Source: Tetrahymena thermophila SB210 (lineage: Eukaryota > Ciliophora > Oligohymenophorea > Hymenostomatida > Tetrahymenidae). From it: DNA of 64,000 nt. Every line of letters begins with the position of its first letter. The first letter of the stretch is position 1. A program made the translations under genes and the position numbers. The notes below the pieces were generated by a model. That model was given only the letters and a program-made list of their open reading frames with translations. It was not told where the DNA came from and did not search any database. Of this stretch, positions 1-64,000 are shown piece by piece. Location of the stretch: positions 1-64,000 of the forward strand of contig NW_002476202.1 in NCBI RefSeq assembly GCF_000189635.1, in the 5' to 3' direction.

Positions 1-25
1 AACCCCAACCCCCAACCCCAACCCC
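1..25. repeat. Macronuclear telomere, C-strand (CCCCAA)n
   Basis: The window opens with about four tandem units of the CCCCAA type, the complement of the TTGGGG repeat added by Tetrahymena telomerase. The sequence then passes directly into AT-rich unique DNA at about position 26. This fixes position 1 as a chromosome end. The second unit carries five C instead of four; the others are regular. The array is short, probably trimmed by assembly. Confidence 0.95.
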
Positions 26-1608
26 GATTTATCTTTATTTGTATTTATTTTTAACTTTTGTTAATTAAATAAATTTACTATTGTCTTCCTATTAAAATAA
101 AAAAAAAAAATTTAATATTACTTAATCAAAAAACTTCACAAAACAAATATGAAATTTAAACTATTAAAAAATATCTGCATTTCATAATCATAAATTCATA
201 CATTTTTAAATGCTCTTTTTAGTAATTAGTTTATTTCAGGATATATTAGATAAGGGCAATTATAACTCAACTCACCTATACTACCCATAAGATATCAAAA
301 TTTAACGTAATATTAAAATTTTATCTTCTTTATTAAAATTTTTTATAAAGGGTATACCAATAAAAAATGATTATTTATTTATTAATAAATGAATATATTA
401 TTATTGAAAATAAATATTCATATTTATTAAAATTTTACTAATATCTTTTAATAAAGAAGTGACTTAAATAAATGATCTAAAATAAGAAAAATTAATTTAA
501 TGTTTTTATTAAAGATTTTTAATAAATAAGTATATTATTTTAAGTAGAACCTAATAAGTACTTTTGATTTACATATATAAATAAACAATAACCTTCTATC
601 AAATTATTTTTGTGAAAAAGTAATCTCAAAGTATATTAATTCAAAAATATTGTGTTTAAATTATGCTTAATAATAAGATGCTTGATGGATGAATAAATTT
701 ATTATTTGTTTGTAAAATTAAAGCCATTCACTTTAAATAATGAGCCCATAAATAGCTCAAAAAAATTAAAGTATAGATAAATATTTTGGAGCTAATTATA
801 ATAACAAAAAATACTGATTTTTTATTTAAACGAGAAATTTTAATTTAGTTTTTGATTTATTATAAAATACAAAATAACATATTTTAGTTCTAAGCGTTGA
901 TTGGTTTTTACCTTAAAATTATTAATTAATTCAATGGTATTAAGCTTTGATCAATTATTATTTAATTTTTATAGAAATTTACACATTTAAATGTATTTAC
1001 ATAATTTCTTATTGATATTTTTTTTATATAAAAGGCTCAAATTTTCAGGTGTTTATTTTGCTTTATTAATATTTATAAAGTTATATTCTAAATAATTTTG
1101 AGTAACCTAATTTAAATTTCTATGAGCTTGAAATTCAATAAAATAAAAAAAAAATTTAGTTTTGTTCATTTTCATATTTTAAATTATTACTTGTAAAAAA
1201 TAGAAATGACTAAATAATTTAAAATTGTATGTATTATATTTCCTTTTTCTAAGATTTTTTTTTAAAAACTATGAATTAGAAGTAAATAAAAATTATTTAT
1301 TTTTACTTAATAGGTATATCTAGTAATACATTATAGGAGCCATTATAGTATTCAAAGAAGAGTAGTGAATAAACAGAAACGATCTTGTATCTTAACTTTG
1401 ATTGAAACAAAGAAATTACAAAGATTAAATAACATTTTTAAAATTGCTTGTAAAATCAATTCAATTAGTAATTGTAATTAAAAAAAATCTAAAAAATTAA
1501 AGTAATCTTCCTAAAAATATCAATTTTAAGAATATTGGATAACCTACCAAATATAAATCTAGAAAACATTTCATAATAACAGAAATATTAAAATAAGCTT
1601 TTAGATAA
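26..1608. other. Subtelomeric AT-rich DNA without a recognisable gene
   Basis: This stretch is almost entirely A and T with frequent TGA codons in all frames. No open frame has gene-like composition. An imperfect AT-rich inverted repeat lies near 385-430. Two loosely similar words, TAAGCGTTGATTGG and TAAGCTTTGATCAA, lie near 892 and 941. The last few hundred bases should hold the promoter and 5' leader of the gene starting at 1609, but no specific element can be named. Confidence 0.6.
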
Positions 1609-4485
1609 ATGAGTATTCAAACTCTAGGCGCTCTCGTCATGAGCAGAAAAAGAAATGATATACCAGAGGAGGAGAAAATCAGAAGAAGAAATATTATAGA
1701 ATAAAATAAAAAAATACAAAAAAAGGAGACATAGGTAAGCATAAACAATAAATTAATGTATTTACTTAAATTAGAGTTAATATTTTTTAAATGTAGAGAC
1801 TATACTCGTTGCTAGAGAGCCAAAATTCAGATAGAAATGCGATTGATGCTGACAGTTTTGTGAACTTATTTGGACATCTTAATTTTTTCAAAGAATATAT
1901 TTAAGAAGGAAATAAACAACTGATTAGGTAGGCTTTTATGAAAGCTGATTTATAAACATTCTATAAAAACTAGTTCATTACAAGAAAGGGTATTTTTAAA
2001 GCAATTTATTATTGAAAAATAAGTATTTATTGATTTTTTGAAATATGAAGGAGAAAAAAACAACTAGTTTATGCTTATTTTGGAAGGATAAGTAGGACTT
2101 TATTTAGAAGTTGCAGACTAGTTAAAGCCTAGTAAAAAGTAGCTAATTTTGATTAAAAAGCTTATTCAAGGGGATCCAATAGAAATGGGTACTCTTATTG
2201 ATGGTTAAAACTATTTAATGACAACTTAGGCTTTGAGTGACACAGTTTAGATTTTAAGCATGACTGCTTAGAATTTTAGTAAAACTTTCTAAAAATACGA
2301 GTCAGATAAGTTCGATGCGGATTTAAATTTCTTAAAGGGAGTTCCTTTTATTTCAGACTGGCCAAGAAAAAATTTAACATCACTACAAATGTGCATTACA
2401 AAATACACTGTCCCTCGTAGTTAAATAATATACTAAGAAGGGTAGCAAAGCCATGCACTTTTTATAGTGAAAAAGGGCGAATTTGGAGTAATTTAAGCAA
2501 ATATATTAAACACACATACATACATTTATTTATTTATCAATTAATGCACTGTTTGAAATTTAATAATAATTAAAAATGAAAATAAAATATACTGAATGAT
2601 AATTTTTAATTTTTTTGCATTTATAGAATTGAAAATTAAATAATTTCGGACAGTCATTAGAGATAAATAAATAAATTATTTAAAATAAAGATTGATTTAT
2701 GATTTATAGAAAAATTTGATAAATTTAATCTTAATTATTTGTAAACAAAAGCAATACAAAAAGAGATAATTTTGGTAAAGAAATGAAAATATTGATAAAG
2801 GCGAGCCAGTAGAATTTAATGAAAAATTAAACAAAATTGAGGAAATTGAGTAGAAAACAAGTGAACAAAAACAAGATTAGAGTGGATCAACAACTCCTGC
2901 TGCCAAATCACAGACTCTTTTGAGAGGTTTAAGCAAATAAGATGCTTTTAAAAAAGTAGCAGGATTTCTTGTTGGTTCTGTTGTAGAAATGAATTCAGAC
3001 TTAGTAATCTTTAATTTTTAAATTTAATTAGATTTCCAATAAAAAATACTTTCGAAAAAAAAATGTGTTTTCCAACTACACAATTTCTTTAGGTTAAAAA
3101 TTGCCGAATAAAGGCAACTCTAAAAGGAATTGAAAATATAAAAATAGATAATTAGATAATTAAGTAAGAGAATGATATTACTTATTTTTATTAATTAAGA
3201 AAGTATGTTATTTTCTATTGTTGTAGATAATTCCATTAAAAAACTAAATTATGTTTTTGATAAGAATTTTTTAGTATGATTTTTATATTCTAACAATTTT
3301 TTTAATAATTAGATATAGACGTTTACAGTTTTTGACAGTTTTGGTGAGAAGGAACTTTTAAATTAATCACCAAGATAGAATAGTGTTGTTTGTAGATCTG
3401 CTTAAGGAGAACTCATTTAAATTAAGTCTCGCCACTTCTTCATCATAGCTTAAGAAGATCCTGAGCTTAAATTTTCTGTGATGACTAAAATGATGGTTGA
3501 CTCCAAGAAATCAGAACTTAAAAATTTGAGAACTGGTCTTTCTTTCCGAAATGAAAACGAGTTACTATTATTTGATAAAAATCTTAGTAACATTGAAGAA
3601 ATAGAAGACAAAATTAATTTACTTTAAACAACTGGTAGCATATCAAGTACTTTAGGCAACCATCCTTACAATCACGATTCAATGCAAACAAATCTCAATT
3701 AGACAAATAAATCTGGTTTGAATAAATTGTAATTCAATCCTAAGTAATCTCTATCTTCTTCAAACAAATAAAATACAGCTCATATTTATTTTGAGCATCG
3801 CCGATAATCTAAGAAATTTGAAAATACAAGTGAATAGATTCAAAATAATCTAAAGATAAATCAGGTACTTTTACCTTAAAGAAAATCTGTGTTAGTTACT
3901 GATTTAACACAGTATTTACACGAAAAATAAAGCTAAACTCCTACTGCTTTAGGAAGCAATTAATAAAGTAAGCGCTAAATTGTTGTGAGTAAATATGAAA
4001 ACCCAGGGCCTTATAATATTTAATAGATAGATAATAATCACTAAAATCATTTAATTAGCAACTTCTTAGACACTCATAGCATAAGTAGTAAAAATAAAAT
4101 AGAATCTCTGTAAGAAATTGATTCTTAATATAGTAAAGTAATTAAATTACCAGCTATTTAAACCAATAACACAACATCTTAAAACACTAACTCCTCTCTA
4201 AATATAAGAAGTTAAAACTAAATGCGTGGAAATTCTTTTTCTAACACTTTTGAAAGATAATATGGAGGTTCATTAACACCTAATCATGCATCTTAAAAAT
4301 ATAGTTTAAATATAAGGAAATCATTTAATTTTGGAGGAGATTATATCTACGAGCAATAAAAGTCACCATTTGATTAAGGCAAAGATTCTCATTTAGATAC
4401 AGATTCTGGTCTTCCTTCTAACAAGTACTCATCAAGACCATTAATAAGTTAAATAAGCTACTCTTAATTCTAAATTAATATCTGA
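1609..4485 (+). CDS. Cyclic nucleotide-binding domain protein (CNBD protein 1)
   Basis: Read with the ciliate code, the gene runs from ATG at 1609 to TGA at 4483-4485, with several introns. The first intron is about 1735-1796 (GTAAGC...TGTAG) and the second is near 1988-2048. The protein is about 800 residues. Near the N-terminus is a conserved lead-in (FVNLFGHLNFFKEY), followed by a first CNBD-like segment with the strand motif LILEGQVGLYLE. A second CNBD follows, with IIYQEGQQSHALFIVKKGEF, and then after introns a phosphate-binding-cassette-like segment FGEKELLNQSPRQNSVVC. That segment keeps the FGE glutamate and an Arg before S-V, as in cAMP/cGMP-binding cassettes. The rest, from about 3480 on, is low-complexity, rich in Ser, Asn and Gln, with no recognised domain. 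No kinase catalytic domain or membrane segments were seen, so it resembles the many stand-alone CNBD proteins of ciliates. Ligand and role are unknown. The splice structure between 2490 and 3310 is the least certain part. Confidence 0.75.
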
Positions 4486-5820
4486 ACTATTTATAATTAA
4501 TTACAGAAACTAATTAAAATCTTATTATATTTATATATCATTTGCATTTAAAAAATAAAAATATATATTAAAATTATTAATTTATTTTTAAATAATAAAA
4601 ATTTTTATTATAATATTTACTTATAAGTTGAGTAAAACCAAGCAAAAGAATATCTAAAACTAAATTAAAACATTTTCATTAAAATCAAAATAATTGCTAA
4701 AAATTTTTTAATTTAAAATTAATAATGAAAGAAAATTAAAAAAATGAATTTTATTGCTATAAATAATAAATGCAGTTTTCTAGAAATATTTCTTTTTTTT
4801 CTTAGTTTGATATAAATAATTAAAAATAATATCAAATAATGCTTAAAAAATCTTATAAATTTCTCAAAAATTAAAATAAATTTAAATCTTAAAATTAAAA
4901 ATATTGAATATTTAAAAAAAAATTTTATGAGATTTAAAAAATAAAATTGTATTTATTGTTTATTTATATGCTTTAATAACTAACAATTAACAAAATAATG
5001 CAAATAATGGTGGTTGATACATTTTGATATATTTTTATTATTTTAACAAATGTAAAAATTACATTTTATAATTTTCATTTATCTTTTTTAGTAAATTAAT
5101 TAAAACATTTTAAATATTTTTAAAATAAATTTATTAAATAACAGATAAGATAAATTTTACCTAATGATGAATGTAAGTAAATAAATGTTAGCAAATATTT
5201 AATGTTATTATAAATGTAAAAATAACTTTTTGTATTATTTACTCATAATTTTAGTAAATATTTTTAAAAATTTTGAAACTATTTTTAAAATAGCTTTATA
5301 AAATAATAAATAACTAAATAATTAAAAAAAAGCATTTATTTAGAGTTATTAGAAATGAATAAAAGGTTCAAATATTTTAATAAATGATTTTGATTTTGAA
5401 ACATATTTCTAAAAAATTTTGAAATTTTCAAAGATTCCTTCCTCAATTTAATTAAGGTCTTTATTTTTTAAAAATAATAAATTTTTGTATAATCTTAATA
5501 GTAAAAATTATAGATATATTATTTGTTTAATATCTTCATATTAAAATAATAAGCAGAATAGAAAGCAAATTTTAGGTTTCCATAGCACAAAACTTAAATT
5601 TTGAAGCAGGAATAAAAGTTTATATCAGTTTAAATTAGCAATTATGAAGTGTTCAGAACTATGGACGGAAATCATTGTATTTTTTTTAAACACTAGCAAC
5701 CATTATTTATAAAGAGAATAATTTTATTCCACTCTACTTTAAAAAAATTGATTAATGATCACAATAAAAAATAAAAAAATAGCCCAAGAATGACCCCAAT
5801 TCTAATATAACAAATCAAGT
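4486..5820. other. AT-rich intergenic region
   Basis: This lies between the TGA of CNBD protein 1 and the start of IFT122. It is very AT-rich with short A and T runs and stops in all frames. A short ATG-initiated frame at 5644 ends quickly and could only matter as an alternative first exon of IFT122. Nothing else is recognised. Confidence 0.55.
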
Positions 5821-8800
5821 ATGGAGTTGTAGCTTCAATAATGGTATTAAAATTAAACATTTGCAAAATTCATTCAGAATTTAAAGTATGTGCAGGATAT
5901 TTATTCATACTTTATCATATAAATAGATGGCTCTATATTATTAGCTTGTGTAGGAGATGCTATTCTTGTATACGATTCATTTACTGGCAATTTAGTAAAT
6001 AAAGCAATTAGAGGAGGTAATTATAATTTTTTATAATTCATTAAATAGGGATAATTCTAATAATTTTTTTAGGAAAAAAGCTTTTCATTAACCATTATAA
6101 TAATATAATTTATTGCTCTGCTAAGTTAAAAATTAATGCTAATTATTTTTATGTAAATAAAGGATAAAAGGAATAAATTAATTGCATCAAGTTCTCAAAA
6201 GATGGAAAAAGGTTTGCAACTGCTAGGTAATTAAGACTTACCAATAAAATATTCAAAACTACTAAATGGAGCTTGATAAATAGCTATAAATTGCTATATT
6301 ATGCAACTAATCCAATAATAAATTATTATAAATTTTTAAATTTTGATTGGATTTTGATATTAAAATTTTATAAATTTTTAATGTAAATTTTAGTAATGAT
6401 AAAACTGTTTGGGTCTGGTCATTCGATGTAAATAAAAATCCCAAATTAGCACCTGAAGTAAAATATTCTCATACAGATAAGGTTTTATGTCTTGCTTTTA
6501 ATCCATTGACGCATCAAGTAATTAATAAATTTTTTCAATTATAATTCGAGTATTCAATTTATAATAAAAAATAAAAGATTTTCTCTGGAGGTGCTTAGGA
6601 CTATGCTTTATGGACTCCAGATCAACAAAGTATAGAAAAATCTAAATTTAAAGATAAAATAATAACTTGTGCATGGAGTTGGGATGGTTTATATTTAGGT
6701 TTTGGTACTATGGGAGGTATTATTGGAATAAGAAACAGAGCTCTCGAATAGTTAGCAGAAATTTAAAGGTCATTCCCTATATGGTGTATGGATTGGACGC
6801 CAATTACTCCTGACTATTAAAACAGTGTTCTCGTAGTAGGTGTTTGGGAATAGTCAATAGCTCACTATAATATTTAAGGTCAATAATTAGGTTCGGATAA
6901 AAAGCTTACATATGATCCTATAGATATCAATTTTAGCACTCAAGGAGAATTCCTTTTAGTAAGTGGAACTAATAACAAATGCACTCTATACACCAGAGAA
7001 GGTGGCTTTTTAATAGATGTTGCAACAAAAAATGATTGGGTTTGGAATAATAAATTGAAACCTGTAATTAAAGAAGCTGGTAATTATTAACTAATTTAAA
7101 TAAATTCAATAGAGATTAATTTTTGTGTAAAAAATGTGTTTTAATTTTTTGTATGATTTAAATTTAACAGGATCTGTTGCTGTTTAAGATTAGTTACACG
7201 TTGCTTTAACTACAAATGATGGCGAAATCAGTATGTTTAAAATTCAATAACTAACAGTGCATGCACTTGAAGGTGATAAATATGCTTATAGAGATAATTT
7301 AACAGATATTGTTGTTTAGAGCATGAGCTCAAATTAAAGAATTCGTTTGAAATGCAAAGAACTAGTTAAGAACATTAGTATATATAAAGATAAGCTTGCT
7401 GCTCATTTAACAGAAAGAATTTTGATTTATGGAACTTCTTCAGAAGATAGCTAAATGAAATATAAGTTGCATAAGAGAATAGTTAAAAAAGTTGAAGCTC
7501 ATATCTTAGAAATAGTTTCAAATCACTTGATAGCTTGTGTAAAAAATAAAGTATAATTATATTAATTATCAGGAGATTTAGAAAAAGAATGGGTTTTTGA
7601 CTCAAGAGTTAATTGCATTAAAATTATAGGTGGAATGCCTAACAAAGAAGGAGCTTATGTCGGTTTAAAGAACGGTTAAATTTTCAAAGTAATTTTTTTT
7701 TAATGTGTAAAACTTCATTTTATTTAAATAATAAAATAAAGATATTTGTTGATAACAGTTTCCCTATTCCTATATTAAACCACAATATTTCTATTAAAAA
7801 TATTGATGCTTCTCAAAAAAGAAAAAGATTAGCAGTTGTTGATAAAAATAGCAACCTAACTGTTTATGATCTTTCAAACAAAGAATAAGTCTTCTAAGAA
7901 ATGAATATTGTTTCTTGCGCTTTCAACAATAATTTTGATGACTTGCTTGCTTTTTCGTATTAATTTATTTTAATAAATATTTAAATTTCATCGACTCATA
8001 ATTTTTGATAATAAATAAATGTATAGATCAACTGACACAACATTTATCAGGTGCTCTAATCATCCACCTCTATCTCAAAAAATATCAGGATAAGTTGTAG
8101 GATTTAAAGCAAATAAAGTAATAAATTATTTTCATTTAACAATTAGTTTTAATTAAATTTGTTTTATGAAATTAGTTATTTGTTTTGAATGACAATGTTA
8201 TGAGTACAATTGATGTTTCGATGACTTAGACTATGATTAAATACTTAGAAAGAAAAGAATTTTAATCTGCATATGAAATATCTTTATTAGGAGTAACTGA
8301 TTAAGATTTCTTATATTTAGGTAATGAAGCATTAATCGCAACACAATTTGCTATTGCTAGAAAAGTAAATATTGAAAAATTAAAATGTTGAAAATAATAT
8401 TAATTAATGCTTGATTAAATTTTTAATAAATTAGTGCTACACAAGAATAAAAAAATTAGACTTCATCTATCTCCTTGAAAAGGTAAAGAAACAATTAATT
8501 AGTTTAGAATCAAAATGAACAAAATATTTTTTAATTTTAGGCAGAAAAAGATTTTAAAAAGAATACATTTGTTGAGGGATTCTATTAAGGTGAGATATAT
8601 GCTTTATAAACTAAATTCTATGAAGCAGAAAACGCACTCACTAAGTCAAATTTAGCTTCTTAAGCAAAAGAAATGTGGATCATTCTTAAGGAATTTGATA
8701 AGGCTATGAGAATTACAGATACTGGTGCTAGTCCTATTAATAGAGGCCAGAATAAAGAAATAAATTGTAAATAATTCTTATTTTATTTTAGTTATTAATT

Positions 8801-10971
8801 TTTTAATTCCAGCTGATGCTTCTAGAAAGGACCTACTCATTTAGAGGGCAGAATGGGAAGTCAAACAAGGAAATTGGAAAAAGGGTGGTGAATTGTACAT
8901 TCAAGCTGAAGTATATAAAAAGGCTATAGAAGTATATGTAACCAATAATTTCTCAGAAGGTATTGTTGAAGTTTGCAGAAACGCAGATGCAGAAACTCAA
9001 AGAAAAGAAATAGAATAATGTGCTGCATACTTTAAGTAAGCAAAATAATTTCAAAAAATTTAATAACATTTTAATTTAATTTATCAGGAAAGCAAAACTT
9101 CATCAATACACAAAAGAAGCTTACTTGAAGCTGTAAGATAACAAAGCTTTACTTTAATTGAATATTGATCTAGAAAAATGGGATGAAGCTATGACTCTTG
9201 GTAAGTTTTATATAAATCAAATTTGAGAGATAGATGAATATATTTTTGATTTTTTATTTTAGCAAAGGCTCATCCTGAATTCATGGAGATAGTCAAACTG
9301 CCTTATGCCAATTGGCTTGCTAAATAAGATAGATACGAAGAATCTTTAAAGGCATACAGAAAAATTGGTAAACATGATATGGCTACTAAGATGCTCTATA
9401 ACTTATCTTAGAATGCTGTATTTGAAAAAAGATTCTCTGACGCTGCTTTATTTACTTGGATGATAGCTACTGAGCACTTAGGTTTGATTCGTAATATGAA
9501 AGCTCCAACCCCTGAAGATATTGAGAATTTAATGAAATTTTATTAGTACAGAGATGATGCTGAAATATATTTTGCATACTCCAAAGTTTAATCTTTTGTT
9601 GATGAACCATTCTTACCTTTATCAGGTCATGCTTACATGTTAAATATCTTCAATGCTGCTCGCTTCGCCATAAACAAACTAGGAAACAGGCAGTTATACG
9701 GAGTACAATTTCTTTAAAATTTATTAAAAATACTTAAAATCAAAAATTATATTATAGGTCTAACACAGTTATCTCTATTATTCATTAGGAAAAGTAAGTA
9801 AATAGCTTGAAGGTTACAAGACAGCCCGTATTTGCTATGAAAAACTAGCTGTATGTTCAAATTTATTATTATTATTATTACCAAGTTAAACATTATTTTA
9901 ACAAAAAGAGCTACAAAATTCCTACTGAATGGAGCGAAGAAATAGAATTAAGTACACTCTTAATTAGATCTAAGCCATATAGTGATTAGGAGTCTTTACT
10001 TCCTATTTGCAATAGATGCTATAATTAAAACCCAGCTCTCACAGAAGGTAACAGATGTTCTTCTTGTATGCACTAATTTTAAAACTGCTTCATAAGCTTT
10101 GAAAATCTACCTTTGGTTGAGTTTAAATTGGATCCTAAAATCACACATAAGAGATTTATTGAATTAATCAATTCTGATAAATCAAAAACACAACCTAATA
10201 AAAAGAAGAAGAAAGCGTAATTAGATTTTAATAATTACTTGACTTACACTGACAATTCAAAATTAATTAAATTTTTTTTCAAAATTGGATGGAAATTATT
10301 AATTTGAACTGATATTTTGATTATTTCATAATAATTTGATTAAATAGAAACGACGGATGGTAAGAATCTCACTAAGGAGATTAATAAGTTCTCACCTTTA
10401 ACAATTCACCTTAAAAAGGAGGAAATGACAGTAAAAGATTTTAGCATGATTATTTAAAATTTATTATTTAAATCTAAAAAATATTAAGATGAAAGCAGTC
10501 CTTTCTTAGATAAACTTAACGAAGTATTCGAAATTTAATAAACTACTTAAGAATACATACCTGTTACATTAGATGAAAATATAGTATCATCTCTTAGTAT
10601 AGATGAGGTAATTTCGTTTAATTTTTAAAGAAAGATACAACAAATAACTAATGTATCTTCTCTTAAAGGCCCATTACAATTAGCTAATTTTTTTAATAGG
10701 TTTATTGGGTAGACTATACAAAATATTGCTACACAGCAGAAATAAAATATTACAAGAGTATGTTAACAGACATTCCTCTCAAGAATTGTTAAGAATGTGG
10801 AACATTCTACATTTTGGTAATTAATATCATTTTTTTTCCATATAATTACACACAAAAAAATTTATCAATTAGGATGAATATGAATTTGAAATAAGTAAGA
10901 CATAAAAATGTCCTTTCTGCAGATCAGTTGATGAAAGAGCAGGACCTTAGAAGGATGTTTTTGATTTCTGA
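5821..10971 (+). CDS. IFT122: Intraflagellar transport protein IFT122 (IFT-A subunit; IFT122A/DAF-10/WDR10 orthologue)
   Basis: This is a core subunit of the IFT-A complex, which returns cargo and IFT proteins from the ciliary tip and helps bring membrane proteins into cilia. Translation follows animal IFT122 almost domain for domain. N-terminal WD40 blades include ILVYDSFTGNL, CIKFSKDGKRFATA, NDKTVWVWSFD and FNPLTHQ. A second propeller includes IKIFVDNSFPIPIL and KRLAVVDKNSNLTVYD. A TPR-like alpha-solenoid follows, with AKAHPEFMEIVKLPYANWLA and RYEESLKAYRKIGKHDMA. Two C-terminal Cys pairs resemble zinc ribbons (CNRC...CSSC near 10010-10070; CQEC...CPFC near 10790-10920). TGA is at 10969-10971. 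There are at least a dozen introns, for example about 6017-6160 and 7689-7739. The start is uncertain: ATG 5821 is the first in-frame ATG after an in-frame TGA, but the first 20 or so residues do not resemble other IFT122 proteins and an upstream exon is possible. Tetrahymena IFT122A is described in the literature as needed for retrograde return but not for assembly of cilia. Confidence 0.93.
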
Positions 10972-11660
10972 GCAAAAGCCTACAAATAATTAAAAGAAAA
11001 TTAATATAGTTAATAAAACACAATTATAATTTAAATTTTATTTTTTATACATAAAAATTAATTTACTTGATGAATAAATTTTAATTAAAATATATTTTTA
11101 TTTTTTTTATCTTTTTTCTACTTAAAGACTACCCATAAACTTTATATTATTCTAGTGAATTTAATTTTTAATATTCTTATTGAGAATATACATGAATTTA
11201 AATTAAAGGCAAATTAAATTTTTGGAAATAGCTCATAAATAGTATGAATTAATGAATGAATAATATTTTTAAATTTTCAAGAATAAACAAAAAAAATGAA
11301 GAAAACAAAAGTTATTGGTCGAAATATTTATTATGCAAAGCAAACGGAGTGTTTATGAAGTATTTTGTGGTTAGTTAGGTTATTAATACAAATGCGTTGT
11401 AAGAAAAGTTAATAATAAATATGCAAACACACACATTTTCAATTTAATTGTGGCTAAAAAAAAATTTCAACTTTTTAATGGATATTTCACTGAAACATTG
11501 ATTTTTATGATACCATAAAAATTAAAAGATTCTATTAATTTATATTTTTTGAACAAAATTCATTATAAATACAGTGCATTTAATATATTATTTATGTAGA
11601 ATAAGTAAATTAATTAAGTTTAGTTAAAAAACTATCAAAATCTAGTTAAGTAAATCGTAT
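10972..11660. other. AT-rich intergenic region
   Basis: This lies between IFT122 and the second CNBD gene, both on the plus strand. An ATG at about 11296 opens a frame of fewer than 20 codons and was dismissed. No regulatory element can be named. Confidence 0.5.
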
Positions 11661-14600
11661 ATGGAATAAGTAGAAAATCCATCAACAGTAACTAAATTAC
11701 ATATTTTATCTTTAAACAAATATATTTAGATTTCAAATTATTTTCTATAGGATGAGCTGGTTATCAATGTAGTTGGATGCAAGCCTGAAAAGAGATCTGA
11801 AGAACAAATATCATTTCTTTCAGATTATTTACACAAGATTCTCTCTTTTTTAAATGTCAAAAAAGAGGATTGCATTTTATGTGCGAAGTCTTGTGTAAAG
11901 CTTACCTATCACCAGAATTAATCCATTTTAAAATTGAGTAAAATTTATATTATTTTAAAAATGTTTATTTAAATTTTGATTTTGAGATAGTTATGAAAAG
12001 AGTTTTAAAGATAGAAAATATTTATTTAATAATAGAATAATAAGTAGAGTACTTTTACATCATTCTTGAAGGATAAGTTTCACTAAATTATTTGTTAGTA
12101 AACAACGAAAGCAGCAATGAAGAATAACTTAAATATGAAAAAAATTAATAATAAAATATCAATAATTTTAAAGTACCAACAGATAAAAAAAATGAGTCAT
12201 TGTAAAATGTTGGTAGTTAGTAGCAAGTTGTAAATAGGCAATCTTAAAGGATTTCTGAGATTATCGATTAACCAAAAAAGAACTCAATAGTTTCAAGATA
12301 TTCGCAAAGCTAGCTCCTTCCATATAAAAAATTGAATAAATTTGATTACTTTGGATAAATATCTATTTGCTTAAAACAAATATGTTAGATAGTGGCGTAA
12401 TGTACTTCAAGAAATGCAGTGCTTTTAGCAATACCAAAAGATGTTTTCAATTCTACATTAAAGTTTTATTTTAGCTATGTTATATAAAATGATATTGAAT
12501 TTTTGGAGACCTGTGTGCACTTCTTTAAGGAGTGGAATAAGAATTTGCTTAAAAGAATAATTCTATTTGGGTAAAAAGTATAACTTAAAAGAGGAAACCT
12601 TCTCTACAACGAAGGAGATAATGCTGATAGCATATTTCTGATAGTAGAAGGAGAATTTTCAGCCTTTAAATAATATACATACGCTCCTTCTTTTCTAGCC
12701 AAAGCAGAGCTTAATGATGTTGAAAAAATTAGGACTCAAACAAAAAATGAAATAGATAATAAAAAATAATAAAAATCTCTAAAGGTAAAATTTTGTATTT
12801 ATTTTGATTTATTCTATCAATAACATATTTTTTAAAATTATTTATTTAGATTTTGATGGTTGGTAAAGGTGAAATGATAGGAGAAAGCGAGCTTTTCCTA
12901 TAATAGGAAGGGACATAAAAAAGATATTTTTCAGTTGTTACAGAGAGCTAGGATGCTCTGGTTATAAAAATGCACCATTAAATATTTAAAGATCTGGTTT
13001 TGACAGATACAAATACAAAATAAAATATCCTAAATCTGCACCATTAAAGGGTAAAAAATATTTTTAAATTTACACCAAACAATTTTTTTTAAATAAAAAG
13101 ATGTCATTTGTTGAATAGAAGGTGAAAAATTAAAAATAAAAGCTCAGTTAGTATATGGATTTCTTTTTCTAAAGCTTGCAGGGCTAATAAATGAAGTAAA
13201 AAAGCACAGAATTTCTAAAAAATTCTCTGAAAACAATAGACTAGTTAAATAAAGATCAATTTAACAAATTCTTAAAAAAAGCTTATAATAGCCAGTCTCC
13301 TCAAAAAAAGTAGCTCTCATATCCCTAAAATCAAAATATATTTCAATCTGATGAAAAGAATAATTAAATATCAATACCTACATTGAATTATATAATTGAT
13401 GATAAATAAAATAAAATTGTAACTGAGTAGGATTTATTAAAAAGTGCTGAGTTAAATTAAAACTTCTCAACAAAGATGAAAAACTCTACAAAAGAAAGTA
13501 AAATCTATGATAGTAAGTCAAACTTAGACACCGAATCTAAATCAAGTAATAGTTTAAAAAATAAAACATTCAAATAATTATACATTTTTAATTGCTTTTA
13601 TCAAAATATTTTATGAGAAAAGTACTTTATTAAAAAAAATGAAAAGCAGAAAAAAATAAAAAATTTATAAAAGAAAATTTAATTGAAAATTATAACATCA
13701 ATTTTAAAGATGTCTTAAAATTAAAATGCAAAATCTATTATCTATTTTATATATATTTTTAATATGAAAATGATTGTAATTAATGTTTTTATAAATAAAT
13801 AGATATTTAGTAAGATACAGTGAAAGTAAATTCAGATAGTGGAATGAAATATTTTAATAGCTTCTTTTATAGATATTTGGATTAAAAATAAAATAATCTT
13901 GAAGAACCTTTAATAAGTGTTAAAAAAAGCAGAAGATAGTTTAGCTTGGAGAATTTAAATAAGAATAAATAGAAACTATCTCATTCTCCATAAAAGACTG
14001 CTTTTTCTAGATAAAACTCGTTAATTCTATAAAAAATGAATCAAATTTATAATCAGTCAGAAAAATAAACTATTCATTCTACTCTATAATAAACTGACTG
14101 TTTACTTAAATCAGAAAATTAAATAATATCATTATGTAATTTGCAAAGAAGATAGTCTCCTGAATCTTCTAGTGATAATAAAAATAAATTCAATTGTAAT
14201 TTATCTAACTTAAAGGTTGAAGAATATTCTTTGAATAATTACTGTAATAATTCTTCTAGAAAAAACACTTTAGATTCTATTGCCTTAAATTTGGATAACA
14301 GATAATCATCTTAAACTAAATTTTCCCCATAATTAAAAAATAGGAAAATCGTTAGTTAATCTTCTCATCTTTAGTTAGAGAAATAAGATTTTATTTCATT
14401 AAATGAAGATCATAAAAATAACATATAAACTGAGAGAAGACAGCCTTTAATAACTTTTCAATATAAATCTGACAGTATCAATGAAATTTATCATAAAAAT
14501 GAAGAAGCTATTGGAATAGAAATTAAAAAAAAATTATAAATACCGAGAAGACTATTTTCTTCTCGAGCTAGTTCTACAATAACAAATTTTAAAAATAATA

Positions 14601-15319
14601 GCATATCTAATACAAACTCAATTTGCTTAAGAGAATAATCAAATGCAAACTAAAACGAAAATTAAATTATTTTTTTAAATAATTGTGCATCCACAACTTA
14701 AAATACAATTGAAGATAAAAATGCTTTAGAGAATGAAAAAAACTCTATAATTAAATAGCTAATTCTACCTTTAGAGACTTAAGGAAAAGATTTAAATTCT
14801 GAAGAAACACCTCTTATATATAAATCTACATAACCTTCTACAAAAAATAATCTAAAAGTAATCAGAACCTCTGTGTATAAAAATTTCAATGAAATATTCA
14901 ATAATCTTCACTATGAAAATGAAAGCTAAGCTTCTTAAAAAGCTGATTAATTAAGAAAATCTTCTATAGAATTTATCTCCTAATAGCCTAGTAAAAATTT
15001 ATAAACAAATTGTTCAGGAGTTATATATAAGTAAGGGGTTAAGTTAAGTTATTATTAACTAAATTAATAGTAATTTAGTACTAAATCTACAAGATAGTAA
15101 AATAATCATAATTCTTAAGCAACCTAATAATCAATTTAAGGTCTTTATCAATTAAATAATTTTGTTAAATCTCCATCTATTCAAACTAAAATTAAAAAAA
15201 ATATTCATGTAAATAATTCAAAATCTAAAAGCAGCTTTGATGTTTTTGATAAAATTCTTAATTCAAAATTAAATTAGTCTCCAAAAAAGGAAACAAACTA
15301 ATAAATGTAATAATAATGA
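11661..15319 (+). CDS. Cyclic nucleotide-binding domain protein (CNBD protein 2)
   Basis: ATG at 11661 begins a short first exon, followed by an intron from about 11688 to the CTATAG near 11750. The next exon shows the ciliate CNBD lead-in (CKPEKRSEEQISFLSDYLHK) and a first CNBD with EYFYIILEGQVSLNY. A second CNBD has LLYNEGDNADSIFLIVEGEF, then a phosphate-cassette-like segment with IGESELF and the R-x-x-S-V element RYFSVV near 12870-12960. Introns are seen near 12785-12850 and 13051-13100. From about 13100 to the TGA at 15317-15319 the protein is low-complexity, rich in Ser, Asn, Gln and Lys, with no recognised domain. The stretch 13565-13800 contains a TGA in the running frame and AT-rich DNA. 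It is probably one or two introns, though a gene boundary there cannot be excluded. There are no membrane helices or kinase domain. The overall plan matches the gene at 1609-4485. Ligand and function are unknown. Confidence 0.72.
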
Positions 15320-15849
15320 ATACACAAAATGGTTATACTTAACAATCAATTTTATTGAAATTAATATTAAAATAGTATATTTTATATAGAGATTAGCATA
15401 TATTTTTATATTAACTAAATTTTTTCAATAAAAAATCTACTTAATTATTCATTCTTTTTAAGTCCAAAGTGCTTTAGACTTTAAAGCATAAATAGAATAT
15501 TATGAATAATTAATTCTATTTAAGTTTAAAAAATGAGAATTTAGAATATATTTAAAAGATTGAGAGTAATAAAATAGAATATTTCAAAATAATTTAAACA
15601 TTTAATAAAACTAATTTTAATTAAAAAAATTGATATAATTATATATTTTTTATTAAATTAACCTCTTTGTAACAAATATGATTATTAACAATCAAAAACT
15701 GGTAAAATCAAAATTAATAAACTTAATTTTCAAAAAATATTCAATTCATACAAAAAAATAAATAACAATTAAAGAATTTCAACATTTAAAAACATAATTT
15801 GTTTATTTTATTTTTAATTTTTATTATATTTTTGTGAGTAAATCGTTAA
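15320..15849. other. Intergenic region between convergent 3' ends
   Basis: The plus-strand CNBD gene ends at 15319 and the minus-strand giant membrane protein ends at 15850, so this 530-base AT-rich gap holds both 3' untranslated regions. No coding signal or distinct terminator was seen. Confidence 0.55.
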
Positions 15850-18800
15850 TCATTTTTCGCTAGAAACAAGCAATTTCTCACTTTAGTCAGTCAAATTTTT
15901 TTCTTTTTATAATGAATCTGTTTCTAAAGGCTGAGTAAGCTAAGAGGCTTATCCTAATTTAATTTAAATTTTATTTGAATACATTTTTATTGAAATATTA
16001 ATAGATTTGTTACTATTTTCTTCCTTCATTTGTCTTTCTTTGCTAAATAGACTTAGTTAAGTTTCTGTTCCTTAATTCTTTTTGTCATCAGCTATCGTTT
16101 TTAAATCAATCTATAAATTATATTCGTATTTTTAATTTAATTTACATGGGGTATATTTTTCTAATTATTTCTCCTAATCTTAAATTTACTCACTATCTTC
16201 TTTCTCAAGATTAAGAAGGTTATTATTTTCTTACTGTAGTTTCTTTATATTTTCTATAAATAAATTATTTTTTAATTTCATTTTCAAAAAATAAAAGTTT
16301 ACTCTAAATTTGTTTATCTAATTAGAATTAATCATCTTAACTACTACTGCTTAAAAGATTTTGCTTTTAAATATCTGCCTTTTATTAAGGAGTCAAAAAC
16401 TAACATGAATAATTTGTAATTTGCTCTAAAAATTAAAAAGAAAAATCAATATTAAGAAGCAAAGTAATAAATATTGTTACACTGAATGTTGTTGTTATAT
16501 TCCTGTATATTTAGATCGCTATCAATTTTTGCTAGCTATTGATTCTCATCATGTTAAGGAGACATTACATTATTTTAAATACTTGCAATTTACTCTATAT
16601 TTAATTAAAAATTAAAATTAGAAGTTTATAATAAGTTATATTTTTACAAAGCTTAATGCTTTTTGTCATTCTGGTGTAGTAGTTCCAATTATTTCTTGCT
16701 GAGCTTAGAGAATCAATTTAATTATTCTGTAAAATTGCAGAATTAGAGTTTACCATATTTTCCATTGGGATCATTATATCTTTTGATATTTTGGTTTCCT
16801 TTTATTTAGCATCTTCTTGTATTTACATAATATCGTAAATACTTTTACTTTTTAAAGTCTTAATCAAGCCTTTAATTTTCTTTTACACATTCTTTAGCTT
16901 CAGTAAAACAGCTATATTTTTTTAATTTTAAATTACGATATTTTCAAAAATTCTTGGAAATTTTTTCTTCACAAAAAATATAAGTTTTTGAAGATTATTT
17001 CTGTCCTCTTTTTCTTATGGAATTACAATTCTTATAATTCCAAAAGCAAGCCTTATAATAAATTAAATATTCAAAAGTGCCACAATAAGCAAAATTATAT
17101 CTTCAGTAGCTTCCATTTTTGCTGAATAGCTCTATAAAAAGTACAAATTGAGAGTTAGTGCACAAATAAAAGTTGAATGAACTTAATAGTTATTGTATAT
17201 TTTCCTAGAGTATGGATTAAGTCTGACTAACAAAAAGAAATTTATTATCATGAAAATGTTAACTAAAGCAACCTTAATAAAGATATTAATAATAATAATA
17301 AAAGCCATGAATTTTATAAAATATTATTTACCTGCAAAAATGGATTTTACTTTAGAAGTACAAAAACAAGAATCAGAGATGTTTTATAAAATATTTTGTA
17401 AAACTCCCAATAAAAGAAAGCATCCTTAAAACCTGCAAAAATGAAAGAATATTAGGTCTTTATTATAATTGAGACTTTTCTCTTATGCATTAGATAAATT
17501 TTGATAAATAACGTAATTGGTATTAAGATACCGTAGAAAATTAAAAGAGGTAAAGTAATTGAAAGAGCATAAGGCAAATGATCTTTTGAATCATAACATT
17601 TAATGCTTAAGTCTAGATCTAAATAATTTTCACTCCCTATTGAAAAGCAGTTCAATGATCTACTCAAAACAGTAACAATTGAAGTAAAGTAGTAAAAATA
17701 GATAAATATTGCAGCAGATCTAAAGAATTTCAAGGTACTTCTTCTTTTAAAGATATAAAGTAAAGTAGCGAATATAAGATAAACTAATATTGTTAGTAGT
17801 GGCAGAAAGAATGACCATAATAAATTATAAAACCATATTGGTTTAGCATTAGAATTCTTACCAATAGCGCAATCAATTGATTTACTTATTGAATTCAAAG
17901 GATTTCCTGTTATTTAAATAGGTAGAGTGATTGAAAGAGGTATATTGAACATACCACAAACTAAAGAAAGAATTTGCAAGTGATCAGTTAAGATTTTTGA
18001 AAATATCTTTGACTTATCAGATTTATCTTTTTTTAAATTAATAACAGAAAAATAAATAAAAAGTATACTAGTTAAATAATTATCTTACAGCTGTTGCCCA
18101 AAAATAGCATTCCTGATTTAGTTATGTAGTGACCTACTAGTTTGATGTAAATCTGTTTCTGTAAATTTCTTATCATAAACATGATATATATAATTATTAA
18201 AAATAATTTTAATAAATTGTTTGCTATTATTATTGACATGTTATCACTGCATTTTTAGCAAACTCCAGTACCAAAATTCTCAGCATACCTCTCACCCCAA
18301 ACTTCTCCATAAGTATCACAATTATTGCAAATAATTCCAACATGTCCTCTTTGGCAATAATGCTAATTTTTATTAATTATTTTAATATCCATAGTTTTAA
18401 TTATTAACTTTGCAAAAAAATTTAACATTTAAAAATAAATAATTGTTATACTATTGACTCAGGATCTTCAGCCTAACATGCATCTGGATTGAAGCTGCAA
18501 TTTATAATATCATCAGAGAGTTCACTGCTTCTCCAATATCCATTTTTTAAGTATATTTATGAACCTTCACACTTTAATGCAGAATCTGGACAAGGATTAC
18601 ATTAACCATCATTAATATTTAATGAATACTTTCCTTCTAAACACTAGTCACAAATTGTAGATTAAGAAAACTATTTCAAAATTTATCCTACCTGGCATTA
18701 GCTGAAATTGATCTAAACATTAAATTCCAATAATCCTTGACTAATATAAATGTTGCCTTTTGAATCAGCTAGTTAGGGTTATATATTTGAAACAATTCGA

Positions 18801-21800
18801 AATTGCATATTACTTAGGGGTTTGTATATCAATTGGGTTGTTAATGTAAATCCGCCATTAGAAAAATCATTAGATTTTAATTCACCCAAACATTAGATTT
18901 GTAAATTGCTTTAATCACAAATGACTTAAACATAAATTTAGTTAATTATTTTTATAACATCATTACTTATTTTCTTCTAACTTGAAATTGAAGGAATATA
19001 AATAGGGTTATTCTCTTCATCCAAAATGTTAATATTATGAAAAATAATTTACTAACCACTTTAAATATTTGAAACAATAAGATTTTCATTTTAAAGCACT
19101 ATTGAGGTGGTATTAGGAGCAGATATACCTTATAGATCTACTTGAATTTTCCTTAAAGTTGATCCAATATTTTTTCCAAATATATCTGCATAGTTATTGT
19201 TAATAATGTTGTTATTGTTGATTTTATTTTGTGATTACAACACAAAATCAGGGATAACCAACTAATAAAATATTGCTCCTCCTATTTGAGCTTTATTTGA
19301 AGAAAGCTAAGAATTTTACATTTATACATTAATATTATTTATGTTAATAGCACCTCCTGTGGATATTGGTGCTTAGTTTTACATAAATTAAGCATAGTTA
19401 GCTATTATTTAACCTTAATATAATGTATTGACGAAATTTATAGCTCCTCCATTTTATTTTGAACAAATATTTTATGAAAAAATTACTTAATTAAGCTTAA
19501 GAGTTAAGCTTTCAGTAATTGATATTGCTCCTCCTATTCCTTAATAATTTATGTTGCTTGTAAAATTGCTACTGTTAATAGTAACTTAATTACTTTAACT
19601 AATCTATAGTAAAGAAGAGTAAGTATTTCCTGAGATGGTATTATCTTTCATGATTACAAAAATAAAATCCATCTAAACCACATTTTGCAAACTAATTAGA
19701 GGATTGTCTCCAGTCATTATATTATTTAAAAATTGAGAAGATATTAATTAAGCTTACCCTTTGTCTTTTTGCTATTTTACACATATCATTTATATCTAAT
19801 TATAGCTTGAGGTAAAATTTTGTATGTGCAAATCAATTATGCTTATCACATTTATTGCAAATATGTTATTTTGATTTGTTTAAGACTACTGAATTATAGT
19901 ATTATTTAATAAGAATTAAGAGGCTGCAATATTAAATATATTCTTTTGGTTGTTAATTATTTAATTCAAAGTCAAATTTTGAATTTAAACTGTATCTACA
20001 GATGAATCAAATGAAATATCAGTTGAATTATTAATAATAACATTACTTAATTAGTAGGACTGGCAATTATAAGTGATTGAATTCAGGACTAGTTCTTAAA
20101 TATCAACTACACTTAAAGAAGTACTATTTTTTAATGTAATTTATTAAATTATTGTAGTTTAAGCACCAAATATATTTAAGATTTTTGAGTTACTAACTGA
20201 AATTAGTTAAATATTTTCAACATTCATATTTTTATTTTACTAAATCTAAATTAAGTTTATTCCTTAAGATTGCTATACATCCACAGACTAAATTTGCAAG
20301 TCTTAAACATTGCTTAGAGAAAAAACTGTAAGATTACTTAAACCAAAGACATTTAACTTTTTTATAACTACAGTGTTAACATTCGAAATTTTAATCAGTA
20401 CATTTTAAAGAGTGCTTATCTTGTTCAAAGTTAATTATTCGATAAATAGTTAATTACAATTACTAATAGTAATCGATTAAAATGCTTATGTATTTGGTAT
20501 AATCAGGTTTATATTTTGAAGATAAACACTGATAAAGTTTGTTAATACCAAACTTTAAGTAACATTTAGAGTCACACTTGAAATCTATAATGTTTTCATA
20601 TAGCCTTAAGTATTAAGATTTAATGCATTAACATTCAATTGCATTTGATATATTTATATTTTTTATATCTATTAAGAATAAATGCTACCATCTTACCAAT
20701 AAATCTAATTCATAGTAGATTTAGACTCCATTCTCAAAGTTAGATTGGCATTTATTTGAGAAGAATTGAAATAATTTGATTATATGCTTCCAATCTATTG
20801 CTAGTCCATATAAACTATTTCTATGAGCTACAATTTTGAATTTTAAATATTCTATAAATTCTATATTGTTTGATCAATAACAACTGCTGAGTAAGTGCTC
20901 TCTAAGCTGCGATTTTGCTGCTCTATAAAAATGTTGCAATTTTACTAGTTATCAGTTAAAGGAAAAACTAGATTTTAAATATTATTTTTTGATGAAACTA
21001 TAAAATTTAATGTTTGTTAGCCATTAGTACTCTTTTAAAGCTGAAGAACTTACAACTCTTGATACAGTCCATTATTTTCAAAGTATACTTTGTAAGTAGA
21101 ATTTTAAAATATCTACACAAGATCAACTTTACTCTTCTAAAAAATGAGGAAATAGTTATTGAACTACACATTAACAATGTTATATGCTTCTTATAATCCT
21201 GAATTTATTACAAGGTATTATTAAAGGCTTAATCCATTATAAATTATAATATTTAGAGGGCATACTGAGTAAATAAAATTGGAATCAAACGAAATTATAG
21301 CTTGCTTAAGACATGAGTTTTGTAAAATTCCTATATTTCCCAAAAATTAATTGTAAACATTAGTCACTCCCTTATTAGTAACTACATAGATCATTTTTCT
21401 GAAAGGATCATTAACTATATTAGTTATTATTGTATTTTTTAACAACAAATTATTTTGTGTTTACATTGTTTATAAATTAACTAGAACGAGAGAAGAATCT
21501 AAAGAACTTTAATAAACAACACATAAGAAATTTGTTTGTTGATTTTACGAAGAATCGAAGTCATTACTATTATATCTTTCTTCATATTCGAAGGGAATTT
21601 TCCACCAATAATTAGCTTAAATTTATTTAGATTGAAGCTTAAACACAAATTAAATCTTGATACCTGAAGATATATTAATTTTGGCTATTGAGTTACTTTT
21701 GATACTGTAAACTGATATTATATTTACAGAAGGAAGTATTACATAATCTCCACATATGAAAGCTAATGATGTGATACCTTCAGTGAATTTAATGAGGTTA

Positions 21801-24800
21801 ACTTCTTATTATTATGTCTATTACTATTATAAACTTATAGATGTTAATTAGTAAATTTATTTATATAAAATAAGAAGCTAAAATCTGGGTTGATCAAAAA
21901 AGAAGTTATCTGGTGAACCCTACAGAGGAATAGGTTGATTAGAGGATAGTTTTTGAGTTTGTAAATTAACCTAGATGATATAGAGCTGAGTGAAGTAAAC
22001 ATATATGAATTAGTTTTAACCAATTAAAACTAATTGAGTAAAGTAAGGGTAAACTTAATGCTAAAATGGCTAAAATAATAAGTTGTCCACTACCATTTCT
22101 TTGTTAAGAAGATTAATAGAGTAATTTTATTCACTATAATATATCTAATATTAATCATTAAGTACTATGTTTTAAATATTCTAATACTACTTTAAGTTGA
22201 CTTCGCTGGTATAAAGTACCTCAACTAGATCAAAGCAAACTAAAGCAGACTAAGTTATTGCAGTCAGAATGTGGAGTTATGTATTAAAAAATATGTTTTA
22301 AATAGGAGATTGACCATATTATGATAAAGAAAAAGTTTCAATAAAATCCATAGTAGGAAATCTGTAAATGTATATTAATTGATCTGAGTATAAAAAGGTC
22401 ATATTTTAGCTCTCTTCGACAAGCAACCCCTTAATATTGTTAGCGCTAACTTAGAAATAAGTTACATTGTTACTCAAGTAGTTGATAAGATAAAAATTTT
22501 GTGATTAGTCAAATACAATAAAAGTTTAGCAATTAGAATAAAAATATGTTAAGTCTGGTGTAAATATATTTTAGGTATAGTAATCAAATGTCTATAAATA
22601 TTTAGGGAATTTTCTTATAGAAATCATGTGTCTTTTTGATCCCGTGACTGCTAAAATTACGTTGTAATTAATATCATTAAATAATTAAGATTAGCCTAAC
22701 TAACATTCCAGAATATTAGGGTAAAGGACACTAGTACTTAAGTCGTTTGGAAAAGGAAATGAGTTATCCTATACAAATTGGAATATTGAAGTAGGGTAAA
22801 TAATAATAAATTATTATTATTATTTATATACTAAAGGATTAGCACATATTTTTTAGCCAAAAATAAAATTTTAAGCCTATTATTTATAAAAAATATAATT
22901 TAAAAATTATTTGAGTAGGAAACTAAGTTATGGGGGTTTAAATTTTACCAGTTTTAAAAGTGAACTGAAAAAAAGAGAATATTCTTATATATATTTTAAT
23001 AAAAACTAGATTAAAATATCTGAATATCAAGATTCAAATATTAAATTATAAGTAGACAGAAATTATAAAAATAAAATAAAAAATATTCTAAAGCATATCT
23101 TAGTAGTAAATATGTACTTTTAAATTTATATTTTTTTAAATTTGTTATTTTATAACTTGATATCAAATTAAGAATTTAAAAAATCAAGTATTAACATGGA
23201 AATTGCGTTGAAACTAAATATTTTTTTTAAGTTCAGAAAATATTATTTATGTGCTTTAAAGAATGTTTGATAAATTAAAGCATTTAAGGAACTAAGAAAA
23301 AAATTAAAGAGTTTTTGAAGAAAACAAAATATTTTTTTTGATTGAAAAATAATCAGAATAAATTTTTAGCACTTAATATTAAAAAAATATTTTTTGTTTT
23401 TAATATATTTAAATCAATTTTCTAAATAAATTTACAAAAAAATCAAACGAAGGCATTCCCGTGATAAGGTCGAATATGTAAAAGCAAGGTTGCTCTAAAA
23501 TAATCAAACTCTAATCACAATCTAAAGTAAAACTTATTGGATTAGTCAATTAATTAAAGTATTTTAATTTAAATAAAAAATCTGTCAATGTAACTTAAGT
23601 GTTATCTTATAGCTATTTAAATAAAATAATTTTTAGAAGTGTATTTATATTCTTTTTAAATATGATTGATTTACGTTTATCTTAATAACATCAGTTTTGG
23701 TCTGAGCTACTAATATCTATTGTTAAGGACAAACATCATAATATTCTATATTTTATTATAGATTAAAGGGGTTTTAAAGTGACTAAGAAGTCGAAGAGTT
23801 GTACTGATTGAGAATATTACCTTAGACATAAATAAAAATTCCTTATTACCAATCCAAAAACTTAATATTTAAGGTAAAAGAAATGCTGAAATTTATTTAA
23901 GTAGCTTCTGAATTATATTTTTAAATATCATAAATAGAGATAATCTTTTGACTACTATCGTAAACTGCAACTAAAAATTTATTGTTTTTAATATTTTAAT
24001 CAAGCAAAATCTAATTAGAATTCATGCTAATAGCATTATAAGGGAAGTTGTACAAATTTTTATGCCAGTTAAGACCCTATTCTGATTAAAAAAAGTAAGC
24101 CTAAGTATCTCCAAATTTTGCCTATCCAATATAAATATTAATTTCTGACTATCTTTTAGAAATAATCATATTTTTGGTGTCAATAATATTTTTCTCCTTT
24201 TTTATGTATTGGGTAGTATCTAAAATTCCATTTATATAATTACTTCTACTATTTGATTGAAGCTATTGTAATACTTTTAATTGCATATCTAACTTATAAA
24301 GACTGTAGTTATTCTAAAAGTATACGTTTCTAGTGTCTTAGCTAAGGTAAGTAAAATAAAAACCATCTTAAAATGTGCTACTATACTATAAATTAGTTGT
24401 ATAAATATATATTTTTCCTTGATCAAAAATAAATAATTCATTTAATGGGTCATAAATAGAAAAGAAAGCTTGATTTGAAATTTATAAAATTATTGGTGAC
24501 TAAATAGTAGTTTTCTAGCTTATAGAAAAAATTAAGCATAAATTCTAGTTAACCAGGTAAATTAAATCATTATTAGATATTAAAGGGTGTCTGCTCTACT
24601 AATCGATATACAAAAAATCTATAAATGTTATTTATTAAGAGAGTGTAATTAAACTACCACTACTTAAATCTACCTAAATCAATTACATATTTGAATAGTA
24701 GATTAAAAAAGTTTCATCACTTAAAATTATAAATTTATCAATAGGTTGGCTAGATAAATCTATAAATACTTTATTTTATTCAGTTAAATCTATAATTTGA

Positions 24801-27282
24801 TAAATTTCATACACAAATAAGAGATTTTTAGATTGAATGTAATATATATTGGTATTTTATTATTATTAAATATCAACTGACCCGCAGTTATATGCATATA
24901 TTTGTTATCCTGAGGATAAGTCGATTATTTATTCTTAGACTCCATTAGATATATCAGTCGTAAGAATTATGTATTAATTTCCTATAAAACGAGTAAAAGA
25001 ATATTTTCCATCATTTTGGCTTAACTGCAATTTATGGCTTTTGGTTAATATCTTTGATTTCTTTTATAAATTTTGTAGAGAAATAGCTAAATCATACTAA
25101 TAAATATTAATTGCTGGTAATTTAAGTTGATTTGCTTAATCTATGGAATAAAGAGAGTAACTATTTGAAGATTTGTCTATGTAGAGCATCATTTAATTTA
25201 ATGTTACTGCATAGTTAGGCAAAGGCAGTGAATAATAACCACTCTTGTAGAAGTTTTACATTTAAAATGAGTCGATGTAACTGATTTTAAAAGAAAGATT
25301 GTTCATGTTGTATTGAATTTTTACAAGTTGTTAAAAGTACAAGTTGTTGTCTTTTAATTGTGAAAAGAAAAGATTGACTATGTTATTTGATTAGAATGTC
25401 ATATTAACCAAGGTAGAAGTAGATTAAATGAAGCTTAAGTCAACAGGAATGAGATTTTAACTAATATCTAATTATTACTTCCCTTACTAATACTAGTAAA
25501 TAAAATCTGTGATATTTGCAAAGAAGAAGTTTCCATTACTCAAAAAAACAAAAAAACTATTTAAAGAGACATTTTCAAATGTCTAAACCAAGGTGAATTA
25601 TTAAGTAAGAATTACTGAATTTATAAGTTATTTCCCTGATTAATCAAATTAGGTTAATTGTAAAGTATTTAAAGTTGTGTCATATTAAAGAGCCAAAATG
25701 AGACTTTAACTTAAGAATGTGTTATCTTTACACTAGCATGGAATAGAGAGAACTTGTTAACCAGTTTGAGGTACGTTATCTTAAATGTTAACAATCAAGA
25801 AATTATTATTATTGGTTTCACTATCATAGTACACTTATAATATTAAGTTATTTCCTATTTAAATAAATGATAGAGGAAAATAAGATTAGTCATAGTCGAA
25901 TTATTTGAATGCGATTGATCTATCTTTTTAAAGTGCTCCCACCTTATTTCAATTGAAAAAAAATATTGAAATTAAAGATTTACGAAAAGGGGTTTTATTA
26001 AAATGAATATTTTTTTTAATTTGTCATACAACTTTTGAATTGTTATTAATATAAAGAAAATAAGTGTGGAAAATTAGTATCAGAGGTATAAATAATTTTG
26101 AAAAAAAATAATTGAGACAAATACATCTTTCTTTAAATTTCTTATTCTTTGATTATAAAATCTATCAAAATGCTATGGTTGGTTATTCAATTAAAATAGT
26201 TTTTTGTAAATAAAAATATTGAAGTAGAATTTGTATATTTTTTATAAATATATAAAAAAAATATTTACTTGATATTAATTATTATAGAAGATGAAATACC
26301 TGCCTTGCATAAGACTAGCTATATTGAAGCCTATACCTAATCCTAAATTTATAGAATGGATTTATTTGGAAACTATGTCGTAATACACTAAATTATATTC
26401 ATATAAAATATTTTATAAAAACACAATTTAATTTTCATCATCTACTTTCCAGATAATATAATCAGAATTTATATTTTAATCAAACTCAATCTAAAGCGTA
26501 GAGAAGTTCATTACAGTAAATCTGTTTCCAGCTGAGCAACCTCCGTATAAACCAGATATAAAACTAATAGCTTCACTTTCATTTTCCTTAAATCCATAAA
26601 GCGAATCAAAATTATCTATTGATTAAAGCACTTTTGAGAATATTATATTTGAATTTTCATCAACAAGGCCTATATTACATGCTCTTGCTCTAACTATAAA
26701 CTATTTTTAATTAATAGATTAAATCTATAGAATCTACTAATTAAACTATTAACTTGATTTGCTCTAAACTTGAATGCACTACAGAGTTTATTCGCAAATC
26801 TGTGAGTTATAGTTGGAGTATTATTACTGTGGGCATGTTTAAACACATTAAGCAGCAAGATAAGGGTTTTGAATAAACTAGGTGTTTGATTCACATACTT
26901 GTTTATTTAAAATGCATAAATTTTAATTTTAATCAAGATAGAAATTAGTATCGCACTGTTAACATACCTATAGAGCATTGCAACTAATACAACCAGGAAC
27001 TGAGCACTTGACACAAGTATTTTAGTTCTCTATTAATATGCTTATTTCATTATTTTTGCATGTTTATACACAACTATTTTTAAAATCAGAACTTCTAAAA
27101 GTGTTCTATGGGCATGTAATACAAGATTTATCGTCAATATTGAAGCAGCTCTAACAAGAATCAGAACACTATAAGCAAGAATTCGTGAGTGCATCAAATA
27201 TCTACTGATCTGGACACTAATTGCATAGATATTCCTTTATTATTAATCCTACTAAGACAAGTTATATAAACATAAATTTCAT
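15850..27282 (-). CDS. Giant surface-type transmembrane protein, copy A (Cys-rich, propeller-like, beta-helix and multi-TM)
   Basis: Read in the ciliate code on the minus strand, it runs from ATG (27280-27282) to TGA (15850-15852); the protein probably exceeds 3,000 residues. The N-terminus is a signal peptide (MKFMFIQLVLVGLI) followed by Cys motifs (CNQC, CLQCSDSCQSC, CVKC). A long region from about 26300 to 22000 has propeller-like strand pairs, for example CFYIFDLITGMPSF and LIYIYRFPTMDFIETF. From about 21900 to 18700 come beta-helix-like repeats rich in Asn, Ile and Ser. A Cys-rich hinge follows near 18480-18660 (CDQCLEGKYSL, CNPCPDSALKCEG, GYWRSSE). Then come several membrane helices between about 18100 and 16900, with conserved YWEFYKIFYKTSLI, and a Gln/Lys-rich charged cytoplasmic tail. 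The hinge and membrane module match the copies at 35643 and 49835. Many introns are present. A 640-base AT-rich block at 22800-23440 interrupts it, so a split into two genes is possible. Function is not known; a receptor or adhesin role is inference. Confidence 0.68.
22800..23440 (-). other. Long AT-rich interruption inside giant membrane protein copy A (large intron or gene boundary)
   Basis: Coding signal on the minus strand stops after CFYIFDLITGMPSF and resumes at about 22770 with DNSFPFPNDLSTSVLYPN. The block between is far longer than the usual 50-150 base introns here and lacks conserved protein sequence. The flanking exons match consecutive parts of the other giant copies (CLNPQTGTLRYDIN in copy B lines up with CQLGQSQLFNDIN just downstream). 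This favours a long intron over two genes, but does not prove it. Confidence 0.45.
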
Positions 27283-30200
27283 TTAAAATATAATTTAAAA
27301 TAAATCTTATCTTTTGTTGAGTTTTAAAAATCAATTTTTAATTAATAATTATAATTTTAGAAAATTAGGTAATTCATTTAAATGTTTATTTCTGATATTA
27401 TTAACTAATACAAATCAGTCAATTAACAAAAATACTATAATATTTCAGTCATAAATTTAGAATGTTTTAGTTTACATTATTATTTTTATTTACTAATATT
27501 AGATAATATTAAAGATTTAAATTATTAAAATTACTCTGAAACATCTTCTAAATAAATTTAAAATTGATTTTTAAATAAAATCTACTTCCAAAAATAAAAA
27601 ATTATCTATTTATTTTCTTCTTTAAAGTAAGTATGTTTCACTAACAAAATTAATAAATATAAAAAAGAGCTTATTTGTTTGTATATTTTTAAATGATATA
27701 TATTTAACTAAAAGAAATATATAAAAATAATAAAATAAAATCTTATAAATATTAATTGATAGATTGATTTAATTAATTGTAACAAAGTATGTTTTATAAA
27801 AGAATGGCGATAAAACTTAAATTAACTTTATTATTATTTTTCTAGTTGTAGAAAAATAAAGCTGTGATTCTGAATTATTAAAAAGTCAATGTTTCCAGAA
27901 TAATTAATTTTTTTTTAGTTTATCTCAAATTATTTAATTTTGTTCTCAACTTAAAACTTTTGTTTTTAGTGAAAATAAAATGTTACAATTATTTTAATTG
28001 TTATTTTTTTATACAGTATTTAAAATTTCTTCTTATATTTTTATTTTTCAAATAGAATTTTAATCCTGTATTCTTTTTAGATTTATTTTTAATTGAGTCA
28101 TTTAAAAAATATAAGCACATCATAGATTTAGAAAAGAGAAAGTTAAATTACAAATAATTGAAGTATTAATATTTAGTTAATAAAATTAAGAGCAGTATTT
28201 TTTATAAAATAAATCTAAAATAAAAATGATTTACAAATATTTTTTGATTTTGCTTCAAAATATTTTTTAAAAACTAAACTTTAAAATTCATCAAGTTTTT
28301 TTCACTATTTAGAAAAATAAAAAAGTATTTTTCTGATTGATATAATTTGTTTATTTTAAATGAAATAAGTATTCTCTAAAGATATTTTTTTCTTATGTAA
28401 TACCAAAATTCAAATTAATTTACAACCAAATTAAGTAATAATTTGAATCTGAAAAAAAGATAGAGACCACAATGATCTTAATTTAATGTAAATAATTATT
28501 ATAAGAAGATATCTAAAAAATATAAATTCCTTTTAAAATCTTCATAAATGTTAATAAGATAGAAAATTAACTTACAATCAAAAAATATAATTTTATTCAA
28601 GGTTTTTAAAATTTAGATTACATGCTAAAATTACTCAAAGAAAGAAGTATGTAACTAAATCTCATAATAAAAAAATAAAAAGATAAATAATTGAAGCTAT
28701 ATTTAGAATAACTGAATTACGCATACTTTTTTCAATAATTTTTAAAAAATATGAGAGAATAGATTTATTTTTTTTAAATAATTATAATTTTAGATTATTT
28801 TATTTTTTAAAATAATGGCTTACTTCTATTATAATTTACCTATTATTTTTCACAAAGCATAATATTTTTTTCTATTTATTTAGAACTCATGTAATTTTCT
28901 TTTTATCATTTAAAATATTTAAATAACTAAGAGTTTTTTTCTTATCACTTACCTCATTTACATACCATCAATTTTAATCAAAAAGTAGATATTTTTATTT
29001 CCATTATTTCCAAATTAATTGATTGTATTAAAAAAAGATAAATCTTAATTCAACGATCAAATCTGATTCTTAAACCAAAAATTAATCATATGATATCAAT
29101 AAAGAAAATATATAAAGTATTTTTTTTAACTTATATCATCATCAAAGTTGAGATCTATTGAAACCTTAGCAAAATTGATAAAATTTAATAAATTTAAAAA
29201 TAGATTTATCAAATAATAGTTAAAAAATGATTTTTCTCACTTATTTTAAAATTTTTTAGCTGATAAAGTTTTTCTTTATTTAAAATTTTATAATTCCTTC
29301 ATATTAAATAATTCAATGTGAAAATAAATACATTTATTTGCTATTAATTTTGAAATTTTTAAAATAGCTAAAATATTTATTCTTTAGCTTAAAAAATAAT
29401 TAAATTGAAGAAGGAGCTAGAAATTGAGAGGATGATCATAGTAATATTTATAACTTATAACATTATTTTTGACAAAATTTAAGATATATTTAATATCCTT
29501 TAAGACTATAGAGATATCTGGATCAACAATAAAATTAAAGCCTTAGGTATTATTTTTTAAAGATTAAGATAATATTTTGCAATAATCAAATTATCAAATA
29601 ACATATTTATGATTAAATTTAAAATGCTTATTTTTAACTAATTTATTATTAAAAAAATAATTAATTTGGAAATAAAATTAATTAATTCAACTATCTTCAT
29701 ATTTTTGATTTGATAAAAAATAGCAATAAAATAAATTATTTTTTTAATTTTATTAATGAAATTGAAAACTTCATAAAAATAATAAAAATGTAATTTTTTT
29801 CTTTCTATTTTAAATAAAAATAAGTCTGTCTAAATTTTTTTAAAGAAACCTTTCTATAAATCATACAAATAATATGCTAAAATGATTATCATCTAGATAA
29901 ATAAATCTCTGAAATATTCTTTATTTTTTTAATTGAGAAAAAGTATTTAAAAATATTTATTAATGAAACTAGTTTTGTAATAAAGTTTAACTTAAATCAA
30001 TTTAAAATGAAAGGTTATTGTAAATATAAAGTAAATTTTCTATTAAATATGTCTTCATTTATTTGTTTTAAAGTAGTTTATCGAGAGAATTTTTGAATTC
30101 ATAACGTTAATAAAATTTAATCTTATTAGTAAATACATTTAAAACAAAATAAGCTTTATATATTAACAGTGGGTCATATTTAACTTTCTGGTGGCTAGTT

Positions 30201-30297
30201 AATTGATGATAATTTAATAGATTAATTATTTATGAAATAAAATATTATATTGTGATCTTAACTTCATCAAAATAATAATAAAAGATATTATTGCTTT
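27283..30297. other. Gene-poor AT-rich region, with one weak minus-strand open frame
   Basis: Three kilobases separate the 5' end of giant copy A from the 3' end of the reticulon gene. Most is extremely AT-rich with no coding signal. One stretch, 29237-29575 on the minus strand, stays open for about 110 codons in the ciliate code and is less biased than its surroundings (it contains FNFIVDPDISIVLKDIKYI). No start, splice partner or family could be assigned, and open frames of this length are not rare when TGA is the only stop. It may be a gene relic or chance. The 500 bases next to 27282 should contain the promoter of copy A. Confidence 0.45.
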
Positions 30298-31388
30298 TCA
30301 ATTAGATTTAGAAGGAGGAGTATACTTAGGAATCTTGCTTAAAACGGATTCAGCAGCAACTAAAGCCTTATCTAATTATTTAAGATATAAACTAAATCAT
30401 GTAAAAATTATTAAATTAAAGTCATACCTAAGAGTCCCTTAGATAATCCGCAAACATCCATTCCCAACTTGAAAGAAACAAATCCAAAAGCTAATAATCC
30501 ATTGACAACTAATATTAATATCATAAAAAAAATTAAATAAATAAATTAATTAATTATTTATCAATATTTTTTGTTTGATTCATATCTAAATTATGCTTTT
30601 TTACCTAACCAAGTCAAGCTAATGATGCTGAAGCAGCTAACTAATTTAGCCAACAAGTAAAGACCGCCGATTAACTAATTTATAAAAAAAGTATAATTTT
30701 TATTATGATTTGAATATTTTATGTAATTTAAAATGCTGCTTTTATGAATTCAATAAGGAGAAATTTATACAAAATATAAAAATTATTTGATTTGCTTACT
30801 TTAACTTGAGATAAGATTGATTAGTGAACTTGCTTGAAGTAACCTTAAATGCAGTTATTCCAATTAACAAAGGTAATAATAAGTCCTTGGACAGTTTCTT
30901 CGCTAACATAAACATATTGGGTGTCTTCCTTAGGATCTCTGTTAAATTTAAATAAATTATGTTTATTATTACTTCAATAGAAATATAATATTAAATTAGT
31001 CTATTAAAAATTTACTCAGCCTTAAGGATGAACTTCAAAACTGCAAGATAGACAATTGTGATAACAGTTGAAACGAGGACAAAGTTAGTTAAAACATAAA
31101 CGAGTCCAAGATTGTTATATAAAACTGTTAATAATAAGGCATTGAAAGCAAATGCGAAGATGCCTGATTTTACGACATCGTTCCATCTGAAAATCTCTGG
31201 TAATCCTATTTGATTAATAGATAAAATATTTAAAATAATCTTTTATGCTAAATTATTTTTTATGGTTAGACTGCTAAAGTTTGGAAATATTTAAACTAAA
31301 AAACAAGCTAGCTCGCTAAAAGAATAAATTTATTTAAAAATTGTTTTATATGCTAAATTAAAAACTAACCTTGACAACAACTTGACAT
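30298..31388 (-). CDS. Reticulon-like ER membrane-shaping protein
   Basis: The gene runs from ATG (31386-31388) to TGA (30298-30300) on the minus strand and encodes about 210 residues in six exons. After a short N-terminus comes LPEIFRWNDVVKSGIFAFAF, which matches the lead-in of the reticulon homology domain (a tryptophan before the first hydrophobic stretch). There are two long hydrophobic hairpins, about residues 30-80 and 125-175, with a polar loop of about 50 residues between. The end, DKALVAAESVLSKIPKYTPP, resembles the usual reticulon C-terminus (KDAMAKIQAKIPG). Reticulons insert as wedges in the cytoplasmic leaflet and curve tubular ER; a role in ER tubule formation is inferred from the family. 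Introns include about 31315-31360, 31200-31265, 30945-31015 and 30380-30430. The second intron begins GTCTAA, less typical than the rest. Function assignment is good; exact splice points are less so. Confidence 0.82.
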
Positions 31389-32923
31389 TTTTCTTATTTA
31401 TTTATTTTTAATGATTTCTTTTAAATACTTATTTATATTTATTCAATTTAATTATTTATTTCAATATTAATTAATATATTTATTTTTTTGAGTTTTTGAT
31501 TTTTTAAATGATTCATTCATTCATTTACTTTTTTCTTCTTTCCTTATCTTAGTTTTACTTAATCATCTACTTGCAAACATTTTTCAATTCATTAAATAGC
31601 TAGATCTTTTTCTCTTCATTTTTTCTTTATATTTTAATTAACATTAATCACTTTTATTATAAACGTCATCTGATACAATACCAAGCACATCTACCTATTT
31701 TTCTTCTCCTTTTTCAAAAAATTGTATCTTGACTTTATTAATTTTTAATCATATTCGAAAAATCTTCAACTAAATTTTGAACAAAAAACTCAAATTTTTG
31801 ATGTCCATCTTAATCAAAAATTTTAAGATAATTAGACCATTTCATTAATAAAGCTTATATAATACAAATATAAGTCGCTGTTTTATAAATTTCAAAGTCT
31901 TTGCTAAAAAAGTCAAATTTTAATTCTTTAAGAATTAATATAGAATTTTATTACATTTTTTGCAAAAATTATTTTAAACATAATTTAAATTTTTAAATAA
32001 AATTACAATAAATTATTTAATGTTTATTATTTTAGTGATATTAGAAATAATATAATTTTTTATAAAATAAAATTAATTACTTTGAAACAAAAGATTATTT
32101 AAAAAATTATATTAATCAAAAGTAACAAAATTCAAATTTAATTTAAAGAGAAATATTTATTTTATTGAATAAAATAAAACTTTAAAAAATATAAATTTAA
32201 CATTTTTTCAATTTACTTTCCTACATTTTTAATCTGTGTTTTTAATAATTCACAATTTAAATATTCTAGCTAATATTTTTTTAAAAGTTTTATCTTTTTG
32301 AATATAGATTTGTACTATTCTTTTTTATTTTAGTAAAATAAATTTAATAATTAGAAAATCTTTGAATTATTTTTTATTTATTTTAATAATAAAATTTTAA
32401 TCTGAAATATAAATTTATAATTATTATTTATTGTAAATAGAAATCATATATTTAATCATTTAATATCAACAAAAATTTTTTAATTCTTATATTATTATGC
32501 TGGAATTCTACAAATTTAAGCAAATGTGTTCAATTTTGCGATACCATTTAAATAAAAATAACTATGAATTAACAACATACATAAAGTAGAGTTTTGAGGA
32601 ATTCCAATTTATTTTATAAAATTTTTACTTATAAAAAGATATAAACCAGCTTGATTAGGTTATATATTTTATATTATTAATTTTTATTTAATGGTTTTCA
32701 AAAGTTGATCAGTAAAATGGTGTTATTTATAATAAATAAAATTTTAATAATTATTCTAATTAATATTTATGAATATATTAAAAATCTATATTTAAAGTGG
32801 GTTTTTGTCCTAGTTTCAGTTGATAATATTTATTTACAAAAAATTAAAAAAGTAATTAAATAAATAGATTAAAAGCTAATCATCTACTAATCACTCAACA
32901 CTCTAAAATCAAAGGATATAAAA
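31389..32923. other. Intergenic region between divergent reticulon (-) and 32924 (+) genes
   Basis: AT-rich spacer that holds the 5' regions of both divergent genes. T-runs and CTTT-rich stretches lie just upstream of the reticulon start. Apart from the doubtful coding blocks at 31513-31903 (minus), nothing was recognised. Confidence 0.45.
31513..31903 (-). CDS. Possible small gene or gene relic
   Basis: On the minus strand, upstream of the reticulon gene, there is gene-like sequence less AT-biased than its surroundings. A block follows a good acceptor (CTTTTTTAG, ending at 31904) and reads KDFEIYKTATYICIIQALLM and KIFDQDGHQKFEFFVQNL. A second block in another frame reads KIQFFEKGEEKQVDVLGIVS. 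A third block in yet another frame reads KKIQLFNELKNVCKQMIKQN and ends at TGA 31513-31515. I could not join these with convincing splice sites, and no family is recognised. It may be a small intron-rich gene or a decaying one. Confidence 0.3.
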
Positions 32924-34423
32924 ATGAGTACTACATAATCCGATAGCTACTAATATGTAATAATATATTCTCAATTACTTAAAGAGAAGAATTTCATCAT
33001 TAATATTTTCATATTTACTAAAATAGAGGCAGTTTAATTCATCTAGAAGGTCTCAATCAAGAACCCTTTCAACATCTTCATGGTAACTACTTTTTAATGA
33101 TTATTTAAATCAAATTTATTTAATTATCATTTATAAAAGGAGATCTGTCTCTTCATCTAGAACTATGGACTCTGTTAAGCTTGCTATAAAGAATTCACAA
33201 GTAAAATCATCTAAAATTCATTTAAATTTTAATGAAGCTAATCACAATTTTTAAAAGATAAACTCAGAAGTAAAGTAGAAATTAAAAAGCATCTATAAAG
33301 ATTACGAATTAGGCAAATTATCAAGATAGGAAATGAAAGACATTATCTAAAAAGGTATTCTATTTTATAATCTTCATTATTATTTAATTTAATGATTTTT
33401 ATTGATAGATTTAAACTTGGAGACAAATTCTACCTTCGAGAAAAGCATTAAGAGTGTTAATATGAATTACACTTCTTTGATAAGAGGTATTGATAAAAAG
33501 GAAGTCAACTCAATTACTAATTTCAAGCCAAATACTAAAGACGAGTAACTATCAAAGCAATTTATAAAAACCGTCTCCCTTAATCTTTACAAAACTTAAA
33601 GAATACCTTTCTAGAAAAACACTGAACAAAGTTTTAATTACTTCATTTAAAAGCGTTTATTTATTTATTTATTTTTTCAATTTTAATTAGTTCCTAAACC
33701 TGATGTTTTTGGTGAAGATACTTGGCTCCACAAACAAATTAAAGAAGAAAGAATTCCCAACTAAAACCTCTTCTTACCATAAAAACTATTAAATGAATAA
33801 GAAAAAGAGTCACTTTAAGTACAAAGGGAACTAAGACTAGTTACTAACAGCTACCAATCGCGTAATAATGTAATCTATAAAGTTAAAGGTCCTGCACCAT
33901 GCGAAACTAAGGCTATTTTGTAAGTATTTAAAAATGAATAATAATTCTAATATACTTTATTTAATAAAAGAAATAACGGTGATATAGTTGGTTTAAAAGC
34001 TGAAACCTAACTTTAGAGCAGTAAAAATATTAATGTCAGCCAATCTTCTCTGCCAGAACAAAGAGTTTCTAGATTAAAAAAATATGAAGGTAAAATTTTA
34101 AATACTGAATGCAACTAAGAAAATTAGTGGAGTGCTCCCATCAATAAGAAGGTGACACAATTAAAGTAATTTAATTTAATTTAAGAATAGCAAAAATCTA
34201 ACTTATTATTTATTATTTTTGAATAGAAATTCTGAATATAACTTTTTGGACCAAGAGAATATGCTTATGTTCAAAACATATGCAGCTGGAGATACAAAAA
34301 GATCCAAAGACTTTGGAAATTTGAAGCAACTTTAGTAACTTAGTTATTTTATTTTATTTAAAATTAATTTTACCAAAAATAAATAAAAGGACTTCTTCTA
34401 AAAACATAATTTCTTGGAACTGA
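32924..34423 (+). CDS. Conserved-looking protein of unknown function, Ser-rich N-terminus
   Basis: ATG at 32924 (context AAAATG) to TGA at 34421-34423, about 370-380 residues in about eight exons. Each junction could be joined in frame with short GT...AG introns, for example about 32957-33032, 33081-33139, 33356-33407 and 34169-34230. The first 45 residues are Ser/Arg-rich (SSRRSQSRTLSTSS). The middle is charged and likely helical (KLKSIYKDYELGKLSRQEMK). The second half includes KPDVFGEDTWLHKQIKEERI and VIYKVKGPAPCETKAIL. There is no signal peptide, membrane segment or known domain. Codon use and composition are clearly coding. It could be a cytoskeletal or cortical protein, but there is no evidence beyond its charged soluble character. 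Confidence 0.65.
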
Positions 34424-35642
34424 AAGCACATTTTAGATCATGCATGAATGGAAAAAAAAAATAGACTTGTGAATAAAAATAAAACTCATTCAATGAGATA
34501 TAAAAATAATAATTATTATAATAAAAACAATAAAATTTAATAAAATATAAAATCATTTATTTGTAAATTAATTACTTATTTATTTATTTTTCTTTGTATT
34601 CAAATAAATTTGGATTAATTAATAGGTTCTAATACTGATTAAAAAACTTTTTTTTTAACAAAATAAATTTTGTGTTAAATTAATATTTTTTTTTGATAGA
34701 TAAACTCTATATTAAACATTTAATAATAATTCTTTGATTCATATTTTTTAATTATTTTCTAAATAGAAAGTTTAGATCTACCTATTTTTTTCTAATCTTA
34801 AAACTAAAAATAATTCAATGTTTAGCTTTGACCAAAATAATTTTTAAAATATAATTATTGAAAATAAATAAATAAATGCTAATTATTTTACTAATTTCAT
34901 AAAAATCCTAATTAATTCAAATTCAAATTCAAAAATTTTTGATATTAAAGCGAATAAGAAAGATAATATTACTTTGCTTAAAATATAATTATGGTATTTT
35001 TAAAAGTTTTAATTTTAATAAAAAAATAACATTTTATTTTAAAATAGGGTACACATACTATTAATGGATTATAATTTTTATAAAATAATAATCAGAGCTT
35101 TAAAGATATTTAGAAATATTTAAGTTGAATAAAATCGGGTGGTGTTAAATAAAAGCTTACACTATTCTGTTTAATATTTTTGTATTTTTAAATCTAATTT
35201 TTTATGGTAAAAAAAAGATTATTTAATTATGAATAAATAAATAAGATAAGAGTTATTTCATGAGTTAGAAAGATATTTTAATTGAAAAAAATACAAAGTG
35301 ATTTAGATCCACATAAAAATTACATTTATTTCTTTAGGATAAGTGAATAAAGAATATAAATCAATTAAGATGAGGTTTTTGATATATATTGACATTATTA
35401 TAAAGCTTAATTTATTAGGATCATAAATATCCATAAATAAACTCTTTTTTTTTAAGATTAACTTTTTGTGACTTAATATATTAGCCTAAAATGTTAAACA
35501 ATACATTTTTTATGAAGACTAACAGGAATTTAAGATTTATTTTTATAAAGATTTCATTTGAAGAAATTTAATTGCAATATCAAAAGTAAAGTTTTTGAAA
35601 CAATATTTAGGATAAAATAATAAATTGTTATCTTATTTTGTA
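34424..35642. other. AT-rich intergenic region with one doubtful small gene
   Basis: Spacer between the 32924 gene and giant membrane protein copy B. The only coding-like stretch is the small open frame at 34818-35285, listed separately. A short direct repeat of AATTC-A units lies near 34917-34935. No promoter element could be identified for copy B. Confidence 0.4.
34818..35285 (+). CDS. Doubtful small ORF, about 135 residues
   Basis: ATG at 34818 opens MFSFDQNNFQNIIIENKQ and stays open to a GT donor near 34992. After an intron of about 50 bases ending AAAATAG, a frame continues to TGA at 35283-35285 (ending HELERYFN). A second splice phase would end at TGA 35126-35128. There is no recognisable domain. 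Open frames of this size can arise by chance when only TGA stops translation, so this is a weak call needing transcript support. Confidence 0.27.
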
Positions 35643-38600
35643 ATGGTCTTAAGCATATTGACAATAATTTTGATTTTGATTTAAAGCTAATATTCTGATG
35701 GATAGAAATGCCCTTAAACAAATATCCAAACGAGTAAGCAAACAAATAAAGAAATAAAATATAATTCAATCATTTTAATCTTTAAAATAGTTGTTGGATT
35801 TTATGGATATTATGTCTTCAATAATTACTTGAAACTACCAAAAACTAACATTCTCATAGCTATTAGTGTTTAGTATAGCGGAACATAAATTGCTCATACC
35901 ACATTATATTTAGATGATATATCAACAACCTAAGATAATGTTTTGGATATAGTTAAAAGTAAATTTTTGTAAAAATATTATTTTTGGATAAAAATTACTG
36001 ATTAATATAAAAGCTGAATATCAAATACTCCAATTAGATTATATAGAACCTTTTAAAAAAATTATAGCCTCTAACTAATCATAGATTTTGATTATTGATC
36101 CCTATAGTGTAAAACCAATAAAATAAATTGATTTTTCTTAAGTTATTGGCATGACTTATATCAAAGATTTTGGTTTAATTTTTATGTGTGGTGGTGTCTG
36201 CGAATGTTTTGTTGTTGAAATTAATTATTTTCAAGTTATATTTAGATTTAACAACTGTTAGTATGACTCTAATCCTTTTATTACCTATACATTTTCCAAA
36301 GCCTATAAGTAAAATAACGGTGTAGTTGTTTTGGTAGTTTAAGATCCTAAAGGTTTATGCACATGGTCTTTTCAATATAGTACAGGTATTTATCAATATA
36401 ATTACCATTTTTAATTAGGTAAATTCATTAATTTTTAAAGCTAAATTGTTAAAATAAATATATATTTAAAAACTTTTAGCAGATGGATTTTTAAATTCAT
36501 CACATAATTATGACTCGCATGATCAATATGATATCATATTTCTTGCAGGAAATAACGGTCTAGTGTAAATATATCAAATATGTCACTTTTGCAGCAATCA
36601 GCCTTATTAACAATTATTTAACAATAGTAAAATTATTTATTAACTAAAAAATAAAAAACCAATTTTATAAAAAAGCTTTAATTAACTCCAGTAAATAGTT
36701 TTATCATATCAAATTTATAAGAGTTTATATATCTGGTTAAGAATAATAAAGTATTTTCATATCAGATTTATACATCTTATATAGGCTAGATTTTTAAGTC
36801 ATCACTACTCCAAACACAAACTAAGTTTAATCTTTGAACTTTTTAAACTTGTAAAACCCTTTTTAAGTTTAATTGGTAGGTAAATAAATCTATTATGCTT
36901 TTATGTACCATATGGTAGAAAATTAGTAGCTTATAATTCCTGTATAAGATTTTTATGATAACTAAAAATCTTTTACGTTTGCTTATAACTATAATACAAA
37001 TACTGGTCAGATTCGTCTTTGTAAATTTATTTGATTTCTATTTCAAAAAATTAAATTATTTGATAACTAGCTTTGATGAAAATTATCCTAAATTATACTC
37101 CAAAGAGTTAGATGAGATAAAAAATTGACCAAAAAAAATTTTTAAATTAAGTTTTCAATTAAACTAATTGGTCAAGACTTATCCATACATCTATTTAATT
37201 CTTCTCTCTTCTGCATTATCAAAAAACTAACTAACTCATTTCTTTTATTAAATTAATTTCATATTTTTGTACTTTTTAAAGAAAATTTATGATTTTTTAT
37301 ATTAAAATTAGATTATAAAACTAATGGATTCACAAAACAGTATAGAATCTAGCTATAATAAAACTATTATTTTGTTTCAATGTTTGACAACTTAATAATA
37401 ATTACTTAAGATAGTATATAAGGGAAAATAATCTAATAATTTAATATAATAAATTCACCATATGTTGGTAATAGTTTTATTTCTGTTTACAATAACCCTC
37501 TTTGCTATATCATTATATAGGTAGGAAATTATATAAAGCTATATAAAACATCACTTGACAATTAAAATACATTTGGCCATGTAAAAATTATTTTTACCCA
37601 ATTAATAAATAGTTTTATAAAGTTTAATAATTATTAAAAAAATAGTATTTAGGTCTCGATTACTTAGCTTTAAACGTGCCATCTGAATAATATAAACCTG
37701 TTGCGTTCTATTAAAAAAATAATAATTAAGACTAAGTATGGGTTGTATTGAGTTTACCTATAAAAAAGAATAATTAAAACTTTCTCTTTCATATTATTGA
37801 TATGTGGAATTTTTAATTTCAAGTTTTAGTGTCAAATAATCCAGATGACAATATTAACAAAACCAGTTTTGCTTTGTATTGCGATTAATCTTAAGAGATT
37901 ATTGGCTTAGATGTACTAGGAAATGTCTATGTTTGGGATGCTAAAAATTTTACAAACTTTAAATATAAAGCTACTATGAGTAAATCAAATTTACTTTATA
38001 ATTTCTTCAATAATATATTATATTAATAAATTATTAGCATAATATACTTGTCTAAATCCTTAAACTGGTACTCTAAGATATGATATAAATGGAATTTATT
38101 TGATAGTTCAGTGTGGTGATTATTAAATCATCAGTTTTAACATTCTTTCTGGATAAACTCAAAAAATAATCAAGCTTAGTAGTTTAAGTGATGTTTTTTC
38201 ATTTATTGAAGAAATTTAGCTACTTCTTACGTATGATTTTTCTTCTGGAAACATTAGCATTTTTTAGTTTTAATCAGGTAATTTTTAATATCTAATGAAA
38301 ATGGTAACAAATTCATTTTAAAAATACGATTACCTTATTAATTTCAGTTATTTTCCAGAAACATAAACTTTGTGGATTTAATTTTTTTATGCAAATATAT
38401 TTTTTGAAATTGGCAAGTGCATAAATGATATTAGTTCTTGTATGAATTGCTAAATGGATTTTTATTTTAATACCACTGAAACTAAGTAAAGTAATTTAAT
38501 ATATGGCTTAGGTACTATTGATTCACCTTTTTAAACTTCATCTAGCCTTATTACAGCTTTTTATAATGTATATTCCTTAATAAATGTTTAATTATTTTAT

Positions 38601-41600
38601 TCAAAATAAAAAATTTTATAAATAGGCTAAAAAATATTAATAAATATTTACAGAAGTAAAAAGTATCAATTTAAATATTAATATTGACCCATCAAATATC
38701 TTCAATTTAATTTAAGAATTTATATCACTTGATTTTGGAAGCAATATAAGTCTGAATATTAAAAATTTAAACTCATCTTAAAAAGGATAGATAAATATTA
38801 CTAATTATATTTAATTTTCAAATTATAATTCTGTAACATTAGATAATGTATTATTGAATTTTAACACCTAAACATCAGCTATTAGTAGTTAGTAAAACTG
38901 TGGTATTTACTTGACAAATGTTCAAAATAGCCTCCTTAATAATTTAGATTATAAATCATAAAATTCATCAATTAACTGCTTCTAAATATAAATTAATAAT
39001 TCTACAACTACAATTTCTAACACAGTTTTAGCTCATAAAGATTTCTCAAATGTTAACCAGCTTATAACCATCGCAAACTCAAATCAAGTAATTTAAATTA
39101 TTAGCATTTAAATAATAATTCTATTTTAAATAATTAAAGATTTATTTCAGAAATTTTTAGTTGCTGAATTCTATATTGAATAGCCAATTGACTATACTCA
39201 ATTAGATAAGTGATACTAAACTTTTTATTGATAATATGATAATATAAAATAATAATTGTAGCAGTTACTATGTTAATCCCCCTGATTTAGTAGGATAGCT
39301 CTTTCAAGTTGGCTAGTCTTAAGTAACTAATTTATTAATAGCAAACAATTCTTTTTGCAACTAGAAAATATTTTCTACTAATGGTAATATAAATTAAAAG
39401 AATTTAGAATTTATCTTTTAAAATATTACTATTTAATAAAACCAATTTTACATTCAAGCCTAATATCTCTTTTTCGATTCTATTTACTATTTTAACTCAG
39501 TTCCTTAACATAGTCTGTTGGTCAGTAATGTTTTTAGTTCAGAAAATTCTTACTTTTCTTAAAATCAAGGCTAATAGACAGTCATTGAAACCACTTCCTT
39601 ATTTTTTACCAACCAAATAAAGAATATTACTTTATAAAATGTTACTGTCTATAATCAATATGAAATATCTTTTTGCATAGTTTAGTTTTCTAATTTTGTT
39701 AATTTATACAACTTAACATACTAAAATGACAAAGAATTTTAAGATAGAAAAAATAATATTAAGTTTGGTGGTTTTATATAATTGAGTGAAATATAGTAAT
39801 TAAACTTGAAATTGATGAAAGTATCAAGCATTAAAGCAATAGATAATTCAATTATGAGTATCACTACATAACAATATTCAAAGATTAATATGTTATTTTA
39901 AAATGTAGAAATATTTAATAGCTAGTTTTATCAAACCAAATCTAATTCTCCAGCTAACCCAATATACATTTTATCACAGTAATATTCCAATATTACAATC
40001 TGCTAATGTTCCTTCCACGATAATTAACTTACTGGTCTAATTAACTCTTAAATTCAATCAACTACAGCTTTATAGATTGTAAGTCCTCTAGGAGATACTT
40101 CTATTTTAGAAACACAGTTTACAAATTCAAAATCAAACTCTATCTACAACTTTGTCTATTTATAAAGCAATTAAATTTTTATTAATTAATGCAACTTTAA
40201 AAACTCTTCATTTGACTTATAAGACCCTATTTCATAATTTAAGTAAGAAGGAGGGTCAATAAGAGCAAAGTTTAATAATCTAACAATAAAAGGAACATAA
40301 TTTGTTAACTCTACAGCAAATTAGGGTACTTTCATGTATCTCGAATCTCTTAGCAATAATCTAAATATACAGTTAAATTAAACATCTTTTGTACAAGGCT
40401 ATTCTGATTTCTAAGGAAGTGTATTATACATCGATAATTCTAACTCAGATTTATTTTTTAAATGCTCTTAATGTAATTTTACTGATATTTACTCTTTCAG
40501 TAAAGACTCTGAAGCAATATCTATTAAGTAAATAATTATAAAGGATCATTTTCAATAAATTTATTATTTATTTATTATTAAATATCTAATCTAAATATAT
40601 TTATAATAGGTACACAGATAATCAAATTTCTAGTTAGAAAAATACAATCTAGTTCTTATAAGCTTATTTAATCAATATTTTAGGCCAATAAAATAGTTTT
40701 TTTATTAATTCAGCAAATTCGATAACTTAATTTTAGAATATTTAGCAAACTTAAACATAGAATTTTAGTTTTCCATAACAATTTACAAATTAAATTTCAA
40801 ATCTGCAATCTCAGGCATTGGTCTAATGTTAATATTCAAATATTACTATTTCCAAATCTGTATTTAGCAATTTATATAGCTTACCTAACTCTATATCTCC
40901 TTTGTTTATAAACTCTACATTTTCTAATATAAATATGACAGATATAGTATTTTAATAAAGTAAATTTTCTAAGAGTTTAATCAACTTTGGATTAGGTTAG
41001 ATTATCATACAAAAATCATAATTCCTAAATAATACTTAGGTATATTAAAGCAGATTTCTTTAAACCTTAAAGTCAAATTTACCTTATTAAAATAACTCTT
41101 TGATCATGATAGAGAACTCTTAATTACAAGCAACTGATAATACTCTTTTTGAAAATATCTAATGTTATCAAAATTGCTATGGTTCATCAATATACATGAT
41201 TAACTCAACATTCTAAATTGATTAGACTAAATTTATTAACTCTAAAGTAATCAATTAAAAATTTTTATTTAAATTAAGTAATTTTTTTTAATTTAGGCAG
41301 TAGGAGGAGGAGCTATATTTATTGAAAGTTTAAGATCAAGTGATAATCAAATAACTAACTCTTATTTTATGAGCAATTAAGCTATGTAAGATGGAGGAGC
41401 ATTGTATATTCATGGAAATAAAGGCGACTAATTCTAGTTAAAAATAGCTTTAACTGTATTTAATGATAATTTATCTTAATAAGGATCTGGAGGAGCGATT
41501 TTTATAAATAGTGATTCAAATAATTCAACATAATAATCAATTTTTATAAAAAAATCAATTATGTAAAATAATTAAGCATAAATAGGAGGAGCTATTTAAA

Positions 41601-44600
41601 ATTTTGGTATAAATCCATTTTATGATTCAAACACTATATAAAACAACAAAGCTAGTTTATATGGTTCTAATACATTCTCTTATCCTACTTCTCTATTTTT
41701 AACTAACGAAATATAATTCAACTAGCAATATAACCAAAATATTAAATAAATAGTTTTAAATGATTTTAAAAGTGGAGGAAATCTTCCAAATTTTATATTT
41801 TAGCTGAGAGACGATATGAATATAACTGTAATTTAACAAAAAGATTAATTATTAACTTCTAAAATTTAAGTGAGTAGTAGGACATAAAATTCAACATAAT
41901 ATTACATAAGAGGTAATTCAGAAATCAGTATTGATCCTACATAGCACAATTTTAATTTTTCTAATCTTTAACTTATTGGAATACCTGAATCATCTGCTGT
42001 TATTCAGTTTACATCTGATTCAATCAAAATTTACAATCCTATTACTAGCCAATATGATTCTAATTACACATTTGATGTTTTTGTTAATTTTAGAAGTTGC
42101 TCAATTGGTGAAATAATAAATAAATACAATAATTTCTAAGAATGCTAAGCATGTGAAAATGGTAAGTATAGCCTAGATTATACAAGTTGCTATCCTTGTC
42201 CAAATGGAGGAGAATGCCAAAATGGTGTAATTTAACTTGTATAAGGATTTTGGAGAGAAGAGTAAAATAGTTCAGATATTATAGAATGTACCAATAGAAA
42301 AGAAAATTGTATAGAAAAAACATTTGGTAATTATGTATGCACAACTGGAAATATAGGTCCATTATGTGAAGAATGCGATGTAAATTATTAAATATTAATA
42401 TTTTTTACAAAATTTACTTATTTATTTTAAAAGATTTATGGATAGTTTTGGGGAGAGAGTTTCACAAGAATAAATAAATATCAGTGCACATAATGCTAAG
42501 ACTCTCAATAAAATCTATGGAAGCTATTTTTAAGTATTTCTTGGATTTTTTTTTCGCTTTAGATGACATTGAAATATGATAGAGAATATCAGATATCGAA
42601 AATTCTTATTTAAGTAATTACTAGAAAAAGATAAAATAGCAGCTCTAACCTATCCCATTTATTAAACCAAATCCTAGTTTAAAAAAGCTACATAAAAATT
42701 TTCACTAATTACATTTAGATTATTTCTTTTGTAAATTCTTTTAATTTAGCAATTAAATCAGGTAAATTATTTTTTAATTAAAAAATTTAGTTTATTAATT
42801 TGTAAGTAAATAAATATTTTTTTCAATCTCAAAATTTATTTTAATTATTTTTGATTAAAACTTTTATTTCTTAATTTGGTTCTTAATTTTAAACTTATAA
42901 TATTAAATTAGATTTGCTAGAAATTACTTCAACTATTGGAGTTCCAATATCAAGTTCAGTGGATTATTTTGATTGTCTTCTAAGATATTCTAGCTCTAAA
43001 ATACCAATAATTTACCTAAAGTTAATTATCTCATTATAAGCAATAATAATAGTTTTGATAATTTATGCTATTTGGTAAAAAATACTTCAAGTTTTTATCT
43101 AAAAATCTAAAAAATATGATATTTATTCAATATATACCGCATTTATATTTTTATTCATATTCCTATAGCCAGATTTAGTTTAATAGATGATTGGGTTAAT
43201 TTCCTGTAGATAAGTAGGAACAACATCTTATGTCCTTATTAATATGAATTATAAATGTAATTCTGAAGATTATAATTTTTATAGCTCTATCCTAGTAATT
43301 CCCTTATTGATTATTTGGGTCTTTGTTATACCTGGTATATTATTCTTTTAAGTGTATTAATATAGAAAAAAATAAAGTTTGGATAGCATTTAAGTAAACT
43401 TAAAGTATGGTTACCTATTCAAGGAGTATAAAAAAAATGTTTATTACTGGGAATTCATTAAAATAAATTAAAAAATCTTTCTTATTATCATACTTAGTTT
43501 TTTTTCATAAAATGCAGCTATAAAAGGTATTCTAAGTTATTTTGTAATTAGCTTTTATGATTTTTTAGCAAGGAAATTAAAACCTTATAGTTTGAAATAG
43601 TTGAATTAGATAGATAGTTATTCTACTAAAGTATGCGCTAATACAATGCTTCTTTGTATTTTTTAAAGTTATACTGAACAAAAATATCTATAAATATGTT
43701 GCTTTGTGATAATAGTTACTCTAAATGCTTTGTTTATCTTATATATAATACTTAAGGTTTTGTAATAAAAACTTAAATGTATCTAAAAAATTGTTTAAAG
43801 TTAAAAATTTTTAAATAAAATATGTTATAAATTAAATTGCTTTAAATCTAGAGACAAAGTAGTGAGGCCTTAGTTGAAATTATAAATATAAAAACTGCTT
43901 TTAATTTTATCAAATTTAAATTAAGATTAAAAGCACTAGCTTTTTAGACAATCTCTTAATTATTGTAAGCACTTTTTATTTTAAATATTTTAAAATACAT
44001 TTTTTAATTAAATAGAAAATATGAATTAAACAGGCATAGTTCCTATTTATAATAAATATGCGAAAGCAAAAAACTCTAAAATAGAAGCTTTTTATTAAAC
44101 ATAATCAATTTATGATAATAAAATAAGAAGTATAAACTCGCCTATGAGCCAATCTTGCTTACTAATTGCAGAAATTTCTAATAAATCTCCTCAGGACTTG
44201 AAATATGCATGTATAAATTAATTTTTTATTTCATTAAAATAAAAAAAATAATTATTTTTATACATTTTTTAGAATTAGATAGCATGAAAGAAAGACCTTA
44301 ATAGGAATAAACAAAAAAAGATTCACTTCATTTGTCAAATTAAATAAAATAAACGCCATAAAAATAGATAAATATAGAAATTGAATCATTAACTCACTCA
44401 GACTAAAACTAATATATTTTTTAATTAGATTAATTAGATGAAAATTCTAAAAAATTAAATTAAATTAATTTATTAGAGTAAATTAGTCTCAATTAAGACA
44501 CAGATTATGTTAAAAATAGCATCATTTAGCCTCTCAAAAATACTTAATCAATAAAAGGTTTCTAAAAAAACTAAAATTTGGTGATAAATTAAGGTAAAAT

Positions 44601-44803
44601 AATTTTGTTAATCTTATTTTAATTAAAATTTCTTAAAATTAAATAAAGATGATTTAGAATTAATTAATGTTTAGAAATAGCTCAAAATATAATAAAATGA
44701 ATAGAATCCTTTCAACATTTTTTCAAAAATTGAACAGCTTTAAGCAGATAATGATGAGATAATCACTATTTCCTAGCAATTAGAAGCTGAAAAATAAGAC
44801 TGA
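35643..44803 (+). CDS. Giant surface-type transmembrane protein, copy B
   Basis: ATG at 35643 starts a signal peptide (MVLSILTIILILIQSQ) followed by GQKCPQ; TGA is at 44801-44803. The first intron, about 35733-35791, is supported by copy C, where the joined peptides align (YVFNNYLKLPKTNI here, FQIYNFLKIPKTNI in C). The protein is roughly 2,700 residues. Order: propeller-like region to about 38500 (ILIIDPYS, NVYVWDAKNF); a small Cys cluster (CINDISSCMNC); a long beta-helix to about 41900, ending in repeats of the type GGAIFI...N.A...GGA like those of polymorphic outer-membrane adhesins; a Cys-rich hinge near 42140-42470 (CQACENGKYSLDYTSC, CYPCPNGGECQNG, CEECD then YGQFWGESF); about seven membrane helices at 42500-43760; and a Gln-rich charged tail. 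The topology suggests a large extracellular part and a cytoplasmic tail. It may be a receptor or adhesin; the ligand is unknown. Confidence 0.8.
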
Positions 44804-45198
44804 AAAAATAAAATAAAATGACTATCTGCTATTTATTATTCAAACAAACTAACAGACAAATAAATTAAATTTTAAATTTGTTTTTTAAAATGTTTTGTTT
44901 ATTTTTTAATTTAACTCATTTTTTAAATTAAATTTAATTATAAATTTATACATAACCATATTAATTATTTTAATATAATTACCTCTTACTAATTTACATA
45001 TTTATTAAATAAAGTAAACAAATGTTGATTTTTTCAATATTTTAAATTTATTTATCTTAACTTTAACAAATTATATTTATGTCATTAAAAAATAAAATTA
45101 GAATTATAAATTTAAATTTATTATAGTTTAAAACTAACCAATTTAAAAAAATGAACAAATATATTTATTTATGTATATAATAGTAATTAATTTTATTT
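44804..45198. other. Short spacer between convergent genes
   Basis: Under 400 bases between the stop codons of giant copy B (plus) and the flavin oxidoreductase (minus). It is AT-rich and presumably holds both 3' untranslated regions. No distinct signal was seen. Confidence 0.55.
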
Positions 45199-46428
45199 TC
45201 AAGAACTGCTAACATTAATTTGTTATTCATATGTAGGGAAATCAGTATATCCTTTAGATCCACCAAAGAACCATGTATTTTTATCAATGGTTTAATTTAT
45301 TTCCCAATTATTCTTTACTCTGATTGGTAAATCTGGGTTAGAAATAGAGAGAACACCAAACGATATTGCTTAGGCAGTGTTACTTGTGGTTAAAGTAAGA
45401 GCTTCTTCTATTTTAATACCATCATTTGCTACCAAATTACCTTAGTAGAATTTCCTTAATTAATTAAAGAAATCAGGTATTTGTTAAGCAGGAGGAATTC
45501 TTTTATCTTCTGAATTATTTTTAATAAAATATTCAAGAGCACCATGTCTTTTAAGCTCAACAAAAGCAAGATTTCTCTTGCTCAACTCTCCTAACAAATA
45601 TTCCATAAGGGCTAAAGGATTAGAATCATATTAACCATTATATCTACCAGTTGGTGAAAATCTTACAGCAACTCTATCATAACCAAATACTTCAGCAAGA
45701 GCATCAATTACTTCCAAGCAAAATCTGCTACGATTTTAGACAGAACCTCCATAAATATCTGTACGTTAGTTTGAGCCATCTCTCAAGAATTAATCAACAA
45801 GATATCCATTAGCTCCATGAAGTTCAACGCCATCAAAACCTGCTTATTTTGCTAATTCAGCTCCACGCTTATATTATTAAACAACTTCTTTAATTTCTTC
45901 AATAGTAAGTTCGTGAGGAACTGGATATGGTTCGTTATTTGCTAAGAAATTGTTTTAATCGATTGCAATAGGAGAAGGGCCTATAGGTTATTATCCTCCG
46001 ATTTAGCTTGGATTAACTGCTCTACCATTATGCCATATTTAAAGCATTATCAAGGAACCTTTTTCATGTACTGCATCAACTACTTTTTTCCATCCTTATG
46101 CTTATTCTTCAGTAAAAATTCCACCTGAACCTATTAATTATTAAATTAAATTTATAATTATGTAATCTACTAATAAGATATAAATAAATTAATAATGAAT
46201 GTATATATTTTATTTACCAGGGAAACAATGAGAAAGAGGAGATATCTAACTGCATTCAGTAAGGATAAGACCAAAACTAGCTCTTTAAGAGTAATATTCA
46301 ACCATTAAATCATTAGGAACCATATCAGGTTAGTCAGCTCTCATTCTAGTTAAAGGAGCAACAATGAATTTGTTTTTAAGCTTGAGGGCTCCAAGTTAAG
46401 TTTCTTAGAAAAGAATAGAAGTATCCAT
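45199..46428 (-). CDS. Old Yellow Enzyme family NAD(P)H:flavin oxidoreductase
   Basis: ATG (46426-46428) to TGA (45199-45201) on the minus strand, with one intron at about 46131-46217 (GTAAATAAA...TTAATAG), giving about 380 residues. Members are FMN-dependent TIM-barrel reductases of activated C=C bonds (enones, nitroalkenes) using NAD(P)H. Visible hallmarks: an N-terminal barrel start LGALKLKNKFIVAPLTRMRA; a substrate/flavin segment IWHNGRAV; and the signature ELHGANGYLVDQFLRDGSN followed by RTDIYGGSVQNRSRF. These contain the His and Asn that bind the substrate oxygen and the Tyr proton donor. Near the C-terminus VANDGIKIEEAL and FGVLSISNPDLP correspond to the flavin phosphate-binding end. 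Length is normal and nothing is missing. No signal peptide, so it is probably cytosolic. The physiological substrate is unknown. It lies between two members of the giant membrane protein family but is unrelated to them. Confidence 0.93.
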
Positions 46429-48790
46429 TAGTATGATTATTTTTAAAATTTTATCTATGTTTTTAATTATGTTATTTTATATTTATTTTTAAATTATTGA
46501 ATTATTTTATTTTATCTTATGCTTTTAATTCGATCTATTTTTCTTCTATTTTTCTCTAAATTTTCTCAAATCAAAGTGTAAAATTTTTACTTACAATAAC
46601 AATTTATCAAAAACATTAAATCTGAAGATTATTCTGATTATGAAAGGACTTTAAAATATAAAAAATTTTCTTCTCAGTTCTTTTAAGTTCTTTTAGATTT
46701 CTGTATTTCTTCTAATTTAGTTTTATTTAATTACATATTTTTGTTAGCACATAATTTTATATTGAATAACAAATATCTTAACCATTTAAATTATTAAAAT
46801 TAACGATGATGCACTAATTAAACTTATTATTTTTTCTTCTTTTTGCTTGTAACCTACTAATAAGTATAGTTTTAAATCCTTTTTATTAAAATCCACTATT
46901 AAACTTCTATTTCAAAAATTATATTGCCATAAATAAGAAAATTTAAAACATTTTTTAAAAATTTTTTACATAATTGAACAATGAAACATTCTTTTATTAT
47001 ATATATTACTTGTGTGAAAAGCATAAAAAGCTTTAGATTATTTAAATTTTTTTTAATATAAGAATAATTTTAGTATTCAACTATAAATAGAAGCTTATTT
47101 AAAATATTGGCTTTAAATTAAAGATAAATCCTTACAGTTTATCTCCTTGATATTAATTTATAACACGATAAATTCCAAGATTATTTTTATATTCATTGAA
47201 TTCATACTCTTAGTGAGTTCATCTATTAAAATATTTAATAAGGGAATCTGAATATGTTTGAAGTAATAAAAATATGTAGAAATACAAATTTAAAGTTATT
47301 AGATAATTGATATGTTCATTGTATATATTTTATAAAATAAATTTAAAATATTATGAAGAATAATTAAAGAAATCTTCATTTTGTTTAGATTACTTTTATT
47401 TATAAAGAAAGTTTTATTACCTAAAAAAGATAAGTTAAAGGTCTTTAGAACAAAAAAAGAAATTAAAAAGAAGGTTTTTTTTAAGTTATTATTTTTTTTT
47501 ACACGTAAAAATTTTTAAAAATCAAAATAAAATTTATTCTAAAAAAATATCCTTTATTACTTTTACTAATTCTTTAAAAAATTATTTTTAATACAAATAA
47601 AATAGTTTTAAATTATTTATCTGTATTTTTGCTTAAGTTATTATTTTACTTATAAAAATGGATACAAAAAATATTTTTGTGATGAGTTCATTTTTTGATA
47701 TAGGTTATTTACAAATAAACATTAATAAATATCTAATATTATTTTATACAATAGAATCTTAGTTATAGTTTTACTAATTAATGGAAATACAGAAGGAACT
47801 AATATAAATAATAAATATAAAAATCAAGTTAAGTAAAAAAAAATTTTATATTTTACTAACCTATTTTTTTAAAATTTAACATTTAAAACTATAATTGTGA
47901 GCTATCTCGAAATATATATATTAAATGGTAAATTAATTTATAAACTAAAAAGGTAAAAAGTAAGGAATTTTAATTGTTTTAAAAATAAAAAAATACTAGA
48001 TTTTGAAAATTTTTTGACTTAGAACTAATTTTATACAGACATTAAATAATTTTAAAATATAAAATTAAATCTAAGCTTCCATAATTTAATATAAATTAAA
48101 TGTGCAAAAAGTTATTAAAATGAAGCTTATCAACTTAAAAAAATTCAATTATTTATTATTTTAAACAAAAAACATAAAAATATAAGAATATATTTAAATA
48201 ATTAAAATTAGTTAATTTAAATTTATAATTTCTTACTATTACATCATTTTATAAATTAATTATCTATTAAATACTGCAAAATTTTATTTATGTTTGGCTT
48301 CATTAAACTAATATTTAATTAATTATTATAGTAAAACAAATAAGAATCTCTGAAAATTTTATATCGAAGGGTAGCAATAAAAATACGGAATAATCTTAAA
48401 AATTATTGAATTACTCTTAATAATGTTTCATAATAAAAAATATATATTTACATTGATATTAAAGGTTTGATAATTGAATATACATTCATTGTAATTTATA
48501 ATTTATATTTGTAATTAAATAAATCATTATGTTATCGCTCAAAATTTATTAAATTTTGTCTAATTATCAATCCAATTAATGAAGATAAGTTATTGTTAGT
48601 TAAGATAGTTTAAATTGTAAAATTATATAAACATCTATTAATGATTAAAAACTAAATTTTTTTGATTGTTCTATAAATGGTTACAATAATTCACATTACA
48701 CCATTATATTAATAAAGAATAACTTTATGTAATTTTTAAAGCAAAAAAAAAAATCTAATTAAAAAATTTTTCTCTTTATTTGGAAAATAG
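46429..48790. other. Gene-poor AT-rich region
   Basis: Upstream of the flavin oxidoreductase (minus) and before the relic of a giant membrane protein gene. Mostly A/T runs with no convincing coding frame. A short piece near 48665-48725 on the plus strand (CSINGYNNSHYTIILI) faintly resembles the beta-helix repeats of the giant family and might be an older extension of the relic. Confidence 0.45.
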
Positions 48791-49640
48791 ATATCTTAAA
48801 TTTAATTTCTTTACTAAGAATTTCTATTTCAACATCAAAAGATTTTTAATTAGCTTCTAAAAGATTTTAATAGAAAATTTAGATATTATATTTAAAGTTA
48901 ATCATTTCTATTTTTTTCATTTATTATGATCTTGATAAAATAATTATTTTGGTAAAAATAAAACTAGTTTTTATAAAATCTATGAAATGTAATTTTTATT
49001 CAATTTATTATATTTATCTATTTATCTTTAACCTGATTTTTTAACATAGATTAAAGGGTTAGTTTCGCTTAAATAGGTGCGAAGCACATAATACTCAATT
49101 ATAAATATGAATTATAAAATGCTATACTGATTGCTTTAATTTTTAAATCTCTGTCTTAGTTATTTCATCAATAAGGTTTTTTATTTAAAAGTGTTTTTAG
49201 TATAGAAAAAAAATAAATTTTGGAATATATTAAAGTAAGCTTGAAGTGTGCTTATCTTTTCAATCAAAAAAGTGTTTATTACAAGAAATTAATTGAAAAC
49301 TTTTACAATAACAACAAGCACTACTATAAAAGATATATTAAGTTTTTTATAATTATCCTTTTATGGATTTTTGATTAATAAATTAAATCCTTACGAAAAA
49401 CAATAATTAAACTTTACAGATGACTGCTTTTTTACTAAAAGTGTGTGTTTTAACAATTCTACTTTATGTTTTTTATAGTAGCACTGAGTTATAATATTTG
49501 TAATTAACATGCTTTGTAATAATTATTGCTATTAATGCTCTGTTTATTAATTTTGTAATATTTAAGATTCAAGAGCACTAAATTTAGTTTAAAAAAATTC
49601 AAAAAAATATAGAGCAACATCAATTAATTATACTTGTTAT
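48791..49640 (+). pseudogene. Relic of the membrane domain of a giant transmembrane protein (copy R)
   Basis: The sequence begins just after an acceptor-like ATAG, as does the matching exon of copies B and C. Its reading DILNLISLLRISISTSKDF aligns with DLLEITSTIGVPISSSVDYF of copy B. Next come LYLKLIISIFFIYY, YLQPDFLTQIKGLVSLKQV and STQYSIINMNYK. These match consecutive membrane-helix segments of B and C (IYLKLIISL, QPDLVQQMIGLISCRQV, INMNYK). Homology then continues in other frames (YRKKINFGIYQSKLEV near 49205; LQLTCFVIIIAINALF near 49490). At least two frame changes and internal TGA codons are present, and the propeller, beta-helix and Cys regions are gone. It is the degraded C-terminal remnant of a further family copy, ending only about 195 bases before the start of copy C. 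Confidence 0.8.
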
Positions 49641-49834
49641 GTAAGTTTTTTAGATATTGATTACTTTTTATGTTTTTCTTCATTTTATCTATTTTAGAAA
49701 TTTAAGCTCAAATTGAAAGGAGGTAATCCTTATTTACTTTTTAATATAAATTCTAATAAATTAATAATTCGGCAAACATATCTACTTAATATAATTAAGA
49801 ATAAAAAAATAGCGTCATAATTACATAGTTAACT

Positions 49835-52800
49835 ATGCTTAAAATATTTACTTTAACTTTGATTACCATTTAAAATATCTTCATTCTATTTACTTATGGT
49901 TAAAAGTGCCCCTAATTGACTATGCAAAGCAGTAAAAAAAATATTTATTGATGTAATTTTAATTCAACTTTTTAAAATAGTGGCTAGATACTACGAGGGA
50001 TTTTAAATTTACAACTTCTTGAAAATACCAAAAACTAACATACTACTAGTTAATTCAGCTTTTATTAGTGGATAACAAATCGCGTATAACATATTGTACT
50101 TTGATGATATCTCAAAGAGTTAAGATAACATCAAAAATGTGATTAGAAGTAGTTATTAAAATTTATTGTATATAATTAAACATATTTTTTATTATGATTA
50201 GCCGAATTTTAGATTACACAAATGGATTTTATAGAGTCTTAAAATAAGATCCTAATTTCTAATTAAAAGCATCTGTTAATTGTAGACCCCTATAGTCTCA
50301 AAATATCGCAGTAATTTATATACAGCCAAATATAGGGAATGTCTTACTTAAAAGATTATGATCTACTTTTTATGTGCTTCATTAACTGTGAGTGTGTTGT
50401 TGTTGAAATTAATTAGTTTCAAACAATCTTAAGATTTAATAACTGTTAATATGATTCTACTCCTTATAACACTTATACTTTTACAAAAGCTTTTAAATAA
50501 TAAAATGGATTAGTTTTATTAGTGGTGTAAGATAGTATAGGTTTATTCTCATGGTCATTTCAAACTAAGACAAACAAATCCTAATACAATAGTTATTTTT
50601 AACTACCAAGTAATTTATTTTTCTTTTGAAAATTTAAAACTTAACAATTATTTTATATAATAAAAGATGGATTTATAAATTCTTCTCACAATTATGATGT
50701 GCATGATGATTATGATATTTTATTTTTAGCTGGAAATTAAACTTAATTAATTGCTTTTAAAATAAACCACTTTAGTGGTTAACCATATACGGAAATATTT
50801 CATCAAAGTTAATTATTTGGATTTCAAAATAAAGTTTCTAAATTATTTTTTTTAAATAATAGCTTTATTAAATAGTTAAAATTAATTTTACGCGATTAAG
50901 TATATAAAGGTAAATATATCTGGTTCTATTTATGAAAGTATTTTTACATCAGATGCATTTACTTTATATAGATTTGACTTTTAATTTGTCACTGATCCTA
51001 TTACAAATTAGATTTAATCGTTGAACTTCTTAAATTTGTAAAATCCACTTTAAGTAAGTTTAACTGGACTATTATTAATTTAATCATGGTGGTACTTTTT
51101 AGAAGAAAATAACTAACTAATCATTGCTGTTTAAAATTAAAATGATTAAATAAGATCCTTTCCTTTTATTTATAACTACAACAATAATACCAGCTAAATT
51201 CGTCAATGTAAATCACTTTTTTAAAATTTACCAATAAAATTAAAAATTTTACACTTAGTAAATTCAATTTATTAATTTATCAATTAAAAAGAAACCAAAA
51301 AATATTTATTTTTTTCATTTTATTTAAAGAGATTTCAAATTTTTTTATACTCTCTATTATTATACTTTAATAATATAATTAATTTAATGTTATTTCTCAT
51401 AAATTGAGACTATATCAATTAAAACCCAAACATTGTTTAATAAAGAAAAACATAATTTACTCGCTTTTTAATAGGGGTGGAGTGAGTTAATTGAAAGCGT
51501 TAAGAAATTTAAATAAATAAAAAATTTATAAGTAACAAAATATTAAATTTAGGTTATTTTTCTTTTTAAATTCTTTCAATAATTCATTTGAAGCTTTTTT
51601 CTTAATAAATTAGATTACAAAACAGACGGATACTCAAAATTATTTAGATTAAAAAATTAATAAAATTACTTTTTTGTTTCAACTTACTATAATTTCATTT
51701 TTATTACTTAAGATAATTTGAATGGTAACATAATATAAAATTATAATATTTATGGATTTGCCTACGTGGGTAATACATTCATATAAGTTGTCAACAATCC
51801 ACTTTGCTATATAACAATATTATAAGGTAATGTTGTATAGCTTTAAAAGATATCGTTTAGTTAAAGTGATTCTTAGTTTGGACATGTAAATTTCATTCTA
51901 TCACTTATTTTAATATAGTTATTCTCAAATAATTATTTCGTAAGTAAGAAATAACATTTTTTATTTTTTTCTACTATAAGGTACGAAAATTGTTTTAAAA
52001 CCTTTTTTTTTTATTTTAAATTTTCTTTTAATTTATAAAAAAAAATTTATTATCCTACTAAATATTTCTTTCTCAAAGAATAATTATTCGAGAATAGCTT
52101 TTTTATAAAATTAAGTTAATTTTTTAAATAAAGTGGTTAAATTTAGGTTATCTGTAACTAAATTAACCTTCTGAGACATACAATATCTTAGCTTTCTATA
52201 GAAAAAGCAATAACTAAGAAGAAGTATGGATTGTGATTGGATTACCTAATAAAAATTAAAATCAAAATTTCTTATTCCATATTGTTGATATGTGGAATTT
52301 CTAATTTTAAGTGTTGGTATCTAGTAATCCAGACGATAATATTAATTAAACTTGTTTCGCCCTGTATTCAAGCAAGTCACAAGAAATCATAGGATTAGAT
52401 GTAAAAGGAAACGTATACGTTTGGAATGCTTAAAATTTTACTGATTTTAAATATAAAATTTAGATAAGTAAATTTGTATTTTTTGTTTGATTTTATTTAT
52501 TTTATTAATTTAATAAAGCCTAGTACGCATGCTTAAACTCTATTATTGGTACTTTGTATGATAATTCTAATGGAATTTACTTAATAATTGAATGTGGAGA
52601 TTTTTAGGTTATTAGCTTTAACATTGTTACTGGTTAAACTTAATAAATCATCAAGCTTCAAAGTCTTTAAGATTATATGTAGTTTATTGAAGAAATATAG
52701 CTATTGTTAATTTACGATTTTTCATCTGGAGGAGATATATTTATTTATTAATTTAATTCAGGTAAGTTTCAGTATTTTATGAAAATAATATCAAATCAAA

Positions 52801-55800
52801 ACTTAGATCGTGTTGTAAATTTTACTTATTTACCAGAAGTATAACTGCTATGGATTTAGCATATTTATGCTGATGTGTATTTTGAAATCGATAAATGCTT
52901 GCATGATTTAAATTCTTGTATGAGTTGCTCAATGGATTTTTATTTTAATACCAATGAAACTTAATAAAGTAACTCACTTTATGGTTTAGGAACTACTGAT
53001 TCTCCTTTTCTTACTTCAAAGAGCATCATGACAGCTTTTTATGATGTAACCATTTTTATAAACAGCACTTCATTAAAAAGTTTTTTCTTAAATAATTTTT
53101 TATTAGGCATAAAGATATATTTAATTTTTATATGAAGCTTTGAATTTACAAATAAATATAATTGTTGATCCATCAAATACGATGAATTTAGTTTAATAAC
53201 TTCTATAAATTGATTTTGGTAGTAAAGTCAAGCTTAATATTTAGAGTATGAATTCAACTTAACAAAGCTGGATTAATATTTCAAATGTTCTTTCGTTTTA
53301 AGACTATAATTCAGTAATGTTAAACTCTTTAAAATTGAATTTTACAATATTAAATTTAGCAAATAACAACTAATGTGGTATTTAACTGACTAATGTTTAA
53401 AATACAGTTCTTCATAATTTAGACTATATCTCTTTCAATTCTTCTATTAGCTGCTTCTAAATTTAAGCAAAAAACTCTACAATAACAATTTCTAACACTA
53501 CAATATCAAACAAAGATTTTTCAAATGTAAATCAGCTTATCAGTGTAGAAAATTCAAATTAAGTAACTTTTAATTTTTATCAATAAAGATAATTAACTTT
53601 TTTTTATTTATTAAGATTTAATTTAATAACTTTCAGCTATTAAACTCAATACTAAACTACCGTTTCAGCATTTTAGCTTAGAAAAGTGATACTTTGCTAA
53701 TAATTGATAATATGATCATTTAAAATAACACTTGCAATAGCTTTGCTATCAACCCTGCTTAATCTGTTGGATAACTTTTTTAAGTAGGCCAATCTATTGT
53801 TAGCAACTTACAAATAGCAAATAATTCATTTTGTAATTAGAAAATATTTTCAACCATAAGCAACATTAATTAAATTAATTTACAATTCATTTTCCAAAAT
53901 ATTGTTCTATAGCAAAATAAATTTTATATTCAAGCACCCTATCTCTTTTTTAATGCTATTTATTATTTTAATGCAGTTCCATAGCATAGTCTTTTAATCG
54001 CAAATCTTTTTAGCTCTGAAAATATTTATAATCCTACATTATAAGAAAACAACAAAGTTTCTATTTAGACTTCCTCTTTATTTTTTACTAATTAGCTTTA
54101 AAATGTTACAATATAAAACATTACAATCCAGAATCAATATGAAATCGCTTTTAGTATTATTTAGTATTCAAATTATGTCAATTTGTACAACTTAACATAC
54201 AAAAACGATAAACAATTTTAAGATAATAGAAATAATAGATAGTATGGAGGATTTCTTATGTTAAGTGAAATTCAAACTTTTACTTTATAGTTATTCAGTG
54301 TTGAAAATATCAATGCTGTTGATAATTCAATTATAAATATGAACATTTAGCAGTATAGAAACATAAGCATTATACTTTAAAATGTGGATATATCAAATTG
54401 CTAATTCAATCAAACTTAGCCAAATACTCAGTCAAATCCTATTTTAATAACATCACAATACTATTCTAATATCTAAATCTTGCAATGTTTCTTTCATGAA
54501 AATCAACTTAAAGGCTAAATCAACTCTTAGACCTAGTCAACAACAGGATTTTAGATTGTAAGTCCATTAAGTGATATTAATATCGAAGGATCTTTTTTTA
54601 CAAACTCAAAATCAAATACACTTTACAATTTTGCTTACTTATAATGCAATAATACTTATATTAGCAGTTCTATTTTTGCTAATTCTTCATTTGATTTACA
54701 AGACCCAATATCATAATTTATGTAAGAAGGTGGATTTTTAAGAGCAAAGTTAAACAAATTAGTAATAAACAATACCTAATTCACTAACTCTACAGCTAGT
54801 TAGGGTTCATTTCTTTATATTGAACCTCTAAGCAACTCTCTTAATTTATATTTTAACAAAATTTCATTTATGTAAGGATATTCTAAAATGAAAGGAAGCG
54901 CCTTTTATATTAATAGTTAAAATTCTATTTTACTCTTAAACTGTTCTTACTGCAACTTTACACATATATACTCTTTTAGTTCTGGATCATAGGCTATTTC
55001 TATTTAGTAAAAAATAATTTTATTATAATTCAATATTTTTAATTTAAAATAATTTATTTTCTATTTTAAAACATACTAATTTACATATAAAAAGATACAC
55101 AGAAACATAGAGCCCAAGTTTATAAAATTAAATTTTGTTTGCTAATTCTTACTTCACAAATATTCTAGGATAATAAAATAATTACTTCATCAATTCAGTA
55201 AATTCATTTTTATCCTTTCAGCAAGTAATACAAATTCAAACTAAGGATTTAAGTATTCCTAAAGAATTTGCTGATTAAATTTAAAGTATGCAATCACAAG
55301 CTTTAATTTAATCAAAAAATTCTAATATAGCTATTTACTAATCTACATTTAGCAATTTATTTAATTTACCTGATCAAATATATCCTTTATTTATTAATTC
55401 CACTAATTCTAATTTGAATCTCACAAAAGTCATAGTTCAATAAAGTAATTTTTCTCAGAGTTTGATAAATTTTGATTCTGGATAATTGGTTATCCAAAAT
55501 TCTTAATTTCTTAATATTACTAAAGTTGAAAAAAATAGGTTTAGGTTTCTTTAAAATTAATATTCTAATTTAGTAAAATAGAATAATTCTATGATAATGG
55601 TATAAAACTCAAATATGTAATTATCTGGCTAAACTCTTTTTGAAAATATTTCTTGTTATTCTAATTGCTATGGTTCTTCAATAAATCTTAATAACTCAAC
55701 TTTTTAAATTAACGAAGCAAGATTCATTCGCTCGACTGTATGAATTAAAAAATAAATTTTTGTTTTAATTATTTTTTATTTAAACTAAAGGCTTAAGTAG

Positions 55801-58800
55801 GGGGTGCTATATATATCTAAGGACTAGCAACTAACAAAAATGAAATAATTAACTCTTCTTTTATAAATAATTTGGCTACTAAAGATGGAGGAGCTGTTTA
55901 TATACATGCCTTTTAAGATGATGTATTTTAGCTTAGTGTAATTTAAAATATATTTAGAGAGAATTTGTCAAATCAAGGATCAGGAGGAGCCATAATGATA
56001 AATAGTGATTCAATTAATTCAACAAAATAATAAATTTTAATAAAAAATTCTTTATTCTCAGTTAATTAAGCTTAAGTAGGAGGGGCTATTTACAATTAAG
56101 GTATACGTCCATTTATAGATTCAAGTAATATTATTAAAAATAATATTGCAAATTTATATGGATCTGATATATTCTCCTATCCTACATCTTTATTATTACT
56201 TAACATAGCTGATTTTAATTTTAACAATTAATTTGATATAAATAATTATAAAATAATCTTGAGTGATTTTAAAAGTGGAGGAAATCTACCTAATTTTATA
56301 TTTTAGCTCAGAGATGAAACAAATTTAACATTTATTTAATAAAAAAATTAATTATTAACTGCATAAGTTCAAGTTAGTAGTAAAACACAAAACAATTCAT
56401 AATATTACATTAGAGGTAATTCATAAATTAATATAGATCCTACTTAAAACATTTTTAATTTTTCTAACCTCTAATTTATTGGTATTCCTTAATCATCATG
56501 TGTGATATAGTTTACATCTGATTCAATTAAGATCTATAATAATTTCACTAATTAATATGACTCAAATTACACATTTGATGTTCATGTGAATTTTAGAAAA
56601 TGTTAATATGGAGAAATAATTAATAAATACAATAATTTTTAAGAATGTTAAACTTGTGAAAATGGCAAGTATAGTTTAGATTATACAAGCTGTTACCCTT
56701 GTCCATATGGAGCAGAGTGTACATATGGAATAATTAATCTTTAGTAAGGTTTTTGGAGAGAAGAAGAGTATAGTCCAGATATATTTGAATGTGTTAATAG
56801 AAAACAAAATTGTGATAAAAGTAGTTTTGGAAATTAAGTATGCATTACTGGAAATATAGGACCATTGTGTGAAGAGTGTGATGTAAGAAAATATTAAAAT
56901 ATTATATTTATTTATTTAAATTATATTTTAAAAGATTTATGGAGAATTTTGGGGAGAGAGTTATACGAGGTTGAGTAAATACTAATGCACATAATGTAAA
57001 AATATCAAATAGAATTTATGGAAATTATTTATCAGTGTTTTATGGATATTTATTTCACTTCATATTACTGTGAGAACAGATAGAGATTATTAGACATCAA
57101 AGATTTTAATCTAAGCAATAATAAGAAAAAGACCTATTAGTAACTCTAGTGTATCTTATTCGTTAAGGGGTATATTAATATAGAAGTGTTATATAAAAAT
57201 TTTCACAAATTATATTCAAATAACTTCATTTATAGCATCGTATAACTTAAGTTTCCAATCTGGTAAATTATATTAGAATTCTAGACTTTAGTTATTCATT
57301 TTTTTTTAAATGATAATGAATTAGATTTGTTTGAATTAGCTTCAGCTGTAGGGGTTCCTGTCTCTAGCTCTATAGATTTTTTTGATTGCTTTCTTAAAGA
57401 TTTAAATATAAAAATTCCAATAATTTACTTCAAATTGATAATATCATTATAAATAATTATAATAGTCTTGATACTATATGCTATTTGGTTAAAAGTAATG
57501 TAATCTTGCATTTATAGATATAAGAAATACGATATCTATGCACTCTATACAGGATTTATATTTTTATTCATGTTTCTCTAACCAGATTTAGTATAGTAGA
57601 TGATTGGATTAGTTTCTTGTAGGTAGGTTGGAAAATCTTCTTATATACTAATAAACATGAATTACAAATGTAATACATAAGAATTTAATTTCTACAGTTT
57701 TATTTTAGTTCTTCCTTTGCTTGCTATATGGGTTTTTATAATCCCTGGTTTATTATTCTTTTAGGTATTTTAATACAGAAGAAAACTAGGATTGGATAAT
57801 ATTTAAGTAAATTTAAAGTATGGATACTTATTCAAAGAATATAAAAAGAATGTATATTACTGGGAATTCATTAAAATTAATTAAAAAATATTTATAATTA
57901 TAATATTAAGTTATTACTCTTAAGATGCTGTTATAAAGGGTGTTTTAAGCTATTTAATAATTATGCTTTATGACTTTTTAGCAAGGAAGTTGTAACCATA
58001 TAGCTTAAACTAGCTAAACTAAATAGATAGTTACTCCACCAAAGTATGTTCATTTACAATTCTGCTTTGTATTGTTTAAAGTGATAGTGAATAGGAATAC
58101 TTGCAAGTATTATGCTTTGTTATTATGATAATCTTAAATGGATGGATTATCTTATTTATAATTTTTAAGGTTTTGCAAAAGAAACTCCTTTAAATAAAGA
58201 ATCAGATTTAAAATTCTAAATATTTTAAAAAATATTTAAGTAAATATTCATATTTTAATTCTAAAAGTTAATCAATTAAATAGCAGTTGAAATTTAAAAT
58301 GTAAAAAATTTTGTTGAAATTTTCAAATTTAAATCAAGATTAAAAGTCATCACTTTTTCACCAATATATAAGTTAAGGTAAATAAAGAATTATCTATTTA
58401 AATAAATCTTAAAATAATATTTAAATAATAAAAGAAAATAGAAGAATAATAAACTTTATTTAAGATCACAATAAATTATCTCATACAAAAAATTCAAGAA
58501 ACGAACCAAATTTCTCAGAATAATTTCTCAAAGAAAATAATTTAAAAAGCTTAAATTCACCTTAGAGTCATTCTAACTTACTAATTTTAGATCCTTCTTC
58601 TAAATCTCCTTATTTTTATTCTAAAAATGAAAATTTTAAACAAAATTTTGCATGTAAATTATTATTAAAAGTAAATACTAAGATTATTTAAAATCTTTTT
58701 TAATTTTAAAGAATAGGAAAGCATTCAAATTTTGCAAAAGCATGTATTCACAGCAGAGAAAGATTAAAAAAACGAAGAAAATTTATCTATTTCTATTAAT

Positions 58801-59588
58801 TCAGCAAATGAAGCATAGATGAATCAAGAAATTCAAGCCTTATCGCACCACAGTTAACAATAAAATTTAACTAAATTAGATTAACCAAGTATGAATTAAA
58901 AACTATAATAAATAGTTAACTTAATTATATTTAATAAATATAAGGCACTGAAGCACTTTAAGATAATATTTAACCTATAAATTAAACTTAGACAATAAAA
59001 TGCTTTTAAAAGGATTAAAGTTTTGGAAAAGATTTATGTAAAATTTATAAATAATTTTATTTCATTTTAATTAATTATTAAAAATTTAAAAGAAAACAAA
59101 AATCATAAACTCAATTCTGTAAGTTTACAAAAATAGTCTGAAGTTTTATCAAATAAATAAAATCCTTTCAATTAATTTTCGAAAATTCAATAAATCAAAG
59201 CTGATAATTATGAAGAGATGATGGCAATAGGCTAAGAATAAAAAAATTCAATAGATTAATCAAATTAGATTTAATTAACTGATTCAAATAGTTAAGAAAT
59301 GAAAATAGTAAACACTGTCAATAAAAAAGAATAGATAATTTAATAAGATTAGATTTAGCATATAGAAAATGAAGCTTAGCCTAAAGAGAGCATTTTATCT
59401 TGATAAGATATGCCAGATAAAAAATCTTAAAAAAAACTAGATGATACAATTACATTTAGGTAATATTACAATTTTTAAATAGAAAATAATATTTTAATTT
59501 TATCAAAATTAAATAAATAGTTTTAAATACAAATAGTAACGATGCTGCTAATTAATAAAACAAATAGAACCCTTTCAATAATTTTTGA
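49835..59588 (+). CDS. Giant surface-type transmembrane protein, copy C (close paralogue of copy B)
   Basis: ATG at 49835 starts a signal peptide (MLKIFTLTLITIQNIFILFT) followed by GQKCPQ, as in copy B; the first intron (about 49933-49980) splits the gene at the same place as in B. It runs to TGA at 59586-59588, after KQNPFNNF; copy B continues beyond the matching QNPFN motif, so the tail here is shorter. Architecture as in B: propeller-like region (LLIVDPYSLK, NVYVWNAQNF), Cys cluster (CLHDLNSCMSC), beta-helix ending in GGAIYI/GGAVYI repeats near 55800-56150, Cys hinge near 56640-56900 (CQTCENGKYSLDYTSC, CYPCPYGAEC, CEECD), about seven helices at 57000-58180 (including IIYFKLIISLQIIII and YWEFIKINQKIF) and a Gln-rich tail. 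In the hinge and membrane exons the DNA looks about 80-85% identical to B by eye. Introns sit at the same places but differ in length (about 260 bases at 51886-52146 against about 75 in B). The frame is kept open throughout, so it looks functional. Ligand and role are unknown. Confidence 0.78.
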
Positions 59589-60095
59589 AAATACATCAAC
59601 TCAATACTGATAATGATAATAAGGATATCGAATATGCTTCATAAAGTATTGTCCAATAAAATTTAGTTTTAATATTATTTACATATTTTTTTCTATTATA
59701 TTTTATGATGTAAAACTTAACATTGTCTAATATTGTAAATTTAATTTACACTCTTTTTTAATGTTTGTTATATTGTTTTATTATTTTAGCAGTTTACTAA
59801 TTTGCTCCTTTTTAAACTCATAAAATTTTATTTAAAAAATATTCATATAAAAGTTTATTATTTAAAGATTATTTTTCTAAAATTTTAAACTTATTTTTTT
59901 ATAATTTTCAGAAAATAATGAAGTTTTTAATTTAATCTTAGGTTATGATCATTTAAAAAAATGGTTAATGTAAATAAAATACCTTAATTTACTAACACAA
60001 AAATCTATTTATATATAATATGGAAAACTAATAATTTTTAATAAAGATAAAAAAACAATATCGATAACAATTTTAATAAAAGTTGATAACTATTT
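59589..60095. other. Spacer between convergent genes
   Basis: About 500 AT-rich bases between the stop of giant copy C (plus) and the stop of the Cys-rich membrane protein (minus). After the TGA at 59586 the plus frame stays open for a while with no gene-like content. Nothing else was recognised. Confidence 0.5.
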
Positions 60096-63000
60096 TCATA
60101 ATTAAGGTATGTTATTCATCTGTTTACTTTTTTTACCACTTACTTCTTATAAAGCAATTTATCTAGCATAAATTGGATTTAAATTCCATTTAATTTATAA
60201 TTTTTGTATATCATCAAGTTATTCAACAACATTGTGGTCCATTCTTTTTGATTATAAATTTAACAATTAATTAATTTTAAATAAACATAAATAATTTATA
60301 AATATTTAAAATATTACGATCTATCTGTTTGATATTCTAAAGTTTGGCTTGAAATTGGCATACCTAATCCACTTGTCATAGATAAATTTTATAACTACAT
60401 GTTTAATTTGTGCTTATTTTTGAGCTCTTCTCTAAACTTTTTCATTTTCATGTCATCTTCATAATAGTAGCTAGTTTTAACAATAAATCTTTTTTTACAA
60501 TAAATTATATGCATTGTGTAGACGATTGTAAAAATAGCATATATTAGAATAACTCCATTTAAAAGCCACATTGAACCTAAAGTTAGCCATGAAATAAGTT
60601 TGTAGTGAGTAGTTATTACCAAGAATATCAAAAAGCTAATCCAAGTGTTCAGCACTTCGATAATAACATAGTATCTCAGCTGATGCTTTATTGTGAAAGG
60701 CTTCCAATAAATTAGGTAAATAGTAAAGAATAAGTTTGATACTAAAATGAATGAGCAAGATACCATCTTATTTGGAACTAAATAAAGGAGAGCTAAGTTA
60801 AGAATTTTTCTTGCTTCAAATATGAACCAAAAGTATTTTTAAAATGCTGACATTACCGATATATTCTACACAAGATATTAAATCTTTGGGACTTCATCTC
60901 TGTCTAGGTACCTTGGATCAAAACATCTTACTTTCTTAAAGAGTACAAACAAAATGAAGAGATATGCTAAAATAAAAACAATTTGAAGGACAAAGCTAGT
61001 AATATTTAACCAGTGGGTAAATTCTATGTAAAAGAAGCCTTTAAAAATAGATGCAAAAATGAAGTTTGAGAAGATCTAATTGAACCAAATGAGATATGAA
61101 TATTTTTTTTCACAATACTTTGAAAAGAAAGTTATTTTCTTACTGATTATAGTTATCGTTTTTAAAACTAATAACAAGCCTACCAGCAAGAAAATGTAAA
61201 TTATCACATTTTTTATAAATTATTTGCTAAAATTCTTAGAATACAGCATTTTGAGATCATTATCTAATAAGACATCTGAAGAAAGAGTTCTTTTATTTTT
61301 TAATTACTAACTTTAGTCATCTATTTAATCATTATTATTGTCTTCTACTGGTTCTTCATCTAATGATTACAAAGGACTAGGGAATAAATTAATGATATTC
61401 ATTGAGAAGTACTATCCTATAAACGTAGGTCCTAAACTTATTTATTTTAAATCATCACACACTATAAAATTACCTATCAACTGTTATATTTATAAGGTAT
61501 ATCCAAAAGTAGCAGCAGAGACTAAAACGACTGAGGAGCCTGCTTGAATAGCTGTTGAAGTTACCTAGACAGATTTCATGCTCACATCAGTTTTATTGAT
61601 AACCTCTATTTCTTTTTCACAGTCTTCCTCTTCTTTGAAATTACAGGTGTAGTATTTATATCTTTCGTCAAATTTACAGGTTTTTCTATCAGTATTTAAA
61701 ATGTATTCATGAGAACATTTTAAACATTTATCAGACTAGCAGTAGTCACAATTTTTTTGCTGACATTCTGTGCAAATATTTGTTATAGGATCTGGGTAGT
61801 ACTTAACAGGACATTTCTGGCATATATTTTTTCTCTCGTCAATAAAACTAAGTCCTTCTTCACATTTCTCACAAGTTATTGCATTTTTACACTCTAAGCA
61901 GTTGTAAAAACAGTGCTCACAAATCCTCGATTAAGGATTAACATATTAACCGCTACCACAATCTACTACACATTACTTATTTCCATTAGTTATTTTATAA
62001 GCACATTACTAACATTTCTTTTTCTATGGATTTTTAATAAATCCATCTTGGCACTTATTAACGCATATGTTATTTTGATCAAAAAAGTAATCTGAATTTT
62101 TACATTCTATGCAATCTCTTTCTGATGATTCTTTACAGCTTTTACAGCTTTCATGACATGGCTTACAGGCTTTTTATTTCTTATCTGTTTTTAAAAATAT
62201 GTAATAAAATTATAAATGAAGAATTTCTTTCAGTAAATTGAGTAAATAAAAAATAAAGGTGGGGGATTGATTAATATTAAATCAGACAAATTTAATTAAT
62301 TTCAAAAAAATGATTAAAGTAATTCAAAAAATAGTAACAAAGCACTTGTAAGAATTACATAAAATTTGATGATTATCTCACTTGAATGCGTTAATAAAAT
62401 TTAACTTACAAATCGCATTCAATGCTTTTGGATAGAAAAATATAAAAAATAAATTATTACCAAGGTATTCCCCGATTTCACATTTGAAGCATTATCCTTC
62501 TAAAAGAGTATAATCTGGTTAACAAGTGTAACACTCTTGAAGACCTGTGCATTCTAAGCAATTAGTGGCGCATTTAGCGCATTTAATGTTTTACTCATCA
62601 AAGAAACTGCCTTTAGGGCATTTTTTTGAGCAAGACAAATCATCTTATAAAATTCCTACTTTACATTTCATACACTAGTTTATTCCCTCTCCAAAGCAGG
62701 TTTCACAATTTTAATGACACTGTAAACAAGACTTTTAACATTTCAAATTTATTCCAGAAGGTAGCGAAACAGATGAACTTTTTGAAAAGATTTTTACCTC
62801 ATTATCTTAACAATTGTAGTTAGTAGAAACGGAACATTTTTTACATTCTAAGTTTGAAGGCCCTAAACATTCTGAACAATCACTATGACAGTTTTTACAT
62901 ACAGAATTTTCTCCATATTAATTAGAATCACAATCTCCACAAATTTTTGTATCAGTTCTAATGAATTTATTTGAATTTTAACATTTAATACATTAATTTT

Positions 63001-64000
63001 AAAGGGGTCCTGTGCAAGAAGAGCAATCAGAATGACAGCTTTTACATTCATTTTCAGAATCAACAAATTAATTATTTTCGCATTTTCCACAGATTCCATT
63101 TATTGTTTTTGGATAGTTTTTTTCACATTTCAAACACTAAGTACCATCTTTACATGAAACACAGTTAGCTATACAATTTTAGCAATTAATACCATCATTA
63201 AATTAGTTATAATCACATTAAACACATTTTTTCTGTGAACTAATTGAGAGATAGTAGCCATTTTTTGAACATTTTTAGCAATCAAACTATGTTTCTCCGT
63301 TGCAAATTTAACAATCCTAGTGACATTACTTACAGATGTGGTTTTTATCAAAGAAATATCTATCATATACACACTCTTTACATTCACTTTATTTTTCACC
63401 AGTACATGTTTTGCAATCAGGATGGCATTTTTTACAGAATTTACCGTCTATGTAATAATTTAATGATATGTTACAAGGTTAACAAATATTTTATTCACTT
63501 AACTTTAAATTAGGATCTTTGCATTCTGTGCATTCATTATTTGAAGGACCCGTGCATTTAAAACAAGAGCTATCACATGCTTTGCACTCTTAAGTAACCT
63601 TGTCAATATAATATCCATTTTACTCATCACATTTCTAACAAATATTACCTAAATCACTCCTCTTATATAAACCATCGCTGCATTGATTGCATTCTTTATC
63701 AGACTACCCAAAGCATGTTTTACAAGATTTATTACAATCTAAGCAAGAGTTAGTGTCTTTATCTACATATTTCCCTTTATTAAGATCACATTCTGAGCAC
63801 TAACCACCATAATCTTTTATTGGGGTACCGATGAAGCTGGAACCAGCAGGGCATTTAAGACACTAATTTTTTTCTTTACCTGAACATGTTTGACAAGAAT
63901 TATCGCAAGGTCTGCAATTTTTATTATCAATAAAAAACTTTTCATTTGTATTGCATTTAATACATTCGCTTGTGTCTCCATTGAAATAATAGTCACTAAT
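60096..64000 (-). CDS. Cys-rich (furin-like/growth-factor-receptor-type) multi-pass membrane protein, 5' part outside the window
   Basis: The minus strand is open from the right edge, so the start lies beyond 64000; TGA is at 60096-60098. From 64000 to about 61700 the protein is a string of Cys modules with CxxC pairs spaced as in furin-like repeats. Examples are CIKCNTNEKFFIDNKNC, CQTCSGKEKNQCLKC and CFKCTGPSNNECTEC, roughly 15 or more modules. An intron lies near 62200-62450. From about 61300 to 60450 there are about six or seven membrane helices (VIIYIFLLVGLLLVLKTITI, VSCSFILVSNLFFTIYLIYW, WISFLIFLVITTHY), then a charged tail (DDMKMKKFREELKNKHKL). A last intron of about 75 bases precedes the final exon, which ends KKSKQMNNIPQL. 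Tetrahymena genomes contain large families of such proteins. The repeat type differs from the propeller/beta-helix giants, although the Cys-then-helices plan is similar. A receptor-like role is inference. Confidence 0.78.

Follow-up and report, generated by a model that had tools for sequence, protein, structure and literature searches.

The protein closest to those described here in layout, among characterised proteins that we found, appears to be MRC2 of the T. thermophila mating-type recognition complex. We compared it through the available parts of its published description, which gives it a pectin-lyase fold together with eight membrane helices and places it alongside mating-type proteins and putative Ca2+ pumps (PMC10901506). 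The proteins of this complex, MRC2 included, have masses of 92-212 kDa, and the pectin-lyase fold led the authors to propose for MRC2 the modification of carbohydrate chains and not binding (PMC10901506). MTA, MTB and MRC1 have a GFR or furin-like Cys-rich domain and five membrane helices (PMC10901506, PMC3608545). Like the products of the genes reported here, they are large and membrane-bound and combine an exterior and a Cys-rich part with a multi-pass end; they differ in that the available parts of the published descriptions mention no beta-helix.

The window analysed, the first 64,000 nt of T. thermophila SB210 contig NW_002476202.1, starts with a telomeric C4A2 repeat containing one C5 variant (positions 1-25, plus strand), recognised by direct reading and as a tandem repeat, and contains three long genes that we modelled with our own splice-aware gene finder using the ciliate code. 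Gene 1 (15850-27273, minus strand) is predicted to encode ~3,300-3,400 aa, arranged as a signal peptide, an N-terminal Cys-rich stretch, a beta-rich region, a beta-helix, a Cys hinge, a membrane region and a charged tail, and its joined exons, from 27273 to 16648, form a single frame that is open throughout. Gene 2 (35643-44803, plus strand; ~2,500 aa) has the gene 1 layout without the N-terminal Cys-rich stretch, its end being sensitive to the finder settings (42579 under one set, 44803 under another). Gene 3 (49835-59403, plus strand; ~2,500 aa) has the gene 2 layout and an uncertain 3′-end, placed at 59588 by the first-pass annotation. Its first exon is absent from the finder output and we adopted the ATG at 49835 from that annotation, which opens a signal-peptide-like stretch that by eye resembles that of gene 2. 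With small shifts of two ends, to 27273 and 59403, the models bear out the three long genes already noted from the sequence. Their spans total ~30.2 kb, which is half of the first 60 kb.

Common to all three genes, in this order, are a signal-peptide-like start, a long beta-rich region, a beta-helix, a Cys-rich hinge, a multi-pass bundle and a charged Q-rich tail. The shared layout proposed earlier is retained apart from its propeller and its helix number, and the reading frames agree that an adhesin-like exterior and a multi-pass bundle belong to one protein, a combination that recurs in most of the paralogues examined. MRC2, as far as its description is available, likewise combines a beta-helix domain and a multi-pass region in one large membrane protein. 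It differs in having eight helices, where the window genes have seven (counted automatically) or nine (placed by hand), and in falling within 92-212 kDa, whereas the window proteins, at ~2,500-3,400 aa, are larger. To this layout the window proteins add a head rich in beta-strands and, in the gene 1 product, an N-terminal part rich in Cys.

Sequence comparison supports a beta-helix in the exterior of all three proteins, with GGA repeats like those of Chlamydia PMPs. In gene 1 the region assigned is 19031-20950 (minus strand; start set by eye), with GGA-type coils at 19537-19265, and a profile led by this beta-helix aligns to itself with E 3.5e-8, column-shuffled controls giving E of at least 0.81. 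The gene 2 region (38626-42079, plus strand) was assigned through alignment and motifs, with GGAI and GGAL coils in the exon at 41297-42379, and that of gene 3 (53107-56573, plus strand) has a Pfam Chlam_PMP repeat at 28.2 bits (cut-off 20.6) in a scan of the exons. The same scan did not find Chlam_PMP in the gene 1 beta-helix exon or in another gene 3 exon. Among five paralogue stretches that cover the end of the beta-helix, Chlam_PMP is above cut-off in two (L117, 37.0 bits; L118, 24.2 bits) and absent from three (L113, L114 and L115). Across 28 family loci, with 1.49 kb covered per locus and L017 left out as it is cut by a contig end, 23 GGA motifs lie upstream of the membrane core, where shuffling predicts 0.38, and none lies downstream or on the opposite strand; 14 of the 28 loci have such motifs. 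Chlamydial polymorphic membrane proteins share the GGA[IL]-type right-handed beta-helix repeat with gene 3, L117 and L118. They are bacterial autotransporter passengers with an outer-membrane barrel, and differ from genes 1-3 in being without a eukaryotic helix bundle. The propeller-like region of the first-pass annotation was not recovered: the window exons scanned have no Pfam propeller match, no internal self-repeat was detected (E 0.73), and WD40-type matches occur in L118 only, below the curated cut-offs.

The hinge and membrane core can be aligned between all three genes, gene 2 being 71% identical to gene 3 and 31% identical to gene 1. With approximate boundaries, gene 1 has its Cys-rich hinge in two exons at 18219-18700 and its membrane region at 17018-18218 (minus strand; exons 18362-18089, 18026-17332 and from 17272). 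The corresponding parts together occupy 42098-43774 in gene 2 and 56574-58187 in gene 3 (introns 56883-56934 and 57263-57324), both on the plus strand. As both gene 2 introns in this part (42380-42433 and 42762-42911) keep the frame and contain no stop, hinge and membrane part form one read-through ORF, and the frame from 41222 to 44287, which covers the end of the beta-helix, the hinge and the membrane region, is open even unspliced. Two sequence patterns, C..GY[VIT]G..C..C[DN] and C.G..I.[LVI]..[GNDE][YF]WR, occur in 6 and 19 of the 28 loci, respectively.

A strict automatic cut of the family-average hydropathy gives seven separate membrane regions, in agreement with the earlier estimate of about seven helices, and placing segments by hand adds two weaker ones to give nine, of which helix 2 is the weakest (0.78); the alignment behind them has 16 rows for helix 1 and 25-33 rows for helices 7-9. 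In the nine-helix arrangement, the predicted inner loops and tail have 17.6, 19.3, 24.0, 13.8 and 17.2 K+R per 100 residues and the predicted outer loops 8.2, 6.4, 10.0 and 3.7, with the exception of the three-residue loop 6-7, predicted to be outside, at 16.3. Three outer cysteines, and W, E, K, P and other residues of the core, are invariant in 45 of 45 rows, which represent 41 distinct loci (L003/L112, L006/L116, L011/L113 and L019/L115 being doubled). A bundle of only seven helices would leave the two most basic loops outside and put loop 4-5, which has two of the invariant cysteines, inside; loop charges and cysteines both favour nine, and the proteins probably have nine helices, an extracellular head and a cytoplasmic tail. 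In having a large exterior, a hinge comparable to the nine-cysteine hinge, a helix bundle and a tail, the family also resembles class C GPCRs, from which it differs in its helix number, probably nine. Hinge similarity to NCD3G stays below the cut-off of 38.9 bits (L115, 21.0; L113 and L114, 15.2 and 15.3), and NCD3G does not appear among the families listed for exons of the window. At E up to 1, neither 7TM_3 nor any other Pfam 7TM family matches the membrane cores of genes 1-3, and no Venus-flytrap family was matched in the stretches scanned. With no 7TM family match, membership of the GPCRs is not supported.

Searches located at least 319 loci of this family on 119 contigs, a number that counts membrane cores rather than whole genes, includes contigs that are possibly assembled twice, and combines search lists at E up to 0.01 with further matches at E up to 0.001, taken from two lists: 53 rows, with those judged to duplicate loci already counted set aside, and about 100 rows, for the most part a single one for each locus, from a list that is itself a minimum. 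The contig pairs C45/C74 and C372/C420 have matches with equal scores and spacing and may each be one sequence assembled twice; TGA stops are present inside some family matches elsewhere in the genome. All seven paralogues modelled first have GGA coils, then a [GDN][YF]W[RK] hinge motif, then YWE. Among four more distant paralogues, a motif scan agrees with this layout in L127 (with YYWD) and L129; L128, an open-ended model, has GGA coils and YWE with hinge cysteines visible by eye and the hinge pattern unmatched, and L130 has GGA motifs only. The earlier description of the family as fast-duplicating is supported as clustering, in that 224 of the 319 membrane-core loci are within 20 kb of another, irrespective of strand.

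These features may be read as placing genes 1-3 in a very large family whose giant surface proteins act, in the manner of MRC2, as receptors for contact or recognition, a proposal that we consider evenly balanced between right and wrong. The sensory or contact role first suggested for the three genes gains support, by analogy, from the layout published for MRC2 in the mating-type recognition complex, as far as that account is available (PMC10901506). In such a receptor, the beta-helix and beta-rich head would make the contact with a partner molecule or with the surface of a cell, the hinge, rich in disulphides, would relay it to the membrane bundle, the three invariant outer cysteines would staple loops of that bundle, and the charged tail would meet signalling partners inside the cell. 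Candidate partners for the window genes include mates, kin, prey bacteria and matrix. If correct, a single ciliate genome would have, in at least 319 membrane-core loci, a set of surface receptors whose layout is already linked to the recognition of self and non-self during mating. These would provide an entry point to how unicellular organisms that have several mating types and varied prey distinguish surfaces, and to a receptor class outside the textbook list. With its size and its conserved membrane core, the family can be probed in a laboratory organism by knocking out or tagging its members.

A comparison of gene 2 with its closest paralogue, L112, gave dN/dS values of 0.27 for the head part compared (377 codons), 0.22 for the beta-helix, 0.17 for the hinge and 0.09 for the membrane part, and values are 0.09-0.29 in every part computed, the tail excepted. 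Purifying selection acts on all parts compared, most strongly on the membrane part and less so outside, and their dN/dS shows no sign of positive selection. A head that evolves faster than the membrane part would also suit receptors for prey or particles, in which binding of the head to glycans of bacteria or of the environment would trigger feeding or clearance, and the use of MRC2 in mating would be a late recruitment. The size and clustering of the family fit a varied environment better than a few mating partners, but the exons scanned have no match to a known glycan-binding domain, and we regard this explanation as rather unlikely.

The low dN/dS of the core, the lowest where computable, and its invariant residues (45 of 45 rows) are also what might be expected of an ion channel or channel-associated protein, in which the membrane core would do the work and the exterior would gate it, mechanically or through a ligand. 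The core may resemble fungal and protist TRP-like proteins. Against this, no Pfam channel family was matched, a three-sequence membrane profile (A1) found no PDB chain at E up to 10, and an AlphaFold2 model of the gene 2 read-through membrane region, for which genes 1 and 3 supplied five alignment rows, has a mean pLDDT of 36.6, too poor for a fold search; a channel seems to us unlikely. An AlphaFold2 model of the gene 1 exterior (1,190 aa) from the single sequence has a mean pLDDT of 31.4. Both models, obtained as the structure-prediction check suggested with the first-pass annotation, are too poor to use and are uninformative as to propeller, beta-helix and bundle. Compared with the PDB by Foldseek, the low-confidence exterior model gave 13 matches at E ≤10, none at E ≤0.001, from which we conclude nothing, and PDB sequence searches with a beta-helix profile (A5) and an L118 exon gave no match at E up to 1.

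That the beta-helix is instead a polysaccharide-modifying domain on a membrane anchor, making these cell-surface carbohydrate-active enzymes, follows the suggestion made for MRC2 from its pectin-lyase fold in the available part of that report (PMC10901506); the repeat recognised here is, however, of the adhesin-type PMP, no lyase or hydrolase Pfam family was matched in the exons scanned, and we consider an enzyme improbable. The proneness of similar tandem genes to mis-assembly, the TGA stops and the equal-scoring contig pairs would speak for a repeat family in decay, seen as pseudogenes or assembly artefacts. This is very improbable given that, in each of the three genes, a single frame stays open across the joined exons that were compared, and that dN/dS is 0.09-0.29 wherever computed outside the tail.

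Adjoining the three candidate receptor genes is gene 4 (60096-64000, minus strand), which is predicted to encode a giant protein of furin/GFR repeats that has a membrane region at its C-terminus, the model running past the window to ~70464. It matches Pfam GF_recep_IV (44.1 bits, cut-off 29.5) and VSP (50.9 bits, cut-off 31.4); part of gene 4, searched against plasmids, had no match there, which is uninformative. In general layout, GFR repeats and a membrane end, gene 4 is like MTA, MTB and MRC1 as described in the available parts of the literature (PMC10901506, PMC3608545). A further reading, to which we assign a low probability, is that the family is a large, duplicating ciliate repertoire of surface recognition receptors and constitutes a separate, non-GPCR receptor class, with a beta-helix sensor, a Cys hinge and a transducer of probably nine helices, of which the mating-type complex uses one member. 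In that reading, as the family adjoins here a gene with the layout of a GFR-type partner, complexes of the MTA/MTB/MRC kind may serve tasks beyond mating. By eye, the GFR-type and beta-helix-type membrane cores share a YW...E/KP-F pattern. Placing them in one family is not supported: hhalign does align these stretches with each other, but at a probability of 1.5% (E 0.033), and hmmsearch placed none of eight GFR-type sequences above threshold.

The designation of the family as subtelomeric is not supported when distances are measured from telomere-capped contig starts. Of the 217 loci that the first two queries found, the tests used 182, on 73 contigs; a telomere is present at base 1 of 33 contigs, some others begin with masked bases, and the capped test considers starts only. 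The ends concerned are those of macronuclear chromosomes, which in Tetrahymena arise by programmed breakage, so they need not be germline subtelomeres. Considering all contig ends, 99 of 182 loci are within 60 kb, with 75.3 expected (P 0.002), and on contigs of at least 250 kb the numbers are 39 of 113 and 23.1 (P 0.0055). As many contig ends are assembly breaks, more weight is given to the telomere-capped starts, at which there is no significant excess: 14 of 86 loci, the three in the window among them, are within 60 kb (10.5 expected, P 0.22) and 18 within 100 kb (19.3 expected). Within 30 kb there are 9 (4.5 expected, P 0.065), and there may be a modest excess near telomeres.

Three giant genes in the first 64,000 bases of contig C297 (314,250 bases in all), a stretch that opens with C4A2 repeats and has a GC content of 16-28% in 2-kb steps, were read under the ciliate code and modelled using our own splice-aware Viterbi gene finder, with the window itself as training set. 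Gene 1 is on the minus strand (27273-15850) and gene 2 on the plus strand (35643-44803, although a stiffer intron penalty moves its end to 42579). The gene finder missed the first exon of gene 3, and the start of this gene was taken as the ATG at 49835, which begins a signal-peptide-like stretch ending in ...TYGQKCPQ, the counterpart of ...SDGQKCPQ in gene 2. Signal peptides were assigned by eye in all three genes, as proposed in the first-pass annotation, and some splice sites were adjusted by comparing the three genes. One frame stays open through the joined exons from 27273 to 16648 in gene 1, from 37312 to 43761 in gene 2 and from 51614 to 58187 in gene 3, a check that in genes 2 and 3 begins after exon 1 and that stops short of the tails, and this supports the head and membrane part being a single predicted gene. 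A single 1,021-codon open frame of gene 2 (41222-44287) takes in the hinge and membrane region as well as the last part of the beta-helix, because two introns (42380-42433 and 42762-42911) have lengths that are multiples of three and are stop-free in the ciliate code. Unspliced gene 2 RNA would stay in frame across both introns; the gene 3 equivalents are frame-shifting.

The first-pass annotation gave all three genes one layout, running from a signal peptide through a propeller-like region, a beta-helix, a Cys-rich hinge and about seven membrane helices to a Gln-rich tail, and took them for sensory or contact proteins of a subtelomeric family. The layout is upheld, apart from the helix number, the propeller and the subtelomeric label. 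The predicted beta-helix rests on a Pfam repeat, GGA periodicity and profile self-alignment, and that assignment stands. Chlam_PMP matches exceed the cut-off in gene 3 (28.2 bits) and two paralogous loci, L117 (37.0 bits) and L118 (24.2 bits); in the Pfam scan, which covered genes 1 and 3 of the three window genes, Chlam_PMP was unlisted for the gene 1 beta-helix exon, another gene 3 exon, L113, L114 and L115. In all seven modelled paralogues, GGA-type motifs recur at 25-32-residue intervals; L112 has an additional one that stands alone. Self-alignment of a five-member profile headed by gene 1, the other stretches being placed by a crude rule, gave an off-diagonal match with an E of 3.5e-8, versus E ≥ 0.81 in all eight column-shuffled controls (effective number 3.4 in the real profile and 2.3 in the controls). 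The stretch ahead of the beta-helix, where a propeller-like region was first proposed, is beta-rich by eye, but profile self-alignment detected no internal repeat there (E 0.73) and WD40-type matches, all under curated cut-offs, occur only in L118; a beta-propeller in the head is possible. Of the three genes, only gene 1 was seen to carry a Cys-rich stretch at its N-terminus (Furin-like_2, 15.3 bits, under cut-off).

The Cys-rich hinge has a GFWR/GYWR motif besides its conserved cysteines and is weakly similar, always below cut-off, to ephrin-receptor-like, ELAPOR1 TNFR-like and class C GPCR nine-cysteine domains. The membrane core matched no Pfam family at cut-off and no PDB chain. Its alignment has 45 rows (the three window genes, seven modelled paralogues and 35 core fragments; 41 distinct loci), in all of which three cysteines, two glycines and a core W-E and K are invariant. 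An automatic cut of the family-average hydropathy gives seven separate membrane regions, consistent with the original count of about seven helices, but the count rises to nine once two weaker segments are placed by hand (the weakest being segment 2, mean hydropathy 0.78), and loop charges and outer cysteines favour the larger number. In the nine-helix model, predicted inner loops have 13.8-24.0 Lys+Arg per 100 residues versus 3.7-10.0 in predicted outer loops, except for the 3-residue loop 6-7 (predicted outer, 16.3), and all three invariant cysteines fall in predicted outer loops. Seven or eight helices may be the alternative; the region probably has nine, a topology that would place the head outside and the tail inside.

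Searching 101 Mb in 445 contigs with genes 1 and 3 returned 150 and 136 matches, respectively, at 217 distinct loci on 92 contigs. With two distant-paralogue queries added, the combined set comprises at least 319 loci on 119 contigs, counted as membrane cores, and 224 of these have another family locus ≤20 kb away (median spacing within clusters, 11.6 kb). The layout was examined in 11 relatives chosen non-randomly from different branches. GGA coils, hinge motif and YWE follow in that order in all seven modelled first; L128, an open-ended model, has GGA coils and YWE, with hinge cysteines by eye, L127 (with YYWD) and L129 agree by motif scan, and L130 has GGA motifs only. Genes 2 and 3 have their closest relative at about 852 kb on a contig of 1,077 kb, and the closest relatives of gene 1 belong to a six-locus set on contig C419, so their nearest kin are not at this chromosome end. 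C297 also holds three more family membrane-core loci, near 232, 243 and 270 kb, away from this end.

Family loci are in excess near ends when all contig ends are counted; C4A2 repeats were present at the start of 33 of 73 contigs checked. Together with the GC content and genetic code of the window, these capped starts fit a macronuclear genome of Tetrahymena. At telomere-capped starts only, there is no significant excess within 60 kb, by loci (14 of 86 vs 10.5 expected, P 0.22) or by clusters (10 of 45 vs 7.0 expected, P 0.14), or within 30 kb (9 of 86 loci vs 4.5 expected, P 0.065), and the family may have a modest bias toward telomeric ends. Macronuclear chromosome ends in Tetrahymena are the product of programmed breakage and an end in this assembly therefore need not be a germline subtelomere. 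In a 2019 comparison of ten Tetrahymena genomes, pericentromeric and subtelomeric parts of the germline genome are reported as enriched for species-specific and tandem genes, and GFR Cys-rich domains are one of the seven leading domain classes; neither "beta-helix" nor "pectin" was found as a term in its main text (PMC6564038).

The genes are kept by selection. For gene 2 versus L112, dN/dS falls from 0.27 (compared part of the head) through 0.22 (beta-helix) and 0.17 (hinge) to 0.09 (membrane part). Values for gene 2 versus gene 3 (0.17, 0.19, 0.13 and 0.10, respectively) and for gene 1 versus L113 (head 0.26, beta-helix 0.29, hinge 0.12, tail 0.46; membrane part saturated in dS) are rough, as dS is >1. 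Where both are computable, the exterior evolves faster than the membrane part, and region-level dN/dS gave no sign of positive selection in the three pairs.

Giant proteins of this sort from protists are presumably filed in protein databases under a 'G protein-coupled receptor-related' type of PANTHER name; a literature search for a candidate PANTHER number found nothing. Full-text searches on pectin lyase in ciliates and Tetrahymena listed a single paper on such a protein, which describes the T. thermophila mating-type recognition complex and in which a cell-surface location is demonstrated for MTA (PMC10901506). MRC2, described there with a pectin-lyase fold and eight membrane helices, is like genes 1-3 in general layout. 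Gene 4, a giant furin/GFR-repeat gene on the minus strand (60096-64000 in the window, continuing to about 70464 of C297), likewise shares with MTA, MTB and MRC1, by description and in general layout only, GFR-type Cys repeats and a membrane end. Its model (3,329 aa, start uncertain) has closely similar Cys repeats, a C-terminal membrane region and matches to GF_recep_IV (44.1 bits) and VSP (50.9 bits). Genome-wide, 17 matches to its membrane core were found, counting gene 4, and this core has no detectable relation to those of genes 1-3. With genes 1-3 beside gene 4, the locus therefore contains both general layouts of the mating-type complex. Judged by this analogy, the kind is already known from at least one characterised layout, of which genes 1-3 are further members, and their most likely role, to which we give about an even chance, is cell-surface contact recognition in the manner of MRC2.

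The remaining genes include, on the plus strand, one for a cyclic-nucleotide-binding-domain protein (1791-4485; cNMP_binding, 52.1 bits), one whose product resembles it by eye (11375-15319) and an IFT122 homologue (5821 to about 10956), with both IFT122 propeller families above cut-off. On the minus strand are genes for a small reticulon-like membrane protein (30298-31388; Reticulon, 41.5 bits) and, between genes 2 and 3, an Old-yellow-enzyme-type NADH:flavin oxidoreductase (45199-46428; Oxidored_FMN, 258.3 bits). The IFT122 model overruns into the following gene and needs trimming; it places a conserved ciliary gene <11 kb from the telomere, and other conserved genes are present at this end.
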